DNA of 64,000 nt from Boothiomyces macroporosus (lineage: Eukaryota > Chytridiomycota > Chytridiomycetes > Rhizophydiales > Terramycetaceae): contig JADGKB010000039.1 of the NCBI GenBank assembly GCA_027604185.1, forward strand, positions 47,804 through 111,803, in the 5' to 3' direction. The notes beneath the pieces were generated by a model that saw nothing but the letters and a program-made list of their open reading frames with translations, was not told the DNA's origin and did not search any database. A program made the translations under genes and the position numbers. Shown here in pieces: positions 1 to 64,000 of this stretch (positions are counted from its first letter, which is position 1; each line of letters begins with the position of its first letter).

Positions 1-1164
1 AGAATTTTCTCATTTGAATACGATAAAGAAAGGCCAGGGAAGCGGAAATTTGTTGTATCGAGAACTAGAGATTTCTGGGATACTTACATTCACCTGGAGA
101 ACAAGCATCACTATGAATTGATAAAGGAAGGTGATCCCTGTAACTTGTATTTCGATTTGGAATATGAATACGAATATAATATGGTTGAGCCCGACTTAGC
201 AACTGCTGTTAACCAAGAAAGCTCCAGCTCGCTCTCCAAAAAAGAATGCTCTGAATCATATTCCAGAGTAGAATGCCAAAAACATACACTTTCAAAAGTG
301 CCGCTTGAACTTGATATTCAAAAATTCATTGATATCCTAGCACTGGAGCTGAAATCAATTGGTGTGGATGACTTTAAACACGTTGATTTGGATTCATCAT
401 CGTCAAAAAAGTACTCCCATCATCTAATAGTCCGAATGAAAAACAAAAAGTTCAAAAATAACCTTCAATGTGGGATATTTGTAACTAATTTCTACAAGAA
501 GCTGTTGGACAATAACCAGTTCATTATCCGTACCAAAGATGATCGTAAAGTATTCATAGATGATGGTGTGTATACAAAGAATCGAAATTTCAGATTGTAC
601 TTGTCTAGTAAAATTGGTAAACATGCAATTCTGAACATGAAAAACGCGAAAGCCACGCTCAAATTATTTTTGGACACGCTCGTTGTTGATGATGAGCCCG
701 CAGAATTGATAGATTATGGAAATAATATAACTAGAACTCCTATATCAAAACCATCAACTATAAATCAATATAATGGGTTGGCCAAATCAGTTTCATCAAC
801 CTACCCAGAAATCGAATACGCAATAATGTCTCATATTAATTACTACAGCACAAACACCGCATATATTAAATCAGTAATTAATCTTGATCAGAAACTTATT
901 ATAGTGATTGGAGGTTCAAGATATTGCCATCGAATACAACGTGAACACAAATCAAACAGTGTCTACTACATTGCAGATTTAGTTTCTAGAACGTTTCATC
1001 AACGTTGCTACGACCCTGATTGTAAAAATTACCGATCACCAGAAGTAAATTACGAGTTGGACGACTACTTTTGTATATCTGATGCGCAGCTATTATCGGC
1101 AGTAGAATCTGTTGATTCATACTTTGAGATGGATGATGATGTATTTTTAAACCTGAACTATTGA
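1..1164 (+). CDS. PRIMPOL: PrimPol-type primase-polymerase (CCDC111 family), 5' end outside window
   Basis: The frame is open from base 1 to a TGA at 1162-1164, so the true start lies upstream and about 387 residues are visible. PrimPol is an archaeo-eukaryotic primase that re-primes stalled replication forks in the nucleus and mitochondria. Seen: the first catalytic block LYFDLEYE near residue 50 (the DxE metal ligands), then DDGVYTKNRNFRLYLSSKIG near residue 190, which matches the family's conserved RNFR block. A C-terminal cysteine/histidine zinc-finger region follows (HQRCYDPDCKNY and a later FC) with an acidic tail ending DVFLNLNY. No intron is needed in the visible part. The acidic tail sits where animal PrimPol carries RPA-binding motifs, but I cannot confirm such a motif. 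The next gene is on the same strand. Family assignment is firm; the protein is incomplete. Confidence 0.9.
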   Translation, partial: RIFSFEYDKERPGKRKFVVSRTRDFWDTYIHLENKHHYELIKEGDPCNLYFDLEYEYEYNMVEPDLATAVNQESSSSLSKKECSESYSRVECQKHTLSKVPLELDIQKFIDILALELKSIGVDDFKHVDLDSSSSKKYSHHLIVRMKNKKFKNNLQCGIFVTNFYKKLLDNNQFIIRTKDDRKVFIDDGVYTKNRNFRLYLSSKIGKHAILNMKNAKATLKLFLDTLVVDDEPAELIDYGNNITRTPISKPSTINQYNGLAKSVSSTYPEIEYAIMSHINYYSTNTAYIKSVINLDQKLIIVIGGSRYCHRIQREHKSNSVYYIADLVSRTFHQRCYDPDCKNYRSPEVNYELDDYFCISDAQLLSAVESVDSYFEMDDDVFLNLNY

Positions 1165-1476
1165 ATATAATTGAAATTGCATTAAATGTGTAACCGAATA
1201 AAAGGTTATTCGAAATGTCATAAGTGTTTCTAGATTCAAGCAAGTTGACTCATCATGTGGATATGGTTTAATTCATCGCTTGAAGGTTTTAATGAGGATA
1301 TAACCGTATTAATAATTTTTTTTATGTATTGGACCATAGGCATTTGGCTAGTCAGATTAAAGGGTTTATTTTCCGCAAATAATCTTTTAATAAGGAAATA
1401 AGAGTTGGGGATAAAAAGGGTGCGGTCTGGCTGTGCGATTTTGTGCTGGTTATTTTTTTACCCAACCGTGTCCAGT
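1165..1476. other. Intergenic stretch between PrimPol and velvet gene A
   Basis: AT-rich, no supported coding sequence. An AATAAA-like polyadenylation signal (gaataaaagg) lies about 30 bases after the PrimPol stop. The rest presumably holds the velvet A promoter. The minus-strand reading frame at 1352-1543 is antisense noise. Confidence 0.5.
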
Positions 1477-2072
1477 ATGAACAACGAATATGCTTTTTCA
1501 ATTCGACAGCAACCAAAGAAAGGCAAGGAAGCTGGACTAACAAAGCCCTATATCAAGAGCTTAATGTAAATCAAAACTAAATTAGTACTCCATTGCTGAT
1601 TCTGCAGTTGGAATTTACGCAGGAAATGAGTAGAGAACAAGTATGGTAGATCTAACTATAGCTAATTCGAATGCGATTCCTTTGCAATATCGTACTGCTG
1701 GGCGAGGACGATATGACTGAGCATACACTAGTCGCCAGTGTCTCTGCGATTAAAAGGTATCAGGAAAACATATTTGGAAAGACGATAGTGGAGGGAATTG
1801 TTCTTAAAGACCCAGAGGACGGCAAGCTCAGAATCTTTTTTATCTTTAATGACCTGTATATAAAGACGCCCGGATTTTACAAATTCCGCTGTCAACTGAT
1901 AGACCTGACTACTCCAGATGTACAGTCCCATGAAATCATTACAGAATCCTTTCAAATTTATCAGCTGAAATCCTTCATAAAAGAAAGCACTTCGACTATG
2001 CTAACAAGAGCATTTGAACTGCAGGGAGTGGAGATGAAGACTAAGCGAAGACAAGCGTCCACCTGGTACTAA
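1477..2072 (+). CDS. Velvet-domain protein A, small single-domain form
   Basis: Velvet factors are fungal DNA-binding or partner proteins that control development and secondary metabolism. The gene has three exons, 1477-1565, 1586-1640 and 1662-2072, separated by introns of 20 and 21 nt, giving 184 aa. Seen: the N-terminal velvet signature FSIRQQPKKGKEAGLTKPY, a middle strand LLILQLEF, and the C-terminal core VVLKDPEDGK-like block followed by IFFIFNDLYIKTPGFYKFRC, which corresponds to the family's 'F.F.DL.vr..G.yrlrf' signature. The velvet domain fills the protein; there is no PEST region or long tail as in VeA. Three paralogues in this window (2327, 4237 and 56097) share the same exon layout. 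The start is the first ATG before the RQQP motif. Which velvet subclass it belongs to is not clear. Confidence 0.85.
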
Positions 2073-2326
2073 ATAAATGTGAAATTATTTAATGTTATAT
2101 AACAATGGCTTGATTGGAACACGGAGCGGGTGAAAACTCCGAGGAACGAAAAAAATTTTCTCGTTGGGAGGCTTCTGCTGAAAATGCAATTTTTGATTCG
2201 GTATTTTTCCACTCAGGACCAAGAGTGAAATAAAGAAGGACTGCAGGGAAAATTTGAAAAAAATACTCATACAACACAAACCACCAACAAGCAATCTATT
2301 CCGCAGGTAAAGGGTTCCGTAGTCAT

Positions 2327-2897
2327 TCAGCATAGCTTTTTATTCAGAGTAATTCCTTGCTTTTCAAAAGATCGCATTAGCATCGTTAGTGATCTGTCTC
2401 TCACAAAAGCCTTGATTCCAAAGATTTCAAATTGCTGGGTTTCTAATTCCACAAGTTTTACAGTTGGCGAGTTAAAGTCAAGTAGCTGGCATTTGAACCG
2501 ATAGCACCCTGGAGTCTTGATGTACAAATTATTGAAAATAAAAAATATCCTCCATTTTCCATCTTCAGGATCTTTGAGGACTACGCCTTCCTGAATGGTG
2601 TCTCCAAATACGTTTTCCTGGTATCTTTTTAAAGCAGCAACACTTCCAACAAGAACATGCTCGGCATTGGAATCTTTGCCATATAGAATTACGTTACATA
2701 GGAACCGCATCTGTTCCAGCTAGATTAGCGCAAGATACCTGAGATTTACGCATATCTTGCTCATGTTCGAGCTGTAAGATTAACATTGGATGTCTACAGT
2801 TAACGTGAGAATACATGTGCGACCTTACGTAAGGTTTGGTCAAGCCTGCCTCCTTTCCTTTTATTGGATGTTGTCGAATCTTGAACGAGTAACTCAT
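2327..2897 (-). CDS. Velvet-domain protein B
   Basis: Convergent with velvet A, 254 bp between their stops. Exons on the minus strand are 2815-2897, 2739-2793 and 2327-2719, with introns of 21 nt (2794-2814) and 19 nt (2720-2738), giving 176 aa. Seen: FKIRQHPIKGKEAGLTKPYV at the N terminus, MLILQLEHEQDM in the middle, and IFFIFNNLYIKTPGCYRFKC in the core, all colinear with velvet A. The 19-nt intron begins GTATC and ends CTAATCTAG. Reading through the first intron stays in frame without a stop (21 nt), but the paralogues show it should be removed. Function by family: fungal velvet regulator, probably acting as a dimer. No extra domains. Confidence 0.85.
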
Positions 2898-4236
2898 TCC
2901 GCGAAATAAAAGAAAACGAAAAAAGGAAAAACCTGTGTTATATGATCAATGATACTGGTATGAAACCAACAAATAACGGTAATTGAGACTGGTGGGTTTG
3001 CGATCCGACTGATTAACTAATACATACAAAGTTCTGCGAGTCAACTCATTTATAAAGATTGGAGGGTACTATATTGCACATGTCATATTTCTTTATAATG
3101 AGATATGACTCTATTATACATTTCCTTAATTACTGCGGATAAATCGTGTTGCATGAAAATTCAGGTACACGGCTGTCAAGCATAATCTCAGTTGACCAGC
3201 GAAAACAAACTGCGATTATTGTTGATTTGAGTCATATTAATCAAAATTAAAACATTTTATTAAATGAAATAAGAAACGTAAAGTTCAATTGACTTTTATG
3301 CAAAGTTAAATTTCTAGAGGTATTTACGGTACAACAATGCTAGACAATGTATAATTGAACCTACTTAAGTTATAACCGAAAGAAATTGATTTGTCTAGAT
3401 GAAAGTGTCAAAATCTTGGTATTTTTGGAATGTTACATAGCAGTACTGGAAACCCCAAATAGGTGGAATAATGTGATCTTTAGGTTGGCATTGAATAGAG
3501 AACAAGCAAATGATTATTTGCATAGGATCAATTGTCATCACATCTACAATTCAATTCCAGGGACTGCAAAACAAACCATTACAGTAAGATCAACATGTGC
3601 CCTATACCTTCAATTATTTTATAGCACTATAGACCACTTCGATTACTCAAGTTTACTGCACCAAGAACCGTTATCTGAATCTAAAGAAATTGCCATTCTA
3701 TACACATAACTACAGTAACAAAATAAACCTCGGCATTTGATTGAGACACCTAATAGTTTATATTTAGTTCAATCCGAAACACTGTTTAATGGGAACAACT
3801 AAACAACTATTGCTTGGTAGATGAAAAGCTGGATGTCACTTGGACGACTTGTTCAACCCCAAAAGTATGCCAAAGTCGCTTTCAAGATCACAGAAACTAA
3901 TGTTTTGGTTGTATTACAAGTGATCTCTTTGGAAACCGATTTCATGTCTTAACGAGAAAAGATCAGTGTTCGAGATTCTTATTGGTAACGAACGGACCCA
4001 GTATTTCTAAAACAAGTAACAACCGGGCGGATGGCAGCATATATCTGTGCGTCTATTATTTCATTACTCTGCAAATTATTGAGCTTGGTATGATCCTTAT
4101 TTTTTAATTTAAAAAACTAACCAAACTGAAAAAAATTTTGTTTGAGCGGAAACTGGTGGGTTTGGTAATTCGTTCCAATACAATATATAAAAATAGTCAA
4201 AAATATATATTAACCATACCGGATGATTACCTTTTT
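2898..4236. other. Gene-poor stretch inside the velvet cluster
   Basis: No gene supported over 1.3 kb. A 107-residue frame at 3386-3709 starts with TTG and has no recognisable domain or splice context. A 13-bp word, actggtgggtttg, occurs at 2988-3000 just upstream of velvet B and again at 4152-4164 just downstream of velvet C. It may be debris of the duplication that made the cluster. Confidence 0.45.
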
Positions 4237-4816
4237 TTAAATTTTGTTTCTTCTGGTTTTGAATTCGATTCCTTGAAGTTCAAAGGATCGCGTCAACATT
4301 GTTGATGTGCTTTCTTTGATATACTCTTTCAGCTTGAATATTTGGAAAGGAGCGGTATCCAATTCATGAAAAGTTACATCGGTAGAATTCAAGTTGATGA
4401 GTTGGCAACGAAAGCGATACTTGCCCGGTGTCTTGATGTATAAATCATTGAATATAAAGAATATTCGCAATTTGCCATCTTCGGGGTCTTTGAGAACTAC
4501 GCCTTGGACGATAGTAGAGCCAAATATGTTTTCCTGGTATCTTTTGACTGCAGACACACTTCCCACAAGCGTATGTTCCATTTGGTTGTCTTCACCAATA
4601 AGAACGATATTACATAGAAAGTTCATTGCTTGAAGCTTTTATAAGAAAGAGACTTACCTTGGATTTGGATAGTTCTTGCTGAAAATCCAATTGTAGGATT
4701 GGCATAGGACATCTAAGGTTAAGCTACACTTACATCTGACTCTTTATATAGGGTTTTGTCAACCCAGCTTCTTTTCCTTTCTTTGGTTGCTGTCTGATAG
4801 TAAATTTAGAAATCAT
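4237..4816 (-). CDS. Velvet-domain protein C
   Basis: Third velvet paralogue, same orientation as velvet B. Exons are 4734-4816, 4658-4712 and 4237-4635; introns are 21 nt (4713-4733) and 22 nt (4636-4657); 178 aa. Seen: FTIRQQPKKGKEAGLTKPYI, then MPILQLDFQQELSKS, then IFFIFNDLYIKTPGKYRFRC. It is closest to velvet A by eye (shared VVLKDPEDGKLR and TSTMLTR motifs) and less like velvet D. The fixed 55-nt second exon is seen in all four genes. Role inferred from family only: fungal transcriptional regulator of development or metabolism. The start ATG at 4816 gives a short leader before the velvet signature. Confidence 0.85.
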
Positions 4817-5713
4817 TTGGAATCAAATTCCTTTGGGATTTTTGGTGGAAAAAAACCCGAAGCACAGTTAGCCTTATTTTGCTGGAATAACCAGTTGCAA
4901 AAAACATGTTGTATATACCAAATAAAACACAATTTGGTGAGAATATTGAAATATAACTGGATGGGCAAGATGGACCATATGTTCCAAATTAGATCCACAT
5001 TACAATTTAGTGATTAGTTGCTTATTGACCGAAAATACCCTGAGCAATTGAAATTAAATGTCAAGCGATATCTGTAGTATTAAATTCCATTCTCCAATGG
5101 AATTGAGTTGAAATTCCAAATCTTAGAAAATTTGCGACCAGAGATTCAATAGAGAAGGTAAATACAACAAAGGCTTATCTGATTCTCAATTGAAAAAATT
5201 ATCCCATGTATGTATCAGGAGATTTATTTTAGTCATCTGTCTGGCCATTGTTCCCCAATCAGTTCAGAAACACCTTTAAGGAAGGAAACGGCGGTCTTTA
5301 CTGTGGTTGAAAAATGGTTCTCGAATCCCTCAGCAAGTGAAATTTAAACAGAGTTGGAAGATAAGAATAATTGATTACCCGAACTGTGATTCAGGACAAA
5401 CCCTTGTATAAAAATCTAAGCGGGAATTGATTGTTTCAATTAATGCGGATTATTCGTTGTTATTCCGACTCGAGTTGTTTGTGGGCCGTGAATACTGCTT
5501 AAATAAGCTGAAATCGGAAGATTCTTGACCAATGCAAATTTCGATTCGCATCAAAAGCCTGTATAATTTGATCAGTTTACAACAAGCAGGTCTTCTGAAA
5601 TATTGTTAGATAAAATGTGTTTTCAAAATGGCTGTTACTGGCCTTGAACTTGGCGATTTACTTGCCCGGATTGCTTTTATATGTGATATAAAACAGAGTT
5701 TATTCTAATGCGG
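4817..5713. other. Intergenic stretch upstream of velvet C
   Basis: Nearly 900 bases with no supported gene. Open frames here (for example 4787-5017) are short and without recognisable motifs. It should contain the velvet C promoter at one end and the 3' flank of the carboxylase gene at the other. No tRNA-like structure was found. Confidence 0.45.
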
Positions 5714-7357
5714 TCATAGCGGGATATTACCATGCTTCTTTTTTGGTTTGCTAATCTTTTTTCTTGCTAGCATTTTCAAATCGCTAATAATTCTATTACG
5801 AGTTTGTGATGGGACAATGATGTCGTCCAAATACCCTTTGATAGCCGCAGGAAGCGGGTTTGAAAACTTGTTTGCGTAATCATTCTCAATCTTGGCTACT
5901 ATTAAAAGCTATTACTTTTATCTTTGACATTTCTAAAAATAATTTCCACAGCTCCTTTAGCTCCCATTACTGCGATCTCACCGGTTGGCCAAGCGTAATT
6001 TGCATCTGCTTTCAAGTGTTTAGAACTATTTTTTAGATAATTATTACCTCATAACATCATACGCTCCTCCATAGGCCTTTCTGGTAATAACAGTAATTTT
6101 TGGGACAGTTGCTTCAGCATATGCGTAAAGCAGTTTTGCACCATTCCTGATAATACCTCCATGTTCTTGCTGCACTCCAGGCAAAAATCCGGGTACATCT
6201 ACCAGGGTTACCAATGGAATATTAAAAGCATCACAAAATCTAACGAATCTCGCTGCTTTTATGGAAGCATTAATATCGAGCGCTCCAGAGAGTTCAAGCG
6301 GCTGATTTGCTATGATTCCTACAGTTGCACCATCAAATCTTGCAAAGCCTGTAATGATATTGGATGCAAAATCAGGCGATAACTCGTAAAAAGTGCTCTT
6401 GTCGACAATCTGTATCAAATTAAGAGTACCTCATGAATAATATACTTCATATCATATGCCTTTGAGGAATCAGTTGGAATAAAATAATCTAATGAGGAGC
6501 ATATTCGATGACTATGTTATTAGAGTGTAATTACGGTGAGTCTTCCGTTGGCTTAACTGGTGCAGGGTCATTATTCGATAGGGGCAAGTAGTTGAAGAAA
6601 TCTCTAATATTTTCCAAGGCTTCTAGCTCATTGTTAAATGCCAAATGGGCTACTCCAGATTTTGTAGTATGTATGTCAGACCCTCCCAATTCTTCATGTG
6701 TAATCAATTCATTTGTAACTCCTTTGATAACCTCTGGTCCTGTTACATACATGTATGATGTGTTTTTTACCATAAATGTAAAATCCATCAATGCCGGTGA
6801 ATAAACCTAGTCTTAACAATAATTACTGCTCCACCAGCACATGGACCCATAATTAATGATATTTGTGGAACAACACCCGATGCCTCGACATTTTTGAGGA
6901 ATATATCCGCAACTCCAGCCAAGGAATCCACTCCTTCTTGAATCCTAGCACCTCCAGAGTCGTTTATCCCAATTACTGGTGCACCAACCTGCATCGCTTG
7001 CTCGATAACTTTGCATAATTTGAATGCATGGGCTTTCGATACACTACCTCCAAAAACAGTTGCGTCTTGAGCATAAACAAACACAAGACGATCATTGATC
7101 TTCCCATACCCAGTAACGATAGAATCGCCATAAATCTTGTTTTCTTCCATTCCAAAATCTGTGCATGTGTGCTGAACAAACGAATTATACTCGACGAATG
7201 AACTTTGATCCAACAGCAAGCTGATTCTTTCTCTCGCCGTGAGCTTCCCTTTCTGGTGTTGCTGTAGCTGTTTCAAATGTCCGCCTCCATTTAGTGTTTG
7301 TAGTTTTAAATTATTCAGTTTTTCCAGTGTGAAGTAACACCGTCGAAAGATTCTCAT
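5714..7357 (-). CDS. PCCB: Propionyl-CoA carboxylase beta chain (carboxyltransferase), mitochondrial
   Basis: The beta subunit transfers CO2 from carboxybiotin to propionyl-CoA, making methylmalonyl-CoA in the mitochondrial matrix. Six exons: 6827-7357, 6535-6806, 6430-6511, 6048-6409, 5916-6025, 5714-5895; introns 20, 23, 20, 22 and 20 nt. Seen in order: a basic N-terminal leader (MRIFRRCYF), [30 protein letters not shown], the oxyanion-forming [32 protein letters not shown] (rebuilt across intron 1), a second set [20 protein letters not shown] and [14 protein letters not shown] (rebuilt across intron 4), and the C-terminal KHGNIPL. These favour PCCB over methylcrotonyl- or acetyl-CoA carboxylase. 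The last intron could be read as 17 or 20 nt; 20 is chosen by analogy. The biotin-bearing alpha subunit is not in the window. Confidence 0.95.
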
Positions 7358-7387
7358 TCAAAAACAAAAAATTAGAATTGATTAAAT

Positions 7388-9708
7388 TTATTTTTGGAGC
7401 ACATCATCCTCGGTTTGGAATTCATCTACTTGGCTAAGATCAATGGGAGTTGGTAATTCTCTTCCGTGTTTCTGCACCCGCTTGTTGTCGATCGAAACTT
7501 CTCTCGCCCTCTTTTTACTTTCTCGCTTGATTTTAGCATTTTCGAGATGAATAGATAATTGCACTTTGTGCAGCTTTCTGCTGTTTAGCGAATCTTCTGG
7601 AATTGTGTTGAGAGTGAGATACTTCCAAACAAATGGAGCCTTTTCATGTAATGGCCCTAAAAGTTCGGGAAACTTGGCAGTCATTAATGCACTGGTTTTG
7701 ATATCTGGACTTTCAAGCTTTGAAAAGATTTCCTTGGCATCCGCATAATCATCGAATACAATTAATGTTTGTACATACTGTAACGCACTTGGATTCCTTA
7801 ATTTGGTATTTTTAATATCCTCCCACAATTTCATTGCCAGTTGCTTATCATTCAAATCTGCTGCCAGCTCCAACATGATACCAACCATGTTAGTGGTAAC
7901 TTTCATGCCATTCTGTACAGCTTCATTCCAAACCTTGGTTGATTCGGCAACATCCTGTACTTTTTTATATGCGACCAATAGTTGCTCATAGGTTTCTGCA
8001 TTTGGTTGCAATTGATTCATTACAAGTTTGTCATAGTATTGCTCTACATGTTCTAGATTGTCTCCTTTTCGCATATTGAACATCTTCATCATATGGTTGA
8101 TAATTGAAACATTCTGAATATCACCAAACTTTTCCATCTCCTCAAACCAAAGCTTACTTTGTTCCAAGTTATTGGTCAAAGAGAGCATGTCCGTGAATAA
8201 TTGGATTGTGGTTTCAGCTAGTGGTAGCCTGCAAGCACGTAAATCATTCAAATATTGAAATGCTTTCTTCCAGTTTGGGTTTGGTTCTTGAGAGATATGC
8301 TGATCCAAGTAGGCTTTGATTAATCTATTGAAGATTTTAACTGTCGGTTTGATTTTAGATTGAACCATTTCTTTAATGACCTCCTGCGTTCTCATTACGG
8401 ATCCTCTTTGGCAGTGTGCGTCCACTAGGTAATAGTAGTGTTCGGCCGTTGTGTTGAATGCTCTTCTGTTGATTTGCTTGATTAGAGATACCGCACGCGT
8501 ATAGTTCCCTGTTGCAGCAAACATCTTTAGCATATTCATAAATGTCGTTTCGTAGCAGTATTGTAATGATTGTAATATTCGCATTTGATATAAATTAGCC
8601 TTTGCCATAAGATACGGAAGTTTGCTTCTATCAGCGTCAACTAACTCTGCAATCATGTTTACTATACTGTTCATAACATATGGCTCAATTATCACACCAG
8701 CTCTTGTAGTTTCATCATATATCTTATCCACTTGTTCCAAATTTTTGGCTTTGCAGCATTCCAGTAGCTTATTTCTAGCAACTATCTGATCCAGGTTGTA
8801 TTTTTCTTTGATTTGATCTTCCAGCGCCGATAGTCTATCAGGCAGATATTTCGAATAAATTGCATGAAGGTTTCTAAATATCCCCAAACTCCACTCACTG
8901 CCTTCATGCTTGAGCACTTTTAACGTATAATCTAACGTTGATTGATTGAAATTATCTAAAATACCTTGCAGGATCTGGGTAGCAGTAGATACACCTACAG
9001 TTAGCATTGGTTACCTAACAGAACACTGTTGTTTTTCATGTTTTTCAAAATAATTTGGACACTCTGGAGATCTTGTTTTTTCAAATATGCTTGTATAAAG
9101 TAATAACTGGTAATTGCTAAATCATTCGGTAGTTGGTAATACCTTTGCGCATCATCAACATTGCCATTTTCAAGCAAACCCAAAATAAAATACACATTAT
9201 GGCCACGCTCAACCTTAATCTGGTCTTTTTGCATCCGTTCAATAAACTGGTCCACCTGCTCTCTGTTTGTAAAAGTATGCTGTGCAGCCCTTGCCAAGCT
9301 AATGTATGCAAATGGAGTAGGAGCATTGTATTCCCGCAGTTTATTGAAAACTAGTTCTGTTCGAAATAGCCTTGTCTCTGGGTGCAATATTTTGGAACAA
9401 GACATTTTGTTCATCAAGTTGAGTAATCGGCCTGCATCAAACTTGTGCCCTTTGATAGTTGTAAAAAGATGAAATAATTTGAAATGATCATCAATGGTTT
9501 TGTTGAACAAGTCAATATCCGCTTTATGATCCCTTTCCTCCGTGATTTTAGGTAATGCAGTGATTTTATCCGTTTCTGGAAAGTCGTCGCACAACCTGAA
9601 ATTCTGAGCCATCTGCTCCTTTAGCTTCTTTTTTTGTACTTTAAGCTGCCACTTTGGCTGATCGGTTTTTGTAGAAACCCTCCTTACAATAGACCGACAC
9701 TTTAACAT
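7388..9708 (-). CDS. Pentatricopeptide-repeat (PPR) protein, probably mitochondrial
   Basis: Two exons, 9015-9708 and 7388-8994, joined by a 20-nt intron (8995-9014) that restores a continuous 766-aa protein. The ATG at 9708 gives a basic leader, MLKCRSIVRRVSTKTDQP, typical of mitochondrial import; the frame extends upstream but has no earlier ATG. The body is helical with repeated PPR-like units such as TTAEHYYYLVDAHCQRGSVM, then VKIFNRLIKAYL and NAETYEQLLVAYKKVQDVAE. A basic C-terminal stretch (KIKRESKKRAREVS) could contact RNA. PPR proteins bind organellar RNA to control its stability or translation; the target cannot be told from sequence. It lies 30 bp downstream of PCCB's start and 32 bp from the hydrolase gene on the same strand. 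Confidence 0.75.
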
Positions 9709-9740
9709 TTCCAATCGAAAAAATTCAAAAAGAAAAAAAA

Positions 9741-10749
9741 TTACAACCACTGTTTATTGCCCCTTTGGAAAATTTCCAGCATTTCCTTGATGGTTTCGTT
9801 TCGCCCTTCCATAATAATTGCGTGACCTTTACCTGGTACAATAACGGATTTGCAATCCAAGTATTTGGCGAGATGGCGACTGCTGTCAGGATCAATTAAT
9901 TTATCCTCTTCGGCACCGATTACCACAATATCTGGGATGAGCTTTCCTATTTCTTGCAATCTGCTATCTTCAACATTATGAGTCCTCAATGCGGCGCTTT
10001 GGCCAAAGATCGTGTAGATATTCGGTCTATGGTTTCCAGCGATTCCTTCAAGTTGCTTAGTCAACGCTTCCTTGTTTGTAATTCCTTCTTCATTTACATC
10101 ATTCAAAAACTCGTTATCGGAAAAGCAAATCTCGATAAAGGCTACGTTAGAATATTGTACTTTCAATAATGTTGTGTCCAGGGCGATATTTGAGTAACTG
10201 TTTCTCTGTATGCCAATGGTACTTTGGCGGTTTCCTGAATTTGGCGGCAGTGACAAGCAAAGTCATTGATTTAAATCGAGAAGGTAAAAGATACGCCAAT
10301 TCCAAAGATATAAACCCTCCCTGCATTAGCAAAAGCTACCATTGAAATTCCCACAAGATGCACGCTTCTTTCTTTGATCCAGCCAGCGTGTTCCAGGACA
10401 CATTTGATGTCATTCGCCATGCCTTTGGTAGTATATCTAGTCAATTTATTACCTACCTGGCAAAAGAGCCACAAGTACTTTTGCCTATTCCACGGTTGTC
10501 AACTACCAAGAAGCAATATTTACCTGGTAGGTTATCATTAAAATAATTAATGATTGACGCCCATCCTGCCATCGAAGACAACAACCCCATTACAAGGAGG
10601 ATTTTGTCCTTGGATTCATTGCCATGTATCTCATAATTCAGTGAATAGTCCTGAATTGGGCAGTATCCTACTTTGGTTGGAATAGAGCTAAAGTAACCCG
10701 AACCTACAGCAGCTGCATTATCAATATTCTTTACAGATCCAGTTAGCAT
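9741..10749 (-). CDS. Alpha/beta hydrolase fold protein
   Basis: Four exons: 10457-10749, 10340-10436, 10161-10320 and 9741-10141; introns of 20, 19 and 19 nt; 316 aa. Splicing is supported by the fold's motifs: KILLVMGLLSSMAGW (HG-like oxyanion strand), VVDNRGIGKS, then the nucleophile elbow GISMGG, which is created exactly by removing the 19-nt intron at 10321-10339. The acid is likely the Asp in VIGAEEDKLIDP and the base the His in VPGKGHAIIMEG. Substrate is unknown; the architecture matches small esterase, lipase or epoxide-hydrolase-like cytosolic enzymes. No signal peptide or transmembrane segment. The 3' end almost touches the start of the PPR gene. Confident as an active hydrolase, not as to its reaction. 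Confidence 0.88.
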
Positions 10750-11520
10750 TTGAGACGAAAAGATTAGCTTTGCAAGATTTTATACTATGCGGCCGTTTCT
10801 GTTCGTGTGATTGAAATTTGGCCGAAAGCTGATTCAAATCAAACAATTAATTGCAATTAAAATTAATTACTAGTTTACTGTCTAATGTGGAACCGTGACT
10901 TACACAGTCAATTACCATTATATTAATGAAAACATATTAGACAACACTCGGCAATCGCTCCACAAACATACAATACCTCGCAACATGGTCTCACACATTC
11001 CATCACTACATTACAATTATTGCAACATGCGCTGCATTTCCTATGTTAAAACACGCGCACCCTTCAGAACGTTCAGGATGTTTGGATATCGTTGCTGGCC
11101 CCAGGTTATTTGCAGTTTGATAACCTAAACTATTGGAATTTTCCTGTGGACCTAATTTATTATTTGCTGGACTCAAGTCTGTGGTCATTATTGGATTTGT
11201 TTTTGCGATTGACATTCAACGTGAATATTAATTACGTGATTTTCAGAGTACAGCGACATAGGAAGGCATTAGAAATGTTAAACAGTAGAATCTGCACGCT
11301 TCAACAGTTACTATACTCAGTTGGTGCTTAGGTATACATCCTTCCAAAGGCTATCTGACCAGGTAGATTGTTGTTTTAGAGAATATAAGTGTACTCAAAT
11401 CTGAATACTGAACGCTGTATCTACTAAATCTAACGCTGTAGGAATTATGCGGCAATCAAGCCTGAAATAAAAACGCCCACCAAAAATCGAGTTTATTTTG
11501 GGAATCCCAGTCATCGTTGT
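10750..11520. other. Intergenic stretch upstream of the hydrolase
   Basis: About 770 bases with no supported gene. Several open frames of 60-80 residues occur on both strands but none has domain content, codon pattern or intron support. Probably the hydrolase promoter and the 3' flank of the small CYSTM-like gene. Confidence 0.4.
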
Positions 11521-11757
11521 TTACAAGGCTTCTTCAGTGATCACGCAGCATTCAAAGCATGCACACATTTCACAGATGCAAGCGATGCAGAAACAGTCAA
11601 GGCAGCACTCTAAACATTCACAGCAGAGTGGGTGCTTCCTACGTTTAAGCTTAGATTACTTTCTTCCTCCTCTTAATCTTTGAGGGTCGGTGGTCATCAC
11701 CATAGGTTCGATAGTAGGTTGAGTGGTCATTACAGGGGTTGCGTTTTGAGAGGACAT
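11521..11757 (-). CDS. CYSTM-like small cysteine-rich membrane-associated protein
   Basis: A short gene hidden by an intron. Exons 11660-11757 and 11521-11638 with a 21-nt intron (11639-11659) give 71 aa. The N-terminal half is polar and Thr/Pro/Met rich (MSSQNATPVMTTQPTIEP), followed by a basic turn (RLRGGRKKHP) and a C-terminal run of 13 cysteines in about 28 residues with hydrophobic spacers (CLECCLDCFCIACICEMCAC). This matches the layout of CYSTM proteins: a disordered head and a cysteine-rich tail that associates with membranes, often palmitoylated and linked to stress tolerance or metal resistance. Assignment rests on composition and layout. The start is the only upstream ATG. It sits divergently 183 bp from MED16. 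Confidence 0.72.
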
Positions 11758-11940
11758 TTTGAAGTAAACAGCGAAAAAAGCCAACGTTCAAAACTAAACT
11801 TAGCAGGGTCACGTGATAACAAACAAAAGGACGGGCTGGCAATTGATTGATGTTAAACCTTAAAATAAAGCTTTTATCATTCCTTATTTTCGTTTTTTTT
11901 CCTTTCCTTCCAAATTTGAATTTTTCAAAATCTGCACATC

Positions 11941-14380
11941 ATGGACTGGAGCGTAAAGAATATAATCGCACTGATTGCAGATCAGGATACGATCTTTGAT
12001 GAATTCCTGTTAAAAAAGTACCTTTTGACTAATGCAGAACGAATGCTGTGATTGTTTTCCACTGCAAGAGCAAGCTGAATTACTCCATCATCACTACAGG
12101 GTTATCCAAAATCATACAGATTAAATGGGATCATACAGGCAATTATTTGATGATATTGGACGACAAGCTAGACCTTGGAATATTTAAGCTCGGCGAAACG
12201 ATTCAGAGCTTCAATATAGTCAAGCAAGTAAAGTTACAAGAGTTTCCGCATAAATTAGTATGGTATCAACCAGTCAAAGAGGTAAATCTTTGTTAAACTA
12301 GTACTCACCCTCTGGGTTGATACAATATGGACCGGATTTTTTGTTTGGAAGTTATGCGTTCATTTCTGTTGGGCAGTCCTCTGTTTATGTATATTTTGAA
12401 ACTATGGAAGGGGAGTTTACCTGCATTTCATGTAGCTTACCTGTTGAAATTGCTACTGCCCAAGTGCTTGTTAAAGGTTAAGATTACTAATATTAGAAAA
12501 TTCAATTCAAGTGCTGGGGATTTCTACAGAAATTGTTATTGCTACCGTGCTAATCGATCTGGCAAATCAAAAGGTTGGAGTTGGAAATATAGAAAGAGTG
12601 CAATACCAACAGCCAATCAAGTTTATTGAAATATCCAACAATTTCTTTACAGCTGTATCGGAGGTTATGGATCAGAGCTTGGTTCAAGTATATCAGAACG
12701 ACAATGGATGGAAATTAGTTAACGAAAAATACCTATCTAGTATATCGTGCTTGATGGGATTGAAGGATTATATATTTGTTGGATACATGGACGGAACGAG
12801 TGAGTATCGGATACTTCCTTCTTTAGACATGAAGGAGTTAGGCAACATCATTGTCCCTGGTACACTACCTCCAGATGACAGCAAGGATGACATGCAAATT
12901 GATGATTTTAGCAACTTTTTCAGCAATGAACCAAAATATCCGACAGTCGAAAAGACACATTTATTTAAAATGAACTACAAGCCTATTTTACCAGTTTCCT
13001 CGCCAAATGGAATACACACAATACAACTTGGAGTGGATAATTTTGGAAAATCAGAGCTTATTGTGATCAGCAAAGAAAAGATTAAAGGCTTTAAATTGAA
13101 CCCTAACCTAATTGAGAATAACTTGACAAATTTGGCTTCGTTTGTAGTATGCAGTTCACTTAACAAACACGATTTGTTGGATATTTCGATATTGATTAGA
13201 GAATCAATTAAACAAGGTGAGCTTAAACTGATACAGATTTAATAGAAAAGTTTATTGTGTGTGTAGTAATGAAATATGAAGAACTTCAGGACATTAGCAG
13301 TCCTATACCGTTCGCCAAGGTTCAAAATCTCGAAGATCACATCGATTTATTTCAATTGCTATTCTATTCAAACAAGTATTTACGTATTAATTCAGAATAC
13401 TGCTCCCGAATTCTTGGCCAATGAGAAACTCTTTTAATATTCTTGAGTTATGTTTAATCAAAGACCTATTTTGCAGATCTCTCACGAATCAATTCAAAGT
13501 TTTGGAATGGATAGGTAATGATTCTTAATATAGATTCAAAGATTGCAAACAAAGTGACTCAAGTGAATGATTTTCACAACAAATCAGAGCTCCAGTTTCA
13601 GAAAGGAGCTATTCATCATATGGTACCCTTGGCTCTGTGGGTGCAAGATTTTGCTTCCTACGTAATTCTACACTTGCATTCATTTTTTGTTCGCACTGAA
13701 ATAGATTTAAAACGTAATCCAATCTAACTGTAGAAAGCTCCCCAATTATGTTTGTACTAAACAGAAACTGCAGAAGAATAATGCTTCAGCTGATGTATTT
13801 TGTAAAACTCTTCCAGTTGAATTTGGAAGCTATTAACCAGCAAATAGCTAGTATTCCACTAAATACGTCCAGTATAGAAGCACATAGCAGGAATTCTTAT
13901 CTCCAAAGAATTGATTCAACCTTAAAAAAAGATAGACCAAACTTGGACGCGATGATCAACATGTTCCTTGAATTTAATTCTCTTGATGCACTAGTAACCG
14001 ATTCGCCGTCACTACTGAAGGCTGAAGCCACATTGTTACTGCAGGCAACTATAGAGCCCCATTTCCTACCTTCTTTGGACTCGATAAAACCAAGGTTCAA
14101 AGCAATGTTTGAAAAGATTTATCAAAAACCCGAAAACGAAACCGTAGCTCTACTCATCAACAGTCCAAAACGACACTTGTGCAAAATAGATGTTATTACA
14201 AAGCACAACATTCGAAATACTTCCAAATTGAATCGATGCACCAGGTGTTTACAGCACACTCAAGTAGACATTGAACTAGATGAGCCGTTTGCAATGTTTC
14301 AGAACATGCCACCGTGGCAAAATGCATATCAGGATATTTGCTTTTGCGGAGGGCATTGGGCACCTGAACCAAGTCAATAA
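11941..14380 (+). CDS. MED16: Mediator complex subunit 16 (Med16/Sin4)
   Basis: Med16 is a tail-module subunit of the RNA polymerase II Mediator. Eight exons join across seven introns of 19-20 nt: 12018-12037, 12282-12301, 12477-12496, 13217-13236, 13376-13395, 13515-13533 and 13714-13733; 766 aa. Seen: N-terminal MDWSVKNIIALIADQD followed by a WD40-like propeller segment (IIQIKWDHTGNYLMILDD, then LVWYQPVKEYSPSG), a long helical middle, and the diagnostic C-terminal zinc-like motif: LNRCTRCLQHTQ with a distal tryptophan and ICFCGGHWAPEPSQ. The paired CxxC and CxCGGxW motifs are what favour Med16 over APC4 or other WD40 proteins. All seven splice phases agree. It converges on EME1 with 23 bp between stops, sharing AATAAA-like signals. 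Confidence 0.85.
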
Positions 14381-14403
14381 AAGTGCATATATTTAAATAA
14401 AGG

Positions 14404-16110
14404 TCAATTTATAACTGGCAGGTTTGGATCTTGAGCGAAAAAGACTGTATAAAGTCGCTTGGCAACGCTTTCACCTGTTCTATACTCTTTTCCTGTAGAA
14501 GCAGTTTCGTAAGGTATACCCGCTAAATCCTTGAAGCTTTTCACTTGTTCCAGGAATTTACCCAGAGTAGGATACTTTTTGCTGATCCCAATAGCCATCC
14601 TCTCTGTTATACCGGGTATCTTTTCAATCATTTTTACCCACGTATCTTCTACATCTTTACCAGATTTTATAGAATCTCCGAAAGCAAGCTGGTTATATTC
14701 CGCTGATTTGACACTACAATTAGGACTGGATTACTATTGGTCTGGGAATATTGCAATCTGCTGGAGAAATGAAATTAAAAATCCGTGCAAGTCTACTTTT
14801 GTGCATGTATGGATTTTACATTTCCCTTTTCCATAAATTTGCAATAGTATCAGCTCTCTTTCAATAGTTTTTTTATCTGGACCGTCCAATATATCATTAG
14901 TCTTTCTTTTTTTCCTTCTTTCGTTTGTAAGCTGCTCTCGTATTTCATCATTGCGAATTGCTATTTCTGCACTGCTATATGATCTGTAATATTCTGGTAG
15001 ACCAACAACGAAAAAGATTATTGTATTACCTTGAAATTCCGATGTGCAATCTGTAAAATATTTGACAAGAGTGTTATCCTTTTTTAAAATCTGAGCAATT
15101 TCAGTTGCTGATAGCAAGATCATTGTATACGGAAGCCTTTCTAACCGAATATTGCAAGGATTCCATGATCCGTTTTCGAAATCATACTCTCGATCAACTT
15201 TGTGGGTCAAAGAGAGCGAGTTTCTGATTTTTGGAGCTACTTTTCTAATCTCCACACCAACTTCTTCCAGCGAGTTTTTGAGGTATGGATCTTTTTCATC
15301 CCACTCTGTACATAAATGAACAATTAGTTCCCTGGTACACTCGATCTTTTGCCTTAACCTATTCGCGGTCTGTAATGCCTTTTTCCCAATCTGTTCCATT
15401 TCTAAAGCTTCCTTTTCTCGTTGTTTTTCAGATTTCTTTGTTTCCTTTTCTTCATCCCGAAGTTGTTTTTGCTTTAATTTAGTTTCCAATCGAATATTTC
15501 TTTCCTGTTCTCGTTTCAACTGTCTCTCTAATCTCTCCATTTTCTTTATGGTTTCCCTTTCCGTTCTTTTTTGTAATTTTTCAATGGATTTGGAAATATC
15601 TGTTTTACTTATGAGATCTTGTTCTTTTTGTAATAGCTCTTGGTGTGATTTCAATACCGGCTGTGAATTGTTTATAGATGACTCAAAATCAGAATCATCA
15701 GAATCAGATAGTCTGCATATATCGATATTTGAATTCAATCTTGTCCTTGAATCGTAATGCTTTGATATTGTCCTTGAATCGTTCTCCTTCAAACTAGATT
15801 CCAGTGAATCCAATTCGAAATCATCTGTAAAATCGTTTGGCCCTTCCCAACAGTCAAAATCAAAATTTGGTGATTGCTGGAATGTGTTTCTACTCTGGAA
15901 AGGAGATTTTGACTGGTAAGATTGAGCTCCACTAAACGGAGAGCTAGATTGATTGGGTAAAGTCAGAGAACAGTCCTCTTTCGATTTATCATTAACGAAC
16001 CCATCATCATCCGAATCCAAAATAATCACATCATTACTATTCTTTGTCGGCAAACTTTCAAAATCAGAGTCGATATCCTAAATTAGTCGAAAACTTGCAA
16101 TTATTTCCAT
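14404..16110 (-). CDS. EME1: Crossover junction endonuclease subunit EME1/MMS4
   Basis: EME1 partners MUS81 to cut branched DNA during recombination. Exons 16099-16110 (only MEII), 14735-16077 and 14404-14713; introns 21 nt each (16078-16098 and 14714-14734); 554 aa. Seen: an acidic N-terminal region with SIM-like VIILDSDDD, a long charged coiled coil (residues roughly 150-240, KKMERLERQLKREQERNIRL), the degenerate ERCC4-type nuclease region with NTIIFFVVGLPEYYRSY and KIHTCTKVDLHGFL, and a C-terminal helix-hairpin-helix (IEKIPGITERMAIGISKKYP). The nuclease motif lacks the canonical ERKxxxD, as expected of the non-catalytic partner. The first intron is GC-AG; a GT donor inside it would break the frame. 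The start is 29 bp from the divergent APC13 start. Confidence 0.85.
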
Positions 16111-16139
16111 GCGAGATTAAAATTTTTGTCCAGACAGAA

Positions 16140-16413
16140 ATGCGACCTGATCATTACTTTTCACTGGGATTACATGGAAACCCGAAAATCATTGACCAAA
16201 TTGACAAGAAATGGTTTGCGGAAAAGCTTCCCAACGATGGCAAGAATAGTTTAACTTAGATGTGGTTATAAAAACAGAAGACCAGCCTCAGACATATGAT
16301 GATGAGTTGGATACAGAATTTGGTAATTATGGATTAATTTTGATCGCATGGAGCAAGCGGGTACAGACAAAGATAAATGGAGTGCTCAGATTTCATTTAT
16401 TGAACGAGAATAA
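16140..16413 (+). CDS. APC13: Anaphase-promoting complex subunit 13-like (Apc13/Swm1)
   Basis: A very small gene rebuilt from the sequence. Exon 1 (16140-16239) gives RPDHYFSLGLHGNPKIIDQI and then DKKWFAEKLPND. A 20-nt GC-AG intron (16240-16259) leads into DVVIKTEDQPQTYDDELDTE. The order 'D.ID..W....LP..DV.I' with acidic tail is the Apc13 signature; the family is about 75 residues and stabilises TPR subunits of the cell-cycle ubiquitin ligase. The last exon should end DKDKWSAQISFIERE, putting the conserved tryptophan in place, but the second intron is uncertain: 35 nt (16323-16357) or 44 nt (16323-16366) both restore the frame. It converges on ESF2 with 11 bp between stops. Confidence 0.65.
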
Positions 16414-16424
16414 GAAGCGATAAT

Positions 16425-17348
16425 TTAAGAAAATATTTTAGAGTAGAATCCTTTCTTTGTGCTTGATTCTTGTTTCTGTTCGATTACTTTACGCTGCTTG
16501 ACTTTCCGCTTTGGCTCTTCTTCGGTCTTGCGTTTTTCACTTGCATTCTTTTGTGGTTCTTTTGTCTCTTTGCGCTGTTTGATGGCTTCCACCATCTTTG
16601 CCTTTTCGACATTCTTGAGATACATTTTGTTTTCACGCTTGACTTGATCCATTTCAGTCTTGATTTTCTGTTCCTTTACTTTTAATTCATAGGCCAATTG
16701 TTCAGTCAAGTGGTGCCATTTGAATTTCGGAAGGTATTTGATATTCCAAATATCATCATAGTAATATCCCCTCTTTTTTCCTCCCATATTGGTATTATTA
16801 AGCAAACTAGCGACTTTTCTAGCGATTTTCTTGTCCATGAATTCGATCCATCCTTCGACAAAGTTTTGCCTTTTGTTGTGCTTGTATTTCTTTCTTCGAG
16901 CAGCAATTCTTGGGTCTTCTGGATTCAGATAAATTCTTCCAATTTCTCCATATTTCGTAAGCATCGAACGTAACTTTGTATGCTTCATAAATGGCGGAAT
17001 TCTAGACATGTAGCATACGCCAGTCTTTTCTATTCTCGCTTGGAAATCTTTTAAACTTTTGTCATCAAGTGGTTTAAGTGCTTTTTCATTTTCTTTTAAT
17101 CCATCCTCATTGTCATTATCGGAGTGTTCGTTATCAGAGTGTTCATTATCAAAGTGTTCGTTATCAGAGTGTTCTGGATTATCAACATCTGATTCAGAGT
17201 CTGCATTTTGAGCTTCTTGAATAAATTTGGCATCTTCATCAGAATCAAACCCATCGCTATCTTCATCAAATGTGAATCTGGAATCTTTCTTTTTTGCTTT
17301 TGATTTTAATTCTAGTTCTTGTTGGTCGTAAAAATCCTCTTTATCCAT
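16425..17348 (-). CDS. ESF2: rRNA-processing factor ESF2/ABT1
   Basis: Single exon, 307 aa, ATG at 17348. Esf2/ABT1 is a nucleolar RNA-binding protein of the small-subunit processome that activates the helicase Dbp8 and is needed for early 18S rRNA cleavages. Seen: a highly acidic N-terminal third with SDNEH repeats, then the RRM with GVCYMSRIPPFMKHTKLRSM and GEIGRIYLNPED, the family's long insert RRKKYKHNKRQNFVEGWIEF, and GYYYDDIWNIKYLPKFKWHH after it. The C terminus is a lysine-rich helix with a nucleolar-localisation-like KRKVKQRKVIEQKQ. Length and motif order match the yeast protein. The gene lies between convergent APC13 and same-strand MetE, 59 bp from the MetE stop. Confidence 0.95.
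   Translation of the reverse strand: MDKEDFYDQQELELKSKAKKKDSRFTFDEDSDGFDSDEDAKFIQEAQNADSESDVDNPEHSDNEHFDNEHSDNEHSDNDNEDGLKENEKALKPLDDKSLKDFQARIEKTGVCYMSRIPPFMKHTKLRSMLTKYGEIGRIYLNPEDPRIAARRKKYKHNKRQNFVEGWIEFMDKKIARKVASLLNNTNMGGKKRGYYYDDIWNIKYLPKFKWHHLTEQLAYELKVKEQKIKTEMDQVKRENKMYLKNVEKAKMVEAIKQRKETKEPQKNASEKRKTEEEPKRKVKQRKVIEQKQESSTKKGFYSKIFS
17116..17175 (-). repeat. Four 15-bp tandem units inside ESF2
   Basis: Four near-identical 15-bp units (ttatcagagtgttcg type) encode four consecutive (E/D)HSDN-type pentapeptides in the acidic arm of ESF2. They differ at one to three positions. In-frame microsatellite-like expansion of an acidic linker. Confidence 0.85.
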
Positions 17349-17407
17349 TTTTGAAAAAAAAAAGAAAAAAAATCAAAAGGTTGATATGCAATAACAATTT
17401 ATTTTAA

Positions 17408-19733
17408 TTAAGCAATTGGAGCGGAACGTGCTTGTTTAGCAACTTCACACATGTTTCTAAGAGCAGCTTCAGTTTCAGTCCATCCTCTAGTCTTGAGACC
17501 ACAATCTGGGTTAACCCACAAGAGGTTGGTTTTGATGTATTTGTTGATAGCATTGAGACGGCTCTTCATTTCATCAGCAGGTGGTACACGAGGTGAGTGA
17601 ATGTCATAGAGACCTGGTCCAATACCGTTGGTATAACCATACTTTTCGAAAGCACGCAAAAGCTTGAGGTCAGATTTGCTGTTTTCGATAGTGATACAGT
17701 CAGCATCCAAAGCTTGAATGGCTGGGAAGATGTCGTTGAAGTCAGAGTAGCACATGTGGGTGTGGATTTGAGTTTCATCTGGAACATCAGTGGTGGCCAA
17801 CAAGAAGGATTTGACAGCCCAGTCAAGATAAGCATCTTGATCTTCCTTCAACAATGGAAGACCTTCACGGATAGCTGGTTCATCAATTTGGATAGCTGGG
17901 ATACCTGCCTTGGCAAGATCAGAAACTTCCTTTCTAAGAGCAAGAGCAATTTGGTAGGTGGTTTCAGATCTTGGTTGATCGTCACGGACAAAGGACCATT
18001 GGAGCATGGTAACTGGACCAGTCAACATACCCTTCATTGGAAGTTTGGTGAGGGATTGAGCATAGACAGAGGTTTCGACAGTCATAGCATATGGGCGAGA
18101 AACATCGCCGAAAATAATTGGTGGTTTGACACAACGAGATCCGTAGGATTGAACCCAACCGTATTCAGAGAAGACGTAACCCTTCAAGTTTTCACCAAAG
18201 TATTCAACCATATCGTTTCTTTCGAATTCACCGTGGACAAGCATATCAAGACCAACTTCTTCCTGGAACTTGACAGCCTTTTGGATTTCACTGTTGATGA
18301 ATTCGTTGTATTGTGCAAGAGTAGTTTCTCCCTTCTTGAACTTTTGACGAGCGACACGGACTTCCTTGGTCTGTGGGAAAGATCCAACGGTGGTGGTTGG
18401 GTAGAGAGGAAGGTTGAGCTTTTGTTGTTGCTTTTGAGCACGAACTTCGAATTTGCTTTGACGTCTAAAGTTTTCTGGGACAATAGCCTTCAATTCAGCT
18501 TGAACTTCAGGGTTGTGGATAAGAGGAGAGGTCTTTCTGAGTTCATGTGCATGAGCGTTTTCAGCCAAGATAGCATCAACAGATCCTGGAGCAGTGATAG
18601 CCTTGACGATGGTGACAATTTCGTGGAGCTTTTCAACAGAGAAAGCCATCCAGTTCTTAATTTGAGCATCCATCTTCTTTTCAGAGGCAAGGGAATGTGG
18701 AGTGTGGAGGAGGGAGCATGATGGAGCAACAATGACTCTGTCAGATCCAACGGCAGCGATAACCCTCTTTACGGTTTCAATAGATTGTGCCAAGTTGTTT
18801 TTCCAGATGTTTCTTCCGTTAACAACACCAACGGAGACCTTGAGGGTCTTTCCTTGTACGCGGGAAACAACAATGTCAACATCTCCTGGAGCACGGACTG
18901 CATCAATGTGGATAGCATGGATTGGAAGGTCAGCAACAAAGTCCAAGTTGCTAGAGTATCTTCCAAAGTAAGAGGCCAAGAAGAATTTCAATTGTGGGGC
19001 AGCGGCGGTAATGGTGGTGTAAGCCTTTGCAAAGTATGCCTTGTATTCAGCAGGTCTGTCAAGAGCAAGGATTGGTTCATCAACTTGAACCCATTCAGCA
19101 CCAGCAGCTTGCAATTTGGTGAGTAATTCAACATATACAGGAAGAAGAGAGTCCAAAAGAGACATGCGATCGAAACCAGCTGGAGCATCGCTGGATTCTT
19201 TACCAAGAGCAAGGAAGGAAACAGGTCCGAGAATGACTGGACGGGTTTGGATCCCAAGTGCTTTGGCTTCAAGATACTGGTCAACTGGTTTGGTATCTTG
19301 AAGGTGGAACTTGGTGGCAGGTGAGAATTCACCGACAATGTAGTGGTAGTTGGTGTCGAACCATTTCTTCATTTCCATAGCTGGAACATCAATACCTTCA
19401 GCTGGTCTTTGAAGACCACGACCCATAGCAAAGTATTTGTCGGTAGAAGATGGGATATTTGCATATCTGGATGGAATAGCACCAAAGACAAACAAGTGGT
19501 CGAGAACATGATCGTAGAGAGAGTAGTCGTTGGATGGAATGAATTCAATTCCAGCATCTTTTTGAATTTTCCAGTGGAGAGCACGCAATTCCTATAATCA
19601 GTCAAGATATTACCTTTGCTCCATCAACAAGGGCTTGGTGATCTACTTTGCCTGCCCAGTAGGCTTCAACGAGCTTCTTGAGCTCTCTGTTAGCAGACAT
19701 ACGTGGGAATCCGAGGTTAGATGAGGAGACCAT
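17408..19733 (-). CDS. MET6: Cobalamin-independent methionine synthase
   Basis: MetE/Met6 transfers a methyl group from 5-methyltetrahydropteroyl-glutamate to homocysteine, the last step of methionine synthesis. Exons 19614-19733 and 17408-19591 with a 22-nt intron (19592-19613) give 767 aa, the same length as yeast Met6. Seen: N-terminal SSSNLGFPRMSANRELKK, the N-domain folate-binding half, then the catalytic C-domain with PLYPTTTVGSFPQT, LVHGEFERNDMVEYF, GPVTMLQWSFVRDD, QIDEPAIREGLPL, and zinc ligands in THMCYSDFNDI and NPDCGLKTRGWTE. Codon use is strongly biased toward C-ending codons and differs from its neighbours, as expected for a very highly expressed gene. That bias also creates long antisense open frames, which are not genes. 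Confidence 0.98.
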
Positions 19734-20318
19734 GATTAGTTTAACGATTACAAAATTTCTGGCCTTTTATACAAAATCTCTGACATACGCCACAATTATA
19801 AATGAGATGAGCAAAAATCATCTCATAGGCGGTAAAAGCACAGAATCTGTTGATATTGCAACTCAAACCATAAAGCTTGATTGAATAAGGTTTTTGCTGG
19901 TGGTATAATGTATTCTTGAAGCTTAATTGAATAAACTTTACAAATATTTTCTGCGCCGCTTATGTAAGCAAAGTGAAAAAGATGGATTACATAAGCATCT
20001 CGAGCACCCCTTTCTTGGGCTATTATGTAAGCAAGCAATTTAAACTTTTGATCTGGCAAAGATCGGAACTATTTAAAAACATGCTCACCTTGAAGCATTG
20101 GCAATTTACCAACTGCCAACAGCTATCCAAGAAGTGCATTCAACCTGTGGGATGGAAATCATATTAAGCATGCATTGGAACTCGGATATCTCAAAATAAT
20201 TTCTGCTCACAAGATTGGAGTAATTCAATTCCAAAAATACGTTGTTTCACAATTGGACAATCAGCACAAAGTCGGAAATAAATTGGGGAAAAAATGGATA
20301 CAAAAAGAAATATAGAGA
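19734..20318. other. Intergenic stretch, divergent promoters of MetE and a surface protein
   Basis: About 580 bases between the divergent MetE and GPI-protein starts. A 16-bp word, aagcttgattgaataa, at 19873-19888 recurs with one mismatch at 19919-19934. Otherwise no supported gene; short open frames near 19973-20167 have no recognisable content. Confidence 0.45.
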
Positions 20319-21179
20319 ATGATTTTCAGCATCGCTGGGTTCATGACAGCATTGGCATTCGGCAAAGTCACTAAACCAGACTTCTCTGATGGATCCTCCT
20401 CCCTCTATGTGTTGTACTCTGACATCAATTGTAGCGGTACACCTGCTGGTCTTTCAAATGTAACGACTTCAGTTGAATGTGGGGAATATAGTCTTGAAGA
20501 CATTATATTGGGCTATCAAGATATTCGCAACACATTTCTGCCTCCAAAATCAATCAAAATGTACAAGGGGACATTTCACCTTGGCTATCCCAGCTATCAT
20601 TCGATTCAACCAAATGACTGCTATACATTTACCTCATCAGACATCTCAGTGATGGAATCCAGTCTTGCTGGAATTGGGTTTACTGCTACTTCTGAACCTG
20701 TCGATGGATCGCTATGCGCTAATACGGCTAGTTTCCCCGCTCCAAGCTATGAAGTGCTATACAATAACTCTGCGTCATTGCGCTTATATTCTACTACTGG
20801 ATGCCAAGGAGTTCCCGTTAATGTTACGCATCCCTTAAAGGAGTGTGGAGATGACATTTTAGGGTTTGGGCTTCAATACTATGCCAATACTACTCATAGC
20901 CGCACTCCATACCTGTCTGTAAAACCTGATGCTGGGTCCAACCTGCTCATCTACAGCCCAAACGAAACATGGATCAGGCTAGATATGAACGAGTGCTATG
21001 ATCTCCCTGTGGATATTTTAAAAGATTTTGCAGCCGCTTTGAACAGCACAAATCCACAAAACTACACATTAAAGACTGAAAGTAGATTTTGTGCTGATAA
21101 AATCGTTACCAGTTCTGGCCAAATGAACCTTCCTTTGTTATTCTCTCTCGTTCTTGCGCTTTGGTTTATTGGAAAATAA
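20319..21179 (+). CDS. Secreted, probably GPI-anchored glycoprotein with internal duplication
   Basis: Single exon, 286 aa, family not recognised. Seen: an N-terminal signal peptide (MIFSIAGFMTALAFG) and a C-terminal hydrophobic tail (LPLLFSLVLALWFIG) with nothing beyond it, the usual shape of a GPI-anchored precursor. Many NxS/T sites suggest N-glycosylation. The ectodomain looks like two related halves: SLYVLYSDINCSGTP with later DCYTFTSSD, and SLRLYSTTGCQGVP with later ECYDLPVD, each carrying conserved cysteines that would pair within a half. No enzyme motif. It is likely a cell-surface or spore-surface protein. It is followed 31 bp later by the phosphatase gene on the same strand. Confidence 0.7.
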   Translation: MIFSIAGFMTALAFGKVTKPDFSDGSSSLYVLYSDINCSGTPAGLSNVTTSVECGEYSLEDIILGYQDIRNTFLPPKSIKMYKGTFHLGYPSYHSIQPNDCYTFTSSDISVMESSLAGIGFTATSEPVDGSLCANTASFPAPSYEVLYNNSASLRLYSTTGCQGVPVNVTHPLKECGDDILGFGLQYYANTTHSRTPYLSVKPDAGSNLLIYSPNETWIRLDMNECYDLPVDILKDFAAALNSTNPQNYTLKTESRFCADKIVTSSGQMNLPLLFSLVLALWFIGK

Positions 21180-21210
21180 TAATTAGTTTTTAATTTTTGT
21201 TTAAATTTCG

Positions 21211-22531
21211 ATGGACAATCTGGAGTTGAAGCAAGTCCTGTTTATTCACAGACATGGTAATGAATTAATAACCAAGGGGCAAGATCTCCAGTATTTCCAA
21301 CGCACCATTTCCCCACTGCTCCCCAATGGAAATTCTGCAACGTACTCCCAAGTTTCTACAATGCCTTCCATAAAGTCCATGGTAATTGACCTTAATCTAG
21401 ACCAGAATCATGATATGGATTTCGAATTTGGGCCAAATGGAAAGGATGAGCTGCAAAAACAGCTGGAAAAGGTAAAGCATAACGAGTGGTAATTTGGATT
21501 TTGATTTTTAGTTTCTCTGGCCAGCTGACAGATGCCGGGAAATACGGGATGCAGGATGTTGGCAAATGGTTGCGGGAGCATTATGTAGGCAAGCTGCTAT
21601 CACCAGTATGGAACACTGCTTCTTCAGAAATTGTTCTGCGTTCAACAAATTATTTACGAACAGTGGAATCGCTACAGTATTTATTACATGGGCTGTATCC
21701 TAAAAAAGATACTATTGGAAACCCAAAAGTATTAGTCAAAGACACAGAACACGAAACCATGTATCCACACGATGCTTGTTCATCAATGGTTTACGATACA
21801 AAGCTACTCCGAGATATTTTCGCCAAAAAACACCACCAAAGATTGACTAGTGTATTGAATCCACTCTCATTTTGGCATACTATGCACGGAAAGAAATCAA
21901 ATGAAAACCAAGTGTATCGGTTGTACGACGTTTTCAGTTGCATGATTGGCAACGGAGTGCAGTTACCTGAAGGTGTCACTGAAGATGATCATGGTAAATT
22001 AGAAGGCTTGACAATTGACTTGTGGTAATCTTGTTGTGATATTAGGGCTAGACTATATGAAAAGGATGATGATTTTACTAAAAGAGCGATTGGAAGATTT
22101 ATTCCGGAACTGTTTCAGCCAATGCAAGACATGCGCAACAAAGTTCCAAATACTCCAAGGATGGCAATCTTTTCTGGACACGATTCGTAATTATGTATTG
22201 ACGTAGAACAATAATACCACTATTGATCTCATTTAGAGCATTCGATGGTGATTATCCATATCCAGGGTTTGGGTCATCCCTTTCTTTTGAATATTTTGAA
22301 GAAAAGATGCACTATCCTACCTCCAAGCCTAAAGGTTACGTACAAATGAAGTATAACGGTGAACCTGTGACTATCCCAGCATGCAAAGCCCCCAAAGATC
22401 ACTATCGCAATGATTTATCTTTATGTACTTTTGATGCGTTCATGCAGCAGGCAAAGAAAATGTCACTTACCGAGGAACAGTATCAAAAGATGTGTCATAG
22501 CAACCAAAAAGTTGTTCCAGACTGGGATTAA
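21211..22531 (+). CDS. Histidine acid phosphatase family protein (2-phosphoxylose phosphatase-like)
   Basis: Six exons: 21211-21256, 21277-21381, 21401-21488, 21512-22024, 22046-22186 and 22207-22531; introns 20, 19, 23, 21 and 20 nt; 405 aa. The branch-2 histidine phosphatase motifs appear only after splicing: LFIHRHGARSPVFPTHHFP (catalytic RHGxRxP made by removing intron 1), CFSGQLTDAGKYGM (made by intron 3), LRSTNYLRTVES with the second arginine, and the acid motif SGHDSTI (made by intron 5). Layout and the CxxGQLT motif resemble PXYLP1, the xylose phosphatase, more than secreted phytases. There is no signal peptide, so action in the cytosol is possible. Substrate is inferred, not shown. 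Confidence 0.88.
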
Positions 22532-22583
22532 GCTCATAATCAAATCATTACATTAATAAATAGAAAAAAGGTATTTTATTGCA

Positions 22584-23106
22584 CTAGTAATTGAAATTCT
22601 GTGAGTCGTTTTGATTTAGCTGGAATCCTTGTCCATCCATCTGTCCTTGCAACCTAGCAGCCAACTGCTGGTTCTGCTGCATGGCTCTCAATAGATCCAT
22701 GTTCACTTTAGCTTGTGCATCATCTTCCTTTGGTTTATCAGACTTTAAAGACTGCGTTAGCAACACGTACTTCTCGATATTTGATCAAATACAGGTTCAG
22801 TGTATCATGGTACGAATCAAACCCTAGAGATTGGATTGCCCACAGTATATCTTCAGCATTAATCGTTTTTCTCTTTTCATGAACGCATCTATCGCTGGCT
22901 GTATTAACAAAGAATACCTTCGGAAGTTACAAACGATATAAATTCAGATACGCATTCCTGTATTAGTTATATTGCACCTGTATACACTCCTTGGCATCTT
23001 TGGCAATCTTGGCATTTTCAGGCAGACCTCTTTTCATTATTCGAGCGACATTTGCTATTGGCAGTAGTCGGTCCTGTTCTTCGCTTCCTTCAGTTGCTTT
23101 TCCCAT
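22584..23106 (-). CDS. HAP3: NF-YB / Hap3, CCAAT-binding factor subunit B
   Basis: Four exons: 22978-23106, 22918-22957, 22771-22898 and 22584-22751; introns 20, 19 and 19 nt; 154 aa. The rebuilt protein carries the complete histone-fold of [24 protein letters not shown], then [40 protein letters not shown] and [21 protein letters not shown] pairs with NF-YC and NF-YA to bind CCAAT boxes in promoters. The tail is Gln/Asn-rich ([14 protein letters not shown]), which may act in activation. Assignment is very firm because each splice junction falls within conserved residues. Two CCAAT boxes sit 40-68 bp upstream of its own start codon, which hints at autoregulation. Confidence 0.95.
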
Positions 23107-23145
23107 TGTTGATATTCCTGTAGCTTAAATTTCTTTTCCGGTCAA

Positions 23146-23174
23146 CCAATCGTTCGCGACGAAAAATGGCCAAT
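23146..23174 (+). promoter_or_regulatory. Two CCAAT boxes upstream of the NF-YB gene
   Basis: CCAAT at 23146-23150 and 23170-23174, both on the plus strand, in the short region upstream of the minus-strand NF-YB start. They match the core bound by the NF-Y complex. Function is inferred; CCAAT is a common 5-mer, but the spacing and position are suggestive. Confidence 0.35.
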
Positions 23175-23247
23175 CATTCTCTGTTCGACTTTTTTTTCAA
23201 CCCTAACCCTGGAAAGCCACATTTGTCACCTGACCACAATCTTTTTA

Positions 23248-23625
23248 TCAACTGAAAAAATCGAAAAAATTAAGAGAATCCAATTTCCTTTCAGCTTGAA
23301 CATTGAAATGATGATATCTTTTGTAACCGCCAGAGACCAATCTATGAATTTGTGTCTTTTTGAGCGAGATCAAGGCGAATCTGGTAAGTTGCGAAAGAAT
23401 CCCTATCCATTTCAGGTCTAATTCTTTAGATTGTTGTTTATGTTGCAAGAAAATTGCATTCTTTTTTAGCGGGAAGTGATGAACAGTTAACTTGCAGGCT
23501 AACCCAGTGTTCGGCCAATGACTTGCGAAATCTCTAAGAAGTTCTGATCCCTCAATTATTGAGTATCTCGAGAAGTGTTGATAGCTTCGATTTTCTACAG
23601 AGTTTCTTATCTCTTGGATTTTCAT
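23248..23625 (-). CDS. Hypothetical basic protein, 125 aa
   Basis: An uninterrupted frame of 125 residues from an ATG at 23625. The protein is basic, rich in Lys, His and Ser, with no domain I recognise, no signal peptide and no transmembrane segment. Composition (RYSIIEGSELLRDFASHWPN, then LTRFALISLKKTQIHRLV) is protein-like and it fills an otherwise empty 600-bp gap, which is why it is kept. It could also be chance, since no homology or splice evidence supports it. The region may instead hold only the promoter of NF-YB and of the next gene. Confidence 0.3.
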   Translation of the reverse strand: MKIQEIRNSVENRSYQHFSRYSIIEGSELLRDFASHWPNTGLACKLTVHHFPLKKNAIFLQHKQQSKELDLKWIGILSQLTRFALISLKKTQIHRLVSGGYKRYHHFNVQAERKLDSLNFFDFFS

Positions 23626-23709
23626 TCAGTAAAACTCGCATTGTAACCCTATCGTGTCTGTTTACATTGTTCTAATCCTTTAAATATCTGCAATCTTGAG
23701 TAAATAGCA

Positions 23710-24212
23710 ATGTATTTTGCCATTTTACTTGCTGGTATATCTTTCTAATCCCAGCTGTCAATGCTCAGTTTGAAGACTGCTCGCTAACCAATTTCCAACC
23801 ATGTCTTGATGTGATTGAAAACTACAAACAGACAACTTGTGCAATGATTCAAACCAGTAGCCCCAACTACTACAATCAATGCTTATGCTATCAGATGTAT
23901 CACCAATCTTTATGCTACCAGCAATGCCCCGACAATGCTGCTGTGCAACAAAACTTGACCAACATCGTCTTACCTCAGCTAAACAGTCTTTGTGCTTCTG
24001 TTGGGTTAGATCCAAATAATTTGCCCGTTCCGCCAGCATGGCAGATTTATTTCCAAAAGATATTTACTATTACTGCTGGATACTCTCCTGCACCTGCGAC
24101 ACAAACATCTACCACAACCACAACCACAGTAAGACCTGTAGCCAATGCCGGAACTAGCGTAGAGTATATGTTGGGTTCGGTTATTGCCCTTCTAGGCTAT
24201 TTTGCCCAATAA
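23710..24212 (+). CDS. Small secreted cysteine-rich protein, probably GPI-anchored
   Basis: Exons 23710-23734 and 23755-24212 with a 20-nt intron (23735-23754); 160 aa. The intron splits the signal peptide: MYFAILLAAVNA is complete only after splicing. The mature part has about ten cysteines, including CLCYQMYHQSLCYQQC, then LNSLCASVGLDPNNLPVPPA, a Thr-rich stalk (TSTTTTTTVRP) and a short hydrophobic C-terminal tail (MLGSVIALLGYFA) typical of GPI anchoring. A relative lies at 32481: it shares the 'LC....GLD..NLP.P..W' block and the CxC spacing. Family not recognised. Probably a cell-wall or surface protein. Only the signal peptide, cysteine pattern and anchor are directly visible. Confidence 0.75.
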
Positions 24213-24355
24213 ACTGTTTAAATTATTTGCAAGAGTTCAATTTGCACTCAGTCTCTCATTTACCATTGCTGTGCATTGAGAATCGTCCGGCATTCGGGAT
24301 CCTTCCAATGGCATTAAGTCTCCTGTTTTAAATAAGCGGAAAATCCCGGCCATCA

Positions 24356-24979
24356 ATGTTGTCCAAAATGAAAACAATAAGGATCGATTTCACATCAGAT
24401 GTTATCTGCCCATGGTGCTACGTCGGAAAGAAACATGTTGAAGCTGCAATTAAACACTTTCCAGAGATCAATTTCGATATTCACTTTCATCCATTCCAAC
24501 TGAATCCTGCACTTCCAATTGAAGGAAAGGACAAGGTAGAAATGTATGAACAAAAGTTTGGAAAGGAAAGATTCCAAATGATGTCGTCTAGAATTAAGCA
24601 GGTCGGTGAACCACTCGGTATTCATTTCAATCATGCTGGGTTGGTGGCAAATACACTCAACGCACATCGTTTAATTCACTTTGCTAGCCAAAACGGTATT
24701 GCTGGAGCGGTAAAAAATGAGTTGCTCTCTGCATATCATGAAAAAGCGCAAAATATTGGGGATTTCAAGGTACTTGCAGATTGCTACGAACAAGCTGGAG
24801 GAAACAAAGAACAAGCTCTTGCTTACTTGAAATCTGATGAAGGAAAGGACCAAGTGAATAGGGAATGCAGAGAAGCCCAGCTGCGGGGAATTCACGGTGT
24901 TCCATACATTCAATTGAACGGTGTTCATGTCGAAGATTACTTTAGTGAAAACTTGATTAAAATAATCGAATCAATGTAA
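24356..24979 (+). CDS. DsbA-family oxidoreductase (FrnE-like)
   Basis: Single exon, 207 aa, thioredoxin fold of the DsbA/FrnE group. Seen: FTSDVICPWCYVGKKHVE with the CPWC active-site pair near residue 18, the helical insertion (FGKERFQMMSSRIKQVGEPL), GLVANTLNAHRLIHFASQNG, and the C-terminal IHGVPYIQLNGVHVEDY with the cis-proline (GVP) next to the active site. There is no signal peptide, so it is likely cytosolic, as are most FrnE-like proteins, which act in disulfide exchange or oxidative stress. The ATG at 24356 is four codons before another Met and either could be used. Intronless, unlike most genes here. Substrate unknown. Confidence 0.9.
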   Translation: MLSKMKTIRIDFTSDVICPWCYVGKKHVEAAIKHFPEINFDIHFHPFQLNPALPIEGKDKVEMYEQKFGKERFQMMSSRIKQVGEPLGIHFNHAGLVANTLNAHRLIHFASQNGIAGAVKNELLSAYHEKAQNIGDFKVLADCYEQAGGNKEQALAYLKSDEGKDQVNRECREAQLRGIHGVPYIQLNGVHVEDYFSENLIKIIESM

Positions 24980-25244
24980 TAAATGTTGATTGTCGCTCTT
25001 TTGGACGAAATGTCAATTTCCGGGTTTGGATTTGTTATGCGAAATACTTTATCTACAACATCAAACTGCACATTCTCCTTGGTTAACTGTATGAGTCAAA
25101 TATTTTAATTTCAAGTCACATTGCTCTGTGGCCATTTCTTTTGATCTACCCGAAACTTTGAGCCTGATCGATCACTGTGTAACGTGGTACCTGACGCTAA
25201 ATTAAATATAAGGAGGAAGGGGTTCTACGAACACAAACCTCCTA

Positions 25245-26201
25245 ATGCCAAATTTTTCCAAACCAGAACTTTGGCTGTCGACAGAGTTCAATATCATTAG
25301 ACCAGACGTAGCTCAGACGAGTCCTTTACACAAATTTATACCTCATTTCCTCAAAAACTCTGTAGAGGCGACTGCGGCAGTGAAGAACTCTAGCTTTTTT
25401 ATTCAAGGAGTAGTGAATTTAGCCCATGCTGCACCATACAATATCACGTTAGTAATTACCGGGACAGAAAGCGTGATGCAGGATAAATACATGAAATCAG
25501 TTCAGTTTCTAAGAAAGGTGGCAAGCTTATCTGGAAGCAATGAAGCTCAGTCCACTGATATACCGTTTGAATTGGAACTCTCTGCTGTTCAATGTCCAGA
25601 CTCTTTTGCAGGCGAATTTGGAAAGATCAGCTATGAATTATCTGCAGTTATTCAGCAACCAGACCACCCTAGATCTATATGCTCACAGCCAGTAAATCTA
25701 ATATACAGACCGAACTCGAGCATGTTGCTGAGCTATAGCGAAGACTGGACAAAGAGTAAATGGCCAATTACCTTGCATTCAACTGGTCCCAGATTACTTT
25801 TAGTACATACATTAAACAACTCCCAATTTCTAACATCATCATTCAGACCTGTAGTAACTTTCTCGCAGGAATACTCTACAGAAGTGCCAGTATTTGAAAT
25901 AGAACAAGTCCATTATACATTGATAGAGGTGGCTAAATACAAACGAAAAAACAAACTGGGCATAGAGCACACTGCGAAGAATTCAACAGAAATTATACGC
26001 GGTATTGTTTACGATACTCCGTGTTGGGATGAACCGTGTTTGCTGGAGCTGTACGACCTGACGGATGCCATGCGTATTCATCAGCCAACGAACGGAAAAC
26101 TCTTGTCGGTGTCGCACTACCTCCAAATATCAGTCAGATTCATGGATATAGATGATTACGTCGGATTCAAGCTACCGATTCATGTAGTTGTAACTCAATA
26201 A
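25245..26201 (+). CDS. Arrestin-like protein
   Basis: Single exon, 318 aa. The pattern is arrestin fold: an N-terminal sandwich with SSFFIQGVVNLAHAAPYNIT, then FELELSAVQCPDSFAGEFG and ISYELSAVIQQP, and a C-terminal sandwich with YLQISVRFMDIDDYVGFKLP at the end. Fungal arrestin-like proteins recruit Rsp5-type ubiquitin ligases to plasma-membrane transporters or act in pH signalling. No PPxY motif is seen, so a ligase adaptor role is not shown. It is shorter than typical ART proteins, with no disordered tail. The start ATG at 25245 follows an empty 265-bp gap. Family assignment rests on strand pattern rather than a strict signature. Confidence 0.65.
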   Translation: MPNFSKPELWLSTEFNIIRPDVAQTSPLHKFIPHFLKNSVEATAAVKNSSFFIQGVVNLAHAAPYNITLVITGTESVMQDKYMKSVQFLRKVASLSGSNEAQSTDIPFELELSAVQCPDSFAGEFGKISYELSAVIQQPDHPRSICSQPVNLIYRPNSSMLLSYSEDWTKSKWPITLHSTGPRLLLVHTLNNSQFLTSSFRPVVTFSQEYSTEVPVFEIEQVHYTLIEVAKYKRKNKLGIEHTAKNSTEIIRGIVYDTPCWDEPCLLELYDLTDAMRIHQPTNGKLLSVSHYLQISVRFMDIDDYVGFKLPIHVVVTQ

Positions 26202-26273
26202 ATACATTTTTAGTTGTAATAGTTGGATATCAACTGTCGCCATGGAACATTGGTGGTTGGCAAATTTTTAGGC

Positions 26274-27220
26274 ATGCGATTTTCAATCCATATTCGAAAA
26301 CTCAGTACCAAACCAAGAGTCGTTCATACCATCAAAGAATACCGGGAATTAAGAAACGAATGGTACAGACAGGGGAAATCCGTAGGGTTTGTCCCAACAA
26401 TGGTAACGGAATACTTATGAAGGGTGCATTACACACTGGGCACACCAGCTTGGCAGAATTAGCAAAGTCAAACTGTGATGTTGCAGTAGCATCCATTTTC
26501 GTTAATCCAGCGCAGTTTGCTCCACACGAAGATTTAAACAAATATCCAAAAACCCTGGATTCGGATTTAGATTTACTCGCAAAAGTAAACACTGACGTTG
26601 TATTTGTTCCAAGCGTTGCAGAGATGTATCCAGCGGGCATTCCTCTGCAAGTAGATCAACAGGTCGGTACATTTGTACAAGTTTTGGGGAAATCTCATCA
26701 AATGGAGGGTAGTATCAGACCGCATTTTTTTAGAGGAGTTGCGACTGTTGTAACAAAACTCTTCAACATTATTCAGCCCACTCATGCGTTCTTTGGACAA
26801 AAGGATGTTCAGCAGTGCTCAGTAATACGAACGATGGTGCGCGATTTGCATTTTAATTTGAAAATTGTTGTGGGAGAAACAAAGCGAGAAGCAGATGGAT
26901 TAGCTATGAGTTCCCGCAATAGATATCTGTCAAAAGAAGAAAGAGCTGTTGCCCCAATTCTCTACAAAGGAATGCAAGCAACAATTGCTGCATTTGAGTC
27001 TGGTGTTCGAGATCGAAAAACATTAATCGAAAAGGCTGAAAAAGTTATTCTACGACAAAAGAACATCAAGTTGGAATATCTCTCTATTGCGGAACCATTA
27101 TCGCTTGCTGAAGTTGACGTGGTAGGAAAAGAAGGTGCTATTCTAAGCGGTGCGATTAAGGTTGGCACTACGAGAATTATTGATAATGTTTTGCTTGGAA
27201 TGGAAAGGGAATATATTTGA
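26274..27220 (+). CDS. PAN6: Pantothenate synthetase
   Basis: PanC condenses pantoate and beta-alanine using ATP, the last step of vitamin B5 synthesis. Exons 26274-26402 and 26423-27220 with a 20-nt intron (26403-26422); 308 aa. The splice rebuilds the first nucleotide-binding motif: GFVPTMGALHTGH. Other landmarks: VASIFVNPAQFAPHEDLNKY, IRPHFFRGVATVVTKLFNI, AFFGQKDVQQCSVIRTMVRD, READGLAMSSRNRYLSKEER, and the C-terminal GAIKVGTTRIIDNVL. The ATG at 26274 gives a leader, MRFSIHIRKLSTKPR, which could be a weak mitochondrial signal; yeast Pan6 is cytosolic. The upstream in-frame extension has no ATG. Confidence 0.96.
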
Positions 27221-27258
27221 AAATCTCGTGTGTTATTTTTTTAAACTTTTGTACTTGC

Positions 27259-27909
27259 ATGTCAAACGAAGAGACTACAAGAAAATTGCTTCCAAGCGTA
27301 GATCCATCTTTTTTCAATAGTCCGCATGCGTGGGAAACAGAGGAGACAGTTGAGGATAAACCAAAACCAAGACATAAATCGCCTCAGCGTAAACCTAAAA
27401 GCAACCATAAGAAAGGCAAACCCAAAGAGCAGCCTTCAGTCTTTGATAGATTAGGAGAGAAACCAACCCATCACGAAAAGATTAAAATAGAAAAGCACAA
27501 GAACAAAGATGTAGAGGAAGAAAAGTTTCACAAAGCACCTTCATCAGAGAAAAAGTCTGTGTTTGATAGACTAGGCACAAAACAGGAAACGCCCGCAAAA
27601 AATACAGTTGTGATTCAAAAGGCTACTGAGAAACAGTCTGCAAAACCATCAATATTTGACCGTTTGGGAAGCAAGCCTAAAAGTTATAGTAAAGAGGCTG
27701 AAACGAATATGGACATAGGCTCACGACCAATTGTCAAGGGTAAAGTTAATCGAAAGAAGCCGCATGGGGAGCACATGGATGGAAGCGTACAAACGAAAAG
27801 CAATATGGTCGTGGAAAAAAGTGTGAGCGAAATCCTACAGAACTCTTCAAGTTGGGCCGATGCATTCGACGACGAGGCACCAATCGCGATCCCAAAGTGG
27901 AATGATTAA
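27259..27909 (+). CDS. Charged disordered protein with three FDRLG motifs
   Basis: 216 aa from the ATG at 27259; the frame runs upstream into the PanC stop but without an earlier ATG. Not assigned to a family. The protein is lysine-rich and looks disordered. Three copies of a short linear motif stand out: PSVFDRLGEK, KSVFDRLGTK and PSIFDRLGSK, spaced about 40-50 residues apart. The C terminus SSSWADAFDDEAPIAIPKWN is acidic and aromatic and could be a docking segment. Such repeated S(V/I)FDRLG motifs suggest multivalent binding to one partner, possibly in RNA metabolism, but this is inference. It starts 38 bp after PanC on the same strand. Confidence 0.7.
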   Translation: MSNEETTRKLLPSVDPSFFNSPHAWETEETVEDKPKPRHKSPQRKPKSNHKKGKPKEQPSVFDRLGEKPTHHEKIKIEKHKNKDVEEEKFHKAPSSEKKSVFDRLGTKQETPAKNTVVIQKATEKQSAKPSIFDRLGSKPKSYSKEAETNMDIGSRPIVKGKVNRKKPHGEHMDGSVQTKSNMVVEKSVSEILQNSSSWADAFDDEAPIAIPKWND

Positions 27910-28007
27910 AAAATAAATAGACAAGTAAAAGTTTCGCCAAGTGTCAATGCTCCAGCTTCGCCCGTGGTTCACTACCCGACTCTGTCTTGGAAATTACGAG
28001 TCATGGG

Positions 28008-28613
28008 ATGTCAATTACCAAATCGGGGATAAAGAGCGACCATAAAAGCAAGTTAAAGAGTTCCAAATCCATGGCTGCCAACAGCTTTGCGCTTTACAAA
28101 AGGGACAAGCAGCAGGAAATTGCAACGACTTTCAATCTTCAGCGCCAAGCAGATATACATCAAAAGGCACTCGAGCTTTGGGTTAACGAACCTCTGAAGA
28201 TTAGACAAACGTATACTGAAATGGCTACACTACAAAAAGTAAAAGAAACACCACCGCCATCCAGTCAGATTAATTCAGATGTATACCAACTAAATTTTCA
28301 ATATAGTAACCAAATGGATAGTAGCTTCCAAAGGATGGCTGAATTTGAGTCATCGAATCTACAATCAAACTATTATCCAACGATTGGAGAACCAGGAAGT
28401 GTATCCCCAGACGTTTTATTTGCTACGCAGTTGGATGAAGCACCAAACAGCTTGCAAAGCTATTTCGATGCTCCTTTAGAAGAATCAATCAAAAGTAATT
28501 TTGGGTTTTCTAATCCGACGCATCAATTTGCGTTTACCGGGGATGTTTACGGAAACACTCACTTTCTGTCTGGCTCTGCCATACATAATAACAATGCAAA
28601 AGCTAGGTCTTAG
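28008..28613 (+). CDS. Possible HMG-box transcription factor
   Basis: 201 aa from the ATG at 28008. Residues about 20-75 look like an HMG box of the MATA/SOX type: KSMAANSFALYKRDKQQEIA, then HQKALELWVNEPLKIRQTYT and EMATLQKV. The spacing of the N-terminal N/F/L residues, the central tryptophan and the tyrosine near the end fit the three-helix L-shaped fold, but the usual RP start and several conserved residues are missing. The rest is Asn/Ser/Gln rich and probably disordered, like an activation region. An upstream exon is possible; a short open frame starts at 27947 in another frame. Low-to-moderate confidence in the domain, high that it is coding. Confidence 0.5.
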   Translation: MSITKSGIKSDHKSKLKSSKSMAANSFALYKRDKQQEIATTFNLQRQADIHQKALELWVNEPLKIRQTYTEMATLQKVKETPPPSSQINSDVYQLNFQYSNQMDSSFQRMAEFESSNLQSNYYPTIGEPGSVSPDVLFATQLDEAPNSLQSYFDAPLEESIKSNFGFSNPTHQFAFTGDVYGNTHFLSGSAIHNNNAKARS

Positions 28614-28732
28614 TCGTTATTTAAATATATAGTAATATTAATGCTTTATTCGTTTCAATATTGCTTAACTCTTCTTTATTCCGACAACTGAAGAGCGGAG
28701 TTGAAACGCGTTTTTTGTTTATCTCAAAACAA

Positions 28733-29343
28733 ATGCTAATCTTCCCGCTGTTGACTGTTCATGTATTGACATTGGATTGTCAACAACCAATAGGAACGCT
28801 GGATGGGACTTGTGGCCCAAACATTGGCAAATGTTCTGTAGAAGATGCTTGTTGTTCACAATACGGATATTGTGGTTTCACAAAGGAATTTTGTGGAAGA
28901 GGATGTCAACTTCGATTTTCATTCTCCAATCAGGAGTGTGTATGTCAGGACCAGTCTTCAAACGACGACTATTGCCAGCCAAGCTACGAATATCCACTTT
29001 CCACAGATGGGAGCTGTGGAGTTGATCATGGAACTAGTTGCGGCGTACCTTATAGCTGTTGCTCAGCTTTTGGAAAGTGTGGTATTTAATAGTTTATCTA
29101 GGTTTTGATGAACTGCATTGTTCACATGGGTGTCAAGAAGGATATGGCCAATGCAAACCAGCGGAACATCCCCCACCAATTCCCCTTTACCCAATATCCC
29201 CTGATGGCAGAAATTGCGGGCCTTCAGCTAAATTAATGTGCGCAGATGCGGTGGGAAAATGCTGTGGCCCGAATAACTCTTGTGGAGATACAAGTGACTA
29301 CTGCGGAACTGGCTGCCAGCCTATATTTGGATCTTGCTGGTAA
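28733..29343 (+). CDS. Secreted protein with three hevein-type chitin-binding domains
   Basis: Exons 28733-29081 and 29102-29343 with a 20-nt intron (29082-29101); 196 aa. The ATG at 28733 gives a signal peptide (MLIFPLLTVHVLTLDC). Three chitin-bin­ding type-1 modules follow, each with the eight-cysteine hevein spacing: domain 1 with ACCSQYGYCGFTKEFCGRGC, domain 2 with SCCSAFGKCGFDELHCSHGC (completed across the intron), domain 3 with KCCGPNNSCGDTSDYCGTGC. Linkers are Pro-rich (AEHPPPIPLYP). No catalytic domain and no anchor, so it is probably a secreted lectin-like protein that binds its own or host chitin. The aromatic binding residues (Y/F near CG.....C) are present in domains 1 and 3. Confidence 0.93.
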
Positions 29344-29401
29344 ATTTATAAAAAATATTTGATGTTCGAAAGTTCTGACTCGATTTTTTCCAATCACAAA
29401 A

Positions 29402-31706
29402 ATGTTTCTCCTGAAAGCAGTTGGAAACCTGGTGTTCGGACAGGCAGAAGGAACAGAAGCTTCTTTGCCTTCTGGAAAGTTATTTTACCTGGACCCCAGC
29501 TCAACCGAATCGAAAAAACTGATTTACACTGACGCCAACATTGTGGTGAAATCAACCAGCACACCATTCAATTTCGAATTACTTATTTCAAAATCAGAAG
29601 AAGCGGATAATTATGCAGAAGATAATGAATTGAATGATTTTGAAGCCTCGTTCCTCATTGATGCTCAGTTGCTGTTCAAACGAGATCATTACAAACTTGT
29701 ATGGGCAGATATCGAGGATGAGTCAGGAATTTGTGGTTGGGAGTTTGTTGTCGATTCTACAATCCCTGGAACCAACGTTGATCTTTTTGAAGAAGCTGTT
29801 TACTACTCAATGTTGAGGCGCCAGCTCAGAAAGGACAAGGATGATATTACTCCAAACGAATATCGTAATTTCGTTCTAGCTTATAAAGAAAGAGTAGCAC
29901 AAAGCTCTGTCGGTGTATGGAAGGTATTTACATTATTGATCCAGGCCACCCCAACTAAGCCAGCAGTGAAGGTATCGCCTTTGAAACCAGCTCAAGTTTC
30001 TTCCCCAAAACAACCTGTAAACTTGACTCCCCCAGATATGAGCACAGTGCAAGCAAAGGTGAGACAAATGTTGAAACCTGTGGAGGTAGAAAATGGGGAA
30101 GTGTTGATCAAGATGGATTGCGAATTATGGATATACGATGTTGTTTCAACTACATTTGTTGAATGTTTTCCTCGTGTTCAAGTAGAGTTACGCAAATCAT
30201 TAGAGGGAGATTTCAAATACGAATTTGTAGTATACGTTGATGGTGTTCCAAGCATCGTCCAAGAACTGCGAAATGACATTTATCCATTCTTTGACAGCCA
30301 GCAGTTGGCATTTATTTGGAATACGATTTCAGAAAACCCAATATCATGGTCAATCAAGTTTGCAAAGGAAGATGCTTCAACTTACCATGAATTCAATCAC
30401 TGGTTCAGTAACTCTCTTTATGAAGCAACTAACAAAACGCTATTTTCAAAAGCCAAGAAAATAGAACAGGACTTTATCCAAGAAATGTTTGAAGACATGG
30501 AAATTGATGATCGAGAAAGTAACGAAGAAGAGGAAGACGAAGAAGAGGAAGACGAAGAAGAGGAAGAAGATGCAACTGTTGTCAAGCAAGAAAGAGAAAA
30601 CCCATTTAACGACAACTCTGAAAATAGCCTGTTGGCTGTTGGGTATAAGCATAATCGATCCTTTGTAGTTCGAGGAAACAAGATTGGAGTATTTAAACAT
30701 GGAGAAGAGGACGATTTGGAATTTGCTACAACGATCAAGTAATAGGTTATTAATATAGCAATATTGGAACAATGAGCGGAGAGTTCTTTTCTCCTAAAAA
30801 AGTAATGTTGCACCAGCAAGATTCTTCCCTACTAATGATGAAACCTAATGACAGCAAAAATGTCTACAAGATGGACTTGGAGACTGGCAAAGTAGTTGAA
30901 GAGTGGAATGTTCACGAGCATATGGCTGTAACAGAAATCGCCCCTGAAGCAAAGTACTCGCAACTGACCAACGAGCAGACTATACTAGGCATCAACCCAA
31001 AATCAATGTTTAAAATTGATCCACGTCTTAGCGGCTCCAAAATAGTTATGGATAACAGCAAAGTGTATTCCTCTAATTTACGGTTTTCAACTATTGCCAC
31101 CACAGGAGATGGAAAGGTCGTGATTGGTTCAGACAAGGGTGAAATTCGTCTGTTTGATAAAATTGGAAAGATTGCGAAAACTTGTTTACCTGGTCTTGGC
31201 GATCCGATTATTGGACTGGATACAACTGAACACGGTGAATACATTCTGGCCACATGCAAGACTTATCTACTGCTCATTGAAACCACTAAAAAGGGAGAAA
31301 CCAAGTCAGCCTTTGAAAAATCCATCAAACCTGCACCTAGAAGATTAACTCTAAAACCAGAACATGCAGGTAATTTCTTTCTAATATAGCTTGGCTTGGA
31401 CCTAATATTTCGTTCACTCCTGCAAAGTTCAATGCTGAGCAAGGAGGGAAAGAGAAAAGAATCATCACTTCAACGGGCAAGTTCATTATTAGCTGGAATT
31501 TCAGGGAAATCAAGCTAGGAAAGTACTACAACTATACCATCAAAGAATATTCAGAAAATGTTGTTGCAGATAACTTCAAATACGGACAAGACCGTGACAT
31601 TATTGTTGCCCTTCCAAGTAATGTTGAAATGGTAAAGAAGAACCATCTTAGCACACCGGTCAAGCTCCTTAAATCTCGCTCTGAAGTCGTAAATTCTCCT
31701 TACTGA
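29402..31706 (+). CDS. VID27: VID27 family protein
   Basis: Exons 29402-30738, 30759-31369 and 31390-31706, two 20-nt introns; 754 aa, close to yeast Vid27 (782). Vid27 is a conserved cytosolic protein linked genetically to vacuole import and degradation of gluconeogenic enzymes; its biochemical role is unclear. Seen: an N-terminal PH-like half (KLFYLDPSSTESKKLIYTDA), FKRDHYKLVWADIEDESGIC, a glutamate-rich linker (NEEEEDEEEEDEEEEEDA), then a WD40/propeller C-terminal domain with LLMMKPNDSKNVYKMDLETG, GKVVIGSDKGEIRLFDKIGK and, across the last intron, TSTGKFIISWNFREIKLGKY. The splice sites are supported by the continuity of the propeller domain. Confidence 0.93.
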
Positions 31707-31816
31707 GTATTTTTAAATAAATTGATTTTGAAATTCTATCTCTGCAAGTTATTTGAAGCCATTCGAACTATCAGTTTGCCAAACTTTTTTTTTCTTTTTT
31801 TTTTCAGCAACTGAAA

Positions 31817-32440
31817 ATGTCAGAATTTAAGGAACCACAAAATGATGAAGAAATGGAATTTGAGGCACTCAAGCCTAGTGAATTAGCTTCCGGCAAATCT
31901 ACATCAAGAAGAATTCCAATCCCTCCTCACAGACTCACTCCATTGAAAAAGGATTGGCTAAAAATATACACTCCACTTGTAGAGCACCTGAAATTACAAA
32001 TAAGAATGAACTTGAAAAAGAAATCCATTGATTTAAAGACCAGCGAAGAAACAGAAGATATCGGCGCCATTCAAAAAGCTGCTGATTTTATTAAAGCATA
32101 CAATTTGGGTTTTGACATTAACGATGCAATTTCATTGCTTAGATTGGATGATTTGTATATTGATACTTTTGAAATCAAGGATGTCAAGACATTGTCTGGA
32201 GATAACCTGTCTCGCGCCATTGGTAGAATAGTAGGTAAAGATGGCAAGACCAAATTCACCATTGAAAATACTAGTCGTACAAGAATAGTGGTCGCTGATA
32301 CAAAGATACACATCCTTGGCTCTTTCCAGAATATCAAAATTGCTAGAGACGCTATCGTCCATTTGATTTTGGGAAGCAGTCCAGGTAAAGTTTATAGCAA
32401 GTTGCGTACTATTAGCACTAGAATGAAGGAAAGGTTTTAA
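31817..32440 (+). CDS. PNO1: Pre-40S ribosome assembly factor PNO1/DIM2
   Basis: Single exon, 207 aa. Pno1/Dim2 is a KH-domain protein that covers the 3' end of 18S rRNA in pre-40S particles and guides dimethylation by Dim1 and cleavage by Nob1. Seen: RRIPIPPHRLTPLKKDWLKI, the degenerate first KH, AADFIKAYNLGFDINDAISL, LDDLYIDTFEIKDVKTL, the second KH with SRAIGRIVGKDGKTKFTIEN (GxxG loop VGKDGKT), and RDAIVHLILGSSPGKVYSKL at the end. Nearly every block is conserved in eukaryotes and the length is as expected. The gene has its own pyrimidine-rich leader upstream and no introns. Confidence 0.98.
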   Translation: MSEFKEPQNDEEMEFEALKPSELASGKSTSRRIPIPPHRLTPLKKDWLKIYTPLVEHLKLQIRMNLKKKSIDLKTSEETEDIGAIQKAADFIKAYNLGFDINDAISLLRLDDLYIDTFEIKDVKTLSGDNLSRAIGRIVGKDGKTKFTIENTSRTRIVVADTKIHILGSFQNIKIARDAIVHLILGSSPGKVYSKLRTISTRMKERF

Positions 32441-32480
32441 TAAATGATTTATTCAATTACGCTCACGTCATTTTTTCAAA

Positions 32481-32900
32481 ATGTTCTTGTTGCTAATTCC
32501 CTATGCTCTAGCAGATTGTGCTAATACTGACTGTATTCGCCAATCAGAATTGTTTTATCAGCAGTAATACATTTATTAACCAGAACCTGCTTGAATACGC
32601 AGTACAAAACAGAGTGTGAATGCTACAATAGTGTTTACAGAATGTACAGATTATTAATGTAGGAATTGCTATCAGTGTGATTATGTATTTGACGATTCTT
32701 TGTGTGTAAAGGCTGGATTGGACTATAGGAATTTACCACCACCAGTTTGGACTCGGCCTGCTTATGACGAACAAGTTGTAGTGCTGAAGAGATACAACCC
32801 TTATATAGCAGAAGTACAAAGTCCTTCAGTATCATTACAGAGTATCGCCAATAATGTGTTTTACGTAGGGATTTCAATTTTGACAGGTCTGCTACTGTGA
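32481..32900 (+). CDS. Small secreted cysteine-rich protein, relative of the 23710 gene
   Basis: Exons 32481-32563, 32584-32643 and 32663-32900; introns of 20 nt (32564-32583) and 19 nt (32644-32662); 126 aa. Signal peptide MFLLLIPYALA, then a cysteine-rich part (DCANTDCIRQ, then KTECECYNSVYRMNCYQCDY) and the block LCVKAGLDYRNLPPPVW, which aligns with 'LCASVGLDPNNLPVPPAW' of the protein at 23710. A hydrophobic C terminus (NNVFYVGISILTGLLL) suggests a GPI anchor. The second intron was placed by requiring this homology; a 17-nt alternative breaks the frame. Unknown family, probably a surface protein. It converges with the next gene, stops 3 bp apart. Confidence 0.72.
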
Positions 32901-32903
32901 CCA

Positions 32904-34313
32904 CTACAATAAAACAATCTGTTTAGTCTCTTTCTTAAAGTGCTTGTTAATAAGACTTGCGAATTGAGCTTTTTCCAAGTTGTTGTCTTCAATAATCTTT
33001 TCCACAAGCGAATAATCTTTTTTGACGATACATATAGAATCAATAAGTTTTGCATAGTCATTATTATTCATTTCTTTGACTGGTTCTTTGGTAATTAGCT
33101 CGGTATCTGAACATAACTGCACAACTTGAGGGTATAATTGGTTCCTATAAAAATGTCGAAACAATTTGCGTTTTTGCAGATCATTGTGATAATAATAATT
33201 TCCTTGATGAATATTGTACTCGAATGTCAACTCTTGCTTTAGGTCATTATCTGATTCTGAATCTAAAACTGCCTTTGCTTCATGCGCTAATCCATTTTGG
33301 ATTAGGTATCTAAAGTATATCTTTGTATTTTCAACAGATGGCTGATAATACTTGCGAATCAATTCAATGTTTTTGTGTTTACAATAGTATTTCAGAACAA
33401 TTGTAGACTGACTTGCAGTCAAGTTTCGATTTTCCACCATTTTTCCAAACGCAAATTCATCGTCCAAACGATACAGCAAGTACTCTAAAACCTTTTCAAA
33501 GCATTCATTCAACTTTGCTTTACGATTTATATAATCCGCAAGTTTTTGATTTGGACTAGATGTTGGTGAGTTGGACAGTATAAGCGAGTTTAATTGATCC
33601 TGTTTGTATTTCCGGGCAAGCGAATTCATATTTGATTGATATTTAAAGTCAGTCTCTAGATCATTCAGCAGATTAATCAAATGATAAGAACTAGCAAGCT
33701 TGTTTCTAAACTTGCAAAGCAATAGAATTGATTGACACTTTAAATTGAATTCATCATCCACTTCAATTTTCTTTAGTTTAAAATACTCGCCTTTCTTTGA
33801 TAGTGAGTCAATTAGCAAGTCCATGGTATCCTGATCCAATTCCAAATTGTATCTTAAAACAAAGTTTGAAATCCTGTTGTTTACGTAGTGCTGTGATTGC
33901 TGATGGGCCTTTTTAATTACACTTGAAATCCAAGTGTTAATCACCTGCAACTCGTTTGCAGACTTGCTTCCGGTATTTAAATACTTTGATATCATCGGCT
34001 CAAGGTATTGCACTGGCTTTGACTCTAATATGGACTGTATCAACACACTGAACAGTAGTGGATGTATTGGATGCTTGTCCATCTTTAGTTTTGCAAACGT
34101 GTATCCAGTCTTGACGTTTGTTTTCAGCAAGTTGTTTAGGATCGCATCAAATTGCTCTTTGGATTTCTCCAAGCGGTAAACAGACATGGAATCTTTTACT
34201 GACATCATCACAAAGGGAATGTCCGTATTGATGATTTTAAATCTTGTTTCGTTCCATAGCTTGATTAAAAGTGGGTTCAGTTTTATTGGTTTTATTGCAT
34301 TTCTTGAAATCAT
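32904..34313 (-). CDS. Uncharacterised helical protein, possibly PPR/TPR-like and mitochondrial
   Basis: Single exon, 469 aa from the ATG at 34313. Not recognised. The start MISRNAIKPIKLNPLLIKLW is basic and amphipathic, consistent with a mitochondrial presequence. The remainder is almost entirely helical with helix-turn-helix spacing that recalls degenerate PPR or TPR repeats (for example STIVLKYYCKHKNIELIRKY, then VENTKIYFRYLIQNGLAHEA and KAVLDSE), but no repeat matches the PPR consensus well. Fast-evolving fungal mitochondrial expression factors look like this. Its 3' end abuts the secreted protein gene and its 5' end lies 224 bp from CMC1. Role is unknown. Confidence 0.7.
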   Translation of the reverse strand: MISRNAIKPIKLNPLLIKLWNETRFKIINTDIPFVMMSVKDSMSVYRLEKSKEQFDAILNNLLKTNVKTGYTFAKLKMDKHPIHPLLFSVLIQSILESKPVQYLEPMISKYLNTGSKSANELQVINTWISSVIKKAHQQSQHYVNNRISNFVLRYNLELDQDTMDLLIDSLSKKGEYFKLKKIEVDDEFNLKCQSILLLCKFRNKLASSYHLINLLNDLETDFKYQSNMNSLARKYKQDQLNSLILSNSPTSSPNQKLADYINRKAKLNECFEKVLEYLLYRLDDEFAFGKMVENRNLTASQSTIVLKYYCKHKNIELIRKYYQPSVENTKIYFRYLIQNGLAHEAKAVLDSESDNDLKQELTFEYNIHQGNYYYHNDLQKRKLFRHFYRNQLYPQVVQLCSDTELITKEPVKEMNNNDYAKLIDSICIVKKDYSLVEKIIEDNNLEKAQFASLINKHFKKETKQIVLL

Positions 34314-34537
34314 TTTTTTGGACAAAAATATCCAATAAGTGACCGTTTTAAGCTCTGTATTTCAACCAGGGTTGGAACTATTGTTTCTAACGCTAGTCTG
34401 TTACAACTGGCAATTCTATTCTACAGCTAGCCTCTGCATTCTAACCTAAATCGAATATTAGAAATTCCAAACCAATCCTATTCAAATTGCAACATGAAAA
34501 TAATAATTACATAATTCCGCCTTTATTCGACTATTAT

Positions 34538-34845
34538 TTAGAGATTATTTTCTTCAGGGTACTTTCCATGTTTCTTCAAATACTCTGTCTTGTCCTTGAG
34601 CATATCCAACCTCATCTGTCGGTGTACATCATCCTTCGTGTACTGCTTCACGCATTCATTCGCTGCATGAACTTCCATTTTGCACCTCCACAGCAAGGAT
34701 ATCGTCTTGTATCTTGTGCAATTAAATAATTCTGATTAAATTTCGGCTTACCATCCAAATATTTCGTACACTTGAGGCGAGCCTTTTCCGTCATCTCTTT
34801 GCGTATTCGCTCCTCTTCCTGTGCGTTTAACACTGTGAGGATCAT
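34538..34845 (-). CDS. CMC1: Cytochrome c oxidase assembly factor CMC1
   Basis: Exons 34752-34845 and 34538-34731 with a 20-nt intron (34732-34751); 95 aa. Cmc1 is a twin Cx9C protein of the intermembrane space that stabilises newly made Cox1. Seen after splicing: EKARLKCTKYLDELFNCTRY with Cx9C, then KTISLLWRCKMEVHAANECV with the second Cx9C, then a charged C-terminal helix (RLDMLKDKTEYLKKHGKYP). The 'E-K-A-R-x-K-C' start and length match CMC1 better than CMC2 or COX19. The intron lies inside the first Cx9C, so an unspliced reading loses the motif. The start is 45 bp from the divergent fumarase start. Confidence 0.88.
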
Positions 34846-34890
34846 GTTCTATGATGAAGTGAAAAAAGACGGAAAAATTTTTTACCTAAT

Positions 34891-36376
34891 ATGCTCAGAG
34901 CTCAAAAAAGATTATATTCTTCCCTCAAGGTAATTCTTACTAATCGCAGTTCCGCAAAGAAAAGGATTCCTTTGGATATTTGGAAGTGCCTGCTGAAAAA
35001 TACTGGGGTGCCCAAACCCAACGGTAAGCAATCCTTGACATTAGTTCTTTGATGAATTTCAACATTGGTGGCTCTACTGAACGCATGCCTGAACCAGTCA
35101 TCAAGGCGTTTGGAATTATCAAGAAATCAGTAGCAAAAGTAAACATGAAAACCGGATTGGACAAAAAGGTTGGTGACGCTATCGTCTTGGCTGCAGATGA
35201 AGTAATTTCTGGAAAACTAAAGGACCATTTCCCACTTGTTGTATGGCAAACTGGTTCTGGTACTCAATCCAATATGAATGTCAATGAAGTAATCGCAAAT
35301 CGCGCTATCGAAATTTTGGGTGGTGAATTAGGATCCAAGACCCCCGTTCATCCAAATGACCATGTCAACAAGGGACAATCTAGTAACGATACTTTCCCTA
35401 CTGCTATGCACGTTGCTGCTGCTGTTGAATTCAACTCTAATTTAATTCCAGCATTGCAAAAGCTGCAAGCTGCTTTGGATGCAAAAGCTAAAGCATTTAA
35501 TCACATCATCAAAATCGGACGTACTCACTTGCAAGATGCTACTCCACTTACTCTTGGTCAAGAATTTTCTGGTTATGCTCAACAATTGACTTTTGGAATT
35601 GAAAGAGTCAAGGCTGCTTTACCTAGATTGTACAACTTGGCACAAGGTGGTACTGCTGTTGGAACTGGGTTGAACACCGTAAAGGGGTACGATGTTGAAG
35701 TTGCTAAGCAAATTGCAGCTGAAACTGGTCTTCCATTCCAAACTGCTCCAAACAAATTTGAAGCTTTGGCTACCCATGATGCTGTTGTTGAAGCTCATGG
35801 TGCTCTCAATACTTTGGCAGTTTCACTAAACAAAATCGCCAACGACATTAGATTGTTGGGATCCGGGCCAAGATGTGGATTAGGAGAATTATCTTTACCA
35901 GAAAATGAACCTGGCTCCTCCATCATGCCTGGAAAAGTCAATCCTACACAATGTGAGGCAATGACTATGGTGTGTGCACAAGTAATTGGAAATCAAACTG
36001 CAATTTCAGTCGCTGGGGCACAAGGGCACTTTGAAGTAAATAATTTTAACTCTAGTTGAACGTATTTAAACCAGTTATGATTAGAAACCTTTTACAATCC
36101 ACTAGACTATTAACAGATGCCTGCCATTCATTCACCGACAACTGTGTCGTTGGTATTCAAGCCAACGAAGAAAAAATCAACTCTATACTAAACGAATCGC
36201 TAATGCTTGTTACTGCATTGAACCCATACATTGGTTACGATAATGCTGCTAGCGCTGCAAAGAAGGCACATAAAGAAGGAACTAGCTTGAAGGAAGCAAC
36301 TGTTTCTTTAGGTTTACTCACTCCTGAACAATTCGATGAATACGTTCGTCCTGAAAAAATGATTGGTCCTAAATAA
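34891..36376 (+). CDS. FUM1: Fumarate hydratase, class II, mitochondrial
   Basis: Fumarase hydrates fumarate to malate in the TCA cycle. Exons 34891-34929, 34950-35023, 35045-36035 and 36056-36376; introns 20, 21 and 20 nt; 474 aa. Seen: a short presequence ([12 protein letters not shown]), then [20 protein letters not shown] and [20 protein letters not shown] across intron 2, [60 protein letters not shown], the class II signature [15 protein letters not shown], and [18 protein letters not shown] across intron 3. All catalytic regions are present. The divergent CMC1 gene shares the short upstream region, an arrangement that could co-regulate two mitochondrial genes. Confidence 0.98.
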
Positions 36377-36514
36377 AGAACCTCTTTTTAATTCATTCAT
36401 CTTGGCAGCAGTGAAAATTAAAGAGATATCCTATTATTACCGATAGTCCTTTCTATCGTATGTTAGCACAATAACGATTCCTTGAAAGCAGATATTTTAG
36501 CAAACATAAATCTT

Positions 36515-38048
36515 TTATTTACGCAGATGGTAAGACTTTGGTCTGGTAAGTTGGTCAAATCCATACTTGGACATTGTACACCCCCTTCCAGAATTCTTGA
36601 TTCCAATCCAAGGTAGAGCAGGATCAATATAATCACATCTGTTTACATAGAAGGTTCCAGTTTCTACTTGCTTTCCGATTTCTAACCCTTTTTGACGATC
36701 TTTTGTCCAGACGGATGCTGTTAATCCAAATTCGCTATCATTCATCAATTCAATTGCTTCTTGGTCATTTTTAACTTTCATAATTCCAACTACTGGGCCA
36801 AAGGTTTCGTCCCTCATTACTTTCATTGTGTGGTTTACATTGACTAGGATTTGTGGTGCAACATAGGCTGTTCCAGGCTTTGCGATAGGGAAAAGGGATT
36901 CATCGATTAGACATTTCGCTCCTTTATCCACTGCATCTTTGATCTGGGCTCTAATTGCTGTTGCTGCCTCAGGTTTAATAACTGGTCCCAAATTTGATGC
37001 AGAATCAAAAGGTGATCCCAAAACATACTTTTTCGCAGTTTCTACAGCACGATTGACAAACTCGTCGTAAATCTTTTCGTGAACGTAGATTCTTTCAACC
37101 GCGCAGCAACTTTGACCAGAGTTGTACATTGCCCCGTCCACCAAGTTGTCTGCAACCGAGATTGGGTCTGCATCTTCTCGTACATATGCAGGGTCTTTGC
37201 CACCGAGCTCTAAACCAACACCTAAATTACAAACGAATTACCAATAAAAGTAGAGGAAGCAGCAATCTTGTTTACTGCAGCACCACCACCAACCGAACCA
37301 GTAAAGTGAGTGTATGCCACATTAGGATGCTTGATTACTGCTTCTGCAGTAGGGTGATCAATGTGCAGGAATTGAAAGACTCCTTTTGGTAATCCTGCCT
37401 TTTCAAATGCTTTCAAAAACCTTTCCGCAACTGGAAAAGTTTGGGGTGCCTGCTTGAGTATTACAGAGTTTCCTGCTAAAATAGCTGGGACCACACCATT
37501 AACAGAAACAAGGTAGGGATAGTTCCATGCGGCAATGATAAACACCACACCAAGGGGTTCTCTAGCAATGAAACGGACAAATTCTTCCGATTCTTCGACT
37601 ACCGTATCTTTTAGGCTTTCTTTTGCGATGGATGCCATGTATTTTGCCCTGGTAATCAATCCGTTCACTTCGTTAAAGTTCTGTTGACGAGGTCTAAATT
37701 AGACGACTAAAACCTTCCAATCAGCCAAGCCAACTCGGTAGCAATCTCTTCTCTATCTTCCAAGAAATGCTGGCAGAAAGATTCAACAATCTTGACTCTT
37801 TCCTCAACACTAGTTTTCTTCCATTGTTTTTGCGCATTCTTTGAAATTTCCAAGACTTCCAGTGCTTCCGGTACGGATTTGAGTGGTACGGCTTTGTATA
37901 CTGTTTGATCTACTGGACTGATAATTTGGTGACTTGCCATTTGTGAAAAACAATTTTCCAATGCGTGGTCATTAGAGGCTGAATTCCAGTCATTGCGGCA
38001 CACTACAGCTGGCATGAACGCGACTGAAAGTTCGCGTTGTAACAACAT
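36515..38048 (-). CDS. NAD(P)-dependent aldehyde dehydrogenase
   Basis: Exons 37714-38048, 37242-37693 and 36515-37221; two 20-nt introns; 497 aa. Seen: FIIAAWNYPYLVSVNGVVPA and AGNSVILKQAPQTFPVAERF (cofactor site), FTGSVGGGAAVNKIAA, the general-base glutamate in GVGLELGGKDPAYV (made by splicing), the nucleophile region MYNSGQSCCAVERIYVH, and ETFGPVVGIMKVKNDQEAIE. It is most like the SSDH/MGR-type branch seen in bacteria and some fungi rather than classic Ald2/4. The substrate cannot be assigned. A second Met at 37940 (MASHQIISPVDQT) could be the true start; the longer leader has mixed composition. Two cysteines follow the GQS, the second usually catalytic. ARL2BP starts 52 bp away in the other direction. 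Confidence 0.92.
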
Positions 38049-38100
38049 TTAGCGATGGCTGCAACCGCAAGTAGATTATGCTAACTCAGAACATATAAGC

Positions 38101-38570
38101 ATGGATTTCGACCTTGAAGAAACTATTTCCAAATCAATTCACCCTCAAGATGAAAGGTTTGATACAGTAATTGGAGAATTGGAAGAGATTTTAATGGATG
38201 AAGAGTTTTTGGAATTCCAGCATTCATTCTTTAATAAATACTCTCATATATTCACTGACGATGAAGAGAACAAATTAGAATACATGGATATTTTTGAAAA
38301 ATATACCGCTCATGTCGAGAAATACATTGCTCAGCGATTAACAGCAAACTTGAAATGGTTCAAAATGGAAGAGTTCCTCGAGCAATTAAAGTAACTGTTT
38401 TTAATTTTAGGGAAAGAAGCAGTGAAGAACTGGAAGGCGACGTGTTTGAATTGTTGGAATCGCTTGGGGATTTCAATGTCTTCAAGGAAATGATGTTGGC
38501 TCACAAACTGGAAAAAAACCGACAACATATCGACTTGAGTGGACTGCTTTTCGTAAATTCTAGAAAATAG
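38101..38570 (+). CDS. ARL2BP: ARL2-binding protein (BART domain)
   Basis: Exons 38101-38390 and 38411-38570 with a 20-nt intron (38391-38410); 149 aa. ARL2BP/BART binds the small GTPases ARL2 and ARL3 and, in animals, localises to basal bodies, cilia and mitochondria. Seen: RFDTVIGELEEILMDEEFLE, FQHSFFNKYSHIFTDDEENK and YMDIFEKYTAHVEKYIAQRL, then across the intron EELEGDVFELLESLGDFNVF and KEMMLAHKLEKN, with the final LDLSGL-like block as HIDLSGLLFVNS. This is full-length for the family. Its presence fits an organism with a flagellum or at least a basal body, together with the kinesin-9 gene in this window. Confidence 0.92.
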
Positions 38571-38593
38571 AATAATATATTCAGTTAAAATAT

Positions 38594-39248
38594 TCAATTT
38601 TTGCCTTTGGCATTTCGGTCGATTGTTTCAAAGTAGTCTGCAAGAGTATCAGCGTAGGAGTCGAGGGTGGAATGGCTGTACTGTCTACTCAATGTACTTG
38701 ACTTTGGCTGAATAACTATTCCAGACTTTCCTTCCTTTTTCTCTCTTTCAGTTAGGGGCAGCATTGAAGTGCGTCTTGCCTTTTTGACTATCGCTTCCAA
38801 AGGAGTATTTACACCATATATATTTGTATCCGGGCTTTCTTTAAACTTTGAACCTGCCGAATACTACATTAGCAAATATTACCTTGTATTTGACAAATAC
38901 GCCAACCCCAATAATTGCTAATATCCCGATCATTGCTACCAAAAATATCGCTTGTAACGTATTATCAAAATCAACTCCCACTGCAGTATTGTCATTATTG
39001 TTATTGTCTGAATTGTTTCCTGCAGTGATATTTCCTGGTCCCCATAAGTCGTAAGGGTTTCCTGTGTAAGCATCTGTTTGGTTTCCCACACTAGTGGCAT
39101 TTCCGGCTCCCCAAACTTCGTAAGGATTTCCTTCTTCGTCTGATGGTCCAATACTGTCAGACGTAGAATTTGTTTGAGGCACAGGAGAGGCATACAACTG
39201 AATACATAGAGTTAAAATACAAAATAGAAAAGGGTGCAAGGTTTTCAT
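38594..39248 (-). CDS. Single-pass membrane glycoprotein with NPY(E/D)xWG repeats
   Basis: Exons 38883-39248 and 38594-38863 with a 19-nt intron (38864-38882); 211 aa. Signal peptide MKTLHPFLFCILTLCIQLYA, a glycosylated ectodomain with two related units (GNPYEVWGAGNAT and GNPYDLWGPGNIT), an Asn-rich stalk (NNSDNNNNDNTAV), a transmembrane helix (AIFLVAMIGILAIIGVGVFV) and a basic cytoplasmic tail of about 90 residues with Ser/Thr motifs (RRTSMLPLTEREKKEG). The intron lies right after the transmembrane segment, joining KYK to YSAGSKFKE. Family unknown. Extracellular cell-surface receptor or wall-linked protein by topology. Short ectodomain and a phospho-rich tail suggest signalling, which is inference. 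Confidence 0.75.
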
Positions 39249-39573
39249 TATGGAATGGTGGCAAATATCACTTTTTATATGAAATGAAATTTTAATATAA
39301 GCTTGAAAATTAATCTCCCAATATTAAAGGTCCAAGCGCGAGAAAAGCTGACTCCGCTCGATCATTATTCCTAATAGGCAAAAGCGAATCCTGCAAACTG
39401 AGTTTGAATTTAATCAGAATAAAGAACCAACTACATGGGACGCATTATCTCGTATCTCTTTATATGAGCAATATCGTCATATTCTGGATACTGCCATATT
39501 GCAGTGTTTCTCAAACTTATTTGGTTGCTATTACTGTAATTTGTGCAGTAATTTTTTACTTGGAACTTTTCTC

Positions 39574-41071
39574 ATGCCCAGTCGGAATGAAGTTGAACTG
39601 CACAATTCACACAAAGATTGCTGGGTCGTGATTCACAACAAGGCGTACAATCTGACCGAATTTGCAAAGGAGCATCCCGGAGGAAGCAAGATTATTTACA
39701 AATTTGCGGGAAAGGATGCTACTAATGAATTCAGTAAATTTCATCCTCCAGACATGATGGACAGGTTTCTAAAGAAAGAATTCCATCTCGGAAGCACAGA
39801 AACGATACAGCCGAATAGCTGCAAGACTCGGATGGAGGCTATTCCTCGTCCTCCATTAAGTAGCATCTTGAACACTTTCGACTTTGAGGTATGGGAAAAC
39901 TAATGGCAGAGCATTGCTAAGGAGGTACTCTCTCCGGATGCATGGGCATATTACTCTTCTGGATCTGGGGATGAAATCACGCTTCAAGAAAATCATCAAG
40001 CTTTCAATCGAATCTTTATGAAACCACGAGTGCTTGTTAATGTGAAAAAAGTAGATACTTCAGTTGAATTGCTCGGAACCGCAAGTGCTTTGCCTATATA
40101 TATCACTGCAACTGCACTCGGAAAACTGGGCCATCCAGAAGGAGAAGTAGTGCTAACTAGAGCTGCTGGGACTAGAGGAATAATACAAATGATTCCAACT
40201 CTTGCTAGTTGCTCAATAGATGAAATGGTTGCAGCAAAGCTTCCTCAGCAAGCACAGTGGTTCCAATTGTATGTCAATCCCAACAGAAATCTAACTATTG
40301 ACATCATACAGAAGGCAGAGAAACTTGGAGTAAAGGCATTAGTGGTAACTATCGATGCACCCCAATTAGGGAGGAGAGAAAAGGATATGAGAGTGAAGTT
40401 CGAGAATGATGTAACAGACACTTAATTTAGGCACCAGATGTTCAGGCTACGGAGTCACTATCGAGAAACGAAGGAGCTGCTAGAGCAATAGCTCATTTTA
40501 TCGACCCATCTCTGTCATGGGATGATTTGAAATGGATCAAAGCATGCTCTAATCTTCCATTGATCCTTAAAGGGATTCAGTGCGGTGAAGATGCTGTGCT
40601 TGCAGCCCAAGCTGGTATCGAAGCAATCATTATAAGCAATCATGGGGGACGACAACTTGATACTTCAAGATCTGCTGTCGAAGTATTACAGGAAGTTACC
40701 CAAGCATTGAAACACTCCAAGCTTGAAAATGCCTTGGAAATATATATTGATGGTGGAATCCGAAGAGGAACAGATATTTTCAAAGCCCTAGCCCTTGGCG
40801 CCAAAGCTGTTGGACTCGGTCGCCCATTTCTATATGCAATGTCTTCATATGGACAAAGAGGTGTCGAGCATTTGATTGTAATTGGTCTTAATGATAGGAT
40901 ATATTGCGCGAAGAGTTTGAAATTGCCATGAGATTGATGGGTGTGACTGATGTTTCTCAGATCAATCAAAGTCACGTTTTAACTCATCGCCTGTCCCACA
41001 ACTATGTGCAAGATAAATTGACTGAATGCACATACCAGCCAATGGCCCCTTTAAAACTATCAAAACTTTAA
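39574..41071 (+). CDS. CYB2: L-lactate dehydrogenase, cytochrome b2 type (FMN-dependent)
   Basis: Oxidises L-lactate to pyruvate and passes electrons to cytochrome c. Exons 39574-39888, 39910-40410, 40431-40877 and 40898-41071; introns 21, 20 and 20 nt; 478 aa. Seen: an N-terminal cytochrome b5 domain with KEHPGGSKIIYKFAGKDATN and FSKFHPPD (haem histidines), then the FMN barrel: PIYITATALGKLGHPEGE, LVVTIDAPQLGRREKDMR, LPLILKGIQCGEDAVLA, the catalytic SNHGGRQLDTS, and DGGIRRGTDIFKALALGA. It is shorter than yeast Cyb2 and lacks an obvious presequence from this ATG. A hydrophobic frame just upstream (39464 on) is out of phase and could not be joined by a standard intron. Confidence 0.93.
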
Positions 41072-41241
41072 AATACATTAAATACCACTGCTGTTGCGTA
41101 ATTTTTTTAGTTTCAAAACACCCCCTAGTGTTTGAAGCCCGTAGCTTTGAAGCCCGAATAAATAAAAAGAAGGGAGGTATGTTAATATCATTCATGTACG
41201 TTCGGGGATTATCACCCATTCCAACCCCAGAGATTTCGTCG

Positions 41242-42495
41242 ATGAGTTTTACTATCAGTACAGTAAATATACCCTCCACTACTTTGTCGAATACGAAGCC
41301 AACTTCAGCACAAACTAATGCACCTACTATACCTTCAAATCCTTTAAATTTACCTGTTGGGGACGCACCAATTGTAAATACTTTACCTTTTACTGCAAAT
41401 TCAACTCCTGTCAATCCATCAACTGCGAATCCTGCCACGGCAAATCCTTCAACTGCTAATCCATCAACCGCAAATCCTTCCACTGCGAATCCATCAACCG
41501 CAAATCCTGCTACGGCAAATCCTTCAACTGCTAATCCATCAACTGCTAATCCTTCAACTGCAAACCCAGCATCTCAAAATTTACCAGTTTCAAACTCTAC
41601 TCCTTCGAATAATTCTGGTAATCCTCCAAAAAGCCCTCCCCAGATTGTCCAAAATCCTACTTCACAAACAACAGGATTTGCAACAAATGGTCAAACGTCA
41701 CAGTCTCCAACTGGAACCTCTGGAGATGGCAGGGGCAATTCAAACCCTTCAATCATTTCAAACCCTTCAAACAACTCAATCCCTTCAATCAACTCAATCC
41801 CTTCAATCAATTCAGTTACACTGACAAGTACTGCGAATGTAGCTCAGCCTTCTACAACTATAGTGCAACCTAGCGGTTCTATAATATCTGTACCTCCAGT
41901 GGAACCTGCAACATTTACATCAATCCCAACAGATACAGCTTCAAATTCCAATGGCAGCTCGCCAAACGTTCTTCCAATAGTCCTTCCAATACTATTAATA
42001 GCTCTACTCATTGCTGCTTTGGCAGTTTTTGGATTTGTGTATTACAAGAAGCGGGAGGAACAAAAACCAGAGAGATTTGCAATCGATTCAGATAATGGTA
42101 GCTTTGTATCTGGGGGAAGTGGTGAATTCTTGTCGCAACCTTCCGCAGTAACTTCGCAATCCATTCTTGCAAATGAAATTACATCCTTCCCTCAACAGCA
42201 GTCAAATCGCAGCTCTGTACCAATCTCAGATATGCTGATGAAATTCCCGCATTTGGAACGCTTGTATACAGACCAAAGTAAACGCAAGTCACAGGTCTCA
42301 AATTCTCCACACGTTATACACAATGGAGGTTATAATAATCGATTCTCAGTGATATCTGGAAGTGAATTGCAGTCACAAACAGGCTCTGTTCACGGAGGTG
42401 ATAATAATGGAAGGAAACCCCATCCACTATCAGCTGCCTTTTCAGACTTTTCCGTAATGTCCGACTTGACAGATTTAGAATCAAACCCTTACTAA
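41242..42495 (+). CDS. Mucin-like single-pass membrane protein with NPSTA repeats
   Basis: 417 aa from the ATG at 41242 (an earlier in-frame ATG at 41179 is possible). The N-terminal 250 residues are Ser/Thr/Pro/Asn rich and carry ten 5-residue NP(S/A)TA units, then NPSxxS-type repeats. A transmembrane helix follows (VLPIVLPILLIALLIAALAV), then a basic anchor (YYKKREEQKPERF) and a 130-residue cytoplasmic tail with phospho-like serines (FSDFSVMSDLTDLESNPY). There is no clear signal peptide; a type III topology with the N terminus outside is the simplest reading. Related by layout to the genes at 61979 and 62759. Probably a heavily O-glycosylated cell-surface protein. Single exon. Confidence 0.75.
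   Translation: MSFTISTVNIPSTTLSNTKPTSAQTNAPTIPSNPLNLPVGDAPIVNTLPFTANSTPVNPSTANPATANPSTANPSTANPSTANPSTANPATANPSTANPSTANPSTANPASQNLPVSNSTPSNNSGNPPKSPPQIVQNPTSQTTGFATNGQTSQSPTGTSGDGRGNSNPSIISNPSNNSIPSINSIPSINSVTLTSTANVAQPSTTIVQPSGSIISVPPVEPATFTSIPTDTASNSNGSSPNVLPIVLPILLIALLIAALAVFGFVYYKKREEQKPERFAIDSDNGSFVSGGSGEFLSQPSAVTSQSILANEITSFPQQQSNRSSVPISDMLMKFPHLERLYTDQSKRKSQVSNSPHVIHNGGYNNRFSVISGSELQSQTGSVHGGDNNGRKPHPLSAAFSDFSVMSDLTDLESNPY
41413..41562 (+). repeat. Ten 15-bp tandem units encoding NPSTA
   Basis: Ten contiguous 15-bp units of the aatccttcaactgct type encode NPSTA or NPATA. Third positions vary among units, so the array is not recent. It lies in the ectodomain of the mucin-like gene and makes a long antisense open frame that is not a gene. 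Confidence 0.9.
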
Positions 42496-42505
42496 TAAAT
42501 CAAAA

Positions 42506-43066
42506 TCATTTCTTTATTTCCTTCTTTTTGTTTGCAAGTTTGGTCTTGATGTTGATGTAAGTCCCAAATACAAAAGCAACAAAGTTAAAGAATGGAAGCC
42601 AGAGCTCTGGAGGCAAGTTCTTGAATGCAAAGGTCTGGACCAGTGGGAAAACAACCCAAGAGATTTTCATTAAACCAAGGATTCTTGATTGCGCAATTCC
42701 AAGAGCTTGCTTTGCATTCGCTCCTGCAATTCCAGCAAGGGCAAACAAGTAAAGAAAGTTCAAGATTGGTGAGATGATCAAGTTGCTGGCCAACAACTTT
42801 CCAATGCTAGCTACGGCTCCAACCTTTCCTTGGAAGCGCTTTTCCAATTCGAGATACATGTAATGCCCCAATGGACCAGAAACAAAGAATCCGTAGAGAA
42901 TCATCTTTAATGCCTTGACGAGACCTTTTGAATCAGCAGTTTTAGTTACGGTGAGGGCGATCAGTTCTTGCAGCCCGTAAAGAATGCCTGATGTCGCTGC
43001 CTTGGTTTGAACAGGGTTGGTCTGTAGTGATTGCTGGTACTTTTGAAAGAGCGTTAATTCAGACAT
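42506..43066 (-). CDS. MPV17/PMP22-family membrane protein
   Basis: Single exon, 186 aa from the ATG at 43066. Four hydrophobic segments and the family pattern: LFQKYQQSLQTNPVQTKAAT at the N terminus (the 'W..Y...L...P..T....' opening), YGFFVSGPLGHYMYLELEKR, LLASNLIISPILNFLYLFAL, and MKISWVVFPLVQTFAFKNLP with LPFFNFVAFVFGTYINIKTK at the end. The order and the 'SGPLGHYMYLEL' and 'FPLVQTF.F' motifs fit the PMP22/PXMP2 side of the Mpv17 family (peroxisome or inner mitochondrial membrane channel-like proteins) and yeast Sym1. Which organelle is not clear; the C terminus is lysine-rich. It converges with the mucin-like gene with 10 bp between stops. Confidence 0.88.
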   Translation of the reverse strand: MSELTLFQKYQQSLQTNPVQTKAATSGILYGLQELIALTVTKTADSKGLVKALKMILYGFFVSGPLGHYMYLELEKRFQGKVGAVASIGKLLASNLIISPILNFLYLFALAGIAGANAKQALGIAQSRILGLMKISWVVFPLVQTFAFKNLPPELWLPFFNFVAFVFGTYINIKTKLANKKKEIKK

Positions 43067-43216
43067 TAAGAGGTCAAGTGCACAAAACAAGGAAAAGCCT
43101 GACCACAAAAATGGCTCAATATAGAAACATTCAAATCAAAAGCAAAAAATGTTTTCCAATACTAGGAGCACTTGGTGGTAATAAACGTCACTGCATCACG
43201 AGTATTTTTTGAAAAA

Positions 43217-45606
43217 ATGTCGAATCGTCCTTCAGTTATAACTAGAATTTCGTTAGAGTCGATGGAAGTAAAAGCTTCGCCGGAATTGCTGGATATCCTT
43301 TCGCCTAATCAGGATATGAAAACTTCACTGTCAAGGCTGGATTTAGGCAACCTGTGGCAGTGGATACTCTGTATGTGTGTCGTGAATTTTGATTTGGAGC
43401 TTGGCCATGGTATTTTGTTTTAATATTAGCTTTAGAGCAAACTTATCCTCCAATTCCATTCTCAGATGCGGAAAAGAAGACTCTGTAGGATATATCTAAC
43501 TATAGTTGTTTTTCCGCATTTCCAGATTCCAATTCAACGGCTCACTCTGGAGATAGTATATTCAGCTTCAGAATGAGGAATGGAAAGTTTTCTCATAATT
43601 TATATTCAAAGCAAAAGCAAACATACGAGTTTGCCAAACAAGATCAGTTTGAAGCCGCAAATTCTTCTGGATTGCCAATTGAGAATGATGGATATACTTA
43701 TGGATATGTGTTTTTTAGGCAAGTTAAAGATGAACAAGTCAGGAGAGGATTCTTTCAAAAAGCAATTGTACTGCTAACTCCTCATAATTGGCCAGGGTTA
43801 TTCAGAGATATCATCCAGAAACTAGGGCCAGCAGTGATGGAAGAACTAGTTGCTTTGAGGAATGACGAGAGCGCAAAGTTGTCTATCCTTGAAACGGCAT
43901 GCTTTGAGATTTCCAACTGGTACTCTTTACTAACCCAGGCCTCCTCCTCCCACTTCCATTTCTTCAGAAGTCAACTTTCAATCGTCTTCATTGGATTTGC
44001 CATTCTTTGGGAAAACCACAAGGGTCTCATTTCCTCCAAACGATAGATTTCCTCAATTCTACGAACAGAAAACCAAATATGAAAACATTATTTCATATAT
44101 CACAACTGAAACTACTCAGCTATGCAATCCTGGAAAGTTTTATGAAAATTTTGCTGAATCATTGGAAAATCTGTGGACTTGCTGGGAAATTATGACCATT
44201 GGAGATCCTTTAATTGTAATGTCGGATACACCAAACACATGCAGCTCAATCATTGAATCACTGATTGAATTAATCAAACCAGTTGGCTGTTATTAATAAT
44301 AGATTCCATTTGGAGGAGATTTTCGACCCTATTTTACAATTCAGGATCCAGATTTTACAACCTTTGTTGGCAAAGGAAGAGTATCTATTAGTTAAAGTAG
44401 TCGCCACCACCAGCAATTGTACTAGGACTGACCAATCGTATGTTTACCAAAGTTTTAGAAAATTGGCCTAATATTATCACAACCGGTTTATCAAAGAAAG
44501 TTAACCACTTGGAATTTGCAGGATTAGAGTCGTAGGATAATTTTAATGTAGGCTTGATATTAATCCCACATATGTACCTAGCTATTATTCTGTTCAGGTA
44601 AATACCAATTCACAGCAGTCATGCAACTTTAAACACAAATCATATTTTTTCAAAGACAAGAAACTAATCAAATCCCTTTTGGAAGTAGGGGTAAATGTCA
44701 AAGGAATTGAAGCAATCAATAATCAAATCAGACAGCATTTCGTAGAGTTGACGCAAAGATTTTTGCAGCCATTAAATCGCTATTTTGACAGCTTGATTGT
44801 CGGAAATCCAACATATATGGATCTTACGTGCCTTCGAAGTAAACCTGAAATCAAACCTTTCAGGCAAGATGTGTTTTTAAAAACATTTGAACAATCAGGT
44901 ATGATTTAGTGCTGAAATAGTTCCAACCCTTCCTTTAGCCTCAAAACGACCAATTGCCGAGTTTTATATTGCATTCTTAAAATCACCAAACTTTGCATCG
45001 TGGCTACATTATCGCACTGTTGACACATACAGAACATGGAGATACCATTACTTGAATACTCTGTGCACTTATCAAATAACACCATGGGTAAAGAAACACC
45101 TAAGTAATGGTACATTGGTGGAGTGTGTGGATTTGCTAATGAGGTACAAGCAGGAGCTGGAAAGATATGCTTCCTTTTACATTATCGACGGAACAGAAAT
45201 TAGGTATGCCCATTTACCAAAAGAAGAGCCAGTAAAGATAGAGTCTCCAGTATCACCAGAAAAGAAACATTTCCAAGAAGTATCCTACGATCCTCAAGGC
45301 AATGATGAGGAAGAAGTTGATATTTCATCTCTAAGGAATCCCAAGCACATCAAATCTAATACTGCTCCAACACCTGCTCCAAAACCATGGGGTTCCACCA
45401 ATACACTTTCTTCGTCGCCGAAAAAGAATCCTCAAACTCCACCAACTGTTCACAAGAATTTCAAATTGAACAAAATCTGTGCAAAGCCTTTAGTCCAATG
45501 GGGTGAATTTATACCCTCTCCTCAACAATATGGCCAGTTGACATTTCAACTGGAAACACTCATAAATCTGCTTCCTCCAGAATTGTCTCTGAACGCCAGA
45601 GGTTAA
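43217..45606 (+). CDS. DENND6: DENND6-type DENN-domain Rab exchange factor
   Basis: Eight exons: 43217-43409, 43430-43484, 43506-43919, 43939-44281, 44303-44380, 44401-44531, 44552-44898 and 44921-45606; seven introns of 19-22 nt; 748 aa. DENN proteins activate Rab GTPases by GDP release; DENND6 acts on Rab14-type Rabs in endosome recycling. Seen after splicing: WQWILCMCVVNFDLELGHAL, FSFRMRNGKFSHNLY, YGYVFFRQVKDEQVRRGFFQ and KAIVLLTPHNWPGLFRDIIQ, then LENLWTCWEIMTIGDPLIVM, DFRPYFTIQDPDFTTFVGKG, HFVELTQRFLQPLNRYF and FYIAFLKSPNFASWLHYRT. All phases agree. The C terminus has a charged, Pro-rich insert. Animal DENND6 is about 600 residues; the extra length is in the C-terminal linker. Confidence 0.93.
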
Positions 45607-45639
45607 TAGTGCATAATTAATATATTATTTAATGGTTAT

Positions 45640-48600
45640 TCACACCGGTAGCATCGGGAATTCCTCTGGCCTTTTAAACGATCCTCGAAATAGTGACAAT
45701 AGTGTAAATTGATGATTAAACTTCCATTCCAACAAAACTTCCCATAGAGTACTGCAAAAAAAGTAGACGATTGTAAGAAACAGCTCAAAGAGTCTAAAAG
45801 TAGTAGGGTAACGTGGCTGTAGCAAGAAAATGTATGAAACCCAGTTTGCATATTCAACTTGTGATGGCAATTCTGCTTTTGATGGGTTGCTAGCAGCAAC
45901 TAGAAGATAAGTCATAACAAGCATGATAAATCCCCAGTACCAAGTAAATTGCCAGTTGGTCCAAAACGGTTTTCGGTATTTTGTAATCAAGCACAGTGAA
46001 AATATGACAATTGCAAACTGGAAATGAGTGTATAGCCATACACTGGCATTCTCATATCCTGTTAAAAGTAAAGAGCTATTTACATCGATGTCAGGGTTGA
46101 TTCTAAATAAGAAAGTATTTACGGATAACAAGGATAATTCTTTGGTCCTAAAGAAGCATTCACTGGTAAATAACTATTGTTCAAGTAGCTCGTAGCAGTT
46201 TTAATGGAACAGAACCAAGGCTGATTAACCAAACTTGTCAAGTTAATTGCAAAGAATAAAATACATAGGGCAATTTGGCCAAGGATAGATGACACGACAT
46301 GTGGATGGAGCAAATTATCGGTTGGCTTTGTGCTGGATAAATTGTCGTTTGGAGTGGTATACAGAGATAATAAGGCCAATATAGTAACGATACACATGTC
46401 ATCAAACAAAAATTCGTTATTGGACAAACCTCCACCTATCTGATTGAGAGTGGCAGCCATCATCAATTGAATAATAGGATACAGGGTCATGTACTTGAAA
46501 GCCATAAATGAAGTTTCCAAAGCACATCGCCCTTCCTTTACCAATTCTACGATATCTTCTATTTTCTTATCTGCTGATGTAAATGGAGCGACAATCGATG
46601 CTTCCGCTGATGACAATGCTAGTCCAACATGGGCTGCTTTTAATGCACCACAGTCATTTGTTCCATCTCCGCACATTCCAACATAAAAGTTCTTTTCAAT
46701 CAAGCACTCTACAATCCATGTTTTTTGATCAGGTTTTGTTCTAGAGAATATCCTGACTTTTGGAATTAATTTTGCAAGTAAATCATCTTCTTTGTTTGCC
46801 AACAGTGTTTTTAATGCCTTTCCTGTCATGCAAAACTCCATGAGAGGATATTCTTCCATTACATTTGGTATAAAATTCACGTCTTGCTTTACAGTAGTGT
46901 AACTATGTATGTCTCCCGATTTAACTGTTCTTTCAGATGGAACTTTGTGATAATACACCGAGTTGCCTGTGGCATCAATTAACATTGCATGCTTGCACAG
47001 ATCCAATTGTCTTGCAACATGTATTGCAGTCAGGGCATTATCACCAGTACTATGATTAGGATATGCTACATTATAACCGGACGGATATCAGCCTCCTTTA
47101 ATGCAGTAAAGGTATCATATGTTTGTTCTTTCAATGGGTTTTGGAATAGCAAAAACCCGCAAAAATGTAAGCCATGCTCCAAATCATCTCGTTTTAACGA
47201 TCTAAACTGGGTGCTTTCGAGCGAGATTCTTTTGGCTGCACAAGCAATAACATAATAGCCTTCGATGGAATACTGACTTACCAGTTGATCGTACGTATCA
47301 GGAATTGATTCTGGTATACAAATGGCACGAATTGCCTCTGGAGAGCCTTTGGTGTGTAAAACCATTGCACTGTGGTATGAAATAACAGAGCTTCTTTGTA
47401 AATGGGTATCAAACCCAAATCGTTTCAAAATATAAACACTAGAGTTGGAGACAGAGTTATTTCCAAGTTCTATCACGAGAGGAAAGGTATCATTGCCAAG
47501 TTGAACGGTCTCGTGCTCTATCTCTTTAATATTCCATCCTGTTTTCGTAAACATTTCAATATCTAGTGAATGACCCAAATAACTCCCATTCTGTTTAGTA
47601 ACTCCGTGGCACACAAGCATAAATTTCTCCAGGACATAATCATCAGAAACGGTTCTAAAATCCACTCCACTTTCCAAAGTTCCAAATGTTGGCTGTCGAT
47701 CAACTCCAATAAAGGACAGGGAAGAAACAGTTAAAGTGCCAGTTTTATCCCAACACATAATATCCAACCTTCCTGCAAAGTTTAATCTCGCAGGATCAAT
47801 ACAGAAAATTCTTAATTTGGCCAATCGCTGGACTGATATTCCAATACCAACAGTTAAAATTAAAGGTAATGCTGGGGGAACTGCAATTGTAATTAAATCC
47901 ACGGAAGCGATCAGTGCATCAAACGCATTCATACCTTCAATAAAGCTGTTAATAGCGCGATTTAAGAATGCCACAATGGCAACTACGCCTAGGACGCTCA
48001 TGAATTTAGAGGCATCCCTGTTGAATTTAAAGTCAATTTCATGCGGATTCAGTATAGTGTCGAATAGCTTTCCTTTACTGGTGTAAAAACCAGTCGACAT
48101 TACTACAGCCATCACGCAATCAGAGTTGTTGTATTTTTTGGGTTTCAATTGAAGAATATTGGACCCTCCGAATAATATGTGGTTTTTGTCTTTGTCTACA
48201 TTCACAGCATCACCAACTGGAGGTAATGGGGTTTTTAGGATTGGAACGGTTTCTCCAGTGAGTGAGGATTCATCAGTAAGGCATTCTCCATGAATCAAGA
48301 TCAAATCACACGGTATTTGGGATTCCATGTCCTTGGTCTCCAAAAACAAAACATCCCCTATCACTAAATCTTCTGAGTTCACTATTTGTATACATCCATC
48401 TCGTAAAGCATTGTACTGTGCAGAGTGCTCAGTGAGTTTCCGCAGCTTATTTTCATTGTCTTTTGCAGTCCATACTTCCCACAATATCGAAGTGATACTC
48501 ATAAACAATATTAAAGACGAATATGTAGCATAGCCTTCGATGAACCAAATTATAACTGAAGCCATTTGAAATATATAAAACGGGTGAATACATTTTTCCA

Positions 48601-49080
48601 GAATCATTTGCATGATAGGGGTATCTTTAATGTGGATCCGGTTCTTTCCATTCAGTAACAATTCTTTTTTACTCGCTTCAGCTGATTTGCCCGTTGCAAG
48701 TGAGTGAATATGCTCTGGAGTGAGATCCTTTAGAATCGCATCTGTTCGCTTGAAATATTTGTAGCTATCTGAATATACAAATCGCTTATTTTTGTATTCG
48801 ATATATCTGATTTGTTCTTGCTGGACGCGACACAGGGAGTAGTCCTTTTCTGATGTTAGAATTGTCAACCTTTGACCAATATAATCTCTGCATCTGCGTT
48901 ACTGGTTCTGATACAAGCTATCCAGCAGTAATATTCAGGCCTCCAGTAACATATAATTGGCAATATACAAAAGGAAGCAAATGAGAGGAACACAAATCCA
49001 GCAAAATGCAACTTTTCCCCACGGTATGATTCCATCTGTATTCCTAGTTCCTCATCCAGTTCAACCGACACTTTCTGCAT
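45640..49080 (-). CDS. YPK9: P5B-type cation-transporting ATPase (ATP13A2/Ypk9 family)
   Basis: Exons 48870-49080, 47070-48849, 46123-47049 and 45640-46102; three 20-nt introns; 1126 aa. P5B ATPases export polyamines from late endosomes or the vacuole. Seen: N-terminal P5 cap (ELGIQMESYRGEKLHFAGFV, then CYWRPEYYCWIACIRTSNAD and AEIILVK), DESSLTGETVPILK, the diagnostic membrane motif DLITIAVPPALPLILTVGIG, phosphorylation DKTGTLT (Asp about residue 438), HTKGSPEAIRAICIPES, and after intron 2 IITGDNALTAIHVARQ with VGMCGDGTNDCGALKAAHVG. Ten hydrophobic segments are expected and visible. The PPALP motif and N-terminal cysteine-rich cap distinguish P5B from P5A. The ATG at 49080 is used because the longer frame starts with TTG. 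Confidence 0.95.
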
Positions 49081-49228
49081 TAAAAACAATATACTGGGTC
49101 ATCGAGCTTTTTGTAGCTCATTCTGTTTGAAATTTGGGAAAAGTTAGTGGAACGCAAAAACCTTGAGCAGCCCCAAGCGGAAAGAGATGAACAGAGAGAC
49201 GCTGAATAGAAGTGTTAAAAAGTCTAGT

Positions 49229-50167
49229 TTATTTGCAGTCAAATCTATAAGATGGACTGACATTTCTTTCCATAATAGCAATGTTACCAAACATGTCCAA
49301 GTCTAGCAAATCGCCATTGGCATTTACACGTCCGCTCTTGCTTGATAAGCCATAGCATCGATCCAAAGGAACAGAAGTAGCGATTCCGGAAGGTGAGACG
49401 GAAAAGGAAGTCTTGTTTCCATCAGAAACAATCAAATTACCCTGAGAAGTCCACCTGTGAATAAATATTCCTAATAGATTGAGTTGATCACCCAACTTTG
49501 TATTGTACTGCAAGGAAAACTTTGAGCTTGACTTTACAGAAAGGCTTTGGGCATCAAGTAATTTTACATCACAAGGAACTGGGAGGAAATCAATCCAAGT
49601 ACCGTTAACAGGGGCTCTATCTGGGCAATACACTCTGGCGATTTGTGAACCATCAGTTGACGGTACATAAATAGGCTTTGGATAGCCAGAGTTGTCTCCA
49701 TAGTTGTTGTCATTGATTTCGGTACGTACTCCATTCAAAGATAATTTGACCAATTGGAACCCTAAAGGTCCGCTAGAATACTCGTTGTAAAGGATATATC
49801 CGGCACTTTTTAGGAATATCAAGGATGAAGCATCCACATCACCAGGCGTTAATTCGTTGACATAGGTCTTTGTTAAAGCGCCCAATTTTTGCACAAACAC
49901 TCTGTATCTGTCATTCCTAGTAACCCACATTCCTGTGTCGATAGTTGGGAATGTCAATTTACGTTGATACGTTACTTCAATTCCGGCTACCATAGTACCG
50001 TCGTCAGACCAAGCTGGAGCTCCAGTGTATCCGTACCCATGTAAAACTTCAGAATGGTCGAACCAGCAGTTTCCAAAATAGCATGGGGAGCCATCATCAT
50101 TTACCCCACCAAATAAACCTCCAGCAGGAGCAGCAACGACGCAGGATAGTAGAACTGTAAATTTCAT
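49229..50167 (-). CDS. Secreted protein of unknown family, tandem copy 1
   Basis: Single exon, 312 aa. Signal peptide MKFTVLLSCVVAAPAG. The mature protein starts NDDGSPCYFGNCWFDHSEVL and has repeated strand-turn-strand units such as PAWSDDGTMVAGIEVTY and PIYVPSTDGSQIARVYC, which recall TolB/WD-like beta-propeller blades. Cysteine pairs are conserved with copy 2 (CYFGNC, then RVYCPDRAPV, DRCYG and the final FDCK). No catalytic motif is visible and no GPI tail, so it is likely free in the extracellular space or wall-trapped. Copy 2 lies 398 bp upstream in the same orientation at about half identity by eye, so this is a local duplication. Function unknown. Confidence 0.75.
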   Translation of the reverse strand: MKFTVLLSCVVAAPAGGLFGGVNDDGSPCYFGNCWFDHSEVLHGYGYTGAPAWSDDGTMVAGIEVTYQRKLTFPTIDTGMWVTRNDRYRVFVQKLGALTKTYVNELTPGDVDASSLIFLKSAGYILYNEYSSGPLGFQLVKLSLNGVRTEINDNNYGDNSGYPKPIYVPSTDGSQIARVYCPDRAPVNGTWIDFLPVPCDVKLLDAQSLSVKSSSKFSLQYNTKLGDQLNLLGIFIHRWTSQGNLIVSDGNKTSFSVSPSGIATSVPLDRCYGLSSKSGRVNANGDLLDLDMFGNIAIMERNVSPSYRFDCK

Positions 50168-50565
50168 GTTGGATGTGTTTAATTTCGCTTGTATTTATAA
50201 CAAATTCCAAATTAGGCTGTCAGTGTACTTTGGCGGCACCAATGAAAAATATACCGCCAATGCTAGCCAAGGTTGAAAGCACCATTGGAATAGTAGTATA
50301 CAAAAATAGCAATCGGCAGTGAATTTACACGTAATCCAATAATCATCCATGGGAATTTGGTCCTTACAGACATTCGTCGGATTGATCATTTTGATTCAAG
50401 ATTTGTTTGTGTAACAACACCAGATGAAATAATCATATGCCACCAAAAACTATTCTAATGGGAATTTAGTATTGGTTATGATGAATGATAACTAATCAAA
50501 ATCCATACGGACGGAATGAACACAAAGGATATATTAGGAATGGAATATGAGTTAAAGTATGTTCT
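50168..50565. other. Intergenic gap between the tandem secreted genes
   Basis: About 400 AT-rich bases between the two copies, with no supported gene. A 64-residue minus-strand frame at 50195-50389 has no motif and is probably noise. It should contain the promoter of copy 1. Confidence 0.4.
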
Positions 50566-51498
50566 TTATACACAGTCGAACCTATACTCTTTGGGAACTT
50601 GTGCTGGTGCAACAGCTATTTGATTCAGAACGTTCAAGTACAATAGGTCGCCTGTCTGTGTAACTCTGGCGCTTCTGGTTTCCACACCATAGCATAAATC
50701 TAGCGGTTCATGAATCAAATTTCCATTTATATCAAAACTGTAGGTTGTGAAATTAGAATCGGAAACCAAAAATTGTCCGCTTTTTGTCCAACGATGTATT
50801 ATTGGCGGGCCACCACTAACGATTGAATTGTATTGCAAGTCAAAAGTAACATGCTGAATTGTTAACAGAGTTGTAGCAGATATAAATTTCAGGTCGCACG
50901 GAACAGGGAGCAAGGTTTGCCATAATGAGGTCAAGTTAGTTGGATCAACTGGCACTCTTTGAGCACATGCTACTCTGGCTATAACACTTCCATTAGGAGA
51001 TGGGATATAAACTGGAGAAGAGAACCCATATGTCTGGCCATAAATGTAATTGCTGTCAGTAATGTAAGATTTAGTTCCATCCAAATGCAACTGCACTATT
51101 TGAGTTGAATTGTCTGAAACTTCGTGATACAAAAGGTACCCAGAAGATTTTTCAAAGTAGAGAGATTGAGGATCGATATCAGTCGCAGTCAAGTTATTGA
51201 TGAATGTAACTTGCCCATTAAAGTACTGGATAAACACACGATAGCTCTTGTTTCTGATTAAAAAGAATCCTTGATCATTAGGGAACTGTAGCTTGCGTTC
51301 ATATGTTGACTGAAAAGCAGCAATCATGGTTCCATCATCCGACCAAGTAGGACTTCCAGTGTAGCCATATCCACTTATGATTTCTGAATGCTCGTACCAG
51401 CAGTTGCCAAAGTAGCATGTCGAGCCATCGTCATTTGTTCCCCAAGTGATTCCTGGCAATGGGAAAGCGACAACAGCTTGAATTAAAAGGCACTTCAT
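50566..51498 (-). CDS. Secreted protein of unknown family, tandem copy 2
   Basis: 310 aa from the ATG at 51498; the frame extends upstream but that part (with MVAECKHKSLRVN) does not look like a leader. Signal peptide MKCLLIQAVVAFPLPG, then NDDGSTCYFGNCWYEHSEII and GYGYTGSPTWSDDGTMIAA, closely parallel to copy 1. More NxS/T sites than copy 1. The final EYRFDCV matches SYRFDCK. Beta-propeller-like repeat spacing is visible but no family could be named. The pair sits between the P5B ATPase and the YqaJ nuclease. Fast divergence between the copies relative to housekeeping genes is consistent with a surface or environment-facing role, which is inference. Confidence 0.75.
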   Translation of the reverse strand: MKCLLIQAVVAFPLPGITWGTNDDGSTCYFGNCWYEHSEIISGYGYTGSPTWSDDGTMIAAFQSTYERKLQFPNDQGFFLIRNKSYRVFIQYFNGQVTFINNLTATDIDPQSLYFEKSSGYLLYHEVSDNSTQIVQLHLDGTKSYITDSNYIYGQTYGFSSPVYIPSPNGSVIARVACAQRVPVDPTNLTSLWQTLLPVPCDLKFISATTLLTIQHVTFDLQYNSIVSGGPPIIHRWTKSGQFLVSDSNFTTYSFDINGNLIHEPLDLCYGVETRSARVTQTGDLLYLNVLNQIAVAPAQVPKEYRFDCV

Positions 51499-51716
51499 GT
51501 TTACGCGCAAACTTTTATGCTTGCATTCTGCAACCATTAAGCCAACATGATATATTGCCAAGAGTCTTTTAGATATATTGCAGAATCTGTCTAAACTATC
51601 AAACACGTGAAATTATATCTATTCACTGATTTTGGTACGACTAGGTCCTTAAAATAAGAATATTAATCTTGGTATGAAATGAATTTGCTTGAATCTAGAT
51701 AGTCAATGTACAAGGT

Positions 51717-52601
51717 CTATCGAATTTTATTTTCATTCCATATTTTGTCGAATTTCACCAGCATGCTCTCCCATAGCAATGGATCAAACTCAATCCATTC
51801 GGTATATATATCCAGGCCGGTATATGCAGCAAATAGGCATTTACGTACGTTCGTTATACCCATTTGCATCTGCACTTGATAATAGTAATCATGATTACGA
51901 TCCAAACAATGTCCTTCTTGTGTGTTTTTGAGAAATGCGGAATTAGTGATATTACTGAATCTTTTGAAGCGTTGAGAGTAGGGGCATTTCACTTCTATCA
52001 CTGCTGAAAGTTTATCCTCTTCGTATATCAACCCATCTGGAGAAGCAGCAAGAAATGGCCGATTCACATCCAGCCACAATCCAGAGTCCTTAACAGTTAG
52101 ATTAAGGCTTGATTCTACAGCCTTGATGGCCATCTTTTCCAGGTCAATTCCAAATTGCATTGCTTCATTTGGTTTGATATCGCGATGCCAATTATCCAGG
52201 ACTACACTGGATTTACTTTTGTACAGTTTCCCCGCTATCGAAGCTGTAATTCTTCCTTTCCTCAATCCTTTCCAAATAGTAGACGATGATTGATCCCTGG
52301 TTTCCCGCTGAATTGCATCTCGCTCTTCTACGGTGATACTAGTTCCGATAGGCTCGTATAGATATTTCAATGCTGGCGATATGTACTCATCCTTCATAAT
52401 TTCTTTGTGATTGAGCTTGGTGATATTTTCCGCAGTCTCATTCAACTGTTCCAGTAAGTCGGTCAAATTCACAATTTTCTTTTGCGATTCCAATGAATGG
52501 TACACCTCTGATATAGTGCTGATCAGGTTATTGAATAAACGGAGCCGACAAAGCTTTTCAGAAACCAAAGTTGAATATTTTGCGATTCCAAAAATTTTCA
52601 T
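51717..52601 (-). CDS. YqaJ-family nuclease (restriction-endonuclease fold)
   Basis: Single exon, 294 aa from the ATG at 52601. The C-terminal 200 residues are a YqaJ-type PD-(D/E)xK nuclease: WKGLRKGRITASIAGKLYKS, AMQFGIDLEKMAIKAVESSL, then the metal site FLAASPDGLIYEEDKLSAVI followed by EVKCPYS (D...E-x-K), and YYYQVQMQMGITNVRKCLFA with the conserved Q. The N-terminal 100 residues are helical without a known domain. YqaJ nucleases are common in phages, some DNA viruses, bacteria and in animal SWIM-linked proteins, and are recombination exonucleases. Here it is an intact, free-standing gene, intronless in an intron-rich neighbourhood. Function in the fungus is unknown; origin by transfer is possible. 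Confidence 0.85.
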   Translation of the reverse strand: MKIFGIAKYSTLVSEKLCRLRLFNNLISTISEVYHSLESQKKIVNLTDLLEQLNETAENITKLNHKEIMKDEYISPALKYLYEPIGTSITVEERDAIQRETRDQSSSTIWKGLRKGRITASIAGKLYKSKSSVVLDNWHRDIKPNEAMQFGIDLEKMAIKAVESSLNLTVKDSGLWLDVNRPFLAASPDGLIYEEDKLSAVIEVKCPYSQRFKRFSNITNSAFLKNTQEGHCLDRNHDYYYQVQMQMGITNVRKCLFAAYTGLDIYTEWIEFDPLLWESMLVKFDKIWNENKIR

Positions 52602-52661
52602 AATTTCGGACAAGCTTCAAAAATAACTCTATTGATGTATTTATTGTACACTATTTCCTAC

Positions 52662-55267
52662 CTACTTTTTGGCTAGCAACTGATCCCTCGCCTTGTAAAA
52701 CGCTTGAATGTCACTATGGACAGAGTCATTAGAAAGCTTGTCCAATCTAGAAGGCGGTCTGTACTTTTTGTCAAGAGTGGTGGATGAGCTGAGGCTGCTT
52801 AAAGGCCTTGCTGGCTCATAATTACCAAGCCTTGACGAACTCCGAGAGTTTTGAATTCGTTGGTAGTTTGAAAGGGCATTTGTATCCACGTATTCATCCA
52901 CCAAAGTCTTTGAAGAAACATTTGCAGACATTAGGTTGAAATCAGGCTTCATTTTGCAAGTTGCACTTGGATAATTCATCTTTGGCTCAGGCGTAGAATC
53001 CTTTGAAGAATCAAAAGTCGGCGAGTCCATTACAGGATTTACCCACGCCTCTGATTTAAACATGGACTTTGTCGTTTGTATTTCTTCTGCACAGCTATCT
53101 GAAAAGTCGCCTTTATCTTGATTTACAATCGGATTGTTTCTATATCTGGCTATTGTATCATTATCCATTTGATACACCTCCACATACCACGCTTCGAAAT
53201 CCCGAGTCATGCGAATTCTTGCTTGCTCCAGTAAATGCTGTAAATGCTCAATTTCCGCCTTCAGCTCTTTTAAGCTTTGGTAAGAAGACTTGTATTCCAA
53301 TATAAGATTTGATAATTTCAATCGCTGTGCTTCTAGGTCGGGTGTATTTTCTAAATCCGCAAGTTTCTCTTTGATAATTTCTTGATTAGAAACGAATTAC
53401 TCATTTCATTCCTAAGATTTCCGGCTTTAGCACCCAACTGTTTTGCTTCAGTGTACTTTGCTTTTAACACTTGTTTCTGCCTGTCTATCCAGTCAGCGGA
53501 AGGATATGATTGCTTGAACAATTCAAAAGCTTTCGCCTTTTCTGTTGACAGTTGTGGTAAAGACTTTTTCAAATCCCCGCCCTCTGGAGTGATTGTGCTA
53601 ATTACTGTTCGTTTCATTGTAGGCACTATTTCTGATTTTGTGCCCTGGATTAATAATCAATATACCGTTTCTGAAGAAGGTTCAAGTTTTTTCTTTAATT
53701 GCGCAATCATACCAACGAGAATATTGATTTCATTGTCTCTGTGAGCAGCCAACTGCTTGAGTTTGTTGAATTGCTCCAATTGTTTGATTGTGAGACCTTG
53801 TTCATCAAACTCAATGTTATCAGATAGCGTGGTGGATTTTGAACAAGTAATTACACCTCCACCGTTTATAATTCTTGTTTTCATCAACCTGAAGGCATAC
53901 TGGATCTTTTTGTAATCAGAGAATACTAGTTCTGCATTTTCGTCTGTATTTTGGAGATATTCTTCAACTGCAGTTTGAATTCTGATATCAGTAAAAGAGA
54001 ACCGTTCTTTTTCATAGTCTGGCAGTTCATCATTATTTTCCGTTGTTTCACCTCTTGCAATAGCCAGCTCTGCTCTTAATCTTGCAATTTCTGCTTTTAA
54101 CCGAATAATCGTAAGTTGTGGATCCAGTTCCTCATTCAGAGTGGCATTATTTGCGATTAATGCTACTCTTTGAGCAAATCGGCAGGTTGAGATTGATTCC
54201 TAAATTAAAAATGCTGTTACTTCAATTAGCATGTCTTCAACAGCGATTGTCGCAATCATCGTAGTTTTACAGTTTCCACCTAGAGAATCTCGTAAAACCG
54301 AGGTCATCATCGAGTTGCGATATGGAATGTGGGTCCTTTTTCCTTTACTTGATTCGTGAAGAGCTATAATTACTTGCTCCAAGTAATGCAAAGATAAGTT
54401 GATATGTTTAGCTTCTTTTAACAGTGTGCCATCAATTCCTGTACGAGCTACTCTTTCAGAACCAGCCAAATCAACCAAATGTAACTTTGATCTCCGTATA
54501 ACATCTTGCCCCGCCTTTCTACAAGTAAGTGTAATGATAAAGACACAATGCGATCTCGAAGAAGAAGGATTGGACGGCGTTTCAGCAATCATTCGATTAG
54601 TATCCCCAACAAACAACAGATTAAGCGCATCTTCTTCATTGTTTGCTGGCACAACTGATAAATTCCGAAGATGGATCATTTCATTTTCATCCTCCATCAG
54701 CGTAACTTTTGGCAAATCTTCCAGCTTCTTTGCGTCTCTACTAGAATCTAGCAAGTCGTATCCCATCTCATTATAAATTTCTAAATAGGAAACATGAACT
54801 GTGTACATGGAATTTGGATCCTACATTAATAAATAGTCACGTTTTGTATGTGTTTGAAAATGTACTGCAGTGTTCTAGGGATTAACCCTCTATCAGCGTA
54901 TCTCTCTGCACCGCCAGTTATTGTAAATGTTTTTCCAGACCCAGTTTGACCATACGCAAACAGTGTGCCATTATATCCCTGCAAGACACTTGTCAAGATA
55001 AACTTACCTATCAATAATTGGTTTGGCTACAACATCAAAAACCTCTTCTTGACCGCTTTCAGTATCAAACACTTTGTTGAATTGAAATTCATAATTTTCT
55101 TTTTGATGGTTGATTAATCCTTGTTGAAGATCTTTAGGCACATGAAATCCAACCTTTTCCATATTTTCACTCTGTTCAACCCAGTATCGTCCCGCCGAAG
55201 CCTTGAATTTTGCATTCTTTTTTATCGGTCTGATTCTTCCATAAACCTGAATCGTAGAAGAGACCAT
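52662..55267 (-). CDS. KIF6: Kinesin-9 family motor, KIF6 type
   Basis: Six exons: 55008-55267, 54841-54988, 54221-54820, 53666-54199, 53401-53644 and 52662-53380; introns 19, 20, 21, 21 and 20 nt; 834 aa. Kinesin-9 motors work on the axoneme central pair. Seen: STIQVYGRIRPIKK, FAYGQTGSGKTFTITGGAER (P-loop), NPSSSRSHCVFIITL (switch I), KLHLVDLAGSERVARTGIDG (switch II), then ESISTCRFAQRVALIANNAT, a stalk with HRDNEINILVGMIAQLKKKL, FELFKQSYPSADWIDRQKQV, and the C-terminal HSDIQAFYKARDQLLAKK. The N-terminal cap, neck and tail motifs all match KIF6 rather than KIF9. Each intron phase is consistent. Strong evidence that the organism builds, or recently built, a motile flagellum. Confidence 0.95.
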
Positions 55268-56096
55268 GATGTTGACGCGTAAAAGCCTGAATGTAAATTT
55301 CTTGCGTGCCCTTTAAAATGCTTTGCGAAACACAGCTAGTTGAATCTATTTAATCCCGACAGCTGAAGCAGTAGATACCATGGGAATGCTAACATGAAGG
55401 ATTGAGTTCTGAAACAACTTGCTCTATTTTTGACTGCACAGTCCTGGGGTTGCTAGCCTGTATCGGAAATGGATAATCTGATTGAATTGGGAATTTTGTA
55501 GTCATATTTTTTTATTGGGCGGCTTTTTCATTCAACACCGAACTTTTGGAGATGATCGATGGATCTAGGGAAACTGTTTTCCTTTGATTTTAAAATAAAC
55601 CGGAAAGTAAAATATAAAGCTTTCACAGAAATTTGTATCGAATATTGAAAATATCTTGGATTTACCCAAAGTAAATCCCACATCGAACAGCTGTTCTGAG
55701 AACAGCCACTTTATACTTGTTCAATAGCGTACCCAAACCAATCGTCTGTGTTCCTTGATTTTTGGGGCTGAAGAGTCAATTTTTCCACCCAGAATGGTGT
55801 GACTGGAAAAATGCTTCAGTCCCACAATATTTATAGTTTGTGTATGTTCTTGATTTTCCAAAAGAGTTTTAAAAGTAAAATGTTGCATGTGGTGCGATGT
55901 TGGATCCTTGGTGAAGAAACGCAAAGAAAAATGGACCTTTTTTCAGGAAATTTGGAAGCAACTTTTGACCTTTTGAAACACCAGATTCAAATAGATCTCT
56001 AAATTCCTATTTCTGGGACGCTGTTTATTATCTAAATTTTCTTCATTGTGTTTTTTCACCAGAAAAACTTCCATAATTCCCTTTCTACTTTGAATC
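55268..56096. other. Intergenic stretch between KIF6 and velvet D
   Basis: About 830 bases between divergent genes. No supported coding sequence; small frames at 55721-55924 and 55799-56002 overlap each other on opposite strands. A perfect 17-bp palindrome lies near the middle (listed separately). Confidence 0.45.
55690..55706. promoter_or_regulatory. 17-bp perfect palindrome in divergent promoter
   Basis: gctgttctgagaacagc: two 8-bp arms around one base, an inverted repeat like the site of a dimeric DNA-binding protein. It lies about 390 bp upstream of velvet D and 420 bp upstream of KIF6. It could also be a weak terminator-like hairpin. Function inferred from symmetry only. Confidence 0.3.
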
Positions 56097-56669
56097 ATGA
56101 ATTATGTCTTTCAAATAAGGCAAGAGCCAGTGAAAGGAAGAGAATCCGGTTTAACGAAACCATACCTCAAAAGTAACCTGTAGCGACTATTTAATCTAGG
56201 TATCCCATACTCGTTTTGGAATTGGCGTTTGAAAAAGACATGACAAAGGAGCAAGTATTCTGAATTTAATATTTAGCTAGAGTCTCAAAGATTTGTTTGT
56301 AATATAGTACTGTTAGGGGAAGAGGATTCAGTTGAGCATACACTTTATGGAAGTAAAGCCGCTATGAGAAAACTTCGAGAGAATATTATTGGAACTACCA
56401 CAACGGAAGCTCTGATTTTTACTGATCCCGAAGACGGCAAACCTAAAACATTCTTTGTATTCTCTAATTTGTACATTAAAGTGCCAGGAAAGTACAGGTT
56501 CCTTTGCCAGCTGTTGGATTTTTCAAACGAGAATTTACAGCTTTCAGAGCTAAAAACATCTGAATTTGAAATCCAGAAACTAAAGGATTTCGAACTCGAC
56601 TACCAGCCTTCAATCCTTACAAGATCTTTTGAAATTCAAGACTTTGCGAACAGAAGAAGATACAAATAG
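56097..56669 (+). CDS. Velvet-domain protein D
   Basis: Exons 56097-56179, 56200-56254 and 56277-56669; introns 20 and 22 nt; 176 aa. Same architecture as the three velvet genes at the start of the window, including the 55-nt second exon, but 50 kb away. Seen: FQIRQEPVKGRESGLTKPYL, then YPILVLELAFEKDMTKEQ, then the core LIFTDPEDGKPKTFFVFSNL and YIKVPGKYRFLCQLLDFS. It is the most diverged of the four (FVF instead of FIF, KVPG for KTPG) but keeps all velvet landmarks. Role by family: fungal regulator of development or metabolism, probably homo- or heterodimeric with the paralogues. Confidence 0.85.
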
Positions 56670-56927
56670 AGACGCATTTCTTTACAATATAATCATTTAC
56701 TTATTAACTATCTATTTATTACAGATGTTGTGATTCATTTCATTGTCGTCGGATTTTAAATCCGAGCTCACTTCTGTAACCAGAAAAAAAAATCGAGTGG
56801 ATCGATAGAGCTAGCAATGAAAGGATAATTAAATCATTCCACGGTACTCTTACGACAACAGAGTCCACCCTAACCGACAAATTTAAAATTCGTGATCTCA
56901 TAATGTTGAATAATTCCTGACTAATTA

Positions 56928-57795
56928 TTACTCATCTTTTATTGGAGGTCTTGACGTGGTTGGCATTGGTAAAGTAGTATCAAACATATCTGGAACTGTA
57001 TCAATTTGCAACACTGGCAATTTAACTTGGCCAGTTCCTTCAAACTTGTATATTTTACTATTACTACCTAGCTCACTGCTTTCTAATGTCAAATTATTAT
57101 CAACCAATTCCCAATACTTTTCGATCTCTGGCTGTTTCTCTGCTCAAATCCAAATCTTCGTATCCATCAAGTTTAAAATCATTCAGAGATACAAACGAAA
57201 GAGCTCTTTCTTCAATAGTTTCACAGAAACCACCAGGTTTAGGTTCAGACTCTGAGGTCTGCAACCAACCAACAGGAGGAGAGCCTTTATCAGTTACGGC
57301 ATACCTATAGTCAAAAGGAAATACCTGGCGGAGACAAGAGAAAATTCCTTTCTGGTTCCGGTATGTTGAGGTAATTCATTCTAATCGATGGTTCAGGATT
57401 CAGCCAATTCAGATCTGTATGCTGAAATTAGCTCCAAATACCATTCCAAAGTAAACTCTAATTTCCTTTCCTGTTTTAATAATCACATACCTACAAGTTA
57501 AATGATCAATTTCCTAGTATTAATGACAAATTACCTGAGTAAATATCAATTTGCCTTCATATTTTGTTTTGTGCAATTCATGTTTGATTTTCTGGGATAT
57601 GAATGTATCGTCAAATACAGCTAATAATCTCCCGAATGATTTCAATACAATCAGCTTTTCTAAATGCCCGTATGGCTCTAGCAATTTCTTGACTAGCTCT
57701 CCATGATTCTCAAAGCACTGCGGAGATACATTTGTAATGATCAGCGTGTTCGTAGCGACTGCTTCCGCTTTTGTATCTTGTAGTTTATCCTCCAT
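56928..57795 (-). CDS. RCN1: Calcipressin (RCAN/Rcn1), regulator of calcineurin
   Basis: Binds and regulates calcineurin. Exons 57555-57795, 57442-57470, 57325-57421, 57105-57284 and 56928-57082; 233 aa if all proposed introns are removed. Seen: NTLIITNVSPQCFENHGELV, LIVLKSFGRLLAVFDD, HELHKTKYEGKEIRVYFGMH, then ERNFLLSPPGSPPVGWLQTS and the C-terminal PMPTTSRPPI, the calcipressin signatures. Introns at 57422-57441 (20 nt) and 57083-57104 (22 nt) are ordinary. The intron at 57285-57324 is 40 nt and splits into two perfect 20-nt units; neither alone restores the frame. The first intervening sequence is ambiguous: either all 84 nt (57471-57554) are removed, or only a 21-nt intron (57514-57534), which leaves an open 21-residue insert. 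Start is 39 bp from the divergent RPC5 start. Confidence 0.88.
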
Positions 57796-57834
57796 AATTT
57801 TCGCGCAGAAAAACTTTGAAAAAAAAACAAAAAA

Positions 57835-59604
57835 ATGGTTGGAGTATATGTCAAACAGGAACCTATCGATGAAAACCAAGACATATCTATGGATGTTGAA
57901 GATGATCCAATTGTGGAAACTTATAAAATCAATTTCACTGATACTCAGAATTTATTGTTTTTGCAGTTCCCTACTAGATCAAAGCCATTTACAAATTATC
58001 CCAAAGCAGCGAGAATCAAACCAACTTCAAATAAATTGCAGGTTGATTTGCCCCTGGATAATCCCACTCACTATGATGAATTCCGGAACCAAGAGTACCA
58101 AACAGAGCTAAAAACAATTCAACTGGATTCCTTTCAAATACCAAAGAATGGGAAATACATGGTGGGCATATTTGAAGGTAATTGGAATTTGACTTAGATG
58201 GTAGTTTATTATTAATCAGATACCCTGCATCTTACAGAAATCAAAGACGTCTATCAGCTCAGACCTACACTATCGCATATAGACAGGCACCAAGAAGCTG
58301 AAAAGCAATTAAAGCTGAAATCAAACTTTGAAGACATGAAGGATATCAATCCCAACTATGAAGAGGAGGCGAAAACGATTAAAATGGGAAACTTGGAAAA
58401 CATTCAACAATTGCAACTACAGCAGCAAACCAGCAGGGAGCCATGGGTAGAGTTGCGGATAAATGATCCTGGTAATTATATAGTTAATCTAGATTCGGAT
58501 GATTCTAAAATTCAGATGGATTACTTGAAGCAAGAGAGTGAGATGGAAGTGGAGGAAATCACTAATTATCTGGGAGAAATTACATCCAAAGATCAGAATG
58601 CTCCAGTATTCAAGTCTACAATGGCATTTAACGAAACTGTAGGGTTTACATTGCACGAGCGATTATTAGCACTACTGTTAAATTGCCATGCTATTGGATT
58701 TTCAAATGTAGAGGAATTGTTTGATAACGATCCACTGGATTTAATAGCTATGCTTGAACAAGTTGCGGTGGTAATTCGAGGTACTTGGCCTTAATCTAGG
58801 AATCTGGATAATCAAGAGCAGATTTTTATATAAAGATAGACCGCTGAATGCAAGAAATTATTTATTAGGACAATTCTTACAGAACGATCATGTAAAAAGA
58901 TCCGAGTTTGCTCAAGTTTGCAAGCTACCAAATGAAATGTCTTTAAACATGCTTCGGGAAATTGCTGTGCTGACTGATGACAGAAAGTGGTATTTAAAAG
59001 TTCCAGAAGAACAAGACTTTTCTGTAATGTACTCTGAAGTTGCAGAAAGAAATGCCACGAATATCCAAGCAGATGCTGATTATGCTCTAGGACAAATAAG
59101 TGGCACTTTGGTCAAGGCAGCTCAAAAAGTAACATCAAAAACCAGAGTTATTACATCTCCAGTAAAATACAATATTGATGGGTCTAATTTGCAAGAAAGG
59201 GTGGATTCATTGATTAAGCAAATCCTAGCCGGTGGAGCCACTAGCATAAGCAAAATTATGGATGTCTTTGCGCAGCAAATTGACTGTAAATCAAACTTAA
59301 CCTAGTGCCTAAATCCAAGCTTGCAAATGCAACACCAGAAATGATTAAACAGCAAATCCAATCCTTGTGTATTACAATCAAAGATGATATAGTAGTTCTA
59401 AAAAGAAGTGGTAATGAACTACAAGATCAATTCCGCTACATTGCGATAGCCATGTTTAGGGAAAAAGATGTCCTAAAGAAACAAGAGTTGCACCAGCGAT
59501 GGAAGGAAGAATATGGAATGCACCCACAACCTGCAATGTATTCCAAGATCATGCAAGAGCTGGCTGTTGCTAAAAATGGTGGAAACTGGCAATTGAAAAG
59601 CTGA
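57835..59604 (+). CDS. RPC37: RNA polymerase III subunit RPC5 (Rpc37/POLR3E)
   Basis: RPC5 forms the RPC4-RPC5 heterodimer of Pol III, needed for termination and reinitiation. Exons 57835-58177, a 3-nt microexon 58198-58200 (or none), 58220-58780, 58800-59285 and 59306-59604; 563 aa. Seen: KQEPIDENQDISMDVEDDPI, then KPFTNYPKAARIKPTSNKLQ (polymerase-dimerisation domain), HLTEIKDVYQLRPTLSHIDR, and a winged-helix C-terminal half with RGIWIIKSRFLYKDRPLNAR and ATPEMIKQQIQSLCITIKDD. The region 58178-58219 must be removed to keep the frame and the HLTEI motif; it reads as a 20-nt intron, ATG, and a 19-nt intron, or as one 42-nt intron. Both leave the frame intact. Confidence 0.88.
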
Positions 59605-60448
59605 TCGAAATAAACTTGGTACTACTACTTTTGAAACTAATTGTCCAGTTTAAAAAGCAGAGATAAACTATAAAATGCAGCGACAATTTGTGTATATGAA
59701 ACAGTTCCCAAAACGTTTTCAAATTTAGTTTCAGATCGTATTTTGTCAATGCTCCCCCACAAAACCGTTTTCAATGATTGGCTCTCAATGAAAAGCTTAA
59801 ACCAATCGATAAAACGTGTCTTCTAAACAAATGTATTTAAGCCCAAATACAATAGAAGAATTAAAATGTCAAAATCATACATTGAATCACTGCTGTTCAC
59901 ATTGGCATCGGTAGCGGTTCTCTACTACTCTCTTGATCTTTCAAAGCCCATTGTCATTGATCAAGTTCAGTATATCAAGATGAATAATACAAGCTTAATA
60001 GACGACAGCCTTACAACGGGAATAAGCACTCTCGTAGAAGGAATAATTTATTGCATGCGGTCGAAATTCATAGTTACGACGATAGCCATTCTCATAACGA
60101 ATTGGACTGAATAAAAAGCTTGTGTATAGATTATTAAATGGCTTTTTAGAGTATTTTTGAAAGTGGTTTTGACATTTTGACACGACAATTTCACGGCTGG
60201 CTTTTTGGAAAGTGCTGTGGTCTAGGTCTTCCAAAAGTTTTGCGATTGATTTTATAAGGGTCTTGATTCTACTAGTTGTGTGGGGGGAGAAATTAGCTCA
60301 AGATGATTAATCAGGTATTCTGGAATGTATCCAGGAGAGTCGTACAGCTGATTTATTTCATTCTTGTATCAGAGAGACACCATCTGTAGACCATTTTTCC
60401 AGTTGTAATTTTTTCTCAGAAACCCTTGTAGAAAATTTTCAATCTCAA
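59605..60448. other. Intergenic stretch with one doubtful small gene
   Basis: Between RPC5 and Rpt2. Apart from the doubtful 82-residue frame above, nothing is supported. A CCAAT sequence occurs near 59802 (aaaccaatcg). The Rpt2 promoter lies within the last part. Confidence 0.4.
59866..60114 (+). CDS. Hypothetical small hydrophobic protein, 82 aa
   Basis: ATG at 59866, 82 residues, with one hydrophobic helix (LLFTLASVAVLYYSLDLS) near the N terminus and a second hydrophobic part (FIVTTIAILITNW) at the end. It could be a small membrane protein, but there is no homologue I recognise. A different frame downstream (ending SHSHNELD) is strongly polar and would suit a cytoplasmic tail, which suggests that the true gene may include an intron I could not place. 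Weak support; kept because it follows a TATA-like leader and has a good ATG context. Confidence 0.35.
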   Translation: MSKSYIESLLFTLASVAVLYYSLDLSKPIVIDQVQYIKMNNTSLIDDSLTTGISTLVEGIIYCMRSKFIVTTIAILITNWTE

Positions 60449-61854
60449 ATGGTAAATAGTCGAGTAACACCAGGGACAAAATCAATCGGGATTACCAGGC
60501 GGACCGCCAGGAGATAAAAAAGATGAAAAGGTTACTATTACTTAACCATCAGCAAGAAAAGAAAAAGTGGGAACCACCAGTTCCAACTCGTGTAGGAAAG
60601 AAAAAGAAGAAGGGGCCAGATTCAACTACCAAGCTCCCTGCTGTATTCCCAACCACAAGATGTAAATTGAAGCTCCTCAAGAATGAAAGAATCAAGGACT
60701 ATTTGCTCTTGGAGGAGGAATTTGTTCAAAACCAGGAAAGATTGAAACCACAGGAAGAAAAGAACCAAGAAGAGCGTGGAAAGATTGATGATTTAAGAGG
60801 ATCTCCTATGAATGTTGGAAACTTGGAAGAAATTATTGATGATGACCATGCGATTATCTCTACAAACCAAGGACCAGAATATTATGTTAGCATCATGTCC
60901 TTTGTCGACAAAGACTTGTTGGAGCCTGGAAGTTCAGTGTTGCTACACCACAAGACACTTGCGATTGTCGGGGTTTTGCAGGATGATGTTGATCCAATGG
61001 TATCTGTAATGAAATTGGAAAAAGCACCTACAGAATCTTATGCAGATATCGGTGGTTTAGAGGCCCAAGTTCAAGAAATCAAGGAAGCTGTTGAATTGCC
61101 ACTTACACACCCTGAGTTGTACGAAGAAATGGGTATCAAAGCACCAAAAGGTGTAATTTTGTATGGTGCTCCTGGTACAGGTATTTCAGTTTTGATTTCT
61201 AGGAAAAACACTTTTGGCTAAAGCTGTCGCTAATCAAACATCGGCCACCTTTTTGCGTATCGTCGGTTCCGAATTAATCCAAAAATATTTAGGTGATGGT
61301 CCAAAGTTGGTTCGAGAGCTGTTCAGAGTTGCTGAAGAGAATGCACCATCCATTGTTTTTATCGATGAAATCGATGCTGTTGGTTCAAAGCGTTATGACT
61401 CTACCTCTGGTGGTGAAAGAGAAATTCAAAGAACCATGTTGGAATTACTCAATCAGCTTGACGGTTTCGATTCCAGAGGCGATGTCAAAGTTATCATGGC
61501 TACCAATCGCATTGAATCATTGGATCCTGCTCTGATTCGTCCTGGTAGAATTGACAGAAAAATTGAATTCCCACTTCCAGATGTAAAAACAAAGAGAAGA
61601 ATCTTTAATATTCATACCAGCAGAATGACTCTTGGTGATGATGTCGATTTAGAAGAATTTGTTATGGCTAAAGATGACTTGTCTGGTGCTGATATCAAGG
61701 TAATAATTGCTAATGCAAGGCTGTATGTACTGAAGCTGGTTTGCTTGCTCTGAGAGAAAGAAGGATGAAAGTTTTAGCTGATGACTTTAGAAAGGCTAAA
61801 GAAAAGGTATTATACCGCAAAAACGAAGGAACTCCAGAAGGTTTATATCTATAA
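60449..61854 (+). CDS. RPT2: 26S proteasome regulatory ATPase Rpt2 (PSMC1)
   Basis: Rpt2 is one of six AAA+ ATPases of the 19S base; its N terminus is myristoylated and its C terminus opens the 20S gate. Five exons: 60449-60451 (just the ATG), 60474-60530, 60553-61180, 61203-61699 and 61720-61854; introns 22, 22, 22 and 20 nt; 439 aa. Seen after splicing: [20 protein letters not shown] (N-myristoylation glycine), [40 protein letters not shown] with the Walker A split by intron 3, [14 protein letters not shown] (Walker B), [20 protein letters not shown], and the gate-opening C terminus LYL. Every intron removes cleanly. Length is one less than human Rpt2. Intron 1 begins immediately after the start codon. 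Confidence 0.98.
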
Positions 61855-61978
61855 TTTTGCAATAAAAGCTGCTTTCTTTAAAGAACCTGGTACAATCACG
61901 GTGGTGGTCTTTGAATAGAAAGCGAAGATTTTGGAGATTCAAGTATGCTTTCATCCTCTGCCACATAATTCCCTTTGA

Positions 61979-62677
61979 TTAATTATATTTACCAAAACTG
62001 TCGAGCCTCGTGGTTATTGCATGATGAGAAGGATGAACCAAATCAACATCGTGGCTAAGCTGCCCTTCAGCAACAAGCTCAGGCTCATAGTACCCTCGCC
62101 AGCTGTTGTCATAGAGCAAATCACTACTAGGTCTAACCACAGACGCGTTTGGAGTGGTATCCAGTGAACTAGATTCATACTGAACCGCACTTCTTTTGAC
62201 AAACGGATGAAAGCTGTCTTGGTGTAAGGTGCCAAATGTAGTACCACCCAGTCTATTCTGAAACTTGTCTGAGGATCGCAGGTACATCTTTCTGAATATG
62301 AATATTCCAAGTGCTGCGATTGCTATAGCTGAAATTCCCAGTATGATTCCCAGTTTGAGATCGAATGGCAGTGAAGAGTTGGATTGGTCGCCCAGTGTGT
62401 TATTTGATCCAGACGTTGTTGCATAAGGTGAAGCCATACCGTTAACCTGTGTTAATGAATTGATTTGAAAAGTAGTTACAATTGGATTTGATATTGGAGT
62501 TGTGTTTCCAGTATGCGCTGTGTTCACATTGTTGGTTGTAACACCTGTTACTGCAGATGAAGGTTGATTTATATCTGTTGGTTGAATCACAAGCCTTGTT
62601 GTCACTTGAACACTAGTCTGGATATTTATTTGCTGGGTAGTTTGAATTGGACTTGGATTGCTTACGGTTGTTGTCAT
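61979..62677 (-). CDS. Mucin-like single-pass membrane protein, paralogue
   Basis: 232 aa from the ATG at 62677; no earlier ATG in frame. The N-terminal 115 residues are Thr/Ser/Gln/Asn rich (TTTVSNPSPIQTTQQINI, then NTAHTGNTTPISNPIV) with no clear signal peptide, then a transmembrane helix (LGIILGISAIAIAALGIFIF), a basic anchor (RKMYLRSSDKFQNRL) and a cytoplasmic tail with histidine- and serine-rich segments ending DSFGKYN. The juxtamembrane SSDKF block and helix match the next gene (ASDKFKARLDD), so the two are tandem paralogues. Single exon. Likely O-glycosylated ectodomain and type III topology, as with the gene at 41242. Confidence 0.72.
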   Translation of the reverse strand: MTTTVSNPSPIQTTQQINIQTSVQVTTRLVIQPTDINQPSSAVTGVTTNNVNTAHTGNTTPISNPIVTTFQINSLTQVNGMASPYATTSGSNNTLGDQSNSSLPFDLKLGIILGISAIAIAALGIFIFRKMYLRSSDKFQNRLGGTTFGTLHQDSFHPFVKRSAVQYESSSLDTTPNASVVRPSSDLLYDNSWRGYYEPELVAEGQLSHDVDLVHPSHHAITTRLDSFGKYN

Positions 62678-62758
62678 CCTTTTTGTTTTTATCAAAGTTT
62701 GGACGTGTCTTTTTGTTTATAGACCACCAAAATATCGGAAATCAGTTAACATGGAGAT

Positions 62759-64000
62759 TTATTTCTTGGAATCTATTATGGGTGGCATATCTATAGTGTT
62801 CTCCCCTTTGCCTTCATTTTCTCTAACAGCCGATTGAGATACCCCTTCAACCCTATGCTCATTTTCCTGTTTCTGTTTTTTAATAATTACTGGTATTTCC
62901 GCCTGTTCAGACAGATCAAGAATTGGTATTTCTGCATTTTCAGACTGATCAAGGATTGGTATTTCTGCATTTTCTGGTTGCTCATACGGTTTAGGTCTGC
63001 TATATGAAGTGCCAACTGGGCTATTGAAATTCTTGTTTGGATCATTTCCTTTCCAGTTATACGGAGGATTGTGCACTGAAAAACTGTTTCCTGGCACAAT
63101 TGGCGGATATGTAAACGAAGTTCTTGGGGTAATATCCGCTGGTGCTACTGGGATATAATTGCCCACCCCTGGTGAGCTAGTATTAGAAGCGTTTGGACCG
63201 TAACTGTATGTGTCCGACCCTGGAGCTGAATTTGAAGCTGCGTTTGTAGAAAAGTACGGAGACAAACTTCCCGAAGTTGGGGCATATGGTCCTGGTCTGG
63301 TATAACCTTGATATTGATATGCTGTAACTGCAGGGGCGTTACTTATTTGATCACTGCCGTTAGTTGGTGGCGAAATTGATTCGTTTGACGTGTAATCAAA
63401 GGACGGTCTTTGTGATTCATTGGCATATACACTTTGATACTGTCTGTTGTTGTAATCCATCATAGTTTGAGGTGGAGCTGAATTAGATGAATAATCTATC
63501 GAAGGCCTAGGTGTGCTGTCAGCAGAAAAGTATGATCCATTTTCTCTTGAAGTAGAAGGAAATGCATACTGATTAGGAGGATTTCTTTTTGGGAATGGAG
63601 CCGAGTCGTATTCTCTCGAATCGATTGGATCATCTAATCTAGCTTTGAATTTGTCCGAAGCCTATATTAGCAATTTTTACTCTAAGGCTAATTGCTCGAA
63701 ATGCAAAGATGCCTAGAGCTGCGAGAAATATTCCGCATGCTCCGATAATTAACCCAAGTCTTATAGTATCTCCTGTTGTTGAACCATCGGCTTGCGCGAT
63801 AGTTGTGTTGAATGGTAAATCGGAGCTTTGTGTAAATGTGCTGTAATCGGTAGATGGGATGTTCTGAACGGAATAACTGTCAGTATTTATAGATGTCACA
63901 AGGGATGGGATTACATTTATTGGAGTAGTTGGGATTATACTGGTTTGAACTGGCTGGTTAGCTGTTGTCCAAACGGTTGGTACAATATAAGTGACTGTAG
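62759..64000 (-). CDS. Mucin-like membrane protein, 5' end outside window
   Basis: Exons 63681-64000 (open to the window edge) and 62759-63661 with a 19-nt intron (63662-63680). The ectodomain is Thr/Ser/Pro rich; the transmembrane helix (LGLIIGACGIFLAALGIFAF) is followed by RAISLRASDKFKARLDD, rebuilt across the intron and matching the paralogue at 61979. The cytoplasmic part is long, about 300 residues, Tyr/Ser/Pro rich with SxDY and PSFDY-like motifs and an 11-residue repeat near the end (ENAEIPILDQS and ENAEIPILDLS). Probably a surface sensor-like or structural mucin. The start codon is beyond base 64000, so the ectodomain length is unknown. Confidence 0.72.
62885..62974 (-). repeat. 33-bp tandem units in the cytoplasmic tail
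   Basis: Two full 33-bp units and one partial encode ENAEIPILDQS, ENAEIPILDLS and EQAEIPVI. The first two are nearly identical at DNA level. Possible short linear-motif array for protein binding. Confidence 0.8.

What the first reader, a model, noticed from the sequence alone, without database searches (positions are those of the whole stretch)
1477..63680. Genome-wide ultrashort introns of 19-23 nt
About 80 introns could be placed by joining frames across conserved motifs; almost all are 19-23 nt and over half are exactly 20 nt. They have a GTA-rich donor, a CTAAY/TTRAY branch-like motif ending 3-8 bases before the AG, and no room for a polypyrimidine tract. Comparable lengths are known in chlorarachniophyte nucleomorphs and some ciliates; I know of no fungus described with this as the norm. 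A spliceosome working on 20-nt substrates should show matching changes in U2AF, SF1 or U2-associated proteins.
Basis: partly seen in the sequence, partly recalled or inferred. Interest (0 to 1): 0.85.

Follow-up and report, generated by a model that had tools for sequence, protein, structure and literature searches.

The report
Fungus with genome-wide 20-letter introns
A chytrid fungus appears to interrupt its genes with introns that are nearly all 19-23 letters long, among the smallest known, using splicing parts that look largely ordinary, in a space far below what the human machine is reported to need.

Summary
A gene model that knew only GT...AG and allowed any length from 12 to 150 nt put 17 of 74 gaps at exactly 20 nt. 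Over 264 kb, with motifs learned but lengths free, it gave 19:46, 20:111, 21:43, 22:24, 23:5 of 362, and one each at 17 and 18; 50 control runs with other boundaries did not. In six window genes 18 of 19 junctions checked have no alignment gap at or near them. The branch adenosine is at intron position 14-15 in 193 of 224, never 13. U1, U2, U6, U2AF35, SF1, SF3B1 N-terminus and Cwc25 look conventional. U2AF65 RRM1 reads HCH where 118 of 121 aligned rows keep two aromatics; the Isy1 N-terminus is divergent. Such lengths are known in heterotrichs, mikrocytids and nucleomorphs; ten paper searches showed no fungus like this. No RNA evidence was available.

The parts
1566..1585 (+). intron 20 nt, velvet paralog A, intron 1
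   Evidence: homologous position in three paralogs
1641..1661 (+). intron 21 nt, velvet paralog A, intron 2
2794..2814 (-). intron 21 nt, velvet paralog B, intron 1
2720..2738 (-). intron 19 nt, velvet paralog B, intron 2
4713..4733 (-). intron 21 nt, velvet paralog C, intron 1
4636..4657 (-). intron 22 nt, velvet paralog C, intron 2
10503..10523 (-). intron 21 nt
   Evidence: gene model
10437..10456 (-). intron 20 nt
   Evidence: gene model
10321..10339 (-). intron 19 nt
   Evidence: gene model
10142..10160 (-). intron 19 nt
   Evidence: gene model
8995..9014 (-). intron 20 nt, PPR protein
   Evidence: gene model; PPR
6807..6826 (-). intron 20 nt, propionyl-CoA carboxylase beta
   Evidence: no gap at junction vs solved PCCB
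6512..6534 (-). intron 23 nt, PCCB
   Evidence: no gap at junction
6410..6429 (-). intron 20 nt, PCCB
   Evidence: no gap at junction
6026..6047 (-). intron 22 nt, PCCB
   Evidence: no gap at junction
5896..5915 (-). intron 20 nt, PCCB
   Evidence: no gap at junction
12018..12037 (+). intron 20 nt, Med16-like
   Evidence: spliced protein hits Med16_C
12282..12301 (+). intron 20 nt, Med16-like
12477..12496 (+). intron 20 nt, Med16-like
13217..13236 (+). intron 20 nt, Med16-like
13376..13395 (+). intron 20 nt, Med16-like
13515..13533 (+). intron 19 nt, Med16-like
13714..13733 (+). intron 20 nt, Med16-like
14714..14734 (-). intron 21 nt
19592..19613 (-). intron 22 nt, MET6
   Evidence: spliced product matches annotated P0001 and P0002 across the junction
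21257..21276 (+). intron 20 nt, histidine phosphatase
   Evidence: spliced protein hits His_Phos_2
21382..21400 (+). intron 19 nt, histidine phosphatase
21489..21511 (+). intron 23 nt, histidine phosphatase
22025..22045 (+). intron 21 nt, histidine phosphatase
22187..22206 (+). intron 20 nt, histidine phosphatase
22958..22977 (-). intron 20 nt, NF-YB
   Evidence: gapless vs solved HapC
22899..22917 (-). intron 19 nt, NF-YB
   Evidence: gapless vs solved HapC
22752..22770 (-). intron 19 nt, NF-YB
   Evidence: just past the end of the alignment
23735..23754 (+). intron 20 nt
26403..26422 (+). intron 20 nt, pantoate ligase region
   Evidence: weak branch motif
27188..27207 (+). possible intron 20 nt, probably a false call
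   Evidence: no branch motif
29082..29101 (+). intron 20 nt
29924..29944 (+). intron 21 nt, VID27
   Evidence: VID27
30739..30758 (+). intron 20 nt, VID27
31370..31389 (+). intron 20 nt, VID27
32564..32583 (+). intron 20 nt
32644..32662 (+). intron 19 nt
34732..34751 (-). intron 20 nt, low-scoring gene
34930..34949 (+). intron 20 nt, fumarase
   Evidence: gapless but weakly conserved stretch
35024..35044 (+). intron 21 nt, fumarase
   Evidence: gapless vs solved fumarase
36036..36055 (+). intron 20 nt, fumarase
   Evidence: gapless vs solved fumarase
37694..37713 (-). intron 20 nt, aldehyde dehydrogenase
37222..37241 (-). intron 20 nt, aldehyde dehydrogenase
38071..38089 (+). intron 19 nt
38391..38410 (+). 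intron 20 nt
38864..38882 (-). intron 19 nt
39889..39909 (+). intron 21 nt
40411..40430 (+). intron 20 nt
40878..40897 (+). intron 20 nt
43410..43429 (+). intron 20 nt
43485..43505 (+). intron 21 nt
43920..43938 (+). intron 19 nt
44282..44302 (+). intron 21 nt
44381..44400 (+). intron 20 nt
44532..44551 (+). intron 20 nt
44598..44618 (+). intron 21 nt
   Evidence: weak branch motif
44899..44920 (+). possible intron 22 nt
   Evidence: weak branch motif
49075..49094 (-). intron 20 nt, P-type ATPase
48850..48869 (-). intron 20 nt, P-type ATPase
47050..47069 (-). intron 20 nt, P-type ATPase
   Evidence: joins two long ORFs
46103..46122 (-). intron 20 nt, P-type ATPase
54989..55007 (-). intron 19 nt, KIF9-type kinesin
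   Evidence: no gap at junction vs solved kinesin
54821..54840 (-). intron 20 nt, kinesin
   Evidence: no gap at junction
54200..54220 (-). intron 21 nt, kinesin
   Evidence: no gap at junction
53645..53665 (-). intron 21 nt, kinesin
53381..53400 (-). intron 20 nt, kinesin
56180..56199 (+). intron 20 nt
56255..56276 (+). intron 22 nt
57514..57534 (-). intron 21 nt
57422..57441 (-). intron 20 nt
57083..57104 (-). intron 22 nt
58178..58197 (+). possible intron 20 nt, RPC5
   Evidence: only 3 nt from the next, one of the pair may be wrong
58201..58219 (+). possible intron 19 nt, RPC5
   Evidence: see previous
58472..58492 (+). intron 21 nt, RPC5
   Evidence: spliced protein hits RPC5
58781..58799 (+). 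intron 19 nt, RPC5
59286..59305 (+). intron 20 nt, RPC5
60452..60473 (+). intron 22 nt right after the ATG, RPT2
   Evidence: no gap at junction vs solved RPT2
60531..60552 (+). intron 22 nt, RPT2
   Evidence: no gap at junction
61181..61202 (+). intron 22 nt, RPT2
   Evidence: no gap at junction
61700..61719 (+). intron 20 nt, RPT2
   Evidence: no gap at junction
61973..61992 (-). intron 20 nt
63662..63680 (-). intron 19 nt

Best explanation
These are ordinary U2-type (major) spliceosomal introns shrunk to a near-fixed size in the nuclear genome of the chytrid Boothiomyces macroporosus. Shown by sequence: GT-AG ends, donor GTAAT-like with little +5 G, branch YTRAY, TAG-rich acceptor, branch A at position 14 or 15, 5-6 nt after it, sharp drop below 19 nt. 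Shown: U1, U2 and U6 genes with canonical pairing regions, and recognisable U2AF35, U2AF65, SF1 and SF3B1 N-terminus. Inferred: the intron is defined by U1 on the donor plus one compact 3' module in which SF1 and then U2 take the branch site and U2AF35 reads the AG a few nt away; with no pyrimidine tract, U2AF65 acts mainly as a scaffold (UHM to SF1/SF3B1, tryptophan motif to U2AF35) and its RRM1 has lost the aromatic RNA-binding face. Inferred: the floor is set by the roughly 13-nt spacing between donor G and branch A that the active site needs, and deletion bias keeps introns just above it. The confidence given is for real introns removed by the major spliceosome; the scaffold and floor steps I put at about 0.45.
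For: Length peak with free length; boundary controls and decoy lengths; branch motif emerging unmodelled; 18 of 19 junctions in six window genes without a gap at or near them; three velvet paralogs sharing both intron places; two U2AF65 RRM1 introns exact against solved U2AF65; 0 branch A at 13 against 7.2 from shuffled interiors; snRNAs; U2AF35 with both zinc fingers (the first finger read by eye across a 19-nt intron); SF1 and SF3B1; U2AF65 RNP1 on a confidently predicted RRM1 (block pLDDT 92-98 for residues 261-340, whole model 67.6).
Against: No RNA reads, so no splicing event has been seen. The longer list of 87 may hold a sixth to a quarter false calls. Eleven of 224 branch picks lie at positions 9-12 and one predicted intron in SF3B1 is 18 nt, so the floor is sharp but not absolute on this evidence. 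The scaffold role rests on residues alone: the two HCH rows are one gene seen twice (query and P0121), and the only other departure is one unnamed metagenome protein (SAI, P0124). Globomyces and Kappamyces keep the aromatics, and their intron sizes could not be read. A few longer introns (about 45-73 nt) may be real, so 19-23 nt is the norm, not a strict rule.
Confidence: 0.9

Rival explanations
1. Assembly or sequencing indels shift the frame and the reader joined frames at chance motifs.
For: Long ORFs do end in different frames, and a model free to drop any segment always finds some; control boundaries still give 24.8 gaps of 19-23 nt on average.
Against: GT-AG gives 172; junctions without gaps in conserved proteins; shared places in paralogs; same splice in another strain's annotated protein.
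Confidence: 0.01
2. The segments are real but are skipped by the ribosome (bypassing) rather than spliced.
For: Their small, uniform size is like bypassed segments of some yeast mitochondria (recalled).
Against: GT-AG ends, a YTRAY motif at a fixed place matching the U2 branch-pairing sequence, and U1, U2 and U6 genes.
Confidence: 0.01
3. The introns are real, but the U2AF65 RRM1 and Isy1 changes are lineage drift unrelated to intron size.
For: Isy1 also departs in Globomyces and Kappamyces while their U2AF65 RNP1 is intact; few independent lineages; the other factors read are conventional.
Against: Both RNP1 aromatics are kept in 118 of 121 aligned rows (the query and the 120 best of 1,371 hits), and the Isy1 N-terminus is also reported non-conserved in Stentor (PMC9505925, passages).
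Confidence: 0.5
4. A different 3' factor, as SPF45 does on truncated pyrimidine tracts of short human introns (PMC8363638, passages), replaces U2AF here.
For: There is no room for a pyrimidine tract and U2AF65 RRM1 has lost its usual RNA face.
Against: U2AF35 zinc fingers, the ULM tryptophan, the UHM and RRM2 are all conserved, odd if U2AF were bypassed. SPF45 itself was not searched.
Confidence: 0.15

Closest known systems
Stentor coeruleus (heterotrich ciliate) 15-16 nt introns (PMC9505925, passages and section 5)
   Same: Major spliceosome, all snRNAs, branch A at a fixed place, 5-nt tail after it, commonest intron begins GUAAU and ends UAG, Isy1 N-terminus non-conserved.
   Different: Branch A at position 10-11 there, 14-15 here; no strong branch consensus there, strong YTRAY here; Cwc25 glycine plug lost there, kept here.
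Mikrocytos mackini 16-17 nt introns (PMC10245619, passages and section 7)
   Same: Narrow length range at the functional minimum.
   Different: Reduced parasite with 17-19 spliceosome proteins found and 224 introns; here U1, U2, U6, U2AF and SF1 were all found and 27 of 33 window gene models hold such introns.
Chlorarachniophyte nucleomorph 18-21 nt introns (PMC6461891, passages)
   Same: Almost the same length range.
   Different: 373-kb relict endosymbiont nucleus with shrunken U1 and U5; here a 15.2-Mb nuclear genome and a U1 matched over the whole Rfam model, though just under its cut-off.
Cryptococcus neoformans short introns (PMC11913375, passages)
   Same: A fungus rich in short introns.
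   Different: Average 56 nt there, said to have the highest share under 60 nt among the fungi that paper compared; about 20 nt here.
Yarrowia lipolytica introns without pyrimidine tract (PMC2483917, passages)
   Same: Branch site very close to AG, no pyrimidine tract.
   Different: Rather long introns there, so the donor-branch distance is not squeezed.

Membership tests
U2-type spliceosomal introns | GT-AG boundaries beyond chance | tested here: met
   50 control runs
U2-type spliceosomal introns | Branch motif complementary to U2 GUAGUA | tested here: met
   YTRAY; two U2 genes with GTGTAGTATCTG
U2-type spliceosomal introns | U1 and U6 with canonical 5' splice-site pairing | tested here: met
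   ATACTTACCTG, ACAGAGA (read as reverse complement); U1 scored 68.8 bits, just under Rfam's 69.5
U2-type spliceosomal introns | Removal restores a conserved protein exactly | tested here: met
   18 of 19 junctions
U2-type spliceosomal introns | Splicing seen in RNA | not testable with these tools
   no reads available
Ultrashort (pygmy) introns | Narrow length range under about 25 nt as the genome norm | tested here: met
   229 of 362 gaps at 19-23 nt, the rest spread thinly to 300 nt; gaps over 23 nt have weaker motifs on average
U12-type introns | RTATCC donor | tested here: not met
   none among the 25 commonest donor hexamers printed (GT donors only were allowed); U12 snRNA not searched
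Polypyrimidine-tract-dependent 3' splice sites | Pyrimidine run between branch and AG | tested here: not met
   2-3 nt of mixed bases there in 191 of 224
Stentor-type remodelled branching factors | Cwc25 N-terminal glycine plug lost | tested here: not met
   MGGGDLNLKKSWHP in L050
Stentor-type remodelled branching factors | Isy1 N-terminus non-conserved | tested here: met
   the model of the first exon is uncertain

The most novel reading that the evidence does not exclude
A branch of Rhizophydiales has pushed its whole intron set to the physical minimum of a conventional spliceosome and retuned the machine to match: U2AF65 RRM1 gave up pyrimidine binding, the Isy1 N-terminus that enters the active site was rebuilt as in Stentor, and +5 G was relaxed, converging with ciliates on the same GUAAU...A-5 nt-AG layout. 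The 13-nt donor-to-branch spacing would then be a readable physical limit of this active site.
Probability: 0.4. Interest if true: 0.86.

Novelty: new variant of a known kind. Interest (0 to 1): 0.74.

Why it matters
Human splicing extract needs about 50 nt between donor and branch site for efficient assembly (PMC6692369, passages). A fungus that seems to manage with 13-14 nt, using recognisable versions of the same parts, gives a natural system to ask what really limits intron size and what U2AF65 RRM1 and the Isy1 N-terminus are for. It also warns that gene finders with larger minimum introns will misread this clade: two related annotated MET6 proteins (P0007, P0008) lack 11 and 10 residues right after this intron's place.

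Tried and rejected
Plain motif counts by length showed only a small bump at 19-21 and were dropped for the gene model. A model without motifs joins neighbouring genes across intergenic gaps, giving a thin flat tail of long 'introns' (131 of 362 gaps lie outside 17-23 nt); these were not counted as introns. A stop-on-retention test is biased, since stopless 21-nt introns look coding (42 of 43 at 21 nt had a stop, 36.9 with shuffled phase). A +5 G contrast between ultrashort and longer introns was inconclusive: 0.12 of 128 against 0.31 of 29 without motif scoring, but 0.09 of 179 against 0.12 of 17 with it. RED_N found nothing, uninformative because no control genome rang. The aldehyde dehydrogenase structure search returned nothing at its strict cut-off. 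Of 17 zf-CCCH places, 8 were cut out as loci and 7 of these modelled; none read as U2AF35; a direct query found it. The ten paper searches listed no report of such introns in a fungus; only listings were seen except for the papers cited with passages, the library holds open-licence papers only, and no preprints. SMU1, SPF45, U4, U5, U12 and Prp8 were not searched. Organism names of solved structures (human, Aspergillus and so on) are not printed by the tool and would be recalled, so the report names molecules.


Full report
Where it is. The window is G000:C39:47804-111803 of a 15.2-Mb, 216-contig genome. Its MET6 protein is 99% and 97% identical to two NCBI proteins with truncated names, 74% to Gorgonomyces and 72% to Batrachochytrium. 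Its U2AF65 matches HK103_002678 of Boothiomyces macroporosus, whose contig is 351,873 bases, exactly the length of contig C2 here; the two proteins differ by one stretch that the public model skips. So the genome is taken as that of B. macroporosus (Chytridiomycota, Rhizophydiales, Terramycetaceae). P0001 shares its contig length (214,835) with a Boothiomyces sp. JEL0838 protein and is taken as the sister strain.

Is it real. I trained a codon-aware gene model on long ORFs and let it delete any GT...AG segment of 12-150 nt at equal cost. In the window 17 of 74 deletions were exactly 20 nt, while other lengths occurred once or twice each. On window plus C1:1-200000 (264 kb, lengths 12-100) the counts were 19:32, 20:86, 21:26, 22:22 of 370, with none at 18, and a branch-like motif appeared that the model knew nothing of. 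With donor, branch and acceptor weights learned but lengths still equal from 12 to 300 nt, they were 19:46, 20:111, 21:43, 22:24, 23:5 of 362. Replacing GT or AG by other dinucleotides in 50 control runs gave 19-23 nt counts of mean 24.8 (sd 7.2, maximum 42) against 172 for GT-AG, and 20-nt counts of mean 5.3 (maximum 12) against 85. A learned length preference raises the window count to 87, against 3-24 for ten shifted decoys.

Homology. Junctions were read against independent proteins in six window genes: MET6 (1), RPT2 (4), NF-YB (3), fumarase (3), kinesin (3 of its 5), PCCB (5). Eighteen of these 19 lie in aligned stretches with no gap at or near the junction (RPT2, kinesin and PCCB have gaps elsewhere); the third NF-YB junction lies just beyond the alignment, and the first fumarase junction is in a weakly conserved stretch. 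Three tandem velvet paralogs have two introns each at the same places and phases, with lengths 20/21, 21/19 and 21/22 and unlike interiors (velvet by Pfam). Outside the window, two introns inside U2AF65 RRM1 are exact against solved U2AF65, and a pumilio gene with ten introns of 19-21 nt splices into a protein aligned along the PUF domain, with some gaps.

Anatomy. In the 229 introns found without length preference, +4 A (141), +5 T (112) and +6 T (121) lead; +5 G occurs in 26, although U1 carries the ordinary ACTTACCT. The branch A is at intron position 14 in 99, 15 in 94, 16 in 16 and 17 in 4 of 224 scored; 11 lie at 9-12, none at 13, and 5 introns with weak branch scores were dropped. Shuffled interiors predict about 7 of 229 at each position, 13 included. 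Five or six nt follow the A in 191 of 224. The model without any motif gives the same picture: 60 at 14, 56 at 15, 1 at 13, 20 scattered at 8-12. The lariat would be a 14-15 nt loop with a 5-6 nt tail, against a 10-11 nt loop and 5-nt tail in Stentor (PMC9505925, section 5).

Machine. U1, two U2 and one U6 gene with canonical pairing stretches. U2AF35 keeps both zinc fingers. SF1 keeps its helix hairpin, KH region and an RW-type ligand motif; the SF3B1 N-terminus keeps RWD-type motifs (the motif reading is from memory). U2AF65 keeps RRM2, the tryptophan that binds U2AF35 and the UHM, but in RRM1 the RNP1 triplet is HCH. In the 121 aligned rows (the query and the 120 best of 1,371 hits) there are 67 FAF, 49 YAF, 1 FAY, 1 YVF, 2 HCH (query and P0121, the same gene) and 1 SAI (P0124). 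N196 of the human protein, which contacts RNA (PMC4786784, passages), aligns with glutamate; that the two aromatics stack on uridines is recalled, and the passages seen do not mention them. The predicted RRM1 fold is confident though the whole model is not, so the domain persists without its usual RNA face. Isy1 lacks the M-A/S-R-N start seen in 62 of the 120 best of 375 hits (many others look annotated from an inner Met); Globomyces and Kappamyces also differ. Cwc25 keeps its glycine plug.

Reading. The most economical account is a conventional major spliceosome working at a hard spacing limit: donor and branch 13-14 nt apart, AG right behind. Lengths pile up just above the floor, as expected if deletion pressure pushes against a functional threshold, the idea set out for mikrocytids in PMC10245619 (section 7). 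Loss of the pyrimidine tract would explain a relaxed RRM1; this is inference. Against it stand the single clear lineage, relatives of unknown intron size with intact RNP1, and the lack of RNA.

Novelty. Ultrashort introns are known in other lineages. Among fungi, the passages seen call Cryptococcus (average 56 nt) the richest in introns under 60 nt of the species compared (PMC11913375), and a 644-genome fungal intron study mentions no such case in the passages I saw (PMC8476143). Public protein models of the genus already remove several of these introns, so the data are implicit in public annotation, though I found no paper in the ten searches that remarks on them.

Noticed in passing
window 181-1164 (+) and 51717-52616 (-): Two ORFs with viral-type domains: a herpesvirus UL52-type primase match and a YqaJ/alkaline exonuclease match, neither with ultrashort introns inside; possibly old large-DNA-virus genes in the fungus.
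   Followed up: partly
L029, L030 and L031, about 1470-1480 and 1675-1720: U1 and both U2 genes share ATTAAAATGAAA within 15 bases after the matched RNA end and TATAAATA about 20-30 bases before its start, like an snRNA 3' box and promoter.
   Followed up: no
L032 433-2551: U2AF65 lies just behind a ribosomal L24 gene and both my model and the NCBI protein P0121 fuse them; P0121 also drops MFLLPCHLLKG beside a 19-nt intron, so the public model is partly wrong.
   Followed up: partly
P0007 and P0008 (MET6 of relatives): Annotated proteins lack 11 and 10 residues right after the Boothiomyces intron site, suggesting an ultrashort intron that the gene finder replaced by a longer one.
   Followed up: partly
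window 1477-4816: Three neighbouring velvet-factor paralogs in a chytrid, one on + and two on -.
   Followed up: partly
G000 C20, C36, C49/C100: Equal family hits at paired places (C20:74251 and 119318; C36:45043 and 87227; C49:3542 and C100:5137) suggest recent duplications or unmerged haplotypes.
   Followed up: no
window 49229-50194 and 50566-51612 (-): Two neighbouring similar ORFs without introns, one with a PD40 beta-propeller match below its cut-off.
   Followed up: no
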